Part shown: one piece after another, positions 1 to 64,000 of the stretch
Position numbering within the stretch: the first letter of the stretch is position 1
Layout of the letters: every line of letters begins with the position of its first letter
The notes under the pieces: model-generated
Database searches by the model: none
What the model saw: only the letters and a program-made list of their open reading frames with translations
What the model was told of the DNA's origin: nothing
Translations under genes and position numbers: made by a program
Assembly (NCBI GenBank): GCA_003194525.1
Contig: NBIV01000074.1
Span: 118,876 to 182,875, forward strand
Reading direction: 5' to 3'
Source of the DNA: Gracilariopsis chorda
Taxonomy: Eukaryota; Rhodophyta; Florideophyceae; Gracilariales; Gracilariaceae
Length of the DNA stretch: 64,000 nucleotides

Positions 1-580
1 CTCACGGTCTCACGACACACGTCGGTAATATCAATACCCAAAACTGGGGCGGAGATAGGGCCTGTACGGGCGGTCACACGACAACAACGAATACCACGAG
101 TGGTCACAACCCACTGGGTACGACGAGCACGGTCTCCTCGGTGGTGCGAGTCGGGTGAAACTATCGGGCAAGCGGTGTACCTCCGCGAGGAGTTAGACAC
201 TTCGCATGGCGAATAGAGTCAGAGCCGAACTCTTGTTACTTTTCTTGGTGAGCTCGCCGCCGTGCGGCCGACGCTCAAGTACTAGCTCAGTGCAGTACAG
301 TAGGTAGTGCACTAGCCTAAGTAAAATTAACCCCTAAACTATACTAAAATAAGTAGCCGTTTTGGGCCCCCTGGCCGGGGCTGTAGCCACGTGTCCACCA
401 CCCTTGCCAGGCAAGTACCACAAAATATGAATGTTCCCATAACCACCCTGGGTAACCCGACCGCTAATTAGCCCGGTAAACGGGGGCTAAAATTCATGCA
501 TCCCGCTTCATCGCTCGCACCGAGTACACCTCAGATATGAGTTTCACCATCGCCCGTACGCGGGAATGTATTGCACTACA
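1..580 (-). repeat. Family-A LTR, partial (left part outside window)
   Basis: This stretch matches 6183-6762, the last 580 bases of the element-A LTR, without any indel. One substitution is visible: C at 369 where element A has T (6551). The LTR at 60897 shares this C. The right end is the LTR terminus GCACTACA at 580, followed by CACTA. The flank beyond it is an older gypsy RNase H/RT on the minus strand, so this LTR belongs to an element inserted into that older copy. Orientation follows element A, whose genes lie on the minus strand. Confidence 0.92.
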
Positions 581-585
581 CACTA
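581..585. repeat. Target-site duplication CACTA (right copy)
   Basis: The five bases after the LTR end are CACTA. The same five bases precede the family-A LTR that starts at 60897, and the old gypsy reading frame resumes across them (see findings). Confidence 0.7.
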
Positions 586-1745
586 ATGACGTCAGAACTC
601 GACAAATCCAAAAGCCATTTCAAGGCTTGGTAGGATGATGAACGTTAAGGACGTGCGCTCTAGATAAGGCCGAAGAATGGTCAAGCATACAACTGCCAGA
701 CATTCTCGCTCTGTAGCAAAGTAGTTCTGCTCCGCTGAAGACAGAGTCCTACTCCAGTATTCATTTGGGTTACAGATTCTGTCAAGCTTTTCTGTCAAGA
801 CACACCCTATCTGTCCAGCACTGGCATCAATTACAACCTTTTCCGCAATCTTGCCGTTGGCAGCGCGAGGATTGGTGTATGCATGAGAGCGTGCTTGAGC
901 GCGTCAAATATCTCCATCTACTTATGAGTGAGCGCAGGCAGCTTTGAATAATATTTCTTCGTGTTAAGCGTCTTTAACGAGGCATTCATATTGGCAAAAG
1001 GTCTGTAGACGTGGCAAATCTCGAGGAAGAACCGGAATTCAGTATGTGTTGTAGGTGGCGTCTCCTTTTTAAGAGCCTCCAAGTTGTTGGCGGGTCCTTT
1101 AAGTAACACGGATGGAATCACATGGACAAGCTAATCGACCGATCGCTAAAGGATAGGAAATTTCGTCAACTTCAGAGCTAACCCTTATTTCCGAAAATGA
1201 TGAAAATCTCATCAACGTGACGTACGTGGTCTTCCACGGTCTCCGAAAAAATGATAAAATCATCTATGTACACCAGGCAGTGCTGCCATTTATATTCTGC
1301 CAGGAGGATGTCGACGGTCCCGTGGAGCATGGCGGGCGCGTTGCATAGCCGAAAGGGCATCCTAACGAATTGATAGCTCCCTGCATAACATATAAATATC
1401 TTTTTGTTCCAATCCTCGGTTCCAAATGGCAACTGCTAGTAGCCACTGTTGCAGTCATACATCGTGAGGAACTGGCCATTGCCCACTCTGTCTAAACAAT
1501 AGTCTATACGGAAAGAAAGATAGGTATCTTTCACGGTGAGAGGGTTGAGACGCCGATTATGTACGCAGAAACGTAATCCACCGTCCCGTTTAGGACGGAA
1601 GACAACTGGGTTTGCCCGTTCTAACCTCAAAGGTTCAATAACTGCTGCTCCAAGTGTGCGCTAACTTCGGTGCGCTCATGCTCTCTCACCTTGGGCCCTG
1701 CTCTATAGGGTTGAGAGTGCACGGGGGTTGGCCTTCGCAACCATC
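581..1745 (-). pseudogene. Decayed Ty3/gypsy pol: reverse transcriptase to RNase H
   Basis: Minus-strand fragments in several frames match a gypsy pol in the right order. From 1745 down to about 1640 is the linker before RT, with a YRAGPK-like motif. 1630-1436 holds RT motifs including FRPKRDGGLRFCV, equal to the VPKADGSWRFCVDYRRLN block of element A. 1432-1178 has the palm with VYIDDF, the catalytic YxDD. 1121-918 is the connection/thumb. 798-592 has the RNase H motif YWSRTLSSAEQNYFATEREC. Several frameshifts and stops separate them, so it is dead. It is closest to the element-A pol type. The C-terminal end is cut at 581 by the family-A insertion and appears to resume below 60896. Confidence 0.85.
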
Positions 1746-2084
1746 TTGATACTTTGGGGTGATCCTTGGATGTCCCTGCGCCTACCGCTCCACACATTCT
1801 TAAGCTTACTAATCATTTTCATCACAATGCGACGCATCTTTTTCGAGACTTGTTACAAGGCAAGGGAATCAAATTGATTCGTTTCTTCCTGAGTCGCTTC
1901 CGACTTTTGGTCGTTGGGAGCATATTTCGGCTGTGCCGCACCACATGTCGGGCGGTCCTGAGCTGGGTCGCTGAAAATGGAGGGTACGTCCGACGGACAT
2001 AATGGAACTGCAGCACAAGGACTTGTCCTTTGCAGTGGGTTACTTCATGGTCAGCTACATTACCAACGATGAACAAAAAAGTTC
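1746..2084. other. Junction between two head-to-head gypsy remnants
   Basis: About 340 bases lie between the start of the minus-strand RT fragment and the first recognisable RNase H residues of the plus-strand element. Frames on both strands are open for short distances, but none resembles a known protein. It is probably decayed retroelement sequence at a rearrangement junction. Confidence 0.4.
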
Positions 2085-3735
2085 TATTTATGGGAACGCT
2101 TGCAACAAAGGTACGCTGGCTGGAAAAAATCGTTGAGTTTGACTTCTGTTTTCAGCCGATCAAAGGGAAGTCCAACTTTGTCGCAGATACTCTTTCAAGA
2201 TACCCGAAACACGCTGAGAACCCTGAAGTAAATAACCGGTCACAACCTCAGGAAGCAATTCTCAGAACCTCCAAAGTCAATGGTATATCCCAGCTTGGTG
2301 AAGTATCCAAAAAAGATAGGCGCGCATTCATCAACGGGTATGTGAACATCAAGGAATTCAGAAACCTATGCAAATCTCCGCAGGGCCTATTCTACAAACA
2401 AAACGGATTTTTGCATAAGGAAGGACGACTCTGCCTACCAAAAGAAGAAGTAAGACTAAAGATATTACAAGACTACCACAATCAATCTATATCAGCTCAC
2501 CTAGCATTTAAGACAACATATGAAAAGATTCGGAGACTATACTACTGGAAATCGTTAACCCAAATGATTAAGGAGTACGTCAAATCATGTCTGAAGTGTC
2601 GAGAAACAATATCAGGAACCAAGAAACCCCAGGGCCAACTACAACTACTTACTCCTCCGAGAAATAAGTGCGCCGAAATTTCAATTGACTTCATCACACC
2701 GCTTCCCAAAACGAAACATTGGAGTAGTGCATTTTACGTAGTAGTAGACTGTCTATCTAATTTGACCAGAATTATACCAACAACTTCACATTTCACTGCA
2801 GTCCAGACTGCAGAACTCTATTTCAAAAACGTATACAGACATCATCGCCTCTCCGAAGTAATTATCTCCGACAGAGACTAGCTTTTTATGAGCAGCTTTT
2901 GGAAAGAACTATTTCGTCTCGTCGGTACTAAGATAAGAACATCAACAGCATATTATCCACAGACAGATGGTCAAACCGAGGTAATGAACAAAACAATGAA
3001 TAAATGATTAGAACATACGTCAAAGTTGAGCAATCTAATTGGGATGAACACCTCATAGACTTCGAATTCGCATACAACTCGTCAGAGAACTCAACCACAA
3101 AGTTTACACCCTTCTTCTTAACGTATGGGGACCATCCAAGAGTACTACCGCTCGATACCATCATTTCAGAAAATTATGCAGCTCTCAAGTTCTTAGAAAC
3201 GATGAAGCAAGCAAAAATTGAAGCAAGAACACAGATTGAAAAACAGACCCGTTACTCAAAGTCATACATCGATAAGAATCGATCCCCCTGCAGAAAGTGA
3301 TGTTGTCCACAAGAAACATCAATGCGGACCACATAGGAAAGAAGTCCAAACTACAAATCCGATACTGTGGACCGTTCAGGATTACAGAAAAACTTGGTCC
3401 AGTACCATTTAGTCTAGACTTGAGTCATACAATGAAGTCAAAAATTCATGATTTGTTCCACGCTAGTGTTCTCAAGCCTTAACGAGAAGACAAATAAATT
3501 CGTACCGAGCCTGATTATCCCATCCCGGTAACATTGAAGGATCGGACAGAAGAATATGAAGTAGAATGTATTGTCAACCACAAAAAAAACGGGCCAGACG
3601 ATTTGAATTTCTCGTCAAATGGCTTGGATACCCAAGTAATGAGAACACTTGGATGAAAGAAAGAGACCTCAAGAACTGCAAAGCACTGCTTTTGCAGTAT
3701 AAGAAGACGAATGTACTCATACCGAGAAGGAGCTA
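2085..3735 (+). pseudogene. Decayed chromodomain gypsy pol: RNase H end, integrase, chromodomain
   Basis: The frame from about 2090 gives the end of RNase H (KGKSNFVADTLSRYP), then the integrase zinc finger (His pair, then CLKC), then a catalytic core with ISIDFITPLP (first Asp), ISDRD (second Asp) and [10 protein letters not shown] (Glu). A TAG stop sits at 2879-2881. A +1 shift near 3000 leads into the EFAYNSS block, and another near 3297 into the C-terminal SH3-like region ending at 3482. A further frame gives a chromodomain (FEFLVKWLGYPSNENTW) at about 3575-3690, after a slip in an A-run near 3583. Gag, protease and RT are missing upstream. It is nonfunctional but has a clear family identity. 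Confidence 0.88.
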
Positions 3736-3763
3736 AGCATCCCCCTCTCAAAAAACCTTGAGG

Positions 3764-4207
3764 ATGAATCAGAACACCAATGACGAAGGCGCGAGAGAGT
3801 TTTCCAACAATATCAACCTCGGCGGAAGATCTTTATACCACTGGATGGGTGAAATCACTGCCATTGAAGCAACCAGGCTACGTCTTTGCTGGGCAGCCTA
3901 CCATATCTCGTTCTAATTCGCCCAAATCCGTGGACCCTTCTACATCGAAGAGAACGACATACTGCCGCACCGACTCTTCTTCAAATATGATAATGGAATT
4001 CTGACGATTTTGTACGATATGTTCGAAATGCCTACCTTCTACTATATGGTCGCGCGTGATGAACACCTCACGGGTGAACGAAGCTTTACGGAGAAAATTG
4101 ATGAAATCCTGAACCGCTTCGAGGATGAAGGTCAAGTCCCATTCACCTTGGAACCTGAAAATCAGCATGACCTGTTCCCTGTTCCTCCCGAATCTGGGTT
4201 TGTGTGA
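3764..4207 (+). pseudogene. Accessory ORF downstream of the chromodomain, one stop codon
   Basis: From the ATG at 3764 the frame is open for 147 codons to TGA at 4205-4207, apart from a single TAA at 3914-3916 (codon 51). The product is acidic in its second half and rich in aromatic residues (motifs LYHWMGEI, YIEENDILPH, FEMPTFYYMVA). I do not recognise the family. It lies between the chromodomain and a candidate polypurine tract plus LTR, so it is probably a third gene of this element and not a host gene. It has only one stop, whereas pol next to it is broken several times. It could also be the C-terminal part of a longer pol. Confidence 0.45.
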
Positions 4208-4259
4208 GTCTAAGAAAATCTCCGTCACGAGTCGGATCGAATCTACTGGTAGGGGAGAG

Positions 4260-4913
4260 TGAAGTTAAAATTAGTTATTAGTTACCTTTCTTTGAATATA
4301 GTTGGCTCTAGCATCAGTTCTTACGTGCACAAACCAGCTATTTTTATTTTCTTTAACTCCTGGAGAGATCTGTTACCCATTGCCATGCCGAACTGGCTTC
4401 GAAGCCGAGTTGACATCTTCGTGACGCTCTATCAATATGAAATGACAACATGCTTATTTCAAAGAAGTCTTGGTTTACCATGTGGACATATTGGCTCTAA
4501 AGTACACGTTGTCTACTACTCATAACATTGACAGACCTTTCAAACGGTGCAGCAGGGATCGAACGGTCCTGGACGATTCCCGAGGGAGTCGTACCAAGTC
4601 ATCACTGGCACCATGGGTCCAGGCCAGATCATCAAAGACCTTGTTTGATGACAATTCATCAGCATTTATGGAATTTGCCAAGCCATCAAACCACTGGATC
4701 CGGCACTGAACCCGGTAAACCAGTCACGTATGGAGGCCAGCACAAACACCAAGCATCATGCCATTTAACCCGGACGAATTCTCATTGAGTAATGGCACTG
4801 ATAGAACTAGAATAGAAACTCTATATAAACCTTGATGGATGTTCCAAACTTTTCAATAGGATCATCACCATCTACTTCTCACCAATTCAACCACTGCACC
4901 TGTGCTCTTAACA
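4260..4913 (+). repeat. Candidate 3' LTR of the chromodomain gypsy remnant
   Basis: A purine run (AGGGGAGAG, 4251-4259) precedes TG at 4260. The block contains a TATA-like CTATATAAAC near 4822 and ends TAACA at 4913. It aligns over most of its length with the reverse complement of 56735-58631, where the match is interrupted by an insert of about 1.2 kb. Shared blocks include GCCGAGTTGACATCTT, AAGTACACGTTG and the TATA region. Two inverted copies with the same ends support an LTR of about 650 bp. No TSD could be tested because the 5' end of the element is missing. Confidence 0.65.
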
Positions 4914-5843
4914 CCTTGCACTAGAGCCCAGGTTTGTACGTCTGCTATGTCGGCGCAGTCTTGGACTCGCAGTAAGCAATGCTCACTAACCATGGTACGA
5001 GAGCGAACCGAAGTGTCGGGGGCGACACTATAGTTTGGCTGTTTACTCATACGGCAGAGTGGCCAGTAGCCCAACGGGCTGAGCGACAGCGCCATAACGC
5101 ACTAGCAGCGTCCGAAGGCCGGTAGCAACGAGAGCTAAACGGGTAATACCCAGCGATTGTCGGACAAGAAATGGACCTCGACTATAATTGTGCATGCTAT
5201 AGCCTTTATTCTCGTCGTCGAGAATGGTGTACTACGTAGGATACCATACCACGCGTGATTTCCTACACGCAGAATCACTTTTATTTGTGCACGCTTATCC
5301 AACGTGCATCTACGTACTTCTCTGGGAATAAAATAAACTTTTAAAAGTCGTTCTTTATTCTTAGAATCAAGCTTAACTGCAAAATCAGAGCCAGTGTCTT
5401 AATTAAAATTTGTAACGCCACCAAGAATACACATGTTAAACCACCTGGCAATGTGATAAACTGTCCTGACCATGGTCGATACCAATATTCCTTCACAAGC
5501 AAGTTGCCAAATCACAAGTACTGGCTTTGATCATGCAGAGTGAACTGGATGAATGCAACATTTTGTTCTTGAAGTCCGCAAATAGCTGCATTTCTTTGCA
5601 CGTAGTATATTTTTCGCACCTGATCTCTCCCGTGATCCCTTCGGCTTTTTTGGTTGGATTATTCGTTTTTTATTGTCTCTTTTATGGTGAATTTCTTTTT
5701 CTTCTGTGTGGCTTGGAAAGGTGCGAATGTTTGGAGAGATTTCGACAGAAAGCTTCTTATTTAGTACCCCCCACGTGGAAGCAGGAACCGGTGGTCCCGT
5801 ACAATGTTCTGTTCATTTCACGACACGCTGAAGTGGTTCCTTT
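4914..5843. other. Intergenic, no gene recognised
   Basis: No reading frame here resembles a known family. Frames at 4865-5095 (-) and 5527-5916 (+) are short, and the latter runs into the element-A LTR. The sequence is AT-rich from 5200 on and is the target into which element A inserted. Confidence 0.6.
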
Positions 5844-5848
5844 TGTAT
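5844..5848. repeat. Target-site duplication TGTAT, left copy of element A
   Basis: TGTAT at 5844-5848 directly abuts the LTR start and is repeated at 17301-17305 after the other LTR. A 5-bp duplication is normal for Ty3/gypsy integrases. Confidence 0.95.
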
Positions 5849-6762
5849 TGTGGTGCAATCCCGGTGTGGGAAAGGCACCCAAGGCAGCTCGAAGCCTTGC
5901 TCTCTTGGAGAGGTAGGCCCAGCTGGGTAGAGCCCTCCGTGTCCCGTATGACGGGTGTAACTCCGTCGGGAGCCTGGATGTACCTCGGAGGTTTAGGGGT
6001 TAGAACGGGTCGGAACCACGGCTGGTCCGGAAGTAGCCTGCGAACAGTGGAACAAAAGAGGGAAAGGGACCACCCGACGGGGGCGTGCGGAAAGCGGGAA
6101 CAGACCCCGGAGGGGGGGTGCCGATACACACACACGAACACGCACCGCGCGGCGGTTAGGGGATATGAGGGGAAGGGATGGTCTCACGGTCTCACGACAC
6201 ACGTCGGTAATATCAATACCCAAAACTGGGGCGGAGATAGGGCCTGTACGGGCGGTCACACGACAACAACGAATACCACGAGTGGTCACAACCCACTGGG
6301 TACGACGAGCACGGTCTCCTCGGTGGTGCGAGTCGGGTGAAACTATCGGGCAAGCGGTGTACCTCCGCGAGGAGTTAGACACTTCGCATGGCGAATAGAG
6401 TCAGAGCCGAACTCTTGTTACTTTTCTTGGTGAGCTCGCCGCCGTGCGGCCGACGCTCAAGTACTAGCTCAGTGCAGTACAGTAGGTAGTGCACTAGCCT
6501 AAGTAAAATTAACCCCTAAACTATACTAAAATAAGTAGCCGTTTTGGGCCTCCTGGCCGGGGCTGTAGCCACGTGTCCACCACCCTTGCCAGGCAAGTAC
6601 CACAAAATATGAATGTTCCCATAACCACCCTGGGTAACCCGACCGCTAATTAGCCCGGTAAACGGGGGCTAAAATTCATGCATCCCGCTTCATCGCTCGC
6701 ACCGAGTACACCTCAGATATGAGTTTCACCATCGCCCGTACGCGGGAATGTATTGCACTACA
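5849..6762 (-). repeat. Element A 3' LTR (in element orientation)
   Basis: On the plus strand it starts TGTGGTGCAATCCCGG and ends TTGCACTACA; on the element strand it runs TGTAGTGCAA to GCACCACA. It is 914 bp, the same length as the partner at 16387-17300. Reading frames inside it on both strands are shadows repeated in every LTR copy. Confidence 0.96.
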
Positions 6763-6773
6763 CATCCCCCTCC
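6763..6773 (-). other. Polypurine tract of element A
   Basis: The element strand reads AAGGAGGGGGA immediately before the LTR start TGTAGTG. This is the expected place and composition for the RNase H-resistant primer of plus-strand DNA synthesis. The same tract is present at 61817-61827 in the second copy. Confidence 0.9.
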
Positions 6774-6812
6774 TTAAGGGCCGAAAACGAACGTGAGTAT
6801 AAACGTGAGGAG

Positions 6813-8654
6813 ATGAGGCGCGAGGGTATAAATAGTCCCGACAAGGGAATCGCCGAGATACCGGTCCCCCGTACCAACACGGTTACAACTGATCAACCCT
6901 CAGTACCTTCTTCAACAGACTCTGCGCCCCTCTCTACTATGACCAACACTCCGTTTTCGAACAACCCGCCTGCGGGCGCCCCGCAGGGGACTTCCGCGAG
7001 CGGACAACCTTCCTTCGCGACGCCGGGGTCGTGGGTTCGTCACCCATCCTCTGGGTTCCTCTCCTTGCCTCTGCCTGGAGGATCGTCTCATGTTCCAACC
7101 TTGGATGCCTCGGATGCCGCGAGTATCGCCGCCTGGAATTCCGCTCAAGCGATACCGATCACTGCGACCGCCGCCGGCTGGGTGTCACCATCGACACTTT
7201 GGGCCCGCAATCCCCGGGAAGACGCTCTCCTCTTTTCGCGTGCGCCCTGGTTCCACCCCACATGGGTTTCCGACTCGGACCTCATCGACTCCTATGTGGA
7301 GGAGGGCGAGCTCCCAGGGGGACTAGGCCGGGATATGGTCAACTCCTTCGACTGGAGGACGCGTATCGCGGTAGAGCCACAGTTCCTCGCACGGAAGCGC
7401 ACCAGATATGGTTTCGAGACGCTGAATGAAGCCCGTGCCGGGATGGCCAAGGTCGCCTACGACCGTCTCGCCCGCGCGAGTTATCCGGATGAGCTGGTAC
7501 CAACGGAATACAGCTTTGACCTCTCGCGGTACCGTACCTACGGTGAAGTCTCATACTGCGAGAACCTTGCTGCCTACCAGCCATCTACACCGTTCCGGTC
7601 CACTCCAATAGAAGCCGGGATGCTCCTCTGGAGGCGCCCAATTCTGCGTGCAGAGTTCCGATATCTTCGTCGTCCGAATCATCGCGGATCCTTCTTCGAC
7701 CGACTCCGGTTTGAGCGAAAGGCGCGCTCCCGCTTCGGGTTCCTGGTACCATACCAAAATCTCGAGGTCGAGAGGCTCCGTCCATCCGCGATGCGCGGCC
7801 GGTATGCACCTCTTCCCCATTGGTGGAGCAGGTTCGAAGTCCCGAGGGGATGCTTTGCGGAGATGCCTCCGTGCCTCAGCTACATCGGTTCACGATTAAT
7901 CAACAATCCGGATTCCGGTTACTGGAATCTCTTCCTCGCCGAATGGGCTGCTCGCGTTGCCGCATTTCTCCTCTGGGAGGTGTACGACAAGAACCGTCTG
8001 TGGTACATTCCTCCTCACCTACGCCAGGTTATCCGCCGATTGGATCTCTATATCCCTCTGGGATCCGAAGCCAATGTGGATGAGCTTCAGTGCCTTCTGA
8101 ACACCATCGATATGGTTAACTGGGATACAGTCCCAGTCTCCAACGTCCCTGACGGTGAGCCTTCCAGGCATGATCGCTCTCCAGGCCGGAGAAATCCAAA
8201 CGCTGGCAACTTCGTCTTCTATGACCCTTGGGAGGTATCCGTGACTTCACGGGCTCACGCGCTAGCGTTACGCGATGTACCACGCTCCGTTCCGCGAGGC
8301 CACCCGGTTGGGTTCATGTTTTCCGATGACTGGCACGGTTCCTACGAGGATGATCCAATGGTGGATGACGACCCCGATGAGGTGGAGGAGGCCGTAGCCC
8401 CGGTAACGGCGATGGTCGACGATCTCGACGGATCCGGCCAGCATGTGGCTGCTCCAGATGGCTGGAATATGGCCGCCAGTGTGGCTGCGTCTCCGTCTAC
8501 CGCATCTCCGGTCCCCGTGGACCCTCAGGCCGTTGCCCTCAGGGCTCACCTCCAGTCCATTGGAGTGGTTGCGCCTTCCAACCTCACCAGCGTGAGCGAG
8601 TTATTGGCTTTCGCGTCTGCGAACTACCAACCGCCAACGAGCGGCTCATCCTAA
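6813..8654 (+). CDS. Antisense ORF carried by element A, function unknown
   Basis: An open frame of 613 codons runs from the ATG at 6813 to TAA at 8652-8654, opposite in strand to gag and pol. The frame extends upstream without ATG into the LTR. An in-frame ATG at 6939 would give 571 aa and fits the TATA box at 6827. The N-terminal 130 residues are Pro/Ser/Thr-rich. The middle is rich in Arg, Trp and Tyr (motifs WFHPTWVSDSDLI, PPHLRQVIRRLDLYIPLG). An acidic stretch near the C-terminus (DDDPDEVEEAV) precedes an Ala/Ser/Pro-rich tail. I see no signal peptide, membrane segment, zinc knuckle or catalytic motif, so an envelope protein is unlikely. A second copy at 61867-63708 differs at three bases. 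Antisense extra ORFs between pol and LTR are known in some plant gypsy elements; a homology to those is not shown here. Confidence 0.7.
   Translation: MRREGINSPDKGIAEIPVPRTNTVTTDQPSVPSSTDSAPLSTMTNTPFSNNPPAGAPQGTSASGQPSFATPGSWVRHPSSGFLSLPLPGGSSHVPTLDASDAASIAAWNSAQAIPITATAAGWVSPSTLWARNPREDALLFSRAPWFHPTWVSDSDLIDSYVEEGELPGGLGRDMVNSFDWRTRIAVEPQFLARKRTRYGFETLNEARAGMAKVAYDRLARASYPDELVPTEYSFDLSRYRTYGEVSYCENLAAYQPSTPFRSTPIEAGMLLWRRPILRAEFRYLRRPNHRGSFFDRLRFERKARSRFGFLVPYQNLEVERLRPSAMRGRYAPLPHWWSRFEVPRGCFAEMPPCLSYIGSRLINNPDSGYWNLFLAEWAARVAAFLLWEVYDKNRLWYIPPHLRQVIRRLDLYIPLGSEANVDELQCLLNTIDMVNWDTVPVSNVPDGEPSRHDRSPGRRNPNAGNFVFYDPWEVSVTSRAHALALRDVPRSVPRGHPVGFMFSDDWHGSYEDDPMVDDDPDEVEEAVAPVTAMVDDLDGSGQHVAAPDGWNMAASVAASPSTASPVPVDPQAVALRAHLQSIGVVAPSNLTSVSELLAFASANYQPPTSGSS
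6827..6834 (+). promoter_or_regulatory. TATA box for antisense transcription in element A
   Basis: TATAAATA lies on the plus strand just inside the 3' end of the element, about 110 bases before the ATG at 6939 and 14 bases after the ATG at 6813. A start about 30 bases downstream would give a short leader and favour 6939 as the translation start. The motif is conserved at 61881-61888. Assignment rests on sequence and position only. Confidence 0.45.
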
Positions 8655-8990
8655 GTCAGGATCCTGGACCGTGGCACACACACCTGATATAGGTTAGCGC
8701 TTAACGCTCCATAGCTTGTGGTAAACGACTTCCTTCTTCTATATCCGTATGTCCGGACTCTTCTTTTTCTTCTTCATAGCATCTTCATGCTGGACCGCTA
8801 GGCGGTATTCTTCATTAAACCGTTACTTCGGTCGGACCGCTAGGCGGTGTGACGTCCAATGACCATTGGTTTCCCTATCCAGTCCATTACTTCGTGTAAC
8901 CTTCTGTAGCCAGATCTCTTCCTGTGTCCTCTTCTCTTCGGAGACTTCTCTTCCGTCTTCGGAATCTTCTGCATAGTGCAGTGTATCGTC
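8655..8990. other. Spacer between convergent ORFs, with two identical palindromes
   Basis: This is the shared 3' region of the antisense ORF (ending 8654) and the chromodomain ORF (ending 8991). The palindrome ACCGCTAGGCGGT occurs at 8794-8806 and again at 8836-8848, each a 5-bp stem with a 3-base loop and preceded by GG. Pyrimidine-rich TTCTTC runs lie beside the first. It could help transcript ending or processing on either strand; this is inference. The segment is unchanged at 63709-64000 as far as the window goes. Confidence 0.5.
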
Positions 8991-9335
8991 CTACCCAACC
9001 TGGGCCATGTCCAAAGTGGATGGGAGTGGGAACCGCGTCCGGCGGTGGTAGGTTATCACCTTGGAACGAGGAAGGTGCTGAATGGGCTCCCATGTGTCCT
9101 CTTCCGGGGGGTATCCGTACCATCGGATTTGGTAAAACCACACTCCTTTGGAGTCCAGAACATGATCCACGATGTGGTCAACGACAAACTCCTGGTCGTA
9201 CGTAGCCGGCTCCTGACCCGTCATGGCAGGGCTTAAGGGGAGAACCCTGTGAGGGGACTTGCCTGAAATTGGCGCGACCCTGCGGGCAAAGTCAGCTTTC
9301 CTCGACGCTGCGAGTGCTGGGACTTGATACCGCAT
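8991..9335 (-). CDS. Separate chromodomain ORF of element A
   Basis: A 114-aa frame from an ATG at 9335 contains a chromodomain at about residues 48-100: EFVVDHIVDHVLD, then FYQIRWYGYPPEEDTWEP and a C-terminal helix HLPRSKVITYHRR. The aromatic cage region and the YP-E-TWEP signature are present. In chromoviruses this domain is fused to the integrase C-terminus and steers integration to modified chromatin. Here it lies about 440 bases after the pol stop, in the same frame as pol. It could be a genuine separate protein, be joined to pol by splicing, or have been cut off by a stop. The intact frame and young age of the element argue against random decay. Confidence 0.75.
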   Translation of the reverse strand: MRYQVPALAASRKADFARRVAPISGKSPHRVLPLSPAMTGQEPATYDQEFVVDHIVDHVLDSKGVWFYQIRWYGYPPEEDTWEPIQHLPRSKVITYHRRTRFPLPSTLDMAQVG

Positions 9336-9776
9336 TGCGGTCTTTCCGCTTCCTAATCCTCTCCTTGTGGGGGGGGGGCCTTCCGTTCTAACCGGATTCC
9401 CCTATTGACGCGCAGCTCGCGAGCTCTTCTCCCACGCGACCCGTGCAACTCTGGTGAGTTTGACCTTTCACGGTGAGGGAGGCGGTTCACTACGGTTCCG
9501 ACGCCAGGAGGCGGATTGCCATGCATCACACACTGTGATTGGCTGGCCGCTGGCGGCAAGTGTCGCGCGCGGTCTTTCCACGACGCGGGTCTTGACTGTA
9601 CTCCTGACGCCGGCCGGCGGTATGTACGTGTACACCTTTCCACGGTTTGGAATTTCGGGCTTCGTCCGCGTGACAGTGGCGTCACAGTGTCCATTTGTAG
9701 GGCTCTGCGGTAACGCACGCAGTGTCAACCACACTCTCCGTGTCCGCGGTTGCTTTTCAGCTCACCACGAAACTGG
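9336..9776 (-). other. Gap between pol and chromodomain ORF
   Basis: It contains a G/C homopolymer run near 9369-9378 and several overlapping short frames on the minus strand (9353-9718, 9468-9734), none of recognisable family. It may be an untranslated spacer or an intron connecting pol to the chromodomain. I could not find a decisive splice pair by eye. Confidence 0.4.
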
Positions 9777-12700
9777 TTATGAACGAGGTTGTATGTGCTC
9801 CGTGCTCGGAGATATCATTCGCCACATTAGTGACCACACCGAGTCCGGTTCACCACTTCCTCCGTCGCTACCCAGCGACTCGCTCGACAGGAGTGCATCC
9901 GGGTCCGCGGAGACGGCCTTCTCGCTTCGAGATGCGTTCAACTCCTCCCTGCTCTGGGGGTGCTCATCCGACGATGCCGTATGAAACGGGACACCGTCCG
10001 ACGCCGGAGCTTCCTTCCGCGATGGCGCGATCGATTCCCGTTCCTCCCCCTCCTTAGGTGAGAGGGCGGTGGGTTCAGGATGAAGGACCTCCGCGGGCGG
10101 AGTAACGGTTAGGCGTTTGGGGTCAAGCGTGCGTTGCACGATACGCGCGGCGCGCCCAACCGGTTGATCGGCAATTGGAAGATCCGAGAGTCCCCGTTTC
10201 GGGTGCGGTAAGACGGGTGGGCGGGACGGAAGCAGATTATCCGTTGGCCGAGTTACGAGGTCATCCTCCGGGATTGTCACGAGCGGTGATGAGCCCTCAG
10301 GGGGCGCAGGCGCGTGGGCTACGCGGTCGCGTGAGACGCGTTCGAACTGGTTATCGATGTCCAGTACGACTGTGTCGTCGGCGACGGAAACCACCCGATA
10401 GGGTCCATTCACTATCGGTGACAACTTGTGGCGCTTCTCCTTTTCGGGATTATAATATTCCTTTCGCAGGAAGACAGAATCCCCTTCCGAGACCTGGGGT
10501 ATCGGGGAACGAATCTTCGCGTCGAAGTTCTGTTTGTATGCCTCCTGGGCTTTTCCCATAGCCTTTCGGGCGGTAGGGACCATGTTCTTCAACCATTCCT
10601 TCCAGGAATCTCGATATAACCTTAGTGAAGGGTACCCCGAGACGTTCGGTTGCGCTTCAATAGCCATGGGTGGTGGAATCCGAGACAGGACCAGCTCAAA
10701 TGGAGCGAGGGTCGTGACCCGGTGTACCTGGGTGTTATACGCGTACGTAATAGCGTCCGTGTACAAGTCCCATTCCATGGGGTGATCCGCGACATACGCG
10801 CGCAGTGCGTTGAGCATAGTACGATTGAATCGTTCCACTTGTCCGTTACACTGCGGGTGGTAGGTGGTAGTAAACATATTCTTGATTCCCAAGATTCTAC
10901 ATACGTCCTGAAAGAACTTTGAGGTGAATTGAGATCCGTTGTCGGAGAGTAGGTGTACCGGCGGGCCGTAAGTAAAGACCCAGTGGGTTACGAACGCACG
11001 CGCAACCACGTCCGCGGTAATCCGTTTAAGCGGTACTGTTCTCACCAACTTTGAGAAGCGGTCAGTAATGACGAGAAGATACTTGTAACCACGTTTGGTT
11101 TTGACAAGCTCGCCCAAGATATCAATAGCGACATATTCGAGTGGCGCCCGTGCCGGGAATAGTGTTAACTTCTTCGAGTACTTCCGAAGTTTCACATTAT
11201 TCTTCGCACATTCCACGCACGAGCGGCGAACTGCATAGCAGTCAAATGCCATAGCAGGCCAATAGAAGTCCCTGCGAAGGGTCAGGTATAGTTTCCTCCC
11301 GCCGGGATGTGCACCCAACTTCGCGTAATGCGATAGATGCAAGACGCGCTGCTGCAGCGTGTGAGGTACAACGATCTGTGGGGCCCGTGTCAGCAACCTG
11401 ACTAGGTAGCCTCGATCGTTCACCGCAAAGGGTATCTGTGCGCCCCCGTTAAGACGGGCACGAATCTGGGCACAGAAAGGATCCTGCTGTTGTTCACGGA
11501 TCATTTCCTCAGGGGATATGGGAACAACCTGGTCATCCGGAGGATCCGTAGGGTTTGCAGCCAGAATATCGTCACAGATGTCATCCCCACTCACGTCTGG
11601 GTCGTCTTCTTCCGTTCCCTCCGGGGATTGTGCCATGAAACATGGTATTTCCAGATCGTCGACCGGTTCGGTTTCCGCTGATGTTCCTAAGCGCGATAGG
11701 GCGTCAGCCTGAGTATTCAGGGATCCCTTCTTGTAGAGGACATCAAATGTAAATTCCGAGAGTCGGAGACGCCAACGCATGAGGCGGCCCGACGGTTCTC
11801 GAATTTCGAGTAGCCAACGGAGAGCCGAGTGATCGGTGTGAACCTTGAAATGGTTACCCATAAGGTATGGGCGAAGCGTTGCCAACGCCCAAACAACAGC
11901 AAGACACTCCTTCTCGGACACCGAGTAGTTGCGCTCGTGAACGTTCAACGAACGTGACCAATATCCGATCGGATGTCTTTCTCCTTCTTCCGTGACTTGA
12001 AACAACGCACAACCCACCTGGTGGGCACTTGAGTCAGTATCCACTTCGAAGGGTAAGTCCGGGTGCGGTAAGGCCAGAACTGGCGGGGACGTTACAGCGT
12101 CGACAAGAGACGAGAATGCTGACGACTCAGCCTCGTCAAAGACGTCCAGTTCGGTGGGTTGTCCTTTCCGGAGGAGTGCGTTAAGCGGTGCTGACAAGTC
12201 GGCGAAGTTCGGGACGAATCGGCGATATACATTGCAAAGTCCTAGGAAGGATCGAAGCTCCGTTTGATTAGTCTGATGTTTCGCCTCTCGAAGTGATTTC
12301 ACTCTTGCTTCATCGATTGAAAGCTGTCCGGGGCGGATGATGTGCCCCAGATATTTTACCGAATCGGCGCAGAACTCACACTTTCCCAGCTTCAGGGTGA
12401 TGCCTGCGTTGCGGAGCACTGTCAAGACTTCCCGGACATGGGACAGGTGATCGTCCAAGTTATTGGAGAACACTATAATGTCGTCCAAGTATACCAGACA
12501 GCTGGTCCATTTGAACCTCGCCAAGAGGATATCGATTGCCCGTTGGAATGTAGCTGGGGCATTCGTTAGTCCAAACGGCATTCGCTTAAAGCGATATAGT
12601 CCTTGATGGCACACAAACGCGGTCTTATCACGATCTTCTTTCCTAATAGGGACCTGCCAGTATCCCGAATTGGCATCGAGGGTAGTGAACACCGTTGCGC

Positions 12701-14192
12701 TCCCCAGGGAGTCAATGTACTCGTCCATTCGTGGAATCGGATAGACGTCCTTGACAGTAACCGCATTCAGGCGGCGGTAATCCACACAGAAACGCCATGA
12801 TCCATCGGCTTTCGGAACAAGGACAACAGGAGAAGCCCAAGGGGATTGTGCTGCTTCGATAACTCCAGCTCGCAGCATCTTCTCCACCTGAGATTTCTCT
12901 TCCCCCCTTGCTTTAGGGCCTGCCCGATACGGGTGCTGTGCAATAGGCCGTGTATCCGGCAACAAATCAATCCGATGTTCGGTTACCCCTATCGTCCCCA
13001 GGGAACCGTCCCACATGGCGGTAAAGTCCCTGAGCATGTCACGAAACTTCTCACGATGAGATTCATTAATGTGATCCAGGTCCAACTTATCCAAAGCCTG
13101 TTCTGGGTCTAACGCAGTATCTGCCGATGCTGAAGTCGTGCTCTTCTGAGCTTCTTCGACAGTCGAATCTGAACTTTCCCGGGCGGAATCCAACGGAACG
13201 AACGGGACCTCCTCCCCCTCCTTAGGGTCTTGTATTCCGAGAACGTCGGATATCGGAATCTTTGTAGGAAGGATAGCCAACGGATGCGGAAGCATGTTGC
13301 CCAGGACCTGGTTTTTAACCAACCACTGAGTGGTAGTTCCGAGGTTAGCAACGAGAACCTTAAAGGGTTTGTCCGGCTCGACGGATACGATCCCATTTGC
13401 TAATGCGAGACGGCGCTGTTCGTAGAGCGAGGGGAGCGGTTGAACAACCTGCAACCCGTGGTGTTTGGATGTTACTGAGACCCACACCTGAGATTCCTTC
13501 GGGATCGAAACTGGTTCCGCGACGCGAATCTTCGTAGATGCTCGATCCACATTGGACGCTTCCTGAGCAGCAGGTAAAGGTACCCGTTTACGGGAGGCGT
13601 GTCGCAAGGGCTTCCGTACAATCGGGATGGTCGAACCGTTGGCCAATTCTACGGATCTGGAGCGAGGGCGGATAGCTTCCACGAAGCGGTCACAGAAATC
13701 ACAACCGAGGATGACCGGTGCAGCAAGAGAATCGCATACGATGAAGTCCAACTTCACCACGTAGGTGCCTAGTCTGAGTACCAGAGGAATTGTTCCAAGA
13801 GTCTGGAGCGGGTTGTTATTAGCGTCCGCCAGATCCAGACTTGGACCAATGCGAATGCATTTCCGCATGGCGGGTGGAATAATCCCGATATTGATCAGGT
13901 TCGGAGCGGCACCTGTATCCAGGACAGATAACTGACGAACCATGAACTGGTTAGAGAGACCGAGGTCACTATAAACTTTATAGTTCCTCTTGGCCATTAC
14001 CAAAACTCGATCCGGGATGCGGAGGTTACGGGACCGTATCCACGGACGACGCAGAGCCACTAAGTGGTCCGAGCTCACGTCTTCTTGAGCCAGTTTCCTC
14101 GTAAGGATTTTGGCAGGGGAGCGAAGCGGTGGCGCCTCAGGCGTCTTCAACTTCGGCTTGGAAGACACCCCTCCCGTGGGGGAGACTCCCAA
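9777..14192 (-). CDS. pol: Element A pol polyprotein (protease, RT, RNase H, integrase)
   Basis: One open frame of 1471 codons. The domains, in order, are aspartic protease with LDTGA at residues 91-95; reverse transcriptase with WRFCVDYRRLN and the catalytic YLDD at 568-571; RNase H with VDTDSSA and a YSVSEKECLAVV block; the integrase zinc finger ending CVECAKN; the integrase core with YVAIDILGE, LLSDNGSQF and YHPQCNGQVE, so all three acidic residues are present; and a GPY-type C-terminal module (NGPYRVVSVADDTVVLDI). A Pro/Ser/Glu-rich tail of about 160 residues follows, without a chromodomain. The frame begins at a TTG, not an ATG, two bases after the gag stop and in the -1 frame, so it is most likely made as a gag-pol fusion by frameshifting. 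No interruption is visible. Confidence 0.95.
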   Translation of the reverse strand: MGVSPTGGVSSKPKLKTPEAPPLRSPAKILTRKLAQEDVSSDHLVALRRPWIRSRNLRIPDRVLVMAKRNYKVYSDLGLSNQFMVRQLSVLDTGAAPNLINIGIIPPAMRKCIRIGPSLDLADANNNPLQTLGTIPLVLRLGTYVVKLDFIVCDSLAAPVILGCDFCDRFVEAIRPRSRSVELANGSTIPIVRKPLRHASRKRVPLPAAQEASNVDRASTKIRVAEPVSIPKESQVWVSVTSKHHGLQVVQPLPSLYEQRRLALANGIVSVEPDKPFKVLVANLGTTTQWLVKNQVLGNMLPHPLAILPTKIPISDVLGIQDPKEGEEVPFVPLDSARESSDSTVEEAQKSTTSASADTALDPEQALDKLDLDHINESHREKFRDMLRDFTAMWDGSLGTIGVTEHRIDLLPDTRPIAQHPYRAGPKARGEEKSQVEKMLRAGVIEAAQSPWASPVVLVPKADGSWRFCVDYRRLNAVTVKDVYPIPRMDEYIDSLGSATVFTTLDANSGYWQVPIRKEDRDKTAFVCHQGLYRFKRMPFGLTNAPATFQRAIDILLARFKWTSCLVYLDDIIVFSNNLDDHLSHVREVLTVLRNAGITLKLGKCEFCADSVKYLGHIIRPGQLSIDEARVKSLREAKHQTNQTELRSFLGLCNVYRRFVPNFADLSAPLNALLRKGQPTELDVFDEAESSAFSSLVDAVTSPPVLALPHPDLPFEVDTDSSAHQVGCALFQVTEEGERHPIGYWSRSLNVHERNYSVSEKECLAVVWALATLRPYLMGNHFKVHTDHSALRWLLEIREPSGRLMRWRLRLSEFTFDVLYKKGSLNTQADALSRLGTSAETEPVDDLEIPCFMAQSPEGTEEDDPDVSGDDICDDILAANPTDPPDDQVVPISPEEMIREQQQDPFCAQIRARLNGGAQIPFAVNDRGYLVRLLTRAPQIVVPHTLQQRVLHLSHYAKLGAHPGGRKLYLTLRRDFYWPAMAFDCYAVRRSCVECAKNNVKLRKYSKKLTLFPARAPLEYVAIDILGELVKTKRGYKYLLVITDRFSKLVRTVPLKRITADVVARAFVTHWVFTYGPPVHLLSDNGSQFTSKFFQDVCRILGIKNMFTTTYHPQCNGQVERFNRTMLNALRAYVADHPMEWDLYTDAITYAYNTQVHRVTTLAPFELVLSRIPPPMAIEAQPNVSGYPSLRLYRDSWKEWLKNMVPTARKAMGKAQEAYKQNFDAKIRSPIPQVSEGDSVFLRKEYYNPEKEKRHKLSPIVNGPYRVVSVADDTVVLDIDNQFERVSRDRVAHAPAPPEGSSPLVTIPEDDLVTRPTDNLLPSRPPVLPHPKRGLSDLPIADQPVGRAARIVQRTLDPKRLTVTPPAEVLHPEPTALSPKEGEERESIAPSRKEAPASDGVPFHTASSDEHPQSREELNASRSEKAVSADPDALLSSESLGSDGGSGEPDSVWSLMWRMISPSTEHIQPRS

Positions 14193-14194
14193 GA

Positions 14195-16237
14195 TTAGTT
14201 TTTCGGGACCGAATCGACCGCTGGGTGCGGCTGAGCCCGTTCCGAAAGGTTAGGGTTGTTACCGTTCGCGGTTTTCGCGGCTTCTCGAGCTTGAGCATTG
14301 TGGACCGCAGCCTTTGCGTCTTCATACGAATTACTCGGGACACGAGCCTTATGCTCCGGTGGGAGATTCTCATAATTTCCCACGATCTTCCACATCTCGC
14401 GAATGGGGAGGGTACACTGCGACGCAGTATGACCTTCAAGGTAACAAATGTAGCAAATCAGCGGGGCTGAACGTGTTCCGGTGGCGTGGGACATCATTCC
14501 GCGGTGCTGAGGGTGTTGTGGTTGGAATGCTAGTTGCTTCGGGTTGGACCATCCCGGGCGGGAGTGTCTTGTGGCGCTCGACGCGTAGGCTAGCGGGGCT
14601 GGGGGAACCCGACCGGGGTTTGCGTAAAAGGCCGGATCTACCACGGGTGGTGTAACCGTGGACGGCAGTTCCGAGGTTGCCAACGACTGTTCAAGACTGC
14701 CAAGATACTGGATGTTATCCGCAAATCCGGAAGGTGGTCCCGGGTTAGGGAGAGATGCCGAGGAAGCCTCGTTCTCGACGAAGAGAGCCTTCGACGACCG
14801 ACGCCTCGGGTCTCTCGCTCTGAGGGTGTCACCCTCAGCCTGCGCGTACTGGACCAGTTCCAGATACGTCGCCTTGCGCTTCTCTTCCCTGTAGCGGGAC
14901 ACCAGTGCCCTGATACCAGGATCTAAACCATCCACCAGCATGGAGCAACGCTCAAAAGCGGTAAACACATTTCCACAACGATGAAACGCTTTATTCAAGC
15001 GAGTTGAATACGACGTTTCCGTTTCACCAGGCTTCTGTTTCGTATCGCGAACCGCCACGATGGCTTGACTGATTGCAGTTCCCGTCGCGTACGACCTGAG
15101 CAGGTAGTGTACAGCCTCGGGCCAGCACGTAACACCTCCTTCTGAGGCCCTGGACGAACCCCTGACCGAGTTGTACTGATCTTCAGCCATTCCTGAAAGA
15201 AAGTAGGGCAACGCAACGTATGCCTGCGCCTCACTCATTTCGAGTACGTCTGCTTCCTGCACAAAGCGGGCCAGAAAATCCAACACGAGGATCGGATCTT
15301 CACCGGAGAACTTCTGCTTAAGCATCGTCACATTCATACGACGTATGAGATCCTTCACCCGACCGGTGTCTCTCGAACTTCGAGTGCCCGAAGAGTCTTC
15401 CAATCGGTAATAACGATAGGACAACAGCTTCCTGTAAAGGGGATTCGTCGGTTTCAATTCCTTCAAGCCGAAATGACGGCGACCTTTCTCCCGCGCACGG
15501 ATTGCTCCATGGGAGGTGTAGGTAGCCCTCGAACTAGGTTCTTCTCCGCGACGGCGGCCTCTCCCTTCACGCGATGATCTCGAAGACGAGCTACTCGAAC
15601 TTGTTTCCGAGTCGGAACTTGGCGAAACTTCATAACGATGAACTCTCTTTCCAGGGTGACGGGGGAGGTGACTGGAGCGGTGTTGGGTTGAGATGACCTT
15701 CACTTCCTCCTGTCTCGGAGCGTTCAGGTCTTCTCTGAGCAACGCTTCCAGCGTGTCCATACGTCCGGTTACCCGCATCATATGGGTTTTAACTTCCTCC
15801 ACGAACTCCCGATATCCTTCTACGAAGGCAGCCGGAGTACCCAGACACTCCAGAATGGAATTCACATCAGCTCTCAGGAGACGAATATCTCCCGAGTAAT
15901 CCCGAGCCAGGGAGTCACTCCATCGCCGTTCCAACTCGGTAACTTGCTGCGAGAGGGAGGCGTGGGCCACATTGGCAATGTCGATTCTCGACTCGAGGAG
16001 ATGGTACTTAGGCGACCCGGGTCTCGGGGGGACAGCCGACGGCGTTTCGACCACCGGAGGTGGCGTAGTGGCCACAGCTGTCACGGCTCGAGGCACCGAG
16101 GTTGCCGATGGGATTCCTTGGGATTCCAGACCGACGGCATTGGTAAGTAGTTGTTCCGGAACGGACCTTCGTGATCTCGCCGCTGCGGCGTTCCGTTGCG
16201 GACCATTCCTGGGGGAACTCGGAGCTGTGGGTAGCAT
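14195..16237 (-). CDS. gag: Element A gag polyprotein
   Basis: The ATG at 16237 starts 680 codons ending TAA at 14195. Residues 80-175 are predicted helical. A Ser-rich low-complexity run (about 205-220) and an Arg-rich patch (about 222-232) follow. The capsid-like part contains KFSGEDPILVLDFLARF and a retrotransposon gag pattern around residues 310-470. A CCHC zinc knuckle CYICYLEGHTASQC lies at about 595-608. It forms the particle and binds the RNA. The gene starts 150 bases inside the element after the primer binding site. The last codons AAA AAC TAA form the likely frameshift site into pol. At 680 aa it is long for a gypsy gag, owing to the N-terminal and Ser-rich regions. Confidence 0.93.
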   Translation of the reverse strand: MLPTAPSSPRNGPQRNAAAARSRRSVPEQLLTNAVGLESQGIPSATSVPRAVTAVATTPPPVVETPSAVPPRPGSPKYHLLESRIDIANVAHASLSQQVTELERRWSDSLARDYSGDIRLLRADVNSILECLGTPAAFVEGYREFVEEVKTHMMRVTGRMDTLEALLREDLNAPRQEEVKVISTQHRSSHLPRHPGKRVHRYEVSPSSDSETSSSSSSSRSSREGRGRRRGEEPSSRATYTSHGAIRAREKGRRHFGLKELKPTNPLYRKLLSYRYYRLEDSSGTRSSRDTGRVKDLIRRMNVTMLKQKFSGEDPILVLDFLARFVQEADVLEMSEAQAYVALPYFLSGMAEDQYNSVRGSSRASEGGVTCWPEAVHYLLRSYATGTAISQAIVAVRDTKQKPGETETSYSTRLNKAFHRCGNVFTAFERCSMLVDGLDPGIRALVSRYREEKRKATYLELVQYAQAEGDTLRARDPRRRSSKALFVENEASSASLPNPGPPSGFADNIQYLGSLEQSLATSELPSTVTPPVVDPAFYANPGRVPPAPLAYASSATRHSRPGWSNPKQLAFQPQHPQHRGMMSHATGTRSAPLICYICYLEGHTASQCTLPIREMWKIVGNYENLPPEHKARVPSNSYEDAKAAVHNAQAREAAKTANGNNPNLSERAQPHPAVDSVPKN
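14198..14204 (-). promoter_or_regulatory. Probable -1 frameshift site, gag to pol, element A
   Basis: The element strand reads G AAA AAC directly before the gag stop TAA. A -1 slip continues as CTA ATC TTG into the pol frame, which is open from there. The first base is G, not A, so the heptamer is not perfectly canonical. A short stem CTCCC/GGGAG lies about 13 bases downstream. The arrangement is the same as in element B, where the heptamer is canonical. Confidence 0.65.
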
Positions 16238-16386
16238 ACTGCAGATAGCCGTCCACGGCTTACTTCACCAGTCCCACGGCTTGGGAATCTCAACGAATGA
16301 GCAAAAAGGGATAAAAGGGAAAAGGGGAAGCGGACTTCCGACAGGCCGGATTGAAAGCCAAACCCGTTCTAGGTCGGGAGACCACT
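16238..16386 (-). other. Element A leader with candidate primer binding site
   Basis: Two bases after the 5' LTR the element strand reads TGGTCTCCCGACC (16384-16372), a tract beginning TGG as expected for pairing with the CCA end of a tRNA. I cannot name the tRNA. It differs from the TGGTAGCAT-type sites of the other elements here. The remaining 130 bases are untranslated leader before the gag ATG. Confidence 0.6.
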
Positions 16387-17300
16387 TGTGGTGCAATCCC
16401 GGTGTGGGAAAGGCACCCAAGGCAGCTCGAAGCCTTGCTCTCTTGGAGAGGTAGGCCCAGCTGGGTAGAGCCCTCCGTGTCCCGTATGACGGGTGTAACT
16501 CCGTCGGGAGCCTGGATGTACCTCGGAGGTTTAGGGGTTAGAACGGGTCGGAACCACGGCTGGTCCGGAAGTAGCCTGCGAACAGTGGAACAAAAGAGGA
16601 AAAGGGACCACCCGACGGGGGCGTGCGGAAAGCGGGAACAGACCCCGGAGGGGGGGTGCCGATACACACACACGAACACGCACCGCGCGGCGGTTAGGGG
16701 ATATGAGGGGAAGGGATGGTCTCACGGTCTCACGACACACGTCGGTAATATCAATACCCAAAACTGGGGCGGAGATAGGGCCTGTACGGGCGGTCACACG
16801 ACAACAACGAATACCACGAGTGGTCACAACCCACTGGGTACGACGAGCACGGTCTCCTCGGTGGTGCGAGTCGGGTGAAACTATCGGGCAAGCGGTGTAC
16901 CTCCGCGAGGAGTTAGACACTTCGCATGGCGAATAGAGTCAGAGCCGAACTCTTGTTACTTTTCTTGGTGAGCTCGCCGCCGTGCGGCCGACGCTCAAGT
17001 ACTAGCTCAGTGCAGTACAGTAGGTAGTGCACTAGCCTAAGTAAAATTAACCCCTAAACTATACTAAAATAAGTAGCCGTTTTGGGCCTCCTGGCCGGGG
17101 CTGTAGCCACGTGTCCACCACCCTTGCCAGGCAAGTACCACAAAATATGAATGTTCCCATAACCACCCTGGGTAACCCGACCGCTAATTAGCCCGGTAAA
17201 CGGGGGCTAAAATTCATGCATCCCGCTTCATCGCTCGCACCGAGTACACCTCAGATATGAGTTTCACCATCGCCCGTACGCGGGAATGTATTGCACTACA
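16387..17300 (-). repeat. Element A 5' LTR (in element orientation)
   Basis: 914 bp, matching 5849-6762 except for about one base. It holds the promoter for the genomic RNA reading toward lower coordinates; I could not place a convincing TATA box for it. It is followed by the TGTAT duplication at 17301-17305. Confidence 0.96.
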
Positions 17301-17305
17301 TGTAT
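17301..17305. repeat. Target-site duplication TGTAT, right copy of element A
   Basis: Identical to 5844-5848 and adjacent to the LTR end. Confidence 0.95.
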
Positions 17306-19749
17306 CTCCTGGATGAAAGCCAAATACGGCGGAATCAGAAAGGACAAAGCAAAGGGGCAGTACAGAGTGGTTACTGCGATGAAAACGAGAAGACACAAAT
17401 GTTCATGACACTGCCAACATCATATATGGCCGAAGCTGGAACGATGTCTTGGTTATGAAGACAGATAAGCGGTCACAGAGTCTTATGACAGGAATTTCGA
17501 CTGGTTTGGCGCGTGAGATTTGTGGGTGAAAGGTGCCTGACGGGAAAAGGAACAAAGATTCACAGTTTTTTCAAGTAAGTGTATGATGCTACATCTACTG
17601 GTAGTACGCCTCATGTTATTTCATGTTCTCAGTCTCCACCAATCATGTGACATAATTTTGAGCAATATTTTCTCCCTCTCTGCTAGTAATATTCGAGGCA
17701 ACTAATACGATATGGGCGATGAGCACTGAAGAATAGCACTCGTTTCTATCTCTTAGCAGTGCATTTTCTTGAAATTTTGCTCGTTGAATTGTTGATGCTG
17801 TCCTGCGTACATCACTGGCACGCAATTATACCCGATAGTCAGAAACCAAGAGGCATGTGTCGCATTTCCGAATAATGAATAACCATATTTTGAGATATCC
17901 ATCGGTTATCGATTGTTTTTCATGGATACCTTCGACATGATCGTACCAAATGCTTGCCATTTACAAATGTAAAACTTCTTTAACAGGCAAAGGAAGCGTT
18001 ACCACTCATATCGAATATCAGATTCTTGATTAAAAGTTCTATGAAGTTCTTATGGATATTGGATTCATGCATCACAATTTGGCAGTACCACTGGGCTTTT
18101 TGTAGGTGAACGACACGTGATATGAACCTGCTGCTCTACTGAACTATAAGACAGACGTGAGATCTTGAATCTCCTTCTGCATTAATATCTCGAAATAGTA
18201 GCCGCTGTACAAGAGAAAGAGACGCGCAAACATGAACGATGGGATTTAGTGTTCTTTGCGTCGAATCGCTGTAGTTGTTGTAAACAAGAGTGGAAGAGAT
18301 CGATCTTGCTTCATATACATATCAAAATGTGAACTTTACGCGGATGATTTAAGGAAACACATTGTGTTCTGGAGAGGAGAGAAAACATGCAACACATGAT
18401 TCTCAAGTTCTGTGTAGCAAGCATGCAGAATAACCTCACGCGACTACTCACTCGGGCGTTCCTGACTGCATCTTTAACCATATGTCATTGGAAGTATTCC
18501 AATCTTTGGGAACTGCACTGGAACATTTTTAAAGGGTGTTCAACTTGGAACAAATCAAATATCTCTGCTTCTTTGCACGTTCCGCACGGTTCTCTTTACG
18601 TCTCTGTAAAGGACCCTGGAGCAAAGGCCTACCTTCTGTTGAACTGCTATGACCTGTTTCAATCTCGTCATATATACCGGTCCTAAACCCCAACCTAGAC
18701 GTATCTGTGGACCTCCGAACCGTTCGTCTACCTCTCGAAACCTTCGTTCAGCGTTTTCGCTTCGGATTCTAATGTGATCCATGGAGTTTGTGGAGTCTGC
18801 AACTGTTTTTCATGGCCTGTTTAATATGTTTATCGTGATAAGAATAAAATCTACAGTCCTATGAACAGAACACTCTGACGTAATTACTTCCGTGTTATGG
18901 GGTTCACTATCTGCAACGTCTTCAGAATTGCGCTTTGCACTTCGGTACCAAAGCACGGTCTAGTCAGATTTAGATATCTTACAGTGTTTTCGAACACCAC
19001 GATCGGTCGCATTACTTTGATCTTTATCAGCTCTTCGCCTCCAAATCACGGCGTATTCAGAAGAAACTAATGAACAATGAGCTGGATATGTTACCTCAAT
19101 GGCTCCACTACCATAAATTTCTTTACCGTGTTGGAAAGCTTGATTTTTTGGTGACGCATAACCTGAATATTTGTGTCAGAATCGCGCTCATCTGAAAACA
19201 AACCAGTTATACTAAATAGAAGAACTGGAATTGGAAGTGATTTGAGGCTCCCGTATAGGCTTGCGTTACCCTACCTTCCAACTCTCATTCTTTTTGCCTT
19301 AGTCCTGTTCACATTCACTTTTGCGACCTCTTAAGAAGGCTTTTATTCCATAGCTTCATTAGAAGTTTGTTTTTCTAGCAAATTAATTTCTTCTCAGCTC
19401 CATTTAATCTATCTTTCGGTTGACCAAATTTGCCTCGAAGGCTGCATGAGCGATCCACAGATGTTTCGTCACCTTCACGTCTAATTACTTGCTAGTCATC
19501 TGCTTCATTGTCCGTATCGGCTCTGTCTGAAATGCAAATATTCTGCTAGAAAAATGATTCTTCATTTGCTGAAGGCTAAATCGAGCATGGCACTGTTGGA
19601 ACAGAATAGAAGCCTCAAATACCACCTCAATGAACCTCATGAGCCGTCTAGGGTATGTCTCGTAATGTACGGTAGACGACATATCCTCTCTGCTCCATAG
19701 AAACTTGCAGCGTTGTGAATTGTGATCAAGAGCTTCAGATGTTCTTCAA
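17306..19749. other. Intergenic AT-rich DNA, no gene recognised
   Basis: Only short frames occur (18387-18686 plus, 18555-18782 minus). None has recognisable motifs, and both strands carry frequent stops. It separates two young insertions and may be decayed repeat or untranslated host DNA. Confidence 0.6.
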
Positions 19750-19754
19750 CATAC

Positions 19755-19976
19755 TGTAAGAAGGTATCTTCCTACGCACTACTTGGCACCCATTAAGGTT
19801 TATGAATTTCAAACGACCATTAATGAGCAATAGTACATCTACATTCATCAACTATTGCTCAGGGCGTATTAGTATTTAAGCGTTCTTCTTTCCCATACAA
19901 GTAAAGAAAGAGGACATCCGAAGAGATTGTCATTGTGTTTATCGTTTTTCGAACTACAGAGTCCTGCACTCTTACA
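19755..19976 (+). repeat. Element B 5' LTR
   Basis: Starts TGTAAGAAGG and ends CTCTTACA, giving the terminal inverted repeat TGTAAG/CTTACA. Preceded by CATAC. Confidence 0.96.
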
Positions 19977-19978
19977 AT

Positions 19979-19990
19979 TGGTAGCATTCG
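19979..19990 (+). other. Element B primer binding site
   Basis: TGGTAGCATTCG begins two bases after the LTR. The first seven bases equal the start of the initiator-methionine tRNA site used by yeast Ty1. Close variants occur at 30534, 50631 and, on the minus strand, 56733. Confidence 0.7.
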
Positions 19991-20022
19991 CTTTCGGTTT
20001 CGGAACAATATACGCTCCTTCC

Positions 20023-21030
20023 ATGCGTCGTTCAACTCGAAATCACGATCCCACAGAACCTGCACAAAACAATGGACCCAACATGGAACAGTTACAGCAG
20101 CAGATTGAAGCTCTACAAAGAACTCTACAGCAGCAAGCAGCTCTTATACAGTCGCTTCAATCTACCAACGGTGGCAACCGGACCACTTCAAATCCTCAGT
20201 CAGCGCCCGTAAACTCTGGCTTCAAAGCACCTCCTGTCCCCATGTTTTCAGGAAAGCCAAGTGACAGAACCTCGGAAAGAGTACAGAGCTTTTTCTATTC
20301 TATCAGAAAATATGGAACTCTTTGCAACTACTCAGATGAGAAGATGTTAGCTCTAGCAGAATGTCATCTTCAAGACAGAGCAGCAACTTGGATAACCCGT
20401 CTAGAGCAAAACAACACAAAGCCGACGTCTCTAGAAGAACTTCGCATCAAAATGACGAAAGAGTTTGTCCCGGCAAACGAGATTGCTCAAGCTCGTATCA
20501 AGCTCATGGAGATAAATCGCAACGAATATGGCAAACTAGAAGATTTCATATCTACGTTTGAAGATATGATAATGCTATGTAACACTCCGCCCAGTGAAGC
20601 ATACATATATTTCTTCAACAGCCTTCCGCGAGCAATGAAGGGAAAGTTTACTGAAAAGTTCCCCACCTCCGAGCCTACCGATCGTTACGGAAATATCAAC
20701 ATTCAAACGGTATATGACTATGCCCGTACGTTGGAATTGTCCATAAAGATGTCTGGAGATTCTGAGAAGTCCCAACGGTTTGGAGGAAAACGAGGCAACA
20801 AAGCCAAGTTTAAAGCCGGAAACAATTCCCACATCGATTCTGAGACCAGAAAAAAGAACTCCAAAACTACAGATGACGTGTGTTGGGGTCCAGCACAAAA
20901 AGGTGAAGGACGTTTGTACCGTGACAACGATCGTTGCTGCAAATGTGGTTTGAAACCATATAGCGATCCAAACCATCCCTGCCGTAAGGACAAGGAGGAA
21001 CGCCGTCAGACTCGAGAGTCAAAAAACTAA
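20023..21030 (+). CDS. gag: Element B gag
   Basis: The ATG at 20023 gives 335 residues ending TAA at 21028-21030. The frame is open upstream into the LTR, but this is the first ATG past the primer binding site. The N-terminus is Gln-rich and probably coiled (residues about 15-50). A capsid-like gag domain follows, with VPMFSGKPSDRTSERVQSFF and a LEELRIKMTKEF block. The C-terminal part is basic, with a Cys/His cluster CCKCGLKPYSDPNHPC, spaced unlike the usual CCHC knuckle. The last codons AAA AAC TAA belong to a canonical slippery heptamer. Confidence 0.9.
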   Translation: MRRSTRNHDPTEPAQNNGPNMEQLQQQIEALQRTLQQQAALIQSLQSTNGGNRTTSNPQSAPVNSGFKAPPVPMFSGKPSDRTSERVQSFFYSIRKYGTLCNYSDEKMLALAECHLQDRAATWITRLEQNNTKPTSLEELRIKMTKEFVPANEIAQARIKLMEINRNEYGKLEDFISTFEDMIMLCNTPPSEAYIYFFNSLPRAMKGKFTEKFPTSEPTDRYGNINIQTVYDYARTLELSIKMSGDSEKSQRFGGKRGNKAKFKAGNNSHIDSETRKKNSKTTDDVCWGPAQKGEGRLYRDNDRCCKCGLKPYSDPNHPCRKDKEERRQTRESKN

Positions 21031-21054
21031 CTTGGCCGCATTACGAGGCGGCCA
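21021..21054 (+). promoter_or_regulatory. Canonical -1 ribosomal frameshift signal of element B
   Basis: A AAA AAC at 21021-21027 is a textbook X XXY YYZ heptamer in the gag frame. The gag TAA follows at once. TGGCCGC at 21033-21039 pairs perfectly with GCGGCCA at 21048-21054 around an 8-base loop, five bases after the heptamer. In the -1 frame translation continues without stop into the protease. All three parts match the known rules for efficient -1 frameshifting. Confidence 0.85.
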
Positions 21055-21668
21055 GAAAGGATGACATTAATCAGTCATCTCGCGCGCTCTTTGCATTAAA
21101 TGCTGCAGAGAGAAAGGAGTGGATGTACAAGGCGACATTAGCAGGAAATCCACTGGATGCAGTCATCGATTCTTTTGCGTCTCACAATTTTATGGCACAT
21201 AAGGATGTGAAACGAATTGGACTGAATATCGAAAAGGTCGATGATATGGAGGTTGAACTCGGAAATGGGTCAAAGACAGATATTATGGGAAAGTGTTCAG
21301 CAGTTCTCAACATGAATGGACATCTTTCGAATGTAACTATATATGTTATTCATATGCATGATGAAACGGAGAATCCATTGCTTATCCTCGGCAGAACATG
21401 GTTGAAAGCACATAATCCTGCGATTGATTGGAGGTCAAACAAGTGTACAATTATCCGACAGGATGGAACGCAAGTGACAATAACGGCAAAAAGAAACAGT
21501 GATCGTCCCGCATCGACCACAGTTTTTAAAATGATGTCGTTTCTATTAGAGAAGCCGATTGCTCACCACCATTCCGAGAGCTACTTTCAGAATTTCATGA
21601 CATCTTTCGTGAAGACCTTCCAGCAGATCTTCCTCCTACGCGTGGTATGGATTTTGAGATTAACTTGA
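21027..21668 (+). CDS. pol: Element B protease region of pol
   Basis: This is the -1 frame after the slip site, open from 21027 to the stop at 21666-21668. The protease core has VIDSFASHNFM at about 21165, an ELGNGSKTDIMG flap-like segment and LLILGRTWLKAHNPAIDW. The active site is usually D-[ST]-G-A; here it reads DSFAS, so the catalytic Asp is kept but the Gly is replaced. After about 21587 the true pol frame is one base back (EFHDIFREDLP), which one missing T in the TTT run at 21585-21587 would explain; the last 27 residues of this frame are therefore out of frame. Confidence 0.8.
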   Translation, partial: LTWPHYEAARKDDINQSSRALFALNAAERKEWMYKATLAGNPLDAVIDSFASHNFMAHKDVKRIGLNIEKVDDMEVELGNGSKTDIMGKCSAVLNMNGHLSNVTIYVIHMHDETENPLLILGRTWLKAHNPAIDWRSNKCTIIRQDGTQVTITAKRNSDRPASTTVFKMMSFLLEKPIAHHHSESYFQNFMTSFVKTFQQIFLLRVVWILRLT

Positions 21669-23299
21669 AACCAGGAGAGACACCACCAGTCCGACCCGTC
21701 ATTCGACTGTCTACCAAAGAGCTCAAAGAACTTAAAAAACAGTTACGAAATCTGCTAGAAAAAGGACTAATAAGACCTTCCACTTCGCCTTATGGAGCTC
21801 CCGTATTCTTCATTAAGAAGAAGAATGGAGACTTGAGAATGGTGTGCGACTATCGTGCGCTAAATAAGATCACGATTCCTGACGCAAACCCGATTCCGCT
21901 TATCAATGAGACACTCGATCAGATTTCAGGAGCAAACATTTTCTCACAGATCGATCTCATTTGGGGTTATCACCAAATGCGCGTAAAGAAAGAAGATTGC
22001 CACAAGACAGCGATCAGAACCCGTTTTGGTTCCTTTGAATGGAAAGTTCTATGCTTTGGTCTCCGAAACGCACCTGCTGCATTTACCAGGCTTCTTTCCA
22101 ATCTACTACAGGAACTTCATGGAGAGTGTATGGTTTTGTTCTTGGATGATATTCTGATATATAGCAAATCCGAGAAAGAACACAAACATCACCTTCAAAG
22201 ACTATTCGAAATTCTGCGCAAGAATAAGATCTACATTAGACCTAGCAAATGCAAGTTTGGTGCATCAGAAGTGGAATACCTGGGATACACTTTGAATTCC
22301 GAAGGAATTTCAACACAAGGGCGATTAGTGAAAGCAGTCACCGACTGGCCTACACCGAAATCTGTGAAAGATGTGCAACGGTTTCTTGGACTTTCTAACT
22401 TTTACAGAAGGTTTATCAAGAACTACGCCGCCATTGTTCGCCCAATATCCGATTTGATTCGCAAGAAGTCTTTCTCTTGGAACGAAGAACAGACAAAGGC
22501 TTTTGAAAGTTTGAAGATAGCATTGACTACGGCACCAGTTTTACGACACCCGAAACATGAATGTCAGTTTGTACTGACTACCGATGCCTCTAAACACGCT
22601 GTGGGAGCCACTTTGGAACAAGATGGCCATCCTGTTGCGTTCTTATCACATCGACTGTCAGACACAGAGACTCGTTGGGATACTGGCGACCAAGAACTAC
22701 TAGCAGTGATGATTGCTCTACGTGAGTGGACCGTTTACCTCAGAGACAGAAGTTTTGTTCTAAAGACGGATCATGAACCCATTCGATACCTACAATCAAA
22801 GCCGAAACTTTCTGGACGACAGATGCGTTGGCTAGACGAATTACAGAGCTTCGACTTTAAGGTGGAACACATTCCAGGTTCAAAGAACAAGGCCACAGAT
22901 GCACTCAGTCGTTGCGTGAACGTTTCGCAGTTCAAATCCTTACGCCTACAGGAGAAGTCTTTGATGAACGAGATTCGAGAAGCATATCATGATGATGAAT
23001 GGGCTCAGAACCTCTTAGCAGTTTTAAGAGACAATCAGACCTTCCCAAATCGCAAAACCGAACTGTACGTTCACAAGTTTGTATACGAGAAGAGTCTATT
23101 GTACTGGATAGGTTCAAGAAGCAAACGAGTGTACATACCGAATGTACAGTCTCTCAGACGGAAAGCAATCAAGTCAATACATGAACCTGCTCACTTCGCC
23201 ACAGAGAAAACCTATTACGCTTCTACCAGATACTTCTACTGGAAAGGGATGTACAGAGACATCGAGAGATTGTATCTTCGTGTGGTGAGTGTCAAATGA
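21590..23299 (+). CDS. pol: Element B reverse transcriptase and RNase H
   Basis: The frame is open from upstream of 21590 to the stop at 23297-23299. RT motifs are FFIKKKNGDLRMVCDYRALN, the palm LFLDDILIYS (FLDD in place of YxDD) and FGLRNAPAAF. RNase H has LTTDASKHAVGATL, the WDTGDQELLAVM block and LKTDHEPIRYL, then SKNKATDALSR. The integrase zinc finger His residues follow (IHEPAHFATEKTYY), but its Cys pair is in the next frame. This is a second one-base shift at about 23280, again repaired by a single T. First ATG is at 21647. Confidence 0.88.
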   Translation, partial: EFHDIFREDLPADLPPTRGMDFEINLKPGETPPVRPVIRLSTKELKELKKQLRNLLEKGLIRPSTSPYGAPVFFIKKKNGDLRMVCDYRALNKITIPDANPIPLINETLDQISGANIFSQIDLIWGYHQMRVKKEDCHKTAIRTRFGSFEWKVLCFGLRNAPAAFTRLLSNLLQELHGECMVLFLDDILIYSKSEKEHKHHLQRLFEILRKNKIYIRPSKCKFGASEVEYLGYTLNSEGISTQGRLVKAVTDWPTPKSVKDVQRFLGLSNFYRRFIKNYAAIVRPISDLIRKKSFSWNEEQTKAFESLKIALTTAPVLRHPKHECQFVLTTDASKHAVGATLEQDGHPVAFLSHRLSDTETRWDTGDQELLAVMIALREWTVYLRDRSFVLKTDHEPIRYLQSKPKLSGRQMRWLDELQSFDFKVEHIPGSKNKATDALSRCVNVSQFKSLRLQEKSLMNEIREAYHDDEWAQNLLAVLRDNQTFPNRKTELYVHKFVYEKSLLYWIGSRSKRVYIPNVQSLRRKAIKSIHEPAHFATEKTYYASTRYFYWKGMYRDIERLYLRVVSVK

Positions 23300-24447
23300 A
23301 CAAAGACAATCGGACCACTCGACAAGGTCTACTACAGTCACATGAAGTTCCAGTAACTACCTGGGAGGTGATTACAGCAGATTTTGTTTCGGAGTTTCCA
23401 GAAACACAACGCGGACACAATTCGGTTCTAGTCGTTGTTGAGAAATTGTCGAAACGGGCGATCTTTATTCCCACGAAGAAGTCAATAACTACTCCGGATG
23501 TCATCCGACTCTTCGTCGATTATGTATTTTCGAAGCATGGAATTCCCAGCAAGATTATATTAGATCGCGACAAATTGTTCAAGTCAAAGTATTTTCGTGG
23601 ATTCAATGAGATACTTAACGTGAAGCTCAACATCGCCTCGAAGGATCACCCTCAGACAGACGGACAGTCAGAAAATATGATTCGTATTCTGATTCAAATG
23701 CTTCGCAACTGTGTTCAGAAAGACAGCAAAAACTGGGATACTATGCTAAGCGAACTAGAGTTCGCGTATAACTCTTCTAAGAATAAGAGTACGGGACTGA
23801 CACCTTTTGAAGTTGATCTAGGTCGCATACCGCAGTCCGAACTTTCCCGTGAATTGGACACCTGCACAATTCAGTGTCAAGCAGCTGCTTCTGATGTAGA
23901 TCGAAGAAGGGCTTCTCGACAATTTGCCCGAGATAACCTTTCAAATGCTGCTTCTGCTCAAAAGTTCTACGCCAACAAAAGTCGAATAGACAAAACCTTT
24001 AAGGAAAACGATCTGGTTATGCTTAAAGTACAGGGTACAGGCGTTGCGACGCGATCAGACTTACCACAGAAGTGCCAACCGAAGTTTATGGGACCTTTCA
24101 AAGTATTGAAAGTCATGGGTCCTGTCACGTACAAGATTGAATTACCACCATCAATGAGTAAGGCGCACAATGTTTTTCATGTGTCAAAGTTGAAGAAATT
24201 CGTTCGTGGTCCCGCAGACCAAGGATCTCTATCAGTAGTCATCGATCCTGAAGGAAACGTAGAACAAGAAGTAATTGCGATTTTGAACAAAAAGAGAGTC
24301 AAACGTCGGATTTTTTACTTGGTTCAGTTTGAGGGTGATGAAGTCGAAGACTCAATTTGGATGCCGAGCTCAGACTTAAGAAACTGTCGAGAACTTATTA
24401 AGAAGTTCGAAACGTCTCCGCGGACGTCGACTTCAAAGAAGGGGTGA
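23278..24447 (+). CDS. pol: Element B integrase with C-terminal chromodomain
   Basis: The frame gives CGECQMNKD (zinc finger Cys pair), then the core with ITADFVSEFP (Asp), ILDRDKLF (Asp) and HPQTDGQSEN (Glu), so the D,D,E triad is intact. The LEFAYNSSKNKSTGLTPFE block and the SH3-like module KFMGPFKVLKVMGPVTYKIEL follow, then HNVFHVSKLKKF. The end (about 24265-24400) is a chromodomain-like segment, VIAILNKKRVKRRIFYLVQF to SIWMPSSDL. The stop at 24445 overlaps the purine tract before the 3' LTR. Confidence 0.9.
   Translation, partial: SCGECQMNKDNRTTRQGLLQSHEVPVTTWEVITADFVSEFPETQRGHNSVLVVVEKLSKRAIFIPTKKSITTPDVIRLFVDYVFSKHGIPSKIILDRDKLFKSKYFRGFNEILNVKLNIASKDHPQTDGQSENMIRILIQMLRNCVQKDSKNWDTMLSELEFAYNSSKNKSTGLTPFEVDLGRIPQSELSRELDTCTIQCQAAASDVDRRRASRQFARDNLSNAASAQKFYANKSRIDKTFKENDLVMLKVQGTGVATRSDLPQKCQPKFMGPFKVLKVMGPVTYKIELPPSMSKAHNVFHVSKLKKFVRGPADQGSLSVVIDPEGNVEQEVIAILNKKRVKRRIFYLVQFEGDEVEDSIWMPSSDLRNCRELIKKFETSPRTSTSKKG
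24435..24444 (+). other. Element B polypurine tract
   Basis: AAAGAAGGGG lies four bases before the 3' LTR and overlaps the last codons of pol, the expected place for the plus-strand primer. Confidence 0.7.
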
Positions 24448-24448
24448 A

Positions 24449-24670
24449 TGTAAGAAGGTATCTTCCTACGCACTACTTGGCACCCGTTAAGGTTTATGAA
24501 TTTCAAACGACCATTAATGAGCAATAGTACATCTACATTCATCAACTATTGCTCAGGGCGTATTAGTATTTAAGCGTTCTTCTTTCCCATACAAGTAAAG
24601 AAAGAGGACATCCGAAGAGATTGTCATTGTGTTTATCGTTTTTCGAACTACAGAGTCCTGCACTCTTACA
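24449..24670 (+). repeat. Element B 3' LTR
   Basis: 222 bp, one base different from 19755-19976, followed by the CATAC duplication at 24671-24675. Confidence 0.96.
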
Positions 24671-24675
24671 CATAC

Positions 24676-27149
24676 AGCTTTGCATGAATGGAAAGGTTGC
24701 TTGGGCGACACAGAATGACTCTTTTCATGAATATGACACGCGAAGGCTGAAGAATCAGTAAAACGTGAACAAAAATGGTACCAGATAGTGGAGGAGATGG
24801 ACATGCAAATGGAGAATTCAAAGCGAAGGGAAGAGTTAAAAGCATTCAGTGAGCATTCTGCAGGACAAAAGGGTCCCCAAAACAAAAAACGCCTATGAAA
24901 GATTGGACATCCAACTCTTTTCGATTCGTAATAAAACAAGTAGCTATTTTTTCATCGCGCCCCCGATCATCATCCCTGCATGAGTCATGGAACGTGCATC
25001 AGTTTACCGATTTGGTGCACTGCTATAAAATGCGTTTTCTAGTCGGATGAGTACGGCAAAGGCGCGCATCACATCATGAACATCTTCCTGCACAGTTATT
25101 TGCCTCCGCTAAGACTTTTTCAGTGCTTCGAAGACAATGGGTGCCCTTTTTCTGCTTAGAAAAGAGTCAGCCGTGTCACAGCACTTTCTAGAAACACTTT
25201 TTGCCCTTTGAAAAGCCCAGTTGGAGTGAAATACTTAGGAGTCTCACACTACATTTAAGTTCACACATTACCCTGAGTATCCTCTAATTGGACACCTCTC
25301 GCAAAAAATTGCAATATTTTCATTTTTCGAATGTGGCGCGCATGGCAAGTAGAGTGTGACTGCTTTCAAAGGATTGCAGTTACAATGTAAATTGAATGCC
25401 ACCTCGCGCTCCTTGGAACATCCACTTAGACACGTCGAAGCTAGGCCAGAAACATAGATTTCAAGACCTTTGGATGGCCTTCATTTAGCTTTCATGCGTG
25501 ATCCACAACAGCCATGCACGCTCCAAATACACTCATATTATTCCAAAGATGTCTCGTATAGATTCAGAGACTGTCTAGCAGCCATGGAGGTAGCAAGGAA
25601 GTCCCAGACCGCAACTACGAAGAATAATCTCGGCTCGAAGAGAATTGAAAGATGGGATTCCAATCAAAGCGGAGAGAACACGTTTTAAAGCTTTACAAAT
25701 ATCAAACATTCTTATGATGCGCATCATTGTCAGCAATTCGTATCATTCTAAACCTTTTGAAGGGAGCACCCGAGCGTTTCATTGGCAGCCAAATCTGTCT
25801 AGCTCATCGCTGTCTTTTGAAGATCGTATAGCTGCAATTGAAATAATGCAAGAAGATATTGGTTCCAATATGGCTCTACCCCGTATCATTATTGATGCAG
25901 AATATGATATGATCGTTCAACACTCCACTGCTTTTGTAGCAATATCTACAAAGAATCACGAACATACTCAGATTGAAGTCAAGGACGTCCATCAGAACTA
26001 GGAACGCCTTCAGAAGAAAAAGGTAAGATTGAATTCGGATGACATACAACCTGGAGTACTGATGAGCGAAGAAGCTAGTTTCAGGATCGATGAAACCAAA
26101 ACCAGCGTCAATGAGGCAAACTGTGAGGGAAAATCTAACGCATCAAATATGCAAAGGACGCATTCAACGTTTCAACATTTTACAAAGAATCACGGCTTTC
26201 TAGTATACTTCAACATCAAAGACGGCTAGGTTGCAGCAGACATGATGAGCCATGTGCTATTGGAACGAGGTACCTTCTATAAATCTTGAGCGAGAGTGAG
26301 GAAATAGTTTTTTTGGGCGTCTCCGCTTCCAATGCACCTGTTTCCTTACTTTTATAAGTGTCATAGTGATGCAATAATCAGAGCGGTAGCTCAGTACATG
26401 ATCCAATATATATTCTCGGCTGCTTTTCTGTACAAGGAAGCCTTCAAGTAATCTCTAGGAGCCCGTGTAAAGGTGTCCACCTATATGAATAGCATTGGAT
26501 ATAACTAAAACGCTGCTTTCTTTGGATTGGATGCAAACATCATGTATTCGAAGACAACTTTTACTAAGTGCTTGGATGCTCCCGATTTGACCGCTTCAAC
26601 TTAGATCTTATCCCATCTACAACGGAAACAACTCAGGCTTTAGTTAGCCACCACGAAATCAAATGGTACAACACAACACCGAAGACACCTGAGAGAGCAT
26701 GGATATTCATGGCGTGGGATCTGCCCAATAGACTTCCAGCCTGCTGCATAGAAACGTATAAAAAAACCATTCTCATCGAAGTCGCAGTGGGTCTGAACCC
26801 ATCCTCCCATCCAATATCGAGGTCACTGAAAGCCATGATTATGAGTACATCAGCGACGCGGCCTGGCGTGAAGGGGAAAACCGTGCTCTGTCTGGTCTTA
26901 TGTATCGCCGCAGCAAGTCTTTAATCGTCGCAAAGCCAGACAGCTACCTCCCCTGACCACGAATAGGTCTTGTGCAAACTCATTGGATATATTTCATTTC
27001 AGGAATGCCTTACGGAGGGCAATGTAGATATGGGGAGCGAGCTAGAGGGTCAGGCCTATAACATGCCTCTTTCACTCAACACAGCGGCCAGGGATGGTGG
27101 GCGCAGGGGTAAGCAGGAAAATGGGTAATATTGGTCGTGGAAGCGGTGG
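24676..27149. other. No gene recognised; scattered protein-like fragments on +
   Basis: Frames at 25645-26001, 26029-26229 and 26568-26924 read like broken protein (for example SSSLSFEDRIAAIEIMQEDI and LVYFNIKDG) but match no family I know. Frequent stops and shifts suggest an old decayed element or gene. No LTR pair was found. Confidence 0.4.
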
Positions 27150-27386
27150 ATGTGGGGGAACAGGGGTAAGAAACGAGGCAGAGAATACCCCGTGGCGGAA
27201 GATTGGGCGGGTTACAAACGCCGCATGTGGTACGTGGACAACAAATGGGTTCCAAACCTAACTCTTGAAACTCAAAGGGACGAAATTGCCAACAGGATTC
27301 AGCTGAGGCGAGCTAGCCGAGAGCTAGACGAGAACGTGACCGAGTGCTCCTCACGAGATTGTCCTGCGCTGGTACCGCTTACTTGA
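27150..27386 (+). CDS. Short hypothetical ORF, charged, rich in Arg and Trp
   Basis: 78 codons ending at 27386, with EYPVAEDWAGYKRRMWYVDNKW and an RIQLRRASRELDENV stretch that looks helical. The composition is protein-like and the frame is clean, but it is short and unrecognised. It may be an exon or a fragment. Confidence 0.25.
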   Translation: MWGNRGKKRGREYPVAEDWAGYKRRMWYVDNKWVPNLTLETQRDEIANRIQLRRASRELDENVTECSSRDCPALVPLT

Positions 27387-27712
27387 AGAGAGCCGAAGAA
27401 TATCGGATTTGTCGTACCGTCTCGTCGCGTGGCCATCAAAGCAGTTTATAACTGAAGATTTCCCTAATTGAAGGTACTGGTATTTCCATGGAAAAGAATT
27501 TGTCGGAGCGGAGTGGTCAAAAAAGATCTCAAAGTCAGCATGGAGTCATTAGGAGCACGTGAAGGGCCGTATAATCTGCTTGCGCCCCCTCCGTTCTCGC
27601 AATCAGCTCCAACAAATCACTACCCGCTCTGCTCTTCGGGAAGATATTTGAGACTGCTTCATCTTTCTTCTTCGGAAACTTCTCTTTCTCTCCGTCCCTC
27701 GCCGTTGATCTC

Positions 27713-28120
27713 ATGAGTAAACGAATCTGCAAAAGCAACCTCTCATACTATAACAACACCACAATACCGTCACCTACATCACTTGTACTGAACGAAGACA
27801 CCAACAACTGCAGCGCCACAGACTTCGAAAATGTCAAGTCTGTTCGTGACCGCACGCCAGTGCAGCTTACACAAAGCGTATCAACCTTCTTCAACCCAAC
27901 CTCCAATTCATTCACCTTGTCTCATCTCGCCACAGCCCCATTCGAGTCACCAACTGTCCAAGACTCCTCATTTCAGACAGCCCCAGAGGCATTCTTTGAA
28001 AAGGAACACCTCATAGCCTCTTTTATGTCATTTTCTACACCACACAAATACATCACTGCCCTCCACAATTTTATAGAATTCATCACTAGTCTTGCCCAGC
28101 TTAGAATAACGATTGAATAG
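27713..28120 (+). CDS. Hypothetical ORF, Ser/Thr-rich
   Basis: 135 codons from the ATG at 27713 to TAG at 28118-28120. The product is rich in Ser, Thr, Asn and Phe, with no domain, signal peptide or membrane segment that I recognise. The length is only modestly above chance for this base composition. Confidence 0.25.
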   Translation: MSKRICKSNLSYYNNTTIPSPTSLVLNEDTNNCSATDFENVKSVRDRTPVQLTQSVSTFFNPTSNSFTLSHLATAPFESPTVQDSSFQTAPEAFFEKEHLIASFMSFSTPHKYITALHNFIEFITSLAQLRITIE

Positions 28121-30372
28121 GTCGTAGCACAATATATTCCGCACAAACATGCTCATAAACGCCATCCTAGCGTGCAACAGAAAATGTGTAGCCTAAAGTG
28201 CATACTTTTGCTCACGTTTCCGTGTCTCAAGTCCAAAATTGATCTGTCTCGAAAATGCATCCCAGGCTGTAAGGACTAGTTCCGTCTCAAAGCTCTGCAC
28301 CGTTTACTAAGGAGATGTTTTTCGCATTTGCAAGGTCTTTTCTACACTCTGGTGGCGCTGAGTGCGCCACGGTTCCTCTGCTTTTCCTTTCTGATTTTCT
28401 AAGGGTTTTTTGAGCCACTTAGAATTTTGTGAGTGTCATGTTGCACGATTTCACGACACCGAACGATGAAATTCCTCTTTGTACCCTTACTTGCTGGAGA
28501 GTAGATCAAAAATATATTCGTAGCTCGAGAGTACCAGCACAAGAATGCAATGCCAATGTGGTAAATAGACACAAACTGCGACAAAGAACCAAGATGCAAT
28601 GTAGAAAGGAATCCCGGTAGTGACCGTACAACATAATGGGCGACAAAGCTGGGTACAATGTAGCAAAGAGACAACACCAGTGGATAATCTAGGCAATCAA
28701 AACCGTAGATCAAGCGTAGTGCTGATGATCAGTCCTAGTATAGTGAAATTGTTTACACGCACGACCAAAGCCTTAGGTCTAGTGCGCAGCCGATGTGCAC
28801 TGTGCTACAAAACAAGAGCCCAAACAAGGGCAGCGTAGTACAAGCACGGGAGAAGATGCAAAAGACCGAGCCACAACACGTAAAAGGGTGAGTGGTGAAG
28901 AGTGTGGTTGATGGCAGGGAAGAGCAGACTGCTTTAAAGGAAGGTGGGGGTTGCAAAAGGAAGGAGAAGTGGTATGGCCCGAGTTTGCTTGGAGGTTGCC
29001 GAAATTGGCTTTTATAGACAATTAAGCTTTGCGCATAATCTCCACTTATGCATATTAGGTCCAGGTAATAACTCATAACAACCTGTCAGAAGACAATTCC
29101 TTGCCATGAACAACCAGCTTGGTAAAAGGTATTATACCTCTTAGAGTATTTTGTCGTCTTTATAATATCTGGTGACGGCACTAGATAATTCCATGAACAT
29201 TGTTCCAGCCACCTCATGATGCCCCAGTCAGACGCAACCGCCATCATTCGCAATATATCTGAGGACTTCAGTTCCTCTACCCCATACTGTGACCTCGTCG
29301 AAGTGGAAGCCGAAGAAGAAAGCACGTCCTCACCTTCATGGTCCACAAATGGCAACAGAAACACTTCCTGATAATTTTGAGGGCTTCGGGATTTCCTCGT
29401 TTTTACTGCTCGAACTAGAGGACATCTTACCTCGTATTCCGGAGAAAGAGTTGAAAATGGAAGACGTACTTACCACTCTCAATGATCTCATATCCAAAGC
29501 ACCAACATTGTATGTGCGAGGACTGATGAATGGGGCAGTATTTGCTTCAAAATGTCATTTCTTGCAGAATTCTACTCCTCTTCATTCTTTCTTCCAAATT
29601 ATAGACCAAAGTCTTAATAAGTAAACACTGCTGTAACCTTCCTTTAACTTTGCTTCCTCCCCACAGGCGTGGTAGCTGGAGCGTGTGTGGCAGCGCGTGT
29701 AATGCGAAGAGATGCTCTGCTAAGTGAGAAACAGGGTGCATAGCACCGTACTGATGCCAAAGCGGTTGACTTGATGTTCGTCGGCGAGATATTCGTCGTG
29801 GCACACACGACAGAGCACGCATATCCCACAGCTGAGGGTCTTCACCTTGCAGTTTCTTGTGTAGTGTTTGCAGCTGCGCAGCGGTGCTTGTTGCTATTGT
29901 AGTGGTTTTGGTTGAAGCGCTGGGGGACGTGGATTCCCGTTGACGTCAAAAGGCCGGAACTGGTCCTTGAACAGGGTGCAAACGGCGGTTTACAGCTCGC
30001 GACGGTGTCTGGGAGCGGGGAAAGGGGGAAATGACGGACGTGGGGCTGGATGGCGCTGCAGCTGCAGCGCACTATTGCGGCCGGTGCGATCTTAGCGGTT
30101 CTGTTTGGGGCGCAGCGGATGTGGCAGCGGGATGTTAGCTGTGCCACGGGGGACGTGGTATTGGAAGCGGCGAGAGGCCAGACGCCACGTAGCAAGCAAG
30201 CAAAAACTGGAGAGAGCGTCACAAGTATCTGGCGCTACCCAGCAGACAAGGCAATTTGGCCTCTAAGCACAACGCAAAGGGGCTACGACGCACACGAGGC
30301 TGCGCTAAACGGCGACGCAAGAGGAGGGTTAGCCCTTAGAGTGAAATGGCATCTCATATTGACTCAACTCCC
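28121..30372. other. No gene recognised
   Basis: Short frames occur on both strands, e.g. 29289-29624 (+), 28753-29076 (-), 30050-30382 (+), without recognisable motifs. GC content rises after 29640. Element C inserted at its right edge. Confidence 0.5.
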
Positions 30373-30377
30373 GTTCC

Positions 30378-30533
30378 TGTGAATGGAAACACGCTGGCCA
30401 CCAGTTGGGACGTGGTTTACAGTTCACTCGTCCCGACTGGAGGCACAAAATAAATGACCTCGCTGATCTGCCTTCACCAGCATGATGGGAGGAGGAAGAC
30501 AGTGGAGAAGCCACAAAGCTAGACACAGCTACA
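30378..30533 (+). repeat. Element C 5' LTR
   Basis: Starts TGTGAATGGA and ends CACAGCTACA. Short, with no clear TATA box. Preceded by GTTCC. Confidence 0.95.
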
Positions 30534-30543
30534 TGGTAGCATC
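30534..30543 (+). other. Element C primer binding site
   Basis: TGGTAGCATC directly abuts the LTR. It is identical to the site of element D at 50631 and close to those of the gypsy elements at 19979 and 56733, which suggests the same, probably initiator, tRNA primer. Confidence 0.75.
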
Positions 30544-30775
30544 ACATGCGGTTATCGATAACACCGTCGACGTGAGAAAGACGTATCGAGAACAATATCG
30601 AAAACGTAAGGGACACAGCAACCGCCAGCGGAAAAGCCGACATTGAATAAACCCTGCTTTAGGCTTCTCTCAAAAGCAAGGATTATCTGCACAAAAGAGG
30701 GAGAAACGCCAACGTTCTCCACTCCCTATAGCACTTGCGCCTTCGGCGCGCCTTGCATCCAACCACTTTTACCTA

Positions 30776-31345
30776 GACTTGCGCCTACTCCTTTTGCGCT
30801 CCCAGACCATCTCCCGCCCCTCAGCAGCCTGTGCACACTCCGCCCTCTCCTCGCTGGACTTGCTCCTACTCGTGTTGCGCTCCCAAACCATCTTCCACCC
30901 CCCGGCAGCCCGTGCACACTCCGCCTTCTCCGCGCAAGACTTGCGCCTACTGGTGTGGCGCTCTCGAACAACCTTCCCCCCCCCCGGCAGCCCGTGCACA
31001 CTACGCCTTCTCAGCACCAGACTTGCGCCTACTGGTGTGGCGCTCCCGACTAATCTCCCCCCCGGCAGCCCGTGTACACTCCGCCTTCTCCGCGCAAGAC
31101 TTGCGCCTACTAGTGTGGCGCTCTCGAACAACCTTCTCCCCCCCGGCAGCCCGTGCACACTCCGCCTTCTCAGCGCCAGACTTGCGCCTACTGGTGTGGC
31201 GCTCCCGAACAATCTCCCCCCCGGCAGCCCGTGCACATTCCGCGTTCTCCGCGCAAGACTTGCGCCTACTGGTGTGGCGCTCTCAAACAATCTTCCCCCC
31301 CCCCGGAAGCCCGTGCACACTCCGCCTTCTACACGCCGGACAACC
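30776..31345 (+). repeat. Tandem repeat array in element C leader
   Basis: Seven or more imperfect copies of an approximately 80-base unit, beginning GACTTGCGCCTACTGGTGTG and ending in a C-run followed by GGCAGCCCGTGCACACTCCG. Units start near 30776, 30858, 30938, 31020, 31099, 31179 and 31257. C-run length varies between copies, so reading frames on both strands shift from unit to unit and are not conserved; I do not call them genes. Confidence 0.85.
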
Positions 31346-32159
31346 TTCCCCCGCCTGCGCCCATTGTTGAGTCGCTGCCAAACCCCCCCCGTATCCGGCG
31401 TTGCGTTAGAGCGTGCGCACTAGAAGCTTCTTGAAAGCCACCGTGTCGTTGAACAACCCTCGCCCCTGGCTTGTGGTCTGGACCGATCACCTGAAGCTTC
31501 TAGTGGCGACACATCGCAGTTACTGCACGCTCCGCATAACCGCCTTCACCATTGGACCACGAACACAGACGGTGAACCGGAACTACTATATAAAGTCCTG
31601 AATAAGGCCTCCGCCGCTATTAACCCTTCAGGGAAGTTAGCACTTGGCTGAGCTAAGGTTCGCAAGCCGAATACCGGTTGGGAATCGACTGGGGACTTGA
31701 ACTAAGCCTGCGGATAGCGCACTTGCCGTAGAACTGGCTCAGCCTCGGTGAGTGTAGCTGTTCGTAAGAGGACAGGGTGTCTCGTCGTTCGGCCCGGACC
31801 TTGGTGAAGACAAGGACGTTTCAAGGAGCAAGATCGTCGCGCAAGTAGCCGTAAGGAATCAGAGGGGGCCAACTAGTGAACACATATCACGTTGTTAGTA
31901 ACCTCTCCTGGACATTCCGTAGGTTGCACGCACCCTCGTTCTGGATTGTGCAGAACTTGGACGGGCCGCTGAAATCGCATCTCACCGAGAGAGTCTTACT
32001 CGGAGCCAGAGGTCTGACCTTTAGGGAACCGGAGATAGTATATCCTGCCAGTGTACCCGGCTACGCAAAAGTAGTAGAAGGATCCCTTAACCGGTAGGGG
32101 ACCGGTGAAGAATTCTATCTGCCAGTCTCCCTTAGTGTCGCGTTGAGTGATACTCCGCG
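31346..32159 (+). other. Conserved untranslated leader of element C
   Basis: From about 31600 to the gag ATG the sequence is strongly similar to 51550-52124 of element D, although their LTRs and tandem repeats differ. Conserved blocks include GGCCTCCGCCGCTATTA, GGTTGGGAATCGACTGG and GACAGGGTGTCTCGTCGTTC. A donor-like GTGAGT (31748) and an acceptor-like TGCCAG (32051) are placed alike in both elements. A TATA-like CTATATAAAG lies near 31588. Packaging signal, intron or translation control are possible. Confidence 0.6.
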
Positions 32160-34616
32160 ATGGACTCTGAGACTTACCAAGAAAATAAACGTATACCCCG
32201 TCTAAAAGGGGGCGCCGATTACTACACTTGGCGAATATACATTAGGGATCTCATGCACTCCCTCCAATCATTATTCGTGCTTTCGGAACCTCGTCAAAAT
32301 GAAGGACCCGCTGCAGCACGAAAGAGATGGGACGACGCCGATCGAAAGGCAAGATCGGCCATCGTCCAAAACCTTGACACACACCCGATCGTCGCAGTTT
32401 CGGAACTACTCGAAAGAGAACACTGCTCTGCTTTGGAGGTATGGAATAAACTCGAGTCTACATATAAGAAGGACAACCTACAATCCAAATTGAACCTCCG
32501 CCAAAAGCTAAGCACCTTGACATTCAAGGATTGCGACGACGTACAGAGACATTTACTCGAGTTGGAGACAACCTACTTAGAACTTGCTAGACTGGGTGAC
32601 CCACTCACGGAAAAGGAGCAAACTGCGACTCTGCTCCGTACCTTGCCAGACTCACTAATGGCAATCAAATTATTGGCGGACACAACCAACATGGAATACG
32701 ATCAAGTCGTTTCGCTTGTGCGATCCGAAATGGACCGACGTGTTCATCGGGCATCGAAATATACCACGAAGGCTACAGAAGCCAAGAAAGATGGCATTCA
32801 CCCTTACCCCGCTGCGAAGAAGACTACAACCCGACGCAAGCAGCATGCAAAAGGGAACAAGAAGGGAGTTGTATGTTGGAATTGTGGACGCATAGGCCAC
32901 ATCAGGGCCGAATGTTGGCGCAAGAAAAATAAAAACCAACAACAGCCCAACAATAAAAACACCAATAATAATAAACATAACAAAGGCGAAGGACGCAATA
33001 ACAATCGAGCTTGGGACTCTAACAACCTCACCGACACCCACAAACAAGGGCGACCAAACGCTAACCGCCACCACGGTGACAGAGACAGGAACCACTACCG
33101 CGGATTCATAGCATTAGATAATGCCAGTCTCCACCAGGACAACATAACCCCAACATGGCTGGACTCTGGGGCTAGTCATGTTTTCATCAAGAACAAATCG
33201 TTGTTCTGGGAATATCACCAAACACCTCCGCAAACCGTAAACACTTGCGACCACCAGTCAGAGATCGTAGGCTGTGGAAAAATAAAGCTACCGTTAGGAA
33301 CCGGACTCATGTTACCGGCCAAACATACCCCAACCTTCGACTCTAACTTGGTATCCTTATCTGTCCTGGTGAATTACGTCGAGGTGCAATACTCAAACGG
33401 ATTCGTAATTAAAGACCGCACAACGGGCCAAGTCATACAACAATCCACCCCGAAGGACGGACTCTATCCCCTACCGAGCCCCGTATCACCACCACAGGTA
33501 CAAGCTGCAACACATGCACCTGACAACAGAGCCAAGGATTGGCACGAGAAACTCGGACACCCTGGAAGAGAGAAACTCTTGACATGCATTGATTTGTGTC
33601 AACGGGTACCTAAACTCTCCCCAGACGAATTCAACAACGTCATATGCAATCCGTGCATTGACGCCGGCATCAAGCGTGCTCTACTTCAGCAATCAAACTC
33701 GGTAGTGCAGAGACCTTTGGAGTTAACGCACACCGACCTCACTGGACCCATAACTCCGACCTCTTTAGAAGGATCGAAGTATATGCAAGTCCTCATTGAC
33801 GACAACACAAGGGCAAGCTCAATATACTTTCTAAGTAAGAAGAAACAATTCTTTAAATCTGTCCGCTGGTACAAGGCTCGCGCGGAAACCGAACTACCTC
33901 CCAACCTAATGTACCGCGTTCGCCTTGACGGAGCGGGTGAGAATAGGTCAGACGATTTCGTCTCATACGCGATGGAAAATGGCATAGTACTAGAGTTCAC
34001 CCCACCGTACGCACACCAATCGAACGGTGTAGCAGAGAAAGTCATCCAAGACTTGTGGAAGATGGCTAGAACATTATTGTTCGCCTCCAAGCTACCGCAT
34101 GAGCTATGGGAAGAAGTCATTTCACACGCAAACTACTTGAGAAATCGCCTACCAAATCATAGAACAGGAATGAAGGTTCCTTACACCTTATGGCTCGGAC
34201 GAAAACCGGACTTCACAAACTTACGGAAGTTCGGGCAAGAAGGCCACGCGTTTATATACAGGTCTGAAACCGTCACAAATAAGAAGTTCCTACCACGCGC
34301 TATTCCTGGACACTTCGTGGGGATGCAAAGCCCGCGGACACTGTATAGGATATACATCCCATTCATGGGAAAGGTAATAAAGTGCTGCGAGGCAGATTTC
34401 AAAGTTACCAAGGAGTCCCTCCCTTCAATCAAAGACCTTATGGACTTCTCGTCTCTCAGACGATACGAAGCCGAGAAAATTATGGGTGAAAATGATGAAG
34501 ACCATCTAGACGCTTCTCTTGCTCATTGCCTTATCGCACACTCACGCTCCAAAGACCTCGGGGATGATGGCAGAGTCCCCAAGAGCTTTGAAGAAGCCAG
34601 AGTGATGCCAGGATGA
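32160..34616 (+). CDS. gag-pol: Element C gag, protease, integrase (first part of gag-pol)
   Basis: The ATG at 32160 opens 818 codons. The gag domain (about residues 15-200) has a UBN2-like LLRTLPDSLMAIKLL block. A CCHC knuckle CWNCGRIGHIRAECW lies near residue 239. The protease has WLDSGASHVFI (Asp at 33162). Then comes GAG-pre-integrase (WHEKLGHPGREKLL) with zinc finger, then the integrase core with ELTHTDLTGPI (Asp), VRLDGAGENRS (Asp) and HQSNGVAEKV (Glu). The frame ends at TGA 34614-34616. Element D has Trp at this position and the same frame continues beyond, so the stop is a TGG to TGA change. Confidence 0.9.
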   Translation: MDSETYQENKRIPRLKGGADYYTWRIYIRDLMHSLQSLFVLSEPRQNEGPAAARKRWDDADRKARSAIVQNLDTHPIVAVSELLEREHCSALEVWNKLESTYKKDNLQSKLNLRQKLSTLTFKDCDDVQRHLLELETTYLELARLGDPLTEKEQTATLLRTLPDSLMAIKLLADTTNMEYDQVVSLVRSEMDRRVHRASKYTTKATEAKKDGIHPYPAAKKTTTRRKQHAKGNKKGVVCWNCGRIGHIRAECWRKKNKNQQQPNNKNTNNNKHNKGEGRNNNRAWDSNNLTDTHKQGRPNANRHHGDRDRNHYRGFIALDNASLHQDNITPTWLDSGASHVFIKNKSLFWEYHQTPPQTVNTCDHQSEIVGCGKIKLPLGTGLMLPAKHTPTFDSNLVSLSVLVNYVEVQYSNGFVIKDRTTGQVIQQSTPKDGLYPLPSPVSPPQVQAATHAPDNRAKDWHEKLGHPGREKLLTCIDLCQRVPKLSPDEFNNVICNPCIDAGIKRALLQQSNSVVQRPLELTHTDLTGPITPTSLEGSKYMQVLIDDNTRASSIYFLSKKKQFFKSVRWYKARAETELPPNLMYRVRLDGAGENRSDDFVSYAMENGIVLEFTPPYAHQSNGVAEKVIQDLWKMARTLLFASKLPHELWEEVISHANYLRNRLPNHRTGMKVPYTLWLGRKPDFTNLRKFGQEGHAFIYRSETVTNKKFLPRAIPGHFVGMQSPRTLYRIYIPFMGKVIKCCEADFKVTKESLPSIKDLMDFSSLRRYEAEKIMGENDEDHLDASLAHCLIAHSRSKDLGDDGRVPKSFEEARVMPG

Positions 34617-36146
34617 GCAGAAGCAATCGACAGAGAGTACGATGCGTTGGTGGAAAGAGGAACTTGGAAGCTGATTGATAGAGAACCTGGCATGAAACCA
34701 TTGCCATTCTTATGGAGGTTCTTAGCAAAATTATTAAGCTCCGACCCTCCGCGTATCCTTCCAAAAGCGCTTTGCGTAGCACGGGGCGACCTGCAACCCC
34801 CGTACTTGGGTTACGACCCAGACAACTTGTACGCCCTGGTTGCCCGTCTTGAAATCATTCGTCTTTTGTTGGCAAAGGCCGCAGCTCAGGACCTGATACT
34901 AGAGACTATGGATATTAGCAATGCATACCTGTACGGTGATCTAGACGAGCCTCTAATCATGGAACAACCCCAAAACGCATCTGGATCCTCATTTGTTCCT
35001 GGAAAGGTATGCTTGCTTCTAAAGTCAATATACGGCGCAAAACAAGCCGGTCAAATATGGGGATGTCTCATGCACAATGAGCTATTGCGCTTGGGACTCA
35101 AGCAGTCGAGCACCGATAGCCGACTATATATATACAAGTCCAACAGCGGAACCTTGGCCACCGTAGTGGTCGTTGATGACTTACTGACATCTTGTAACTC
35201 CCGGTCTCTTCTGGAAGACTTCAAGACAGAGATGCAGAACCTCTTTAAGGTTAAGGTCCTTGGAGAGGCGAAACGTTTCGTTGGATTTGACATAACGAGG
35301 GACAAGAACGGAATAAAGGTACAACAGAGCAGGTATATTGACAAGATACTGCTGGAAAATGGTCTGGTTAACTCCAAAGTTGTTCGAACTCCATTGCCGT
35401 CACAATGCGACATCACAGCTCGTCGAGAGGACGAACGGCGTATTCCATCAGGCGTACATGACCGCTACCGGAAACTGGTAGGAAGTTTGATGTACTTAGC
35501 CGTCTCATCGAGGCCAGACATCATGTTTGTTGCTTCAATGCTGGCAAGGCAGGTCCATGATCCATGCATGAGGCATGTTGGGCATGCGAAAAGAGTACTG
35601 AGATACTTGAAGGGTACAAAGGGTCTTTGCTTGTTCTTTCCCGCTAATAACACAGCACCAATGGAGGCATACTGTGACTCAGATTGGGCCGGTTGTCGTG
35701 AGACGAGAAAGTCTACGACAGGATTGTTAATAAAGGTGAACGAAGCACCTGTAATGTGGACCACCAAGAAGCAAACTCTTGTTGCTCTGTCGTCTGGAGA
35801 GGCGGAGTACATTGCACTGTCATATTGTGGAAAAACGCTAATGTGATTGCGTAGAATATTCTGGGAACTACGCAACGAATCAGTCCTTGGGGATGAACCT
35901 CAAATGTACCCTATATCCATAGCAACGGACAGTTCGACTGCTTTGTCGATCGTGAAGAGTCCGAAGGTCTCGGAAAGGAACAAGCATATTGCTCTAAAAT
36001 ATCACTACATAAAAGAGCTGCTGGAGACCAAGATAATTGACGTGAAGTCAATAAGGACTGATCTGCAAGCTGCCGAAATATTTACTAAGCCTGTTGTCTT
36101 TGACAAGCTCAGAAGACTGACATTACTTTGTGGCTTGACAAAGTAG
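34617..36146 (+). pseudogene. gag-pol: Element C reverse transcriptase and RNase H (after in-frame TGA)
   Basis: This is the same frame as gag. RT starts at VERGTWKLIDREPGMKPLP, with DISNAYLYGDLDEPLIMEQP and SIYGAKQAGQIW. The catalytic box reads TVVVVDDLL, with Val where copia RTs normally have Tyr before VDD. RNase H has CDSDWAGCRETRKSTTG, VALSSGEAEYIAL and a final LQAAEIFTKPV block. A second TGA at 35844-35846 replaces the usual Trp between LSYCGKTLM and LRRIFWEL. Apart from the two TGA codons the frame is clean to TAG at 36144-36146. Confidence 0.88.
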
Positions 36147-36412
36147 TATTGCTTCTTGTAAGTATTATCTGAATATGTTGATATCTAACTAATCTTGCTT
36201 CTATACTACCAAGTTTTGTTTTGAAAGTAGATTCTTATATTTCATGGTGATTAGTATTGGATGTAGTAAGAGTATCATACCTTTTCCTAGACTGCGGATT
36301 TTTCCTATAAGGTTTTGCTGTGGTACAGGTTTTTAATGGTGGTTACTATGCTTCATAATCATAGAGTAGATTAGTCGCAATCTGCGCCGAATGACTTGCT
36401 TGCGAGGGACGG

Positions 36413-36568
36413 TGTGAATGGAGACAGGCTGGCCACCAGTTGGGACGTAGTTTACAGTCCACTCGTCCCGACTGGAGGCACCAAATAAATGACCTCGCTG
36501 ATCTGCCTTCACCAGCATGATGGGAGGAGGAAGACAGTGGAGAAGCCACAAAGCTAGACACAGCTACA
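36413..36568 (+). repeat. Element C 3' LTR
   Basis: 156 bp, five differences from the 5' LTR. Preceded by a purine-rich GCGAGGGACGG (36402-36412) as polypurine tract, and followed by the GTTCC duplication. Confidence 0.95.
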
Positions 36569-36573
36569 GTTCC

Positions 36574-37816
36574 GCCTTTCCCGCTTACGGCAATGATGGA
36601 AGGACAATGCCTGACATCAATCTAGGGCAACAGAAGGGGGGTAAAGTGCCTGCAAGTTCCTGAAAAATTTTTTGGGATCAGCTTACATTCCTGAGTGGCA
36701 TAAAGATTGCTAAATATAGACCACACACAGCAAATGATAACATTATAGATGCCAAAACGTTCCATTTCCCAGGCCGGTTCCAGTTCGTTCCAATTTTTGA
36801 CACCAAGATCATTCAATTTCTCTCAATCTACCGGTTTTCTTGTCCTTCAGCAACATTTTTCGTTTCTAGCCTCACATCCTCAACCTACTTCCAAAAAGTA
36901 AAAACTTTAGCAACACTATGTAGCCTTGGACACTCATTACTCACGATTCACTCCGTCCGTATTTAATAAGCCACCAAAACATTTGTTTTTGCCAAATCCG
37001 TAAAAAAAATTGCAATATGTGGTCGCTGTAAATCCCTGAAGTCTCTTAGATATTACTTCGAGCATGGCCAAAGCTGGCTTCTTAATATCCCAATAACGCA
37101 AAAGCGCCAAAACAAAATCCAAACAAAAACTACTACAGGATGCCGCCTCGCTCACGTTTCTTTTTACTAGCAAACACTTCAGTCCCAAAAGACTAATTAA
37201 ACCCCTCCGTTGACGACACAACATCACAGTCGGCTTTTGTTTTCGATTCTGGTCATAAATCAACCACGCTTACGTTTATTTCGTATACCGAAACTATCTC
37301 CTTGGCTGCAGTTTTTCTTCCATAGTCTCCTGCATCCTATTATGCCTGTCTCAACTTCTTATAACAACCTTTCTCGCCTGCGTTTTTCCGCTAATCCGTC
37401 GACCACTAGGAGTCAATACACCGTCGTTGCTTCGTTACATTAACCAAAACGTCCTCTTTGACCATCTTCTTAAGGAAATGTCACTGAGCTGTGACTCGGC
37501 TGTGTGTTTATCGCCTGTGCGAGGTGACTAACTTCTCTTGAGCTTTCAACGCGTTCTTCTTTGGTATTATCACCTGCACCGTATCAAATAGAACCGCTAA
37601 GCTATCTTACTTCACAGATGTGCCCATTGTCAACTGTTATTACCGTTTTGGTAACTTCTCATTGTGGGAACAGATAGTCGTTCAACACAGTTTTGAGTTT
37701 CGCCGTGCTGGCTGAATGAGCAAAACGCTCACCGTCGGGTTTCTTTCAGCTTTCTGCACGAATCGCCGATTTATACCTTTTTCCTTTGTTGTTTTTCCAC
37801 ATTTCCCCTTCTTTGT
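36574..37816. other. No gene recognised
   Basis: AT-rich sequence with short frames only (36937-37263 minus, 37210-37443 plus). Its right edge may be decayed upstream sequence of the RNase H remnant that follows. Confidence 0.55.
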
Positions 37817-38620
37817 TTGGATTTTACGTGGACTGGAACAAAGCTTACATGGACCTGTGCACTAAGTCGACCCGCTAGTAACTCGATTTTAAGTAACATC
37901 TTCTTCGGTGTAGCCAGGAGCCACTTCGGGTTTACACCGGAACATTGTGCGGTACCAAGGGCCCTGTTGTCAAGCCTACCTCTAAAGAAAGCAAAGCTGC
38001 GAATACCTTTAGTGGATCTCCCGCCTACAGATATTGTTCCACACACAGTACTCTCTTGTGACGCTTGCCTGTAAGCTGGAGCAGTGTCATATACTCCAAT
38101 GTCACTGAAACAACTGTGCCTTCTTTGGAGTCAGGCGTATGTATTTGTTTCTACACAGGACGCATATTCTTCTGCTGCCGTTTCCAATGAAATATTTCTG
38201 TCTACATACCATGCAGTAAAATGGACTCCCGCTGTTTCTTATGTATGGAAACACAAAGAGCACATAGATTTCTTAGAAGCAGCAGCCGCTTTGCTTGCCA
38301 TAAAATGGGCGGCACAGAGCGGAGTGAGTAATCAGAAGCTGTTTCTCTTCACCGGCTCACTAGTGGTGTTCCATGTGCTACGTAAAGGACTATCATCCTC
38401 AGTTCTCATACTTCTTCGCTGCCGCAAGGTCGCGTCTATTTGCATTGCTTATAATGATCAACTTTTTGTGTTGTACAAGCCGTCAAAGTGCAACGTCGCT
38501 GACTATGCGACTCGAAACTTTTCGGGTATGCAAACACACGAGCACTGCGCTAATGTCTATAAAAATCCTTCCGCTACGCGGCAGCAGAGTACGAGATGGG
38601 CGACAGCTACGCTTCGGTAA
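37817..38620 (+). pseudogene. RNase H remnant of a DIRS-like (or related) retroelement
   Basis: One frame with a single TAA at 38072-38074 contains a recognisable RNase H. The first Asp region is VLSCDACL then AGAVSYTP. HIDFLEAAAALLAIKWA holds the catalytic Glu. FTGSLVVFHVLRKGLSSSVL corresponds to the usual SDN..VV..L.KGRSSS, with the Asp lost. PSKCNVADYATRN matches the PS..NPAD..SR end. This pattern is typical of DIRS/Ngaro-type and similar reverse transcriptases, not gypsy or copia. No RT palm or tyrosine recombinase is visible nearby. Confidence 0.55.
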
Positions 38621-40263
38621 GGCACGCTGACTGCAGGCTGCAGGTTATGACCGCCAAAACCACTAGGCCACAAGTACGGTGTGAACCATGGCAGTGACCT
38701 TTATGACAGCGCGCACGTACACCACACAAGTGCAGTCTGAGAAGGACGTTTTGGTAATACGTCCAAAGTCTTCATCCCAAAATAACAGATCTGTATTTGC
38801 TCGCTACGCGTCAACGATGAGAGCATTTGCAAACCCATCGAACGATGTGCCATGCCACACTCTACACTTTCCACTCTCCGCATTCTATGGCCACAGCTCG
38901 GTGCCGTGCCCCAATCGTTTATCGTTAAGCAAGGTAGAGCCGAAGAACACACATATTGAAAAGCATCCGAGACGTGAAAGATGCGTCCGCAGGCTGTTGT
39001 ATTGCAAATGATTGAGCCAAGTAGTTATCACGAAACACACCGGGCACATTGCAGGACGAGCGATTCGCTAAGCTTCTTTCGAAATAGATTTTCTAGCAAA
39101 TAGTGCGAGAAAGAGAAACTCTTTTAAGACGGTTGGGAAGATGGGGGAGGCTTTGGGTTCTTGCCATTTAGACGAGAACGGCTGGCGGGCAGGTACGAGG
39201 CGAATTTGTGATAGTAGCAAAACGTGCGCGCCGATGGCTGAATAGTCATAGACGAACGATGGCGTTTGTTTGGACTTCTTAGTATGCTGTCTTTGCCGAA
39301 GTTGGTGACTTTCAACTACATGAGAACTCTCGTAGACGTTACACCTAAGTCCATAACCGGTTAACGATATCACAATGAGTCTACGACGGACGGCGGAGCT
39401 GGATGACTCCCACAAACTTCTCCCATGTAAAGCGTAAGCCGAAATGTTCGAAGCAATGATAAACTACAAATGAGCTCCTGCATGTAGCACTCAGCTTCTT
39501 GGCTAAACAGTATCACCAAAATATTGTCGGTTGTTCACAAAACGCTTCGGTATAGCTCGCGGTGCTCAATTCTCTTTCTATATCTCCTATCAATAGGAAA
39601 ATTGGAGTCCTGTGCAATGGAGAGCATTGCGAGCGCTGCGCGTTGCCGATGTTTTCATTTTACAGGGCTGCGGTTCTCCTGACGCCATGCAGGCGTCCTC
39701 CGAGAGCTTGCTGAATACATGAAGTGCGATTAGAGTCGCAAAAAAGGCAAAGAGCCTACCAGGGGATATGCTGGAACACTGGTGTTACTGTATACCAGTC
39801 TTTTTCAATGTCACAGTGATCAGACATAGCAAAAAATCGATGACGAAACAAAAGAATGCGAATGGTGGTAGATGCGACAGATGCCGGAGAGCAGTGGCTG
39901 GAAATGCTTTCCGGCAGGCCTCGTCTTGCTGGCAGCCCTGTAATCAACAGACCATAGTTCCGGGAGAGCAAAGAAGATTTGCTTTCGAGGAGTATTATAT
40001 AGACTAAGAAAATGGAGTCCGTCAATGCCAAAGCTGGAAAGAAAAGACAACCAACTTTGACGGGATGAGCAGTGCACAATTGTGGATGTTCGTGAATAAA
40101 CGTGCATTTTTTCTCTCGATTGTAGAGAACTATTTAAATGGAAGTGTTTGAGATTGGCGTGGATGAGTGCATAAGCTGTGAGATGATGCTCGCCTTGCGA
40201 CACGATCAGCTGAAAATATTGCTACTTTTTACGAGGTAACTCTGGAGGTGAGGGTCAGAACAG

Positions 40264-40327
40264 GCTTGTGGTGGCACGTAGCGTGCTTGTTGTGTTCATG
40301 GTTGCGTACACGTGCAACTGGTTTGCA
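40264..40327 (+). repeat. Direct repeat, distal copy, upstream of NLR/WD40 gene
   Basis: Similar to 40851-40917 at most positions, including GGCACGTAG, AGCGTGCTTGTTG and TTGCGTACACGTGCAAC. The repeat contains CACGTG, an E-box-like core. Spacing between copies is about 587 bases. Confidence 0.6.
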
Positions 40328-40850
40328 CAATTGGATTAAAAGTGACTGCCGTACGTAGAACTTCAGCTTTGCAAGGCCGCGCAGACTAAAAAATGGGTGC
40401 ACTTGAGCGACGGAATGGCGACCTACACCGATATCAGTCAGCTGCAGACACCAACACGAGGCCATGAAGTGCCCCCTGAGTCAGCGCGCTACCCAAACGG
40501 TGAGGCGCTTCCTGCATTTGGTGTTGGACGATTTTGACCGAAAGAGATATGTCCTCCAGAATCGTTCTATCGGGTTAATTTTTAAAATTTCGTTCTGTAA
40601 ATGTGTTTCTTTTCTACTTTTTGGGCGCCTCCGTGATGCCAACTGTAGCTCTTCCGCATATGCAGGTGCAAGGAGCAGCGCCCCGTGCAGCCCTTGAGCA
40701 TGGGCGCGCCCAATCAATGCCGCGCACGCGTCTGAGCAACTCGAGCTGTGAGGTCAGCATAGTACAGGTAGACTAGACTAACTTACATACTAGTTTACTG
40801 TATGTGAGGTCATCGGCTATCTCGGAGGTGACCCGGTCAAAACAATAGCG

Positions 40851-40917
40851 CTTGTGATGGCACGTAGGATAGCGTGCTTGTTGCCTTCATGATTGCGTAC
40901 ACGTGCAACCGGTTTGC
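40851..40917 (+). repeat. Direct repeat, proximal copy, upstream of NLR/WD40 gene
   Basis: Partner of 40264-40327. It overlaps the upstream open extension of the NLR frame, which has no ATG there and is therefore probably leader. Confidence 0.6.
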
Positions 40918-41069
40918 CAAGAGGACTTAACGCGCCGTGGCGAAACTACATCCGCTCACCTGTTGTGACGTTATCTTGCGTCTACCGCACCTTGGAATCG
41001 TCTGCCTGCCTGTGTCGTCGTTGTTACATCTATCGAGGTGCGCCCTGTCGGAGCGAGAACAGCGTCATA

Positions 41070-44000
41070 ATGGAATATGTTGCCTTGGTTGCTCCGGTTG
41101 TTAAAGTGGTTGAAAAGCTTGAAGCAATCGTAAATCGGTACTATGAACGAGGCGATATCATTGAAGACAATAGAAGGCAGCTTGGTCGTCTCATCCGACA
41201 GTATGCCGAAGCTGCGGAAATACTTCGGCAGCTTGAAACCTCGAAACATTTTGAAATTGACCGTGTTACAAGTGCAAGGTTACGTCTCTTCAAGATTGAT
41301 TTGGAAGAAGATGGGAAGACTCTTGAACAATGGAAGGAACCTATCAACAAGGCCAAGCGCACGAAAAGAGTTCGAAGAATGAAAGACGTACTAGATGAGT
41401 GCGAAGCAAGGAGCAAGGAGTTCTTCGAGTTTCTGAACGACAAAATCTCCCCAATGTTGTCAAGTCAACCTATGCGGCAAGACTATTACAAAGCGCGGAA
41501 TACGGTGCCACGGAACCCGCCGAGGCTGATACTGAACTATAATAGAAGCGATACATGCGAAGGCAAACTGAAAGATGCTGTTCTCTGCAAAGAAGAGGGC
41601 CAAGTTGTTGCTGTTCTTGCTTGTGGACAAGGCGGTGTTGGGAAGACATGTGCCTTGCGGGGTCTTGCTGGCGAAACAGAAGTCAAGAGTGCATTTCCTG
41701 GAGGACTTCTTTACATCCAACTTGGGAATGACGCGACGATGAAGAGCATTGTGGAAGGCATTGCGACCGTAGTGGACAAGACAGGGGGTGAGCAACTGGC
41801 TAAGAGTATAAGGGAAATGCCATTAGCAAAAGCAGCAGAGAAGGCCTCGGATTGGTTCTGTGCGCACACTTGTCTATTTCTCGTAGATGATATTTGGCGA
41901 GTGAATGGGATTGACTCGGGTGTGTTGACCACTCTTGAATCGATGATGAACGAGAAGAGTCGAATGATATACACAAGTAGAGATGAGCGTTTTCTAAATC
42001 GGGCTCATACAAGGATTGAATTTAGGAAGAAAGACACGCACGGGGAACTGTCGCGCAGGATGCTGATGAAGCATGCAGGATATGATGCAGAGTGTGACCT
42101 CAGCGAGGAGAACAAGAATGCATTCGAGGCTATTCTAGATATGTGTGACGGGCTTCCGCTTGCACATGGTATTGCTGGACGTTCAGTGTGGAATATCTCA
42201 CGCACGAAGAGCGCAGAGCAGAAACAAGACGCATGGTCAAAGTTTCACCAGGGCATATTGTCGCATCGAAACGATATGTATGATGTTACAATGGAGGGGT
42301 ACGGCAAATTGCCCAAGATCGTTGATGCTTCCCTCGAAGTTCTGGAAAGATGTAACAGTAGAGGAAGGTACTGCGAACGGTTTCGGGCTTTGTGCGTTCT
42401 TCAGAAGCAGGAGAGGGTTTCGACTCGAATGCTTCAGAAGTTGTGGGATACGGAGAACTTGGCTGATGCGGAACGAGTTGTGGACAGGTTCAAAGAAGTG
42501 TCCATTGCACAGAAACGGGAAGATGGGGGCTTGGTATACATTCAGTTGCATGACATTGTTCTCGATATTGCGACTCGAATGGCGGAAGGAAGAAGTGAGA
42601 GACACAAAATCTTTCGAGATCTGGTTTACAGTTACACTCCACCCCTTCGGTGGGGTGACACTTCGTTTGAGTGGTGGGAGACAGAAGATGACGGCTACAT
42701 TCACGACAATGTATGTCGACTTCTTTGGAATACCGGACATGCGTGTCAACTGATGTGGCTGTTGTCAAAGCCACAATGGATCGCAAAGCGTTTCGTGAAG
42801 AAAGGAATCTACGCCGTTGAGCAGGACCTCAAGCATGGCATAGCCCTCGCAGAGAACGGCAATTACGGGTATGCGAATCACAAGGAGCATCTAGATATGG
42901 TAGGCAGAGCTGCGCGCCTGGCCCACACTACAGTCGCCACGAACCCTCGTGAAGTTTGGTTTCAACTGCACGGGCGTTTGCTGTTGCACGCAACAAAATG
43001 CGAGCAGACGAAGAAGTTTGTGGAGGAAATTGAGAAGTGCGCGCCGCGACCATGGGTAAAAGGATCTTTGGGAATTTTGCCAGCCCCAGGTGCTGCCGAG
43101 GAAATTATCAAACTGCCTGTATGCGCAAGCAGCATAACAGTAGAGGACGATGAAACATGGATCTTCTGGAGGTCTGACGGTGGAATGGGTGTCTCAAAGC
43201 ACACGAGAACGAGTGGTGTGTGCGACCATCACCCTTTGGTCATGAAAGAAGAGGACAAGCCGAGGCTACTCGATGTTGACTGCGAAACATTCGCCAAAAT
43301 GGGCGATCGGAGAAGCTTTGTGACAGCGCATGGCAACGGCAGAATTGTGACGTGGAATAGAGATACGGGGGAGATGGAGCGAGAGGTGGAGTGCCTCGGA
43401 TACATTTCAGATGCTGTATGGATGTTGATTGGGTTTAGCTGTGACGGGACACGAGTGGCGTCCACTTCTTCACAAGACGATACCCGAGTATGGGATACAT
43501 GCAGCGGTGAGGCGATGGGGGCACCGCTCGTGGGCCACACAGCGTTTGTGATATGTGTTGCGTTTAGCTCCAACAGAAATGTGCTTGTGACGGGGTCCGA
43601 CGACAATACGGTGCGCGTGTGGAACGCGCAGAGCGGGGAGGCGCTGACGGCGCCGCTCGTCGGTCACACTGATTGGGTTTCGTGCGTGGCTGTGAGCGCG
43701 GACGGCAGGCGCATTGTGTCGGGGTCACGGGACAAGACGGTGCGCGTGTGGAACGCGCAGAGCGGGGAGGCGCTGACGGCGCCGCTCGTCGGTCACACTG
43801 ATTGGGTTTCGTGCGTGGCTGTGAGCGCGGACGGCACGCGCATTGTGTCGGGGTCACGGGACAAGACGGTGCGCGTGTGGAACGCGCAGAGCGGGGAGGC
43901 GCTGACGCCGCCGCTCGTCGGTCACACTGCTTCGGTTGTGTGCGTGGCTGTGAGCGCGGACGGCACGCGCATTGTGTCGGGGGCTCTGGACAAGACGGTA

Positions 44001-45014
44001 CGCGTGTGGAACGCGCAGAGCGGGGAGGCGCTGACGGTGCCGCCCGTCGGTCACACTGATTGGGTTTCGTGCGTGGCTGTGAGCGCGGACGGCAAGCGCA
44101 TTGTGTCGGGGTCTTGGGATAAGACGGTGCGCGTGTGGAACGCGCAGAGCGGGGAGGCGCTGACGGCGCCGCTCGTCGGTCACACTGATTGGGTTTCGTG
44201 CGTGGCTGTGAGCGCGGACGGCAAGCGCATTGTGTCGGGGTCTTGGGACAAGACGGTGCGCGTGTGGAACGCGGAGAGCGGGGAGGCGCTGACGGCGCCG
44301 CTCGTCGGTCACACTGATTGGGTTCGGTGCGTGGCTGTGAGCGCGGACGGCACGCGCATTGTGTCGGGGGCTCTGGACAAGACGGTTCGCGTGTGGAACG
44401 CGCAGAGCGGGGAGGCGCTGACGCCGCGGCTCGTCGGTCACACTCATGACGTTTCGTACGTGGCTGTGAGCGCAGACGGCAGGCGCATTGTGTCGGGGTC
44501 ACGGGACAAGACGGTGCGCGTGTGGAACGCGGAGAGCGGGGAGGCGCTGACGGCGCCGCTCGTCGGTCACACTGATTGGGTTCGGTGCGTGGCTGTGAGC
44601 GCGGACGGCACGCGCATTGTGTCGGGGTCTTGGGACAAGACGGTGCGCGTGTGGAACGCGGAAGACGGGAGATCGATGTTTGTGCAGGAATGTGAGGCGA
44701 AACGTGTAGCGGTGGACGCGCACGGTTCGAAAGTTGTGACGGTTAGTCGACGGGACGTGAGCAGTTTGTGGGACGTGAGCAGCGGAGAGTGTGCGATGAC
44801 GTCGACGCATGCGGCGTGGCAGCCGACCGTCGCCGCGCTCGACCTGTCGTGGTCCCAAGTGCAGTCGTGGAAATTCGCCGGCCAACGGGAAGTGCGCGAT
44901 GGAGGCGAGGCGGGACCACTGCTGGCCACGTGTGAATGCGAGGTTGCAAATTTCAACGGTGGTGACATGTATTTCTCCCGCGATTTTGACAGAAGGTGCC
45001 GAATAATTCGCTGA
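41070..45014 (+). CDS. NB-ARC/WD40 NLR-like receptor protein
   Basis: The ATG at 41070 gives 1314 residues without interruption. The frame is open 59 codons upstream but only with non-ATG codons and Cys-rich sequence, so 41070 is preferred. Residues 1-135 are helical, like the coiled-coil or four-helix N-terminus of plant NLRs. NB-ARC follows: P-loop GQGGVGKT at about 186-193, kinase-2 LFLVDDIW ending at 276, RNBS-B SRMIYTSRDE, GLPL at 361-364 and an LHD in the MHD position at 493-495. A linker leads to a WD40 propeller from about residue 760. Nine units of exactly 43 residues (822-1200) are almost identical (GHT...V..VAVSADG.RIVSG..DKTVRVWNA). This class of STAND ATPase senses a ligand by its repeats and oligomerises on ATP binding; a role in immunity or self-recognition is inferred. 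No intron is seen. It is the only clear host gene here. Confidence 0.93.
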   Translation: MEYVALVAPVVKVVEKLEAIVNRYYERGDIIEDNRRQLGRLIRQYAEAAEILRQLETSKHFEIDRVTSARLRLFKIDLEEDGKTLEQWKEPINKAKRTKRVRRMKDVLDECEARSKEFFEFLNDKISPMLSSQPMRQDYYKARNTVPRNPPRLILNYNRSDTCEGKLKDAVLCKEEGQVVAVLACGQGGVGKTCALRGLAGETEVKSAFPGGLLYIQLGNDATMKSIVEGIATVVDKTGGEQLAKSIREMPLAKAAEKASDWFCAHTCLFLVDDIWRVNGIDSGVLTTLESMMNEKSRMIYTSRDERFLNRAHTRIEFRKKDTHGELSRRMLMKHAGYDAECDLSEENKNAFEAILDMCDGLPLAHGIAGRSVWNISRTKSAEQKQDAWSKFHQGILSHRNDMYDVTMEGYGKLPKIVDASLEVLERCNSRGRYCERFRALCVLQKQERVSTRMLQKLWDTENLADAERVVDRFKEVSIAQKREDGGLVYIQLHDIVLDIATRMAEGRSERHKIFRDLVYSYTPPLRWGDTSFEWWETEDDGYIHDNVCRLLWNTGHACQLMWLLSKPQWIAKRFVKKGIYAVEQDLKHGIALAENGNYGYANHKEHLDMVGRAARLAHTTVATNPREVWFQLHGRLLLHATKCEQTKKFVEEIEKCAPRPWVKGSLGILPAPGAAEEIIKLPVCASSITVEDDETWIFWRSDGGMGVSKHTRTSGVCDHHPLVMKEEDKPRLLDVDCETFAKMGDRRSFVTAHGNGRIVTWNRDTGEMEREVECLGYISDAVWMLIGFSCDGTRVASTSSQDDTRVWDTCSGEAMGAPLVGHTAFVICVAFSSNRNVLVTGSDDNTVRVWNAQSGEALTAPLVGHTDWVSCVAVSADGRRIVSGSRDKTVRVWNAQSGEALTAPLVGHTDWVSCVAVSADGTRIVSGSRDKTVRVWNAQSGEALTPPLVGHTASVVCVAVSADGTRIVSGALDKTVRVWNAQSGEALTVPPVGHTDWVSCVAVSADGKRIVSGSWDKTVRVWNAQSGEALTAPLVGHTDWVSCVAVSADGKRIVSGSWDKTVRVWNAESGEALTAPLVGHTDWVRCVAVSADGTRIVSGALDKTVRVWNAQSGEALTPRLVGHTHDVSYVAVSADGRRIVSGSRDKTVRVWNAESGEALTAPLVGHTDWVRCVAVSADGTRIVSGSWDKTVRVWNAEDGRSMFVQECEAKRVAVDAHGSKVVTVSRRDVSSLWDVSSGECAMTSTHAAWQPTVAALDLSWSQVQSWKFAGQREVRDGGEAGPLLATCECEVANFNGGDMYFSRDFDRRCRIIR
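43533..44693 (+). repeat. Nine tandem 129-bp WD40 units
   Basis: Units start every 129 bases from 43533 (GGC CAC ACA) through 44565. Units 2 to 9 are nearly identical in DNA, including synonymous sites, so they were amplified or homogenised recently. Differences cluster at few codons: the two residues after GHT (DW, AS, HD), the residue after V (S, R, V), the one before RIVSG (R, T, K), the pair before DKT (SR, SW, AL), and the TAP/TPP/TVP/TPR positions. Confidence 0.92.
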
Positions 45015-46524
45015 CGAGGAGCTGACGGCAGCCATGCCTCGACGATGCGTTTAGTTGCGTGCGTCGCAGTCCGGCCACTTGCACCTCAACCACAGTTGGT
45101 GACAGAGCACACTTCTTTGCTGTTCAAAGCATTATCGTACGTGACTTCTTGCTTGTACTACTGTCATTAGTACCGTTGAATCAACATCTCTCGGACACCG
45201 GCGGCATCTTGCACCGCGTATTGCACTTTACTAGATTACAGTTACGTTCACGGCGACAGCGCCATGCATTGAGCTTGTACTCAACATAAAACGCTCCAGC
45301 GCTATCAACCATTCGCTTCACGTAATCGTCGTCATCCGCGCAATCTTGCACCTCACACAACCTTCTACTTGCGCTGACACTTTCTGCGCATTCCACGGAA
45401 CGCTTGCACTACTCCGCAACGGGTGCATGTCGTTCTGCGTGGGTCATTTGAATGAGTGAGAGCCGTGCTTCTCCCGGATGAGTGCAGCCCTCTCAGAGAG
45501 AGTCATTCGAATGTTTTTGAGCACAACCATTTTCGTTGCGACTATAAATCACAATCGGCCACATCACCATTTCGTAGTGCACACTCATCTACTCTTCAGC
45601 CGGCGTCGCTAACAAATATGCCGTTTCGGGCTGCCAAAGTGCATTTCAACGCCAGTTCCATCATACGCTGTGCACACCATCGATCACAGAAACAGCTCAA
45701 GCCCCAATTTGTCGCTGAGAAATCGACTGACAATCGCAATCTCCAAACCTCTCCCACATCGTGTGACAATTGAGACCACAATGATTCAACCCAGTGCAAC
45801 TGCAGCACATCGCACCAAATTGTATAAAACGACCATTCCCATCGAACTCGCCGTACCTCTGCAACCATTCTCAGAACCAGACATGGCACTCGGTACGAAT
45901 GACAGAGTCGCACCCGCCATAGCGGCGAAAGCACAAACTTGAAGAACAAAACCAGCGAATGGCCCCCGCAAAAGAATGCTTGAGAAGTAGAAGTGGACAT
46001 TGCTAGTGAATTGTAGTCGCGTGTCCAGCGATATTAGATTCCACAGCAGGGTTTCAAAAATGCCAGCTCCAGGCTAGAATTTGCGCACGGTTAGCGATTG
46101 AAGGCGCTGCCACCACGGTTACTCCACCTGGAGTCTTACAATGAGCAAACGGAATGTGTGCACCTTCAGTTACAATTGATTCTAAAGACCCACTTGGCAC
46201 ATACCAAGGGATACCGTTGGTACCCGTGATACAATCCCCGTTTCAAGAGGCGAGTCGGACCAGCGATTGTTTATAGTATATTCATGAAGATGATCCTCGT
46301 TCCTCTACAGGCAGCCCGTGTACGTCATTCTACAACCACATCCTCCGCTGGGCATTTTTTCGGCCGTATTTTTTCTCTTTACCGTCTTCCTCAAGATTTT
46401 TCCGTGGATGGCTAAAAGTTGACGATTGGAAGAATATTTGTTCGGTGGTAGCATTTCAAGTAGTCATCCGAAAGCCAAAAATATGTCAGTGTCTAGGAGA
46501 GATAAGTAGTTGTCGCTGTTATCC
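45015..46524. other. No gene recognised downstream of the NLR gene
   Basis: Short frames at 45059-45289, 45456-45773 and 45596-46000 (-) lack recognisable motifs. Repeated pieces ending in CACTCATTC-type sequence are simple. It may contain the NLR 3' end; a polyadenylation signal is not clear by eye. Confidence 0.5.
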
Positions 46525-46740
46525 CTAATTCGGCCTTAGTACACGAATTACTAGTCTCTTATCGCGAACCCCAGGCTTCGAAACGATATACGTATCAAAA
46601 GCAATAAGGATGGAGTTCGGCAACGAGCGTAAGATGTACGAACAACTGGCTAGTGCCTTGTTGAGAGCCCTATGCTTCGAACTAGCATTGAGGTCCCGCA
46701 AAGAGCGCATGAGTGGCCAAAATTGGTGTGCTTTGTTCAA
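46525..46740 (-). CDS. Short hypothetical ORF
   Basis: 71 codons on the minus strand with a helical, hydrophobic middle (ALNKALASCSYILRSLPNSILIAFDTYIV). Not recognised. It may be a fragment of a larger decayed frame or chance. Confidence 0.15.
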   Translation of the reverse strand: MNKAHQFWPLMRSLRDLNASSKHRALNKALASCSYILRSLPNSILIAFDTYIVSKPGVRDKRLVIRVLRPN

Positions 46741-46946
46741 ATCTTAACAAATTGAATAGTATGTGGATTTGGGACGTTCTTGGTTTTTCTTTCGCTTTTT
46801 AGCTTTGTGAAGGGTGAGCTCGAAAACCCCGATTGGCTCACGAAGCTTACTTGAGCTGTTCTGCTCAAAGCCGTTCTTGACAACCCTGATCGAGTGATAG
46901 AGCTCTATATCAGGCTCTGTTCAGACGTGTTCTATGACGGGGTGAG

Positions 46947-47154
46947 TGTAACGGAACGGTAGAGAGTTTTACCTGTACCCCTAACCAGTTCACTTTGTTA
47001 TCGTTGTAGTTCTGTTTTATTCGTTAGTATTTAGTTGAAGAACGTTATTCTTCTGTGGAAGAGCTAAAACTACATACAGGCTTGTAGACCTGGATCTGGC
47101 AAGAGCTCAGCCAGATCGAGGCCACGACCACTCCGAACTCTTTCGTTTGTTACA
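46947..47154. repeat. Possible solitary LTR (TGTAAC...GTTACA)
   Basis: A 208-base block begins TGTAACGGAACGG and ends TTTGTTACA, giving a perfect 6-bp terminal inverted repeat TGTAAC/GTTACA. The 5 bases on each side (GTGAG and CCTAG) do not match, and no second copy lies in the window. It may be one end of a deleted element or chance. Confidence 0.25.
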
Positions 47155-48722
47155 CCTAGGCACTAGTACTGACAGTATCTACAAATGTAAGAACGAAGCT
47201 CAAACCCATCGGGTTCAAGTTCTTCTCAGACCTTCACAATGTGTGAAGTTCACACGCTGCTTCACCTAAATTGTCTCTTTATAAGGGTGAGTTCATGCTT
47301 TCTTGCCATCGCACTGGAGCGGTGCAGGTGAGGGGTAGAAACGAGCAGACAACAATAAAACATTCATTGTCATTTTTTTGACTACGGAACCGGCTCAAGA
47401 GTGTAACACTCCGTTATCCACACTACTAGAAGTCTTGAAAACATCGAGAATACTTTGTTACAATTCCAGCCGATTTGCAAAATGCTAGACAGGCATTGTG
47501 ATAATCAGTTGCTGCAAGCATTGCACAATTCGGTTCTTTCTCTCTTTTACGAGTACACTAGTTTATTCCTACATAGTGCAGAACGCTTCAATTGAAAGTA
47601 GCGTTCTCTCACTAGGAAGCCCAGCATTCGTTCAGGCCACTTTCTGAAGATTTCAAAAATCCCCAGTCCTTGTCGTTCTTGTGTAGTTGGTAAGCAAAGT
47701 CTTCTTGACAAGGGCCTCAATGGACATCTTAAAACATAATGGTCCACATCGTTTAGCACATACGGCCTATGCCTGGAAACCAATCATCGTTTCGATAAAT
47801 AAGATCCCAAAAGACGCAAGCATGGTGTGTGACCCATTGCTAGTTGCGATAAAGCAACATCGGCTGCGCGTTGAGATGCCATCCTATCGAGTTCCTTAGG
47901 GATACAAAGTATAATCGAGACAAAATGTTGTTTCTTTGTCACTCTTCTTTTCTCATCTGCGTGATCAACTGGGACGACCGATCCGAGAGGTCGTTCAACT
48001 CGTCCAGGCGGTTCGTCAGCTTGCAGGTTGCCGACCTGGGTGGAGAGTCGTGAAAAGGACCCCGTCCAGCTGCACGTACGCAGTCGGTCACGAGCCTGTT
48101 GTCAGAAGGAGATCCAAGCACCGTTTCCCTGAATTTTTCCCTCGAAGGAAAGGCTCCAAAGAAGCCTCTGAACGGGGTTTTCCGGGGTTTTCTCGGAGGA
48201 CTACGCTTGGATCGGATGATATTACAAGCTACGCGCCGGTTCTTATGTCTGATGTCGCCGATGATATGAGAATTGGGCGAAAAGACGTCGTCAATGGTTT
48301 CTATGGCGGCCAATGCGGTACATGTGAAGCGCCTTGTCGTGGTGTGCCCCTTAACCAACGATCTCTAGAGGATGAATGAAGAGGTGCAGAGAAGAAGGCG
48401 ATAGTCGTCGGAAACGAAACGCTTCAGCGGTTGAAGACACCTACGGGACCTAATACTTTCTTCGTATCATATGTAGGCCAGTGAGTGTAGCACGGCTACT
48501 GGTTTGTGGTTCGAGGCTATGGTATAGGAGTAGGTATTATAAGCTGTCGGGGTTCTTAGCAAACCCCCGCGCTACGAGGAATTAATGCATGCGTGTTCGT
48601 AAAACAAAGAGAGAGAGAGAACTGGAACGACAATTTGATCCTTCTTCTTCTTCTTCTTCTTCTTCTTCTTCTTTCTTTAGTATGGTCCGTCGCTCCTAAT
48701 TTCGAAGCGACAGGAGATCTAT
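47155..48722. other. No gene recognised; simple repeats near the right end
   Basis: Frames on both strands at 47936-48379 are about 140 codons each and overlap; neither is recognisable. A GA run lies at 48608-48620 and a CTT microsatellite at 48641-48672. Confidence 0.5.
48641..48672 (+). repeat. CTT trinucleotide microsatellite
   Basis: About ten uninterrupted CTT units, followed by TTCTTTAG. Close to the 3' end of the minus-strand LINE remnant, so it may mark that element's 3' tail (GAA repeats on its strand). Confidence 0.9.
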
Positions 48723-49600
48723 CTAATTACAGGTGGTTCTCTCTCTTGAAGAATGCCAAAAACTTTTAATTATTTCTAAAAGCGATTTGTCTCCTCTTCC
48801 TCTAGCCGCGGCGAGTTTATTGCGACGGGTTCCGTCAGTGCGCGGACAGCGGAACAGAACGTGATCCACATTTTTCTTGACTGCTGTACCACACTCACAA
48901 CGCACTACTTCCTTGTTCAGATAGGAACCCACTGGATGTAAGGAAGGGGCATGCCTCGTCGCAAACTGAGCGAGCGTTACTTCTGCTGTTCTTGCCTCTT
49001 TTGCCTCCTATTCCACACTACTCCTCAAAACACTTTTGCTCTTGCTCTTCTCTTTTAGCTGCACTTTCACGCCCGCAAAATCCACCGGCACCAAGTTGCT
49101 GTTCCAGTGGCAGCTTAAGTCCATACTTTGCAAGTCTATCCACCCGCTCGTTTTCCGGTGTACTGCAGTGGCTGCGAACCCAAACAACATAGACCTTGCA
49201 TCGTTTGCCGAGTGCATGAAGCTTGAGAGCTAAGCGCTGCAATCCAGTGCACTGAGAACGAACATGTCCTTGCAGCCCTTCGACAACTGCATAAGAATCC
49301 ATGAAGATTCTTATGAACTTCTCGGTTTCCTCGCTAATTGTCTAGCTCTGCATCCATTGCGCGAATCTCTGCTGTGTAGGAGAAAAAATTGAATCCCGCA
49401 GGCAATACTTCGCTTTCCGTATACAGTGAATCCTCCCGCCATATTTCATACGCTGCTGCTCCAACTTTTCCTTGTGGCAAAGATTGGACTTCCAAAGAGT
49501 GTCCGTCTGAATCAATGGCAGAGGTATCGTTCTCCATCTTGTACGCCATTTTATAATCGTCATGGTAGTGAATCCACAAGGTCGGTTATGTACCCTGGCT
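48723..49600 (-). pseudogene. 3' end of a non-LTR retrotransposon (RNase H and CCHC-type finger)
   Basis: Read on the minus strand, 49545-49334 gives an RNase H start with GKVGAAAYEIWRED and SYTAEIRAMDAEL (Glu). 49302-49018 gives FMDSYAVVEGLQG (Asp) and VYVVWVRSHCSTPENERVDRLAKYG, which matches the WV.GH.....N..AD.LA end of LINE RNase H. 48932-48723 gives a zinc finger VVRCECGTAVKKNVDHVLFRCP, common at the end of LINE ORF2. Frameshifts separate the pieces. The order RNase H then finger fits RNase H-bearing LINE clades such as I or Tad types. No RT is left. Confidence 0.7.
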
Positions 49601-49690
49601 TCTACGAAACACTTCAACGCATGAGTCGTTCGAGGCTGTGCTTGAAATGTAGTTCACAGTTCCCGCAAACCAGCCATCGTCCCAACAAAC
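49560..49690 (-). other. Tudor/Agenet-like coding stretch (decayed)
   Basis: One minus-strand frame reads RVAVCWDDGWFAGTV, then a short linker with one stop, then LWIHYHDDYKMAYKM. The spacing of V-W-DDGW-G-V and a later HYxDD is like Tudor/Agenet-type chromatin readers. It directly follows the protease-bearing fragment at 49703-50494 and overlaps the start of the LINE remnant. The match is by pattern only. Confidence 0.3.
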
Positions 49691-49702
49691 TGCTACTCTC
49701 TT

Positions 49703-50494
49703 TCACCGATCAGCCACGTCTCCTTCATATTTCTCTACACAACCGTCACACCAAATGTTGCAATCTCCTTTAGGTTGTCTTTGGATCAACAAGCGTGTTG
49801 CCGTGGCTTGTTCTTCCGCTGGGTCATCTTTACTGCACGGTGTGCATTCAAGCGTTATGTTCGTCAGAGTTAGAAGCCCAACCTCCTCCGGCAGTTGCTT
49901 TCGGTGTCCCAGTTGCAGAATGCCTTTCTGTGCCAGGTATGCCTCGGCAACGCGTTTTAATGTGGATCTGCGTTTGCAGATGCGTCGGTTCACGAGACAG
50001 AATAGCTCTTTCATTAGCAGAGTAGTGCTGTCCTGCCTCATGGTTTCTCGTAAAGCACCGCCGCTTTCGTCTTTTATAGCGTTGAGTGCCGTCATTTTCT
50101 TGTTTCCTTTCCAGCTAGCGTGAATGATAAATTGTTTGTTTTCGAGGCGTAGTGATATGACATTTGTTCTGTGGATGCCGTAAGAGTTGTACGGGTAAAG
50201 CCAGTTCTTATCGAAGATTGCGTCATATCCGTAAAGTGGACAGATGGCAAACCATCTTATCTCTTTGAGTTGTCTCATATCTGATGTGACACCTTCTTTG
50301 TCAATCTCTTCAAGGACAGTAGTTGCTCCATTCGCCATATCTGCATGGTAGAGTGTTCTGATTGTAGATATTACCACGCATTTAGCGAAAGATTTAGAAA
50401 AGTAGCTCATTTTGGATCCTTTATCAAACAACGCGTTAATGTTTTTTCCGTTTACGTGTGCTTCTGCAAGTGACGGTCCTGGTACTGGGGTCTC
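49703..50494 (-). pseudogene. Retroviral-type aspartic protease region of a gypsy-like element
   Basis: On the minus strand the frame from 50494 gives AHVNGKNINALFDKGSKMSYFSKSFA, which fits the protease pattern (usual D-[ST]-G-A changed to DKGS), then a NGATTVLEEI flap-like segment and YDAIFDKNWLYPYN, where gypsy proteases have LG..WL. A linker and CNIWCDGCVEKYEG end it. The frame continues rightward through 50722, but there it only shadows the element-D LTR. Copia element D interrupts it at 50495; gag-like fragments at 55080-55445 may be its other half. Confidence 0.55.
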
Positions 50495-50630
50495 TGTAGA
50501 CGGACGCAGAATTGTTCTGGTCCACTGATTGGAACGTGCGGCACGAGCCACACGTTCCAACAGTATAAATAAAGGGCCCCCTTCTGTACCCCTTTGGATG
50601 GAAGGGGGCAAGGAGAGAGAAACAGCTACA
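50495..50630 (+). repeat. Element D 5' LTR
   Basis: Starts TGTAGACGG and ends ACAGCTACA (inverted repeat TGTAG/CTACA). It contains TATAAATAAA at 50564-50573. Upstream is a perfect 8-bp inverted repeat GGAACGTG (50531-50538) / CACGTTCC (50551-50558), each arm with ACGTG, a likely factor-binding palindrome. The left border is deduced from the TG and inverted repeat because the 3' LTR is missing. Confidence 0.7.
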
Positions 50631-50640
50631 TGGTAGCATC
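50631..50640 (+). other. Element D primer binding site
   Basis: TGGTAGCATC abuts the LTR end, identical to element C. Confidence 0.75.
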
Positions 50641-51039
50641 GCTCTGGGTGAACCGACACCCAGGCGATTATAGAGCCGTACATACAAAACATATCAATAA
50701 CAGCCGCCGCCGAGCGCCCCATCAGCCTCAGCGCGAACGAATATAATCAAGAGCCTCACGAGTGCATCCCTGCGCCGCGCTACCATGACTCAGAAGTCAA
50801 CCCCCTCACCTCGGCGCCGCTCGTGCCCGTGGCCTCTACGCTGCGCGCCTAGGAGCTTCTACGCCGGATATCCGCCAGCGCGCCGCTTTACCTATAAGCC
50901 TTCCCCTCCGACGCTACGCCAAAGTTCTCTTTCTCTCCTCCCCTGTCGTGCCGCCGCGCTGCTTCAGAGCCCTACCGCTCTAACGCTCCCCCTTTCCCCC
51001 CCCCCGCGGCACTAAGGACGAAGAACCGGACCTTTCTCC

Positions 51040-51435
51040 CCCCCCCGGACACCGACAAAGAAGAGTGTGCTCTCCGTCCTCCCGCCTGGCACTAAGGCAG
51101 GTGTGCGCTCTGCCACCTTCCTCCCCCCTCGCGGACACCGAAAAAGAAGAGTGTGCCCCTTTCCACCCCGGCCGGGCATTAAGGGCAAGAGTGCGCCCGC
51201 TCTGCCACCTTCCCCCCCCCCGCGGACACCGACAAAGAAGAGTGTGCCCCCCCCCAAACCCCGCCCGGGATTAAGGGCAAATGTGCGCCCGCTCTGCCAC
51301 CTTCCCCCCCCCCCCCCCCGCGGACACCAACAAAGAAGAGTGTGCCCCCCACCCCCCCGGCATTAAGGGCAAGTGTGCGCCCGCTCTGCCACCTTCCCCC
51401 CCCCCCGCGGACACCAACAAAGAAGAGCGTGCCCC
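51040..51435 (+). repeat. Tandem repeat array in element D leader
   Basis: Five imperfect units of 85-98 bases. Each has a C-run, then GCGGACACCGACAAAGAAGA, then GTGTGCCCCC and GCATTAAGGGCAAGTGTGCG. Units start near 51045, 51133, 51223, 51321 and 51407. The unit sequence is unrelated to that in element C, but position, period, base composition and variable C-runs are alike. Confidence 0.85.
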
Positions 51436-52124
51436 CCAGCCCCCCCGCACGCACTATATCACAACCGGGTAAGAGCCAACCGTAAGACCTGAGTAAGGCC
51501 TCGCCACCGATTACCCCGTAAGGGAAGTTCGACACATAAGACGAGAGAACAAAAGTCCCGAACAGGGCCTCCGCCGCTATTACCCCGGAAGGGAAGTTAG
51601 CACTTGGCAGAGCTAAGATTCGCAAGCCGAGTACCGGTTGGGAATCGACTGGAGACTTGAACTAAACCGGCGGGTTGCGCACTTGCCGTATAACCGGCTC
51701 CGCTGGGGTGAGTATTGCGCTCGTTCTGGGACAGGGTGTCTCGTCGTTCGGCCCGGACCTTAGTAAGGACAAGAACTTTATACGGAGTACATCTCGCCGT
51801 GCAAGCAGCCGCAAGGATCTAGAGGGAGTGTATTGGTGAAGGCATATCTACTGGTCATTAACCATTCCCTGTACGATCCGTACGTTACACGCACCTTAGT
51901 CCTGGATTGCGCAGGACATAGACAGGCAGCTGAAAGCGCATCTCACCGAGAGAGTCTAACTCGGAGCCAGGGGTCTGACCTTTAGGGTACCAGAGATAGT
52001 ATCTCTTGTCAGTGGGCCCGGCTACTCAAAGAGTGGCAGAAGGATCCCTCGCCCGGTAGGGGACCGGTGAAGTATATAAATGATCTGCCCCTCTGGATAA
52101 GTCTCGCGTCGAGAACACTCCGCG
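51436..52124 (+). other. Conserved untranslated leader of element D
   Basis: 51550-52124 matches 31600-32159 of element C. A duplicated block occurs just before it: AAGGCCTCGCCACCGATTAC near 51494 and GGGCCTCCGCCGCTATTACC near 51567, each ending in AAGGGAAGTT. The GTGAGT at 51718 and the GTCAG at 52012 occupy the same places as in element C. Confidence 0.6.
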
Positions 52125-54835
52125 ATGGACACAGAGCGAGAATACGACAATAAAAGAATACCCCGACTACAGGGGAGCGCCGACTACTACACTTGGCGCA
52201 TCTACGTAAGGGATCTCATGCACTCATCGCAATCCCTTTTCGTCCTCACCGAACCTCGACCCACAGAGGTAAGCGCAGCAACTCGAAAGCGCTGGGACGA
52301 TGCCGATCGCAAAGCACGCTCCGCGATCGTGCAGAACCTTGGAACACAGCCGATTGTCGCTGTATCAGAACTCCTGGAAAGGGAGTACTGCTCCGCTTTG
52401 GAAGTGTGGACCAAACTAGAGGCCACATATAAGAAGGACAACATACAGTCAAAGTTGAACCTTCGCCAAAAGCTTAGCACCATGGCATATGAAGACGGTG
52501 AGGACATACAAAATCACCTCATTACCCTTGAAACCACTTTCTTAGACCTCGCACGCCTAGGCGACCCAGTGACAGATAAGGAAATGACCGCCACGTTACT
52601 TCGTTCCCTTCCAGAGTCACTGATGGCCATCACACTACTGGCTGACGCTACAAATATGGAATACGACCAGGTGGTATCCCTAGTGCGATCAGAAATGGAC
52701 CGTAGGGCTCATCGCCCAAACAACACTACGGCATCGAAACCAAACGACCAAACACACACCCATACCCGGCCGCAAAGAAGTCTTCACAAGGCAAAAGACA
52801 GCACACAAAGCCAAAGAAAAGAGGCGTAAAATGTTGGAACTGCGGGCGTATCGGACACATTCGTTCCGAATGCTGGAGGAAAACCAACAACAAGTCCTCG
52901 GAAACCACTCAACACGGTAAGAACAAGAGCAATAGCACAAACTGCTCGTGGGATTCAAACCGAAACGGGACTAACCAACATGGAAACCATCACAGGATGC
53001 CAACCGCAACAACAACAACAACCACAACATGCAAAACCAAAACCACCGCGGATTCGTAGCGATCGCCAACGCCAGCGTACATTCCGAGCATCATACACCG
53101 ACATGGTTGGACTCAGGAGCAAGTCACGTCTTCATCAAAGACAAGTCCCTGTTCTGGAAATATCACACAACCCCACCACAAACCGTGAATACTTGCGATA
53201 ATACATCCGACAGCGTGGGACTTGGGAAAGTAAAGTTACCTTTCGGCGCAAACGGTGTGATGTTACCAGCAAAGCATACCCCAAGCTTCGACTTCAACCT
53301 AATCTCCCTCTCCACTCTGGCATCACAAGTAGACCTCGAATTTTCCACTGAGGCAGAAACCAGCTTCATTATAAAACACAAGAGCACAGGAGAGCTATTC
53401 TTCACATCAAGGCCAAGACAACTCTACCCACTTCCCAACCCCTTACCCTCCCCTATGGCTCACATGGCGATGCGACAGATTGGTGACAACCCTCACGACT
53501 GGCATGAGAAACTCGGCCACCCTGGCCGAGACAAACTACTCAAGTGCGTTGAGACATCTCACGGGGTACCACGATTCTCAAGTGAGGAGGTACGCAACAT
53601 CATATGCAACCCATGCATACAAGCCGGAACAAAACGGGCTCCACTGCAACAAATTGAAAAAAACTGCGAGCAGGAACCTCGAACTCACTCACACCGATCT
53701 CAGCGGACCCATCATGCCACCTTCGCTGCAAGGATCGCAATATATGCAAGTCTTTATCGACGACAGGACAAGGGAGAGTGCAATTTACTTCCTTAGTAAA
53801 AAGACACAATTCTTCCAATCCATTCGTTGGTACAAGGCTCGCGCGGAAAACGAGGTGCCTCCGAATCGAATGTACCGCGTTCGACTTGACGGGGCGGGTG
53901 AGAATCGCTCCGATGACTTCGTCACATATGCGATGGAGAATGGCATCATCCTTGAATTCACCCCACCATATGCGCATCAATCAAATGGCGTCGCGGAGAA
54001 GACCATTCAAGATCTTTGGAAAGTTGGCCGCACCTTCCTGTTTGAGTCCAAGTTACCACAGGAACTCTGGGAAGAGGCAATCTCTCACGCAAACTATCTT
54101 AGGAATCGACTACCAAACCAACGGGTAGACATGAGAGTCCCGTACACCCTGTGGTTTGGTGAGAAGCCTGACTTCACCAACCTATTAAAGTTTGGACAGC
54201 CAGGACATGCGTTCATATACAGATCAGACACCGCACCGAATAAGAAGCTACTACCCCGGGCACTTCCTGGTAACTTTGTTGGTATACAAAGTCCCCGCAC
54301 TTTTTACAGGGTATACATCCCATCGACTGATAAAGTAATAAAGTGCCGCAAGGCATACTTCAAAGTAAGCAAGGACAAACTACCATCCTTCAAAGACCTG
54401 ATCGACTTCTCTTCCCTCCGAAGGCAGCATGCCGAGGTGAACATGGATGAAGATTCCGAGGAACACCTCGATGCATCTCTGGCACACTGTCTCGTATCCT
54501 TCTCGCGCTCCGAAGGTCTTAAGGATGACGGCAGAGTACCAAAGAACTTCGACGAAGCGCGGAAAATGAGAGGATGGGACGAAGCTATCGACAGGGAGTA
54601 CAATGCTTTGGTAGAAAGAGGGACATGGAGGCTTGTAGACAGGAAGCCGAGGATGAAACCTTTACCATTCCTTTGGAGGTTCATTGCCAAACTCCTTAAC
54701 GAAGACCCACCTCGTATTCTACCTAAGGCACGTTGCGTTGCACGGGGCGACATGCAACGCCCCTACATCGATTTTGACCCTGAGACCCTATACGCACCGG
54801 TTGCGAGACTCGAAACCTTCATCGCGTACGAGGCG
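52125..54835 (+). pseudogene. gag-pol: Element D gag-pol remnant (gag, protease, integrase, part of RT)
   Basis: The ATG at 52125 starts the gag domain, open to 52829. The CCHC knuckle CWNCGRIGHIRSECW lies in the -1 frame from about 52832. The protease WLDSGASHVFI is in a third frame (53029-53796). From about 53660 the integrase runs on in the frame 53480-55066, with ELTHTDLSGPI, VRLDGAGENRS and HQSNGVAEKT (D,D,E intact), then the start of RT (VERGTWRLVDRKP, CVARGDMQ) up to ARLET near 54822. Here the Trp at KMRGWDEAI is intact, which identifies the stop in element C as a Trp codon change. After 54835 the frame reads unrelated sequence. Confidence 0.88.
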
Positions 54836-54838
54836 GAT

Positions 54839-55080
54839 GTGTATATCTTGGCACAAATTTATTTCCCAATAAAGCTCCTCAGACGTCTTGTGTGTCTGTC
54901 TACCCGTTATTCTATACCGAGGTTAAGAATATGTAGTATGATGTTTAAGACGTCTTCATTGTACAGCCGGACGTCTTTCATCTGTTTTGTCTTGCTCGGT
55001 TTGTCGCGAGCAAGTCTTTTGTTGTTTGATTTATTGAAGCAAGTCTTCAGCCTATCATATAGCTAGTGGAGTGTACTAAA
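54839..55080. other. Unassigned, possible LTR-like sequence
   Basis: It begins TGTGTATATC right where element D breaks off. Repeated ACGTCTT and AAGTCTT words occur, but no partner copy or coding frame was found. It may be flank of the older gypsy into which D inserted or a rearrangement junction. Confidence 0.3.
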
Positions 55081-55084
55081 GTCT

Positions 55085-55445
55085 GTTCTATTCTTGCGGC
55101 AAAGTACTACTCGTGAGCAGTTCTACCAATATATCTGAGTGCTATGGAAAGCACCTTATCGTTTGACGTTTCTTCAAGAAAGTTTCAGATGTGGGTGACC
55201 CAGCTATCAATATCCTGATTTAGAGTAAACAAAGAAGGCTTATTGATCTTTGGCGTAGACGAAGATATGCCTCTTGACCTAAGAACGAAGGTAAGGGCAG
55301 ACTCCAGCGATGAGATCTTCTGTTCGATTTCACTTTCGAGTATTTCCATTCTATCACATGTATCTTCCAGTGCATGTCTAAGACTTTGAGTGATCTGGTT
55401 TGCACAGGACTGCAGAGAGGGCGTGGCATTGCCCAAGGTTCCCAA
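55085..55445 (-). pseudogene. Gag-like fragment with coiled coil
   Basis: The minus-strand frame from 55445 has a heptad-rich stretch (SLRHALEDTCDRMEILESEIEQ and following, kept here in part), then KPSLFTLNQDIDSWVTHI. After one TGA it continues NFLEETSNDKVLSIALRYIG. The pattern (coiled coil, then a substrate-like W..F...L block) is that of retrotransposon gag before the capsid. It probably belongs to the gypsy copy whose LTR and primer site lie at 56.7 kb. Confidence 0.45.
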
Positions 55446-55893
55446 AACTACGTAAAATCAAGTGAAACAGGAAAAGCTTGCCAAATTTGTAAATGTATTG
55501 GGCCAAAAAATTGTATCTCGGTAAATATAATTCCAATTTCTTCTGCAGCTTGTCAAAATAAAAATTTACGATGTGATTAAGTAGTTTCAGGCAGTAGATA
55601 GATATTTTGGGGTCTCGAGTTCAAATCCTTTAGATGTAAGAACTGGGATGCTTATCGGAGTGGCTGAAGTGGAGGTTCTTCAATCGCGTTTACAATATGT
55701 TAAGTAATTAAGGACAAAGTAAGACCTGTACGGCTAGTTCTTTTCTGACAGAGATTGGTAATCTTGGCGCAGCGAAAGCTCGAACCCAGCCAGATATGGT
55801 AGCTTAAGGGTAGAACGACCAATTTTTATTTTTCACAAAATTGTGTTTAGCGGGCTTAAAACAGCCGTTAAATTTTTTATGTTGACGTCTTTG

Positions 55894-56160
55894 CTAGTGT
55901 GTTTTAGCCAGTCGATGCTTATTGCCCTTTTTTGGTTCTTTGAAGTGCTGCCATTTGTTGAAAGATGGTATACGGCAAATATAACGACCAGGTGGTGACG
56001 TTTCCGATAACGCCTTATTTCTGTGCTTGGTACCGTGAAGGTGTTTCTCGAGTTGTGTGCGGCTGTTGAAGCGTACATTGCAGTTTTCACACCTTGATGT
56101 ACGGAGGCGACATCGAATTGTACGCTTCTGCTGGCGGCGGATGCGATCGTTTTCAGTATG
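55894..56160 (-). CDS. C2H2 (U1/matrin-like) zinc-finger fragment without ATG
   Basis: An 88-codon stop-to-stop frame reads a basic stretch (RRQQKRTIRCRLRTSR), then CENCNVRFNSRTQLEKHL and HGTKHRNK. This is a CxxC, 12 residues, H, five residues, H finger, of the type seen in RNA-binding U1/matrin fingers. There is no ATG in the frame. It lies downstream of a primer-binding-like site on the same strand, so it may be part of a retroelement gag; an exon of a host gene is the alternative. Confidence 0.4.
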   Translation of the reverse strand, partial: HTENDRIRRQQKRTIRCRLRTSRCENCNVRFNSRTQLEKHLHGTKHRNKALSETSPPGRYICRIPSFNKWQHFKEPKKGNKHRLAKTH

Positions 56161-56720
56161 CTAAAGTTGGTGTTTCCTGCGTCACTGATCGGCAAGAAAA
56201 TCCTGCGCTTCTGATTGGCTGAGGCGTACGCTTGACGAATAAGGTGCCTGACTGTGTAGACCGTTGCAGGTTTTCCCCCAACAGAGGCTTGTTGACGTTT
56301 GTCTAAAGTTTCTGGTTCTTGTAAACTTGCTCAGGAGATGGTGGTTGAGTACCAGGCGTCTGGTGGTCAAGGGAAACGAGGTTGTCGAATGGTTCAAATG
56401 ATAGCGAACGGGGTTTGGAGGAGAGGGTGTGGTCAGCTACGGGGGTTCAAGGGTCAGCACGGTCCACGGATGGTGAAGGCTGCGGTTTTGACTGTGGCTC
56501 GAAGAATGCGTTGGTATTGGTGTATTCCGACGGCGGAGACGGCGGAAACCTGGATCGAAGTATTCAGCGCTCTGGAAACACACAATAAAATTGGTCGGTC
56601 ATAAATAAACATTCAGTATGATCTGGGTCTCTGTAGCCCATCCAAACATGAGTAGTTTTGTGTAGCAAGATCGACCAAGGCTGGATGGTCACCAGTTTCA
56701 GGTAAGTGCAATACTTATTT
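56161..56720 (-). other. Probable retroelement leader or decayed gag N-terminus
   Basis: It lies between the primer-binding-like site at 56733 and the zinc-finger frame. Short frames exist on both strands (56299-56604 plus, 56182-56397 minus) without recognisable motifs. Confidence 0.3.
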
Positions 56721-56733
56721 GCAAATGTTACCA
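56721..56733 (-). other. Primer-binding-like site next to LTR (minus strand)
   Basis: The minus strand reads TGGTAACATTTGC one base after the LTR end TAACA. It differs at two bases from TGGTAGCATTCGC of element B at 19979. This identifies 56735 as the 3' end of an LTR followed by the start of an element. Confidence 0.6.
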
Positions 56734-56734
56734 A

Positions 56735-58631
56735 TGTTAGGAACGGAGATGCAATGGTTGAAATGGTTAGAATAGTCGATGATACTGATCCTAGTTGAAG
56801 GTAAGAGCATCCATATGGTTTTATATAGAGTTCCTCGCTTATTTCTATCAGTGGCATTAGTAGATGCGAAATCGTGCTAGTTTATCGGCATTATGCTTGG
56901 TTTTCTCGTTCGCCTCCATATGTTGGTGGTTTACTAGGCTCAGTGCCAAACCTAGTCAATTGATGACTTGGCGAATTCCGCCAGCCCTGATGACTTGTTT
57001 TATGACTGTGGTAGAACGAACGTACGGGCGTCAGATTATGACAGACGACAGCGAACACCGATGCACGATACCGTGGGAGACCGAAGGGTGGACAGATAGC
57101 ATGAGTGCACCTGACCGGCACGGTGCACCTGGGGACTGTTGGGACGGGATACACGTGTCCGACCGGAAGGAAGGGCAGACGTGCCAGCAAGACCCTACAT
57201 AATTTTTAATTAATTGTTAGGTAGTACGTACGCAGTCCCGCCATTGGTCCATATCTGCCGAGGTGCTTCGTCGCTGAAGTGCACCTCGGGGCCGGCGGGT
57301 CTACTTAGCATGACAGTACCACTCGACCCCCATGAACGAGTAAATGCAGACGTCATCCCACCAAACGGACTAGTTTCTTGTTCTAGTTGGCGATACAGAC
57401 TGCCCACTAGCTTGTACTACTACTCCGCACGGTAATGCACGAGCGTTACACGGCCGCCAACACTCTACGCGTGCTCCCTGACCACGCCTGACGCAGTTGC
57501 CTGTGCGGCTCCGCAGCCCTCGACCGGCGTCTCCTGACATCTACCGTTCAGATCACCGAGCCCATCTTCCGCCCGGGCTTTCTAGGAAATCCTTCTACTG
57601 ACCACTGAGGCACGTCCGACCGGTCTGCATCTTGTGCTAAAGCATTGCGCTTCCCCACAATGCCTTGGCAAGGATCAGTAACAGGTAGGGTGTTGATGAT
57701 ATTGCACGAGTCCATGGTGACCGCGATGAGTTGGCGCGGATCTTTTGGGAATCCTTCATGAACATTTGATCACTGTGTGGTATAACGGAACACAGTCAAT
57801 GACCAAATGGGTAGTTCGTGTGGACCTCGGCTGTAGGGAGCGCCGGGTGGGCTCGACCTAGAAGGGGAAAAGAGGGCTACCGGTAGGGTCTGTGGCCGCA
57901 CAAACCAATACAGGTGCGAGATAGTCGGCTAGTTCTACGTAGCAGCGTGGTAGTCCCTAGGTATCGTGACTGGCGGACTAGCAATACCTGATAAGATCTT
58001 GGATACCAAAACGGTTGACAGTAAAAACAAGTTGGTATCAAATTATCGAAGGGGTGCCTACCGTTTACCTTGACGCGGGAGGATGCTGACGCTCACCTTA
58101 AGAGTGGGCGAGCTTGACTCCCCGTGGACATAGCACCGGGAGTCGAGCTCGCCCATTTACGTGTGCCACGTCTGAGTTACACCCTAGTGGTGCACCTCAG
58201 TACTGTAGCTAGCAGTTAGAACTATTTCTAAAAATTAAAGTTAAATATTAGGACATACCGCCCTGGTCCAATCACCCACCTGACACACCGAACTGGTATT
58301 TTGAACACCACTTTGGTAGAAAACCCCACTATACGACACACTGCTATACCATATGAGGTGTCTGTCAACGTTGCAAGTGGTAGGCAACGTGTACTTCGGA
58401 GCTAACTTCATCCATGTGGGCATCCCAGACTTCTCTGATATAATTATGTTGTATTGTCATATTGACAGCATGTCACAAAAGATGTCAACTCGGCTTTGAG
58501 GACAGGTACACATGTCATATAGAAAGCCAATGTCTTCAGGGGATCCAGTAGAATAGAACTAGGAAGACTAGTAAAACTGATGATGGAGCCAATTTCACTC
58601 AAACAAAGGTAAGTACTAACCAAATATGACA
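56735..58631 (-). repeat. Old gypsy LTR interrupted by a 1.2 kb insert
   Basis: In two blocks (about 58631-58250 and 57010-56735) the minus strand aligns with the LTR at 4260-4913, in the same order and including the TATA region (CTATATAAAA near 56820). The LTR ends TAACA at 56735. It follows an integrase-chromodomain end (58650-60896) and precedes a primer site and gag-like fragments, so one LTR serves two element bodies. Confidence 0.6.
57010..58250. other. Unidentified insert in the old LTR, with strong hairpins
   Basis: This part has no counterpart in the LTR at 4260-4913. It contains a 17-bp inverted repeat with one mismatch at 58106-58122/58138-58154 and a perfect CCGAGGTGC/GCACCTCGG at 57258-57266/57281-57289. 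No reading frame is recognisable. It may be a small nonautonomous element; exact ends and a target duplication were not established. Confidence 0.4.
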
Positions 58632-58649
58632 ATGAGCAGCAAGATTGTC

Positions 58650-60896
58650 ACGTGCGACATGTTTTCTATTTCCGATGGGAATTTTTCGGTTGGCGGTATT
58701 CTGCACCATCCTCTCAAGCTGGCGTGCTCCGTACGTCTGACCAGACAGTGATACCACATCTACCTGCCAGGTTTCCATGCGTTCATGGTGAGTCAAAGCC
58801 GCCTCTTGGGCTTCCGAAAGCGGAGAACTTGCTACGTGCCGAAGACGCACGCCTGTGGGTGTTACATCCATATGTCATTACCGACATTTGCGAAGTAGCC
58901 AATGGATACCGTGCATTGGCAAGGACGTAACACGCCCAAATGGTGTCGCAGTGGGGACCATGGATGAATATGTCTCTCTGACATTACGAAAGCAGGGCGC
59001 GTTATGCAATCGAGCTGGGCAGTGCAAAGAACTGGTACAAACTACGGATGTATTCTTTCGCATGGCGGTTGTGTACTTGCTGCAGATTTCCAACCAAACT
59101 AGCAGGAAACCAACGATGGTATTCCATCGCGGCATTGGGTGAACCGTCACCCTCTTTGAGGAATACGTTAAGCCACTTCGGTCTCAGGATGGGCTTTGTT
59201 CTTATCGGGTACGGGGATGTTCTGCTTTCGGCAGTACCGAAGCACTGGGTTACATGGTAAATACTTCGCATCGCGAAAGGTTTTTTCTTCTGGCGTAAAC
59301 CCTGATCATCTTACCTTACATTGGTGGTCCTCTGCTGTTCCTTGGGTACGACCCACGATCCGCCTTATGACCACTTCGTCACTTTGCGTGTCCGCTGGGA
59401 GCTTGGAAGCCCCGACGACAACGTAGCCAAGTTTAAAACGCTCTTTGCGCCCATTGTTTTTAATGAGAACCGTGTTGTGTCCTGTGCCAGTGCTCAGCAC
59501 TTTAAAAAGTCCTTTCACCTTCCAGGGCACCTTTCGTGAGACTTGCTCACCCGATACCCTAGCTTTCTCGGTATCCACATTCCTGCCGATGTACACATAC
59601 GCCCTGGGATTTGGCATATTTCGCTCGACGACGGGTGCGTTTTATCTTGGTTTGTAGCGCTTTTGCACTTTATTCAAGGTTTCTATAGCTCACAGAATGA
59701 GTTGGCGCAGATGTGCCAGGTTCTGCATCTTCACCTCTCCAGTCTTTCGCCTGTTCAGGGATTTAATACGTTATTGAACCAATAGTTCGGGAACCCGAGG
59801 GAGTACCAACTCAAAATGGGAGTGCCTCATGCTATCATGCAACTGGTTGTTGTAGCAAAAAGTCCGCGCATCGCTGTGAGGCTCCCATATGTGCTGATTT
59901 CCAGCGACAAACTGCGTCTAGTAGGGCAAAATGATTCTGTTGAACCTCTCAGCTTGGCTGCCTGGCATTTGAATGATACGTCGATTTAAGGAACTTTATG
60001 ATGCAGAAGATTCGGCACACACTCTGAATAACTTCGAGGCAAAGCCGGATTTGTTGTCAGAGAGGACAGTAACGGGGGGGCGGTACACAAACGCCCAATG
60101 GGTTCTGAAACGCTTCTGTGGCTGTGAAAGCACTACCTGACAGTAACAGGACGGTCTTCGTCAATGTTTAGTAGCGATCAAAGATCACTAATAGGTAACG
60201 ATCACCTCGCGCTTTGTCGCCTGGATCAGGCGCAGTACGTCGATGGTGACACTTTCCACGGCGCAGTCGCCAGTAAGAGTTTCAAGCGTGACGCATTTCT
60301 TTTTAGAGAGATTCTATGGTTTCACACAGGAGTCACATTCATTGACCATTCGATACACATCGGCAGTCATGCTTGGTCAACACAATCTGGGATGCATGGT
60401 CGCGCACATCCTTCGTCGGTCCGAATGAACTGCCGCACGCGGGTAATGATGCATATGCATCATGCGATCTCGGAGAGGCTTAGGTACGAGCACCTGCTCA
60501 CTTTGGTCCAACCTGGACCGACGGACTAGTAGTCATTCTCCATGAGTATAAATTAAACCCTTCCAGTTATTCAAGGATTTCTCCAGCATCTCTATACAAA
60601 CTGGACTAGTGGCCTGCTCTGCAAACAGCTCCTCCTATTACAAGTCTGTCACTTCGTGTTCTTCGAGGTCGAAAATACCATCCATCGGATGCACGACCGC
60701 ACAAAACGGTTCTTGGTCTTGATGAGCCTCCGGCTTGGATAGGAAATAAGGAATGTTCTCCGACGGTTTGATGGTGGTCTCACAAACCATCGGGATGCGC
60801 TATAGTGCATCTTCAGCCAGGTTCTCCAAATTCTTCTTTTAGATGAATTCAAATTCGTGCTCCACGATGCGTAGCCTCCACCTCGGTAATCCACTA
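58650..60896 (-). pseudogene. Decayed gypsy pol: RNase H end, integrase, chromodomain
   Basis: The minus strand from 60896 begins at GLPRWRLRIVEHEFEFI, the end of RNase H, then a LAEDALYRIP block. The integrase zinc finger ends CDSCVKP (about 60330), and the core keeps VTIDVLRL and TVLSDNKSGF. The C-terminal module WKVKGLFKVLSTGTGHNTVL lies at about 59500. A chromodomain (EVVIRRIVGRTQ, QCKVR, TGA in place of Trp, SGFTPEEKTF) runs over about 59390-59290. Many stops and shifts are present. The frame at 60896 continues that of 581-1745 across CACTA. Confidence 0.8.
60892..60896. repeat. Target-site duplication CACTA (left copy)
   Basis: CACTA directly precedes the LTR start at 60897 and equals 581-585 after the LTR at the left window edge. 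Confidence 0.7.
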
Positions 60897-61816
60897 TGTG
60901 GTGCAATCCCGGTGTGGGAAAGGCACCCAAGGCAGCTCGAAGCCTTGCTCTCTTGGAGAGGTAGGCCCAGCTGGGTAGAGCCCTCCGTGTCCCGTATGAC
61001 GGGTGTAACTCCGTCGGGAGCCTGGATGTACCTCGGAGGTTTAGGGGTTTAGAACGGGTCGGAACCACGGCTGGTCCGGAAGTAGCCTGCGAACAGTGGA
61101 ACAAAAGAGGGAAAGGGACCACCCGACGGGGCGTGCGGAAAGCGGGAACAGACCCGGAGGGGGGGTGCCGATACACACACACGAAACACGCACCGCGCGG
61201 CGGTTAGGGGATATGAGGGGAAGGGATGGTCTCACGGTCTCACGACACACGTCGGTAATATCAATACCCAAAAACTGGGGCGGAGATAGGGCCTGTACGG
61301 GCGGTCACACGACAACAACGAATACCACGAGTGGTCACAACCCACTGGGTACGACGAGCACGGTCTCCTCGGTGGTGCGAGTCGGGTGAAACTATCGGGC
61401 AAGCGGTGTACCTCCGCGAGGAGTTAGACACTTCGCATGGCGAATAGAGTCAGAGCCGAACTCTTGTTACTTTTCTTGGTGAGCTCGCCGCCGTTGCGGC
61501 CGACGCTCAAGTACTAGCTCAGTGCAGTACAGTAGTTTAGTGCAACTAGCCTAAGTAAAATTAACCCCTAAAACTATACTAAAATAAGTAGCCGTTTTGG
61601 GCCCCCTGGCCGGGGCTGTAGCCACGTGTCCACCACCCTTGCCAGGCAAGTACCACCAAAATATGAATGTTCCCATAACCACCCTGGGTAACCCGACCGC
61701 TAATTAGCCCGGTAAACGGGGGCTAAATTCTTGCATCCCGCTTCATCGCTCGCACCGAGTACACCTCAGATATGAGTTTTCACCATCGCCCGTACGCGGG
61801 AATGTATTGCACTACA
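60897..61816 (-). repeat. Family-A LTR with clustered small indels
   Basis: 920 bp against 914 in element A. Differences are mostly one base in or near homopolymers (for example GGGGTTTAG for GGGGTTAG, CCCAAAAACTG for CCCAAAACTG), plus a complex change near 61535. It has the C also found at 369. Confidence 0.93.
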
Positions 61817-61866
61817 CATCCCCCTCCTTAAGGGCCGAAAACGAACGTGAGTATAAACGTGAGGAG

Positions 61867-63708
61867 ATGAGGCGCGAGGGTATAAATAGTCCCGACAAGG
61901 GAATCGCCGAGATACCGGTCCCCCGTACCAACACGGTTACAACTGATCAACCCTCAGTACCTTCTTCAACAGACTCTGCGCCCCTCTCTACTATGACCAA
62001 CACTCCGTTTTCGAACAACCCGCCTGCGGGTGCCCCGCAGGGGACTTCCGCGAGCGGACAACCTTCCTTCGCGACGCCGGGGTCGTGGGTTCGTCACCCA
62101 TCCTCTGGGTTCCTCTCCTTGCCTCTGCCTGGAGGATCGTCTCATGTTCCAACCTTGGATGCCTCGGATGCCGCGAGTATCGCCGCCTGGAATTCCGCTC
62201 AAGCGATACCGATCACTGCGACCGCCGCCGGCTGGGTGTCACCATCGACACTTTGGGCCCGCAATCCCCGGGAAGACGCTCTCCTCTTTTCGCGTGCGCC
62301 CTGGTTCCACCCCACATGGGTTTCCGACTCGGACCTCATCGAATCCTATGTGGAGGAGGGCGAGCTCCCAGGGGGACTAGGCCGGGATATGGTCGACTCC
62401 TTCGACTGGAGGACGCGTATCGCGGTAGAGCCACAGTTCCTCGCACGGAAGCGCACCAGATATGGTTTCGAGACGCTGAATGAAGCCCGTGCCGGGATGG
62501 CCAAGGTCGCCTACGACCGTCTCGCCCGCGCGAGTTATCCGGATGAGCTGGTACCAACGGAATACAGCTTTGACCTCTCGCGGTACCGTACCTACGGTGA
62601 AGTCTCATACTGCGAGAACCTTGCTGCCTACCAGCCATCTACACCGTTCCGGTCCACTCCAATAGAAGCCGGGATGCTCCTCTGGAGGCGCCCAATTCTG
62701 CGTGCAGAGTTCCGATATCTTCGTCGTCCGAATCATCGCGGATCCTTCTTCGACCGACTCCGGTTTGAGCGAAAGGCGCGCTCCCGCTTCGGGTTCCTGG
62801 TACCATACCAAAATCTCGAGGTCGAGAGGCTCCGTCCATCCGCGATGCGCGGCCGGTATGCACCTCTTCCCCATTGGTGGAGCAGGTTCGAAGTCCCGAG
62901 GGGATGCTTTGCGGAGATGCCTCCGTGCCTCAGCTACATCGGTTCACGATTAATCAACAATCCGGATTCCGGTTACTGGAATCTCTTCCTCGCCGAATGG
63001 GCTGCTCGCGTTGCCGCATTTCTCCTCTGGGAGGTGTACGACAAGAACCGTCTGTGGTACATTCCTCCTCACCTACGCCAGGTTATCCGCCGATTGGATC
63101 TCTATATCCCTCTGGGATCCGAAGCCAATGTGGATGAGCTTCAGTGCCTTCTGAACACCATCGATATGGTTAACTGGGATACAGTCCCAGTCTCCAACGT
63201 CCCTGACGGTGAGCCTTCCAGGCATGATCGCTCTCCAGGCCGGAGAAATCCAAACGCTGGCAACTTCGTCTTCTATGACCCTTGGGAGGTATCCGTGACT
63301 TCACGGGCTCACGCGCTAGCGTTACGCGATGTACCACGCTCCGTTCCGCGAGGCCACCCGGTTGGGTTCATGTTTTCCGATGACTGGCACGGTTCCTACG
63401 AGGATGATCCAATGGTGGATGACGACCCCGATGAGGTGGAGGAGGCCGTAGCCCCGGTAACGGCGATGGTCGACGATCTCGACGGATCCGGCCAGCATGT
63501 GGCTGCTCCAGATGGCTGGAATATGGCCGCCAGTGTGGCTGCGTCTCCGTCTACCGCATCTCCGGTCCCCGTGGACCCTCAGGCCGTTGCCCTCAGGGCT
63601 CACCTCCAGTCCATTGGAGTGGTTGCGCCTTCCAACCTCACCAGCGTGAGCGAGTTATTGGCTTTCGCGTCTGCGAACTACCAACCGCCAACGAGCGGCT
63701 CATCCTAA
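61867..63708 (+). CDS. Antisense ORF of family A, second copy
   Basis: 613 codons from the ATG at 61867 (571 from 61993), the same length as 6813-8654. Three base differences were seen: one silent (62032 region), and two giving Glu for Asp and Asp for Asn around 62340-62395. The frame is intact although the neighbouring LTR carries many indels. Function unknown; see the first copy for composition. Confidence 0.7.
   Translation: MRREGINSPDKGIAEIPVPRTNTVTTDQPSVPSSTDSAPLSTMTNTPFSNNPPAGAPQGTSASGQPSFATPGSWVRHPSSGFLSLPLPGGSSHVPTLDASDAASIAAWNSAQAIPITATAAGWVSPSTLWARNPREDALLFSRAPWFHPTWVSDSDLIESYVEEGELPGGLGRDMVDSFDWRTRIAVEPQFLARKRTRYGFETLNEARAGMAKVAYDRLARASYPDELVPTEYSFDLSRYRTYGEVSYCENLAAYQPSTPFRSTPIEAGMLLWRRPILRAEFRYLRRPNHRGSFFDRLRFERKARSRFGFLVPYQNLEVERLRPSAMRGRYAPLPHWWSRFEVPRGCFAEMPPCLSYIGSRLINNPDSGYWNLFLAEWAARVAAFLLWEVYDKNRLWYIPPHLRQVIRRLDLYIPLGSEANVDELQCLLNTIDMVNWDTVPVSNVPDGEPSRHDRSPGRRNPNAGNFVFYDPWEVSVTSRAHALALRDVPRSVPRGHPVGFMFSDDWHGSYEDDPMVDDDPDEVEEAVAPVTAMVDDLDGSGQHVAAPDGWNMAASVAASPSTASPVPVDPQAVALRAHLQSIGVVAPSNLTSVSELLAFASANYQPPTSGSS
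61881..61888 (+). promoter_or_regulatory. TATA box for the antisense ORF, second copy
   Basis: TATAAATA in the same place as 6827-6834, 112 bases before the ATG at 61993. Confidence 0.45.
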
Positions 63709-64000
63709 GTCAGGATCCTGGACCGTGGCACACACACCTGATATAGGTTAGCGCTTAACGCTCCATAGCTTGTGGTAAACGACTTCCTTCTTCTATATCC
63801 GTATGTCCGGACTCTTCTTTTTCTTCTTCATAGCATCTTCATGCTGGACCGCTAGGCGGTATTCTTCATTAAACCGTTACTTCGGTCGGACCGCTAGGCG
63901 GTGTGACGTCCAATGACCATTGGTTTCCCTATCCAGTCCATTACTTCGTGTAACCTTCTGTAGCCAGATCTCTTCCTGTGTCCTCTTCTCTTCGGAGACT
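63709..64000. other. Spacer downstream of antisense ORF, second copy
   Basis: Identical by eye to 8655-8946, including both ACCGCTAGGCGGT palindromes (63848-63860 and 63890-63902). The chromodomain ORF would follow outside the window. Confidence 0.7.

Follow-up and report, generated by a model that had tools for sequence, protein, structure and literature searches.

Locus architecture and the duplicated block

The window, the whole analysed stretch of 64,000 nucleotides, covers positions 118,876–182,875 of contig NBIV01000074.1 (hereafter C74), and its right end is the end of C74 (182,875 bases). C74 carries a tandem segmental duplication with three members in direct order: unit a, which is partial, then b, then c, the last of which corresponds to window 581–60896. 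The window lies inside the duplicated block. Both window edges flank the same kind of insertion because the window sits within this block. The features are collected in Table 1.

Table 1. Features of the window. Positions are those of the window unless C74 is named.
Feature	Position	Strand	Remarks
Right 580 bases of LTR3	1–580	-	whole LTR3 C74:118542–119455, 914 bp
Block X', right of S1	581–5848		5,268 bp; second copy of X (C74:113274–118541)
TGTAT, left target-site copy of A2 (site S2)	5844–5848
Element A2, family A	5849–17300	-	11,452 bp; RT, RNase H, integrase domains
LTR4 of A2	5849–6762	-
LTR5 of A2	16387–17300	-
TGTAT, right target-site copy of A2	17301–17305
Ty3/gypsy element with chromodomain	19755–24670	+	222-bp LTRs, target site CATAC
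NB-ARC-WD40 receptor-like (NLR-like) gene, unit c	41070–45014	+	1,314-aa open frame, ATG to TGA
Nine near-identical WD40 repeats	43533–44693	+	43 aa (129 bp) each
Contig tail, probable redundant copy of unit b	44664–64000		counterpart in unit b at C74 about 85.6–104.9 kb
CACTA, target-site copy left of A3 (site S1)	60892–60896		
LTR6, edge LTR of A3	60897–61816	-	920 bp
A3 interior, cut by contig end	61817–64000	-

The units are long copies lying in the same orientation within this contig, and each has substitutions that the others lack. Units b and c differ by 0.89–1.81% substitutions in all seven blocks compared between 581 and 38,900, and they are further separated by independent later insertions with empty counterparts present. 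Unit c holds A2 and the chromodomain element that unit b lacks. The latter is also absent from contig C537, and its empty site in b lies at about C74:60507–60518. Conversely, a 5.6-kb insert in b (C74:66608–72204) is missing from c, and its empty counterpart exists.

An earlier note on this DNA had proposed a tandem duplication, a circle or a misjoin. Tandem duplication holds in kind, given units with their own substitutions and insertions; the circle is not supported, and misjoining fits the right edge best. The proposed period of about 71.8 kb needs revision, as the recurrence spacing is 77,951 bases from the A1 start (C74:101821) to the A3 start (C74:179772). The place near 72.3 kb where that note wanted the sequence compared lies past the contig end and is absent from the assembly.

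The block bears an immune-receptor-like gene, copies of which are present in the units. Its NB-ARC domain scores 52.5 bits (cut-off 23.5), and its PDB match to APAF-1 is weak (E 0.0016). Among six close copies the number of 43-aa repeats ranges from 3 to 9.

The family A elements are Ty3/gypsy LTR retrotransposons with direct LTRs of 914 bp, 5-bp target-site duplications (CACTA and TGTAT) and the domain order RT, RNase H, integrase (RVT_1, RT_RNaseH, H2C2 and rve, minus strand). No Pfam family matches the 680-aa ORF in the gag position at E <=0.01, and a 633-aa antisense ORF has no Pfam hit at that threshold and no PDB hit at E <=1. The family is recent and numerous; 40 of the 270 candidate LTR matches were scored, and every one shows 99–100% identity.

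A1 stands at S1 between b and c, and A2 at S2, 5.3 kb beyond S1 in unit c. A2 and A1 differ by 15 substitutions in about 11.45 kb, LTRs included. Site S2 is empty in unit b (C74:58065–58069) and also in C537.

LTR3 and the probably duplicated block at the left edge

As the earlier note had read it, one insertion site appears at both window edges: CACTA follows the LTR end at 581–585 and precedes the LTR start at 60897. The flanks joined at CACTA do read on. Two natural empty sites exist, one on C74 at 52804–52808, where flanks 50810–52808 and 52804–54803 overlap by the five bases CACTA, and one on C537, where flanks 7516–9515 and 9511–11509 overlap by the same five. Both give one gapless minus-strand frame, ...DLSSSDV(I/T)SGLPRWRLRIVEHEFEF..., and the old gypsy element in which S1 lies is broken elsewhere. 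The C at window 369 (LTR position 703) is likewise common to LTR1, LTR2, LTR3 and LTR6, with T in both A2 LTRs.

The edges are nevertheless not two sides of one 11.45-kb insertion. The left neighbour of the LTR at 1–580 is the end of block X with TGTAT, and the left half of the RNase H is not beside it. The insertion copy with both flanks is A1 (C74:101821–113273), left of the window.

Read directly, LTR3 is bordered by TGTAT (S2) on its left and CACTA (S1) on its right. It is also chimeric, carrying G at position 64 as LTR4 and unlike LTR2, and C at position 703 as LTR2 and unlike LTR4; these two positions are the informative ones, and an assembly loop would look alike. LTR3 therefore has the one target site per parent element and the chimeric sequence of an inter-element recombinant, and not the matching target-site copies on both sides that mark an intra-element solo LTR. 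In a genome search allowing up to 2 mismatches, the TGTAT-LTR string occurs in two places, LTR3 and LTR4. Among the 40 scored matches (from 270 candidates), two continue from the LTR across the CACTA flank as far as base 600, namely LTR3 and LTR2.

Block X' contains old broken Ty3/gypsy remains on the minus strand, with an RNase H end near 595–903, a plus-strand integrase fragment (2030–2878, Integrase_H2C2) and other sequence. Unit b and C537 also contain the block, matching it at about 98.5%. The stretch 2109–2580 has many further matches at 85–92% and is therefore repetitive. Between X and X' there are four private substitutions in 5,268 bases (one in X, three in X') and no indel, as judged against unit b and C537, with site 2030 readable on one side only. 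X' is therefore more than a second use of one set of reads.

LTR3 thus looks like a recombinant solo LTR from unequal exchange between A1 and A2, a genuine scar rather than the partner of A3, and there is good support for an exchange between these neighbours having duplicated a 6,182-bp block. Pairing of the A1 right LTR with the A2 left LTR would have duplicated X together with one LTR, giving the order A1-X-LTR3-X'-A2 with LTR3 as the crossover product at the left edge of the window.

An unlikely but not negligible alternative is that X-LTR3-X' is an assembly loop between the A1 and A2 LTRs, perhaps from two mixed haplotypes, the true order being A1-X-A2. A jump from LTR4 to LTR2 would yield the same chimeric LTR and the same target sites. 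The private substitutions of X and X' in the absence of indels are, however, unlike the error pattern of the contig tail, and a 914-bp LTR is short for long reads, the read type being inferred here. Such a loop is compatible with a misassembled right edge.

The usual product of inter-element LTR recombination is a deletion. The exchange at LTR3 shares with this class the one target site per neighbour and the chimeric sequence, and differs in being the duplication product, with A1 and A2 both still complete. A passage of the REANNOTATE paper names segmental duplication through such recombination as a known rearrangement (PMC2672092).

The contig end and A3

The tail matches unit b more closely than the unit divergence would predict. 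There are no substitutions in 16,013 aligned bases between 44,710 and 60,890 (seven of seven blocks), where about 160–210 would be expected at the unit divergence; over the whole tail the one exception is a base in LTR6 beside a gap. From 47,524 on, the tail follows b at all 66 differing sites. The A3 interior has no substitution in 2,184 bases against A1 and three against A2, and T at LTR position 638 is common to LTR6 and LTR1 alone.

The differences that do occur are small gaps. After 44.7 kb there are 21 one-base gaps, and the 20 tested all fall in runs of at least two of the same base. Three flank gaps could be compared with several other units, and in each case a, b and C537 contradict the tail; at four gaps in 51,221–53,661 only b could be compared. 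Within the LTR, 12 of 13 gaps are private to LTR6 and one to LTR1. Among the six LTRs of C74, LTR6 thus has 12 one-base indels of its own; it also has one private substitution. No indels occur in the final 2.2 kb of C74, hence errors do not simply rise toward the contig end.

Searched across the genome at >=98%, the S1 flanks number four on the left and four on the right. X' is one of the latter, therefore only three right flanks answer four left flanks.

C537 carries the receptor gene of c, with one substitution in 4,954 bases over three blocks (41,470–46,500), and leads to an empty S1. As a simple true continuation of c it is not upheld, since between 39,125 and 41,004 c agrees with b rather than with C537 at 30 of the 32 sites that differ. 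For about 2.9 kb further on (44,663–47,524) b, c and C537 have no differing site.

The support is moderate for a contig-end misassembly, which is somewhat the most probable reading of the right edge. The stretch from about 44.7 to 64 kb, with A3, would then be a second rendering of the end of unit b and its junction with A1, introduced at the contig end once the assembler had no unique sequence left to follow, and no second insertion would have occurred. The misjoin that the earlier note had listed among its options fits this edge best, given the lack of substitutions against b, the homopolymer indels and the lack of a right-flank partner in the assembly.

The main rival, which we consider possible although clearly less probable, is a real event between units c and b, either an unequal exchange of recent date or a long tract of conversion, that joined the left of c to the right of b. 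The switch would lie within the identical stretch at about 44.7–47.5 kb, A1 would be copied as A3, and the array would have gained one 78-kb repeat. The last switch indeed falls where the three copies have no differing site, A3 retains the T of A1 at 638, and the same type of exchange is seen at LTR3. Unit mosaics also occur elsewhere: contig C633 matches the upstream part of c, with 2 substitutions and 12 gap openings across 7.0 kb, and further on is b-like as well across 2.8 kb (1 substitution). Exchange between units is therefore evidently natural, and a few kb with almost no divergence can have a biological origin. However, the absence of substitutions over 16.0 kb together with 21 one-base gaps is a pattern of consensus error and not of mutation, and an assembly search found no copy of the right flank beyond A3.

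It is very improbable that recombination between b and c released a circle of about 78 kb which the assembler entered from the chromosome. C74 is lasso-shaped, its end repeating its middle, but tandem copies in a linear array, or a repeat at the contig end, yield the same shape, and nothing points to a free circle. Closure at the contig ends, a circular form that the earlier note had allowed, fails since the end of C74 repeats C74:86–105 kb and not its start; at >=300 bases and E <=1e-30, the only stretch of C74:1–36 kb that matches the array is an inverted one of about 443 bases at 69%, at 32.2 kb. Two independent family A insertions at the same base in two units can practically be dismissed. 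The family is recent and numerous enough for it, yet the shared base 638 and the 2,184 identical interior bases of A3 and A1 rule out a second insertion at S1, and more than 16 kb of the left flank is free of substitutions.

Taken as a whole, the account of a real array, an A1/A2 LTR exchange at the left and a contig-end duplicate at the right is rather probable. One contig would hold side by side a likely product of LTR-LTR exchange and a probable contig-end duplicate, and the target sites, the private bases and the type of error tell the two apart.

If the sample was heterozygous, several of these patterns could stem from alleles instead, and the absent right flank could lie collapsed within X.

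The receptor repeats and related systems

The receptor combines a NOD-type ATPase with WD40 repeats of very high within-gene identity. This is the make-up of the Podospora anserina hnwd genes (het-d, het-e and het-r), in which a NOD-type ATPase is likewise followed by near-identical WD40 repeats in copy-variable number. The WD40 units of hnwd are 42 aa long, those of the receptor 43 aa. The ATPase differs as well, being NB-ARC here and NACHT in hnwd, as stated in part of one hnwd report (PMC1805685), and no HET or NACHT family appears among the receptor matches up to E 1. The receptor is thus similar to hnwd in make-up only and is no hnwd member.

The likeness seems to extend to where the repeats vary. 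Variation is concentrated at positions 5, 7 and 23 and more weakly at 25, matching codons 7, 9, 25 and 27 in hnwd, which a passage of one study gives as selected (PMC2873952); another count, again from part of a paper, is seven selected positions (PMC12222747). Of the most variable positions 5, 23, 7 and 16, three fall on the four hnwd positions (chance 0.0013), and three of the seven most variable do so on the hnwd positions (chance 0.0105), with the cut chosen after looking, the units non-independent and the register partly assumed. Further variable positions are 4, 16, 22, 40 and 41.

The array appears to resemble NLR gene clusters, which also grow by tandem segmental duplication, in its repeated NB-ARC units, copy-to-copy exchange and nested retrotransposons. 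It differs in lying in a probable red alga and in having WD40 repeats in place of leucine-rich repeats. A red alga is indicated by seven matches to the phycobilisome-linker family, on contigs reaching more than 540 kb; of 14 control genomes, Synechococcus alone gives a signal for this family. An oomycete host was considered and dropped, as the ITS did not resemble that of oomycetes.

We tentatively suggest, with a probability short of even, a growing red algal NB-ARC-WD40 array whose repeats may be reshuffled from copy to copy, with diversification at the positions of the fungal allorecognition face and with LTRs and unit exchange as the source of recombination. If true, this would be convergent evolution of a fast-evolving sensor of self/non-self or of pathogens in a lineage far from fungi. 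Red algae are known for fusion between individuals, and parasitic red algae for passing nuclei into their hosts. Should the array and the receptor repeats hold up, they would offer a red algal locus for following the expansion and diversification of immune-type receptors directly.

With no mention of repeat identity, tandem array or site-specific variation in the relevant passage, a published list of putative R proteins includes red algal NB-ARC+WD40 (Pyropia yezoensis) and NBS+WD40 (Porphyra umbilicalis) proteins (PMC6928737), which as described there have the same domain pair as the C74 receptor.

Insertion site S1 and the tandem array

The window spans C74:118876–182875, and its right end is the end of its contig, NBIV01000074.1 (C74; 182,875 bases). 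The motif CACTA directly follows the LTR ending at 580 and directly precedes the LTR starting at 60897, as the earlier note had read. Two flanking stretches of 2 kb were compared with the assembly of 91.3 Mb in 1,081 contigs, one running rightward from 580 and the other leftward from 60897, and each matches four places at 98–100% identity, lower-identity relatives apart. The two flanks adjoin with a 5-base overlap, CACTA, at empty sites on C74 (50810–52808 and 52804–54803) and on contig C537 (9511–11509 and 7516–9515), and a single frame of an old gypsy element runs through both uninterrupted. Thus, S1 represents a single insertion site of family A, a family of Ty3/gypsy retrotransposons, and the earlier suspicion that the two window-edge flanks belong together is borne out by natural empty sites.

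Comparison of the window with C74:1–119,999 mapped three tandem units, a, b and c. Unit b measures 49,017 bases from S1 to S1, and unit c (581–60896) measures 60,316 bases with its doubtful tail, from about 44.7 kb, counted in. Unit a has its right part present, from about C74:37.3 kb, and its left portion is more diverged. All seven blocks compared between 581 and 38,900 show 0.89–1.81% substitutions between b and c. Element A2 (target TGTAT, site S2) and a chromodomain gypsy element occupy c and are absent from b, which has empty counterparts; the latter element is also absent from C537. Reciprocally, a 5.6-kb insert (target CACCC) in b has an empty counterpart in c.

The array is a real tandem segmental duplication and not a contig-end product. 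The tandem duplication proposed from the window edges stands on the divergence and the nested insertions of the units, but not on the tail, which we read otherwise below. Copia-type gag and RT remains lie at about 30378–36568 and 51552–55066 and are 79–86% alike in the ungapped stretches found.

Features on C74 (C74 coordinates where so marked, window coordinates elsewhere)
Feature	Position	Strand	Remarks
A1	C74:101821-113273		two LTRs
LTR3	C74:118542-119455		single LTR
A2	C74:124724-136175		two LTRs
A3	C74:179772-		first LTR only
633-aa antisense ORF	6753-8654	+	in A2, open
633-aa antisense ORF	61807-63708	+	in A3, open
Chromodomain Ty3/gypsy element	19755-24670		complete-looking; target CATAC; LTRs identical, 222 bp
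NB-ARC-WD40 receptor-like gene	41070-45014	+	unit c; 1,314-aa open frame, ATG to TGA
Near-identical 43-aa WD40 repeats	43533-44693	+	within receptor-like gene

The two window edges

Six family-A LTRs lie in C74:101–182 kb. The solo LTR3 at the left window edge has mismatched target sites, TGTAT of A2 on its left and CACTA of A1 on its right. Its base at position 64 is that of the A2 left LTR and its base at 703 that of the A1 right LTR. The 5,268-bp blocks to its left and right, X and X′, differ by four substitutions, one private to X and three to X′ as judged by unit b and C537. An unequal exchange between the A1 right LTR and the A2 left LTR would have left LTR3 between X and X′, and it predicts these targets, bases and block differences; these two informative positions place the crossover no more precisely than somewhere in the interval 64–703. 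A loop made by the assembly between these A1 and A2 LTRs would look alike. The C noted earlier at window 369 in both edge LTRs is the A1 base, present in LTR3 and A3.

At the right edge, c and b show no substitution in 16,013 aligned bases from 44,710 to 60,890 (7/7 blocks), where about 160–210 are expected at the unit divergence. From 60,890 to the contig end there is one, beside a gap in LTR6, the LTR of A3. After 44.7 kb there are 21 one-base gaps, and all 20 tested fall in runs of at least two identical bases. At the three flank gaps that several units could judge, none of a, b and C537 agrees with the tail, unit b being the sole available judge for the other four outside the LTR; among the 13 LTR gaps, 12 are private to LTR6 and one to LTR1. 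A T at LTR position 638 is common to A3 and LTR1 of A1 alone, and the A3 and A1 interiors are identical at 2,184/2,184 bases. Moreover, the tail is a left S1 flank lacking a partner, as the genome searches gave four left flanks and three right ones apart from X′. Because of the missing substitutions, the homopolymer gaps, the A1-specific bases and the unpartnered flank, we read the tail as a probable redundant copy of the b–A1 junction.

The same edge could instead reflect a real recent exchange between units. At 147 sites from 38,000 to 60,896 where b and C537 differ (alignment is ambiguous in the WD40 repeats), c is as b at 97 and as C537 at 50, being b-like at 30/32 sites (39,125 to 41,004), C537-like at 48/49 (41,595 to 44,663) and b-like again at 66/66 (47,524 to 60,833). 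Over 7.0 kb of upstream c, contig C633 shows two substitutions and 12 gap openings. It is b-like too over 2.8 kb of this stretch, and further on it best matches unit a with 38 substitutions in 7.3 kb. Such mosaics suggest that either the units exchange sequence naturally or the assembly mixes them elsewhere too. Given these and the indel-free last 2.2 kb of C74, a real recent exchange is possible, though less likely than a redundant copy.

C537 (27,691 bases) and C633 (17,010 bases) are further mosaic copies, each nearly identical to c over different stretches, and are either unplaced units or alleles. The family-A 633-aa ORF, antisense to the polymerase genes and adjoining one LTR, has no match in Pfam (E up to 0.01) or PDB (E up to 1).

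The receptor-like gene and rDNA

The 1,314-aa product carries WD40 repeats and an NB-ARC domain (Pfam E 5.5e-14; score 52.5 bits, cut-off 23.5) and weakly matches an APAF-1-like winged helix and APAF-1 in PDB (E 0.0016 for PDB). The GH-type repeats number five in a, five in b, nine in c, nine in C537, three in C633 and seven in C296 among six close copies. A genome search, with 60 scored of 177 candidates, gave at least 86 matches, fragments included. C296:45008–57510 is a diverged relative of the receptor region (81–97% in matches), and both C296 and unit a lack about 11.3 kb present in b and c at window 27.5–38.8 kb.

Of 38 repeat units, the 26 inner ones that remain once both terminal units of every array are removed comprise 19 distinct sequences of 43 codons. 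Their variation is focused at positions 4, 5, 7, 16, 23, 40 and 41 and is nearly all nonsynonymous there, while position 22 is less variable with silent changes predominating. By the register of HET-E, a member of the Podospora hnwd family of NOD-type WD40 receptors, hnwd codons 7, 9, 25 and 27 are presumably our positions 5, 7, 23 and 25, consistently with the published table. These hnwd codons are reported under positive selection (PMC2873952).

Among the four positions that vary most, three (5, 23 and 7, with 16 tied) fall on hnwd sites with a chance of 0.0013, and the seven most variable give 0.0105; position 25 varies weakly. As the cut is post hoc and many WD40 proteins show variation at face positions, the overlap is a lead for selection, not proof. 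The gene resembles hnwd in its near-identical repeats, copy-to-copy number differences and variation at hnwd-like face positions, but its ATPase is NB-ARC and the Pfam search of the product gave no HET or NACHT match up to E 1, so we do not class it within hnwd.

Phycobilisome-linker matches, seven in all on seven contigs of which one extends past 540 kb, suggest that the genome is that of a red alga. Separately, 5.8S rRNA matches on C120, C465, C767, C776 and C1047 are spaced about 14–18 kb apart, which suggests long rDNA units.
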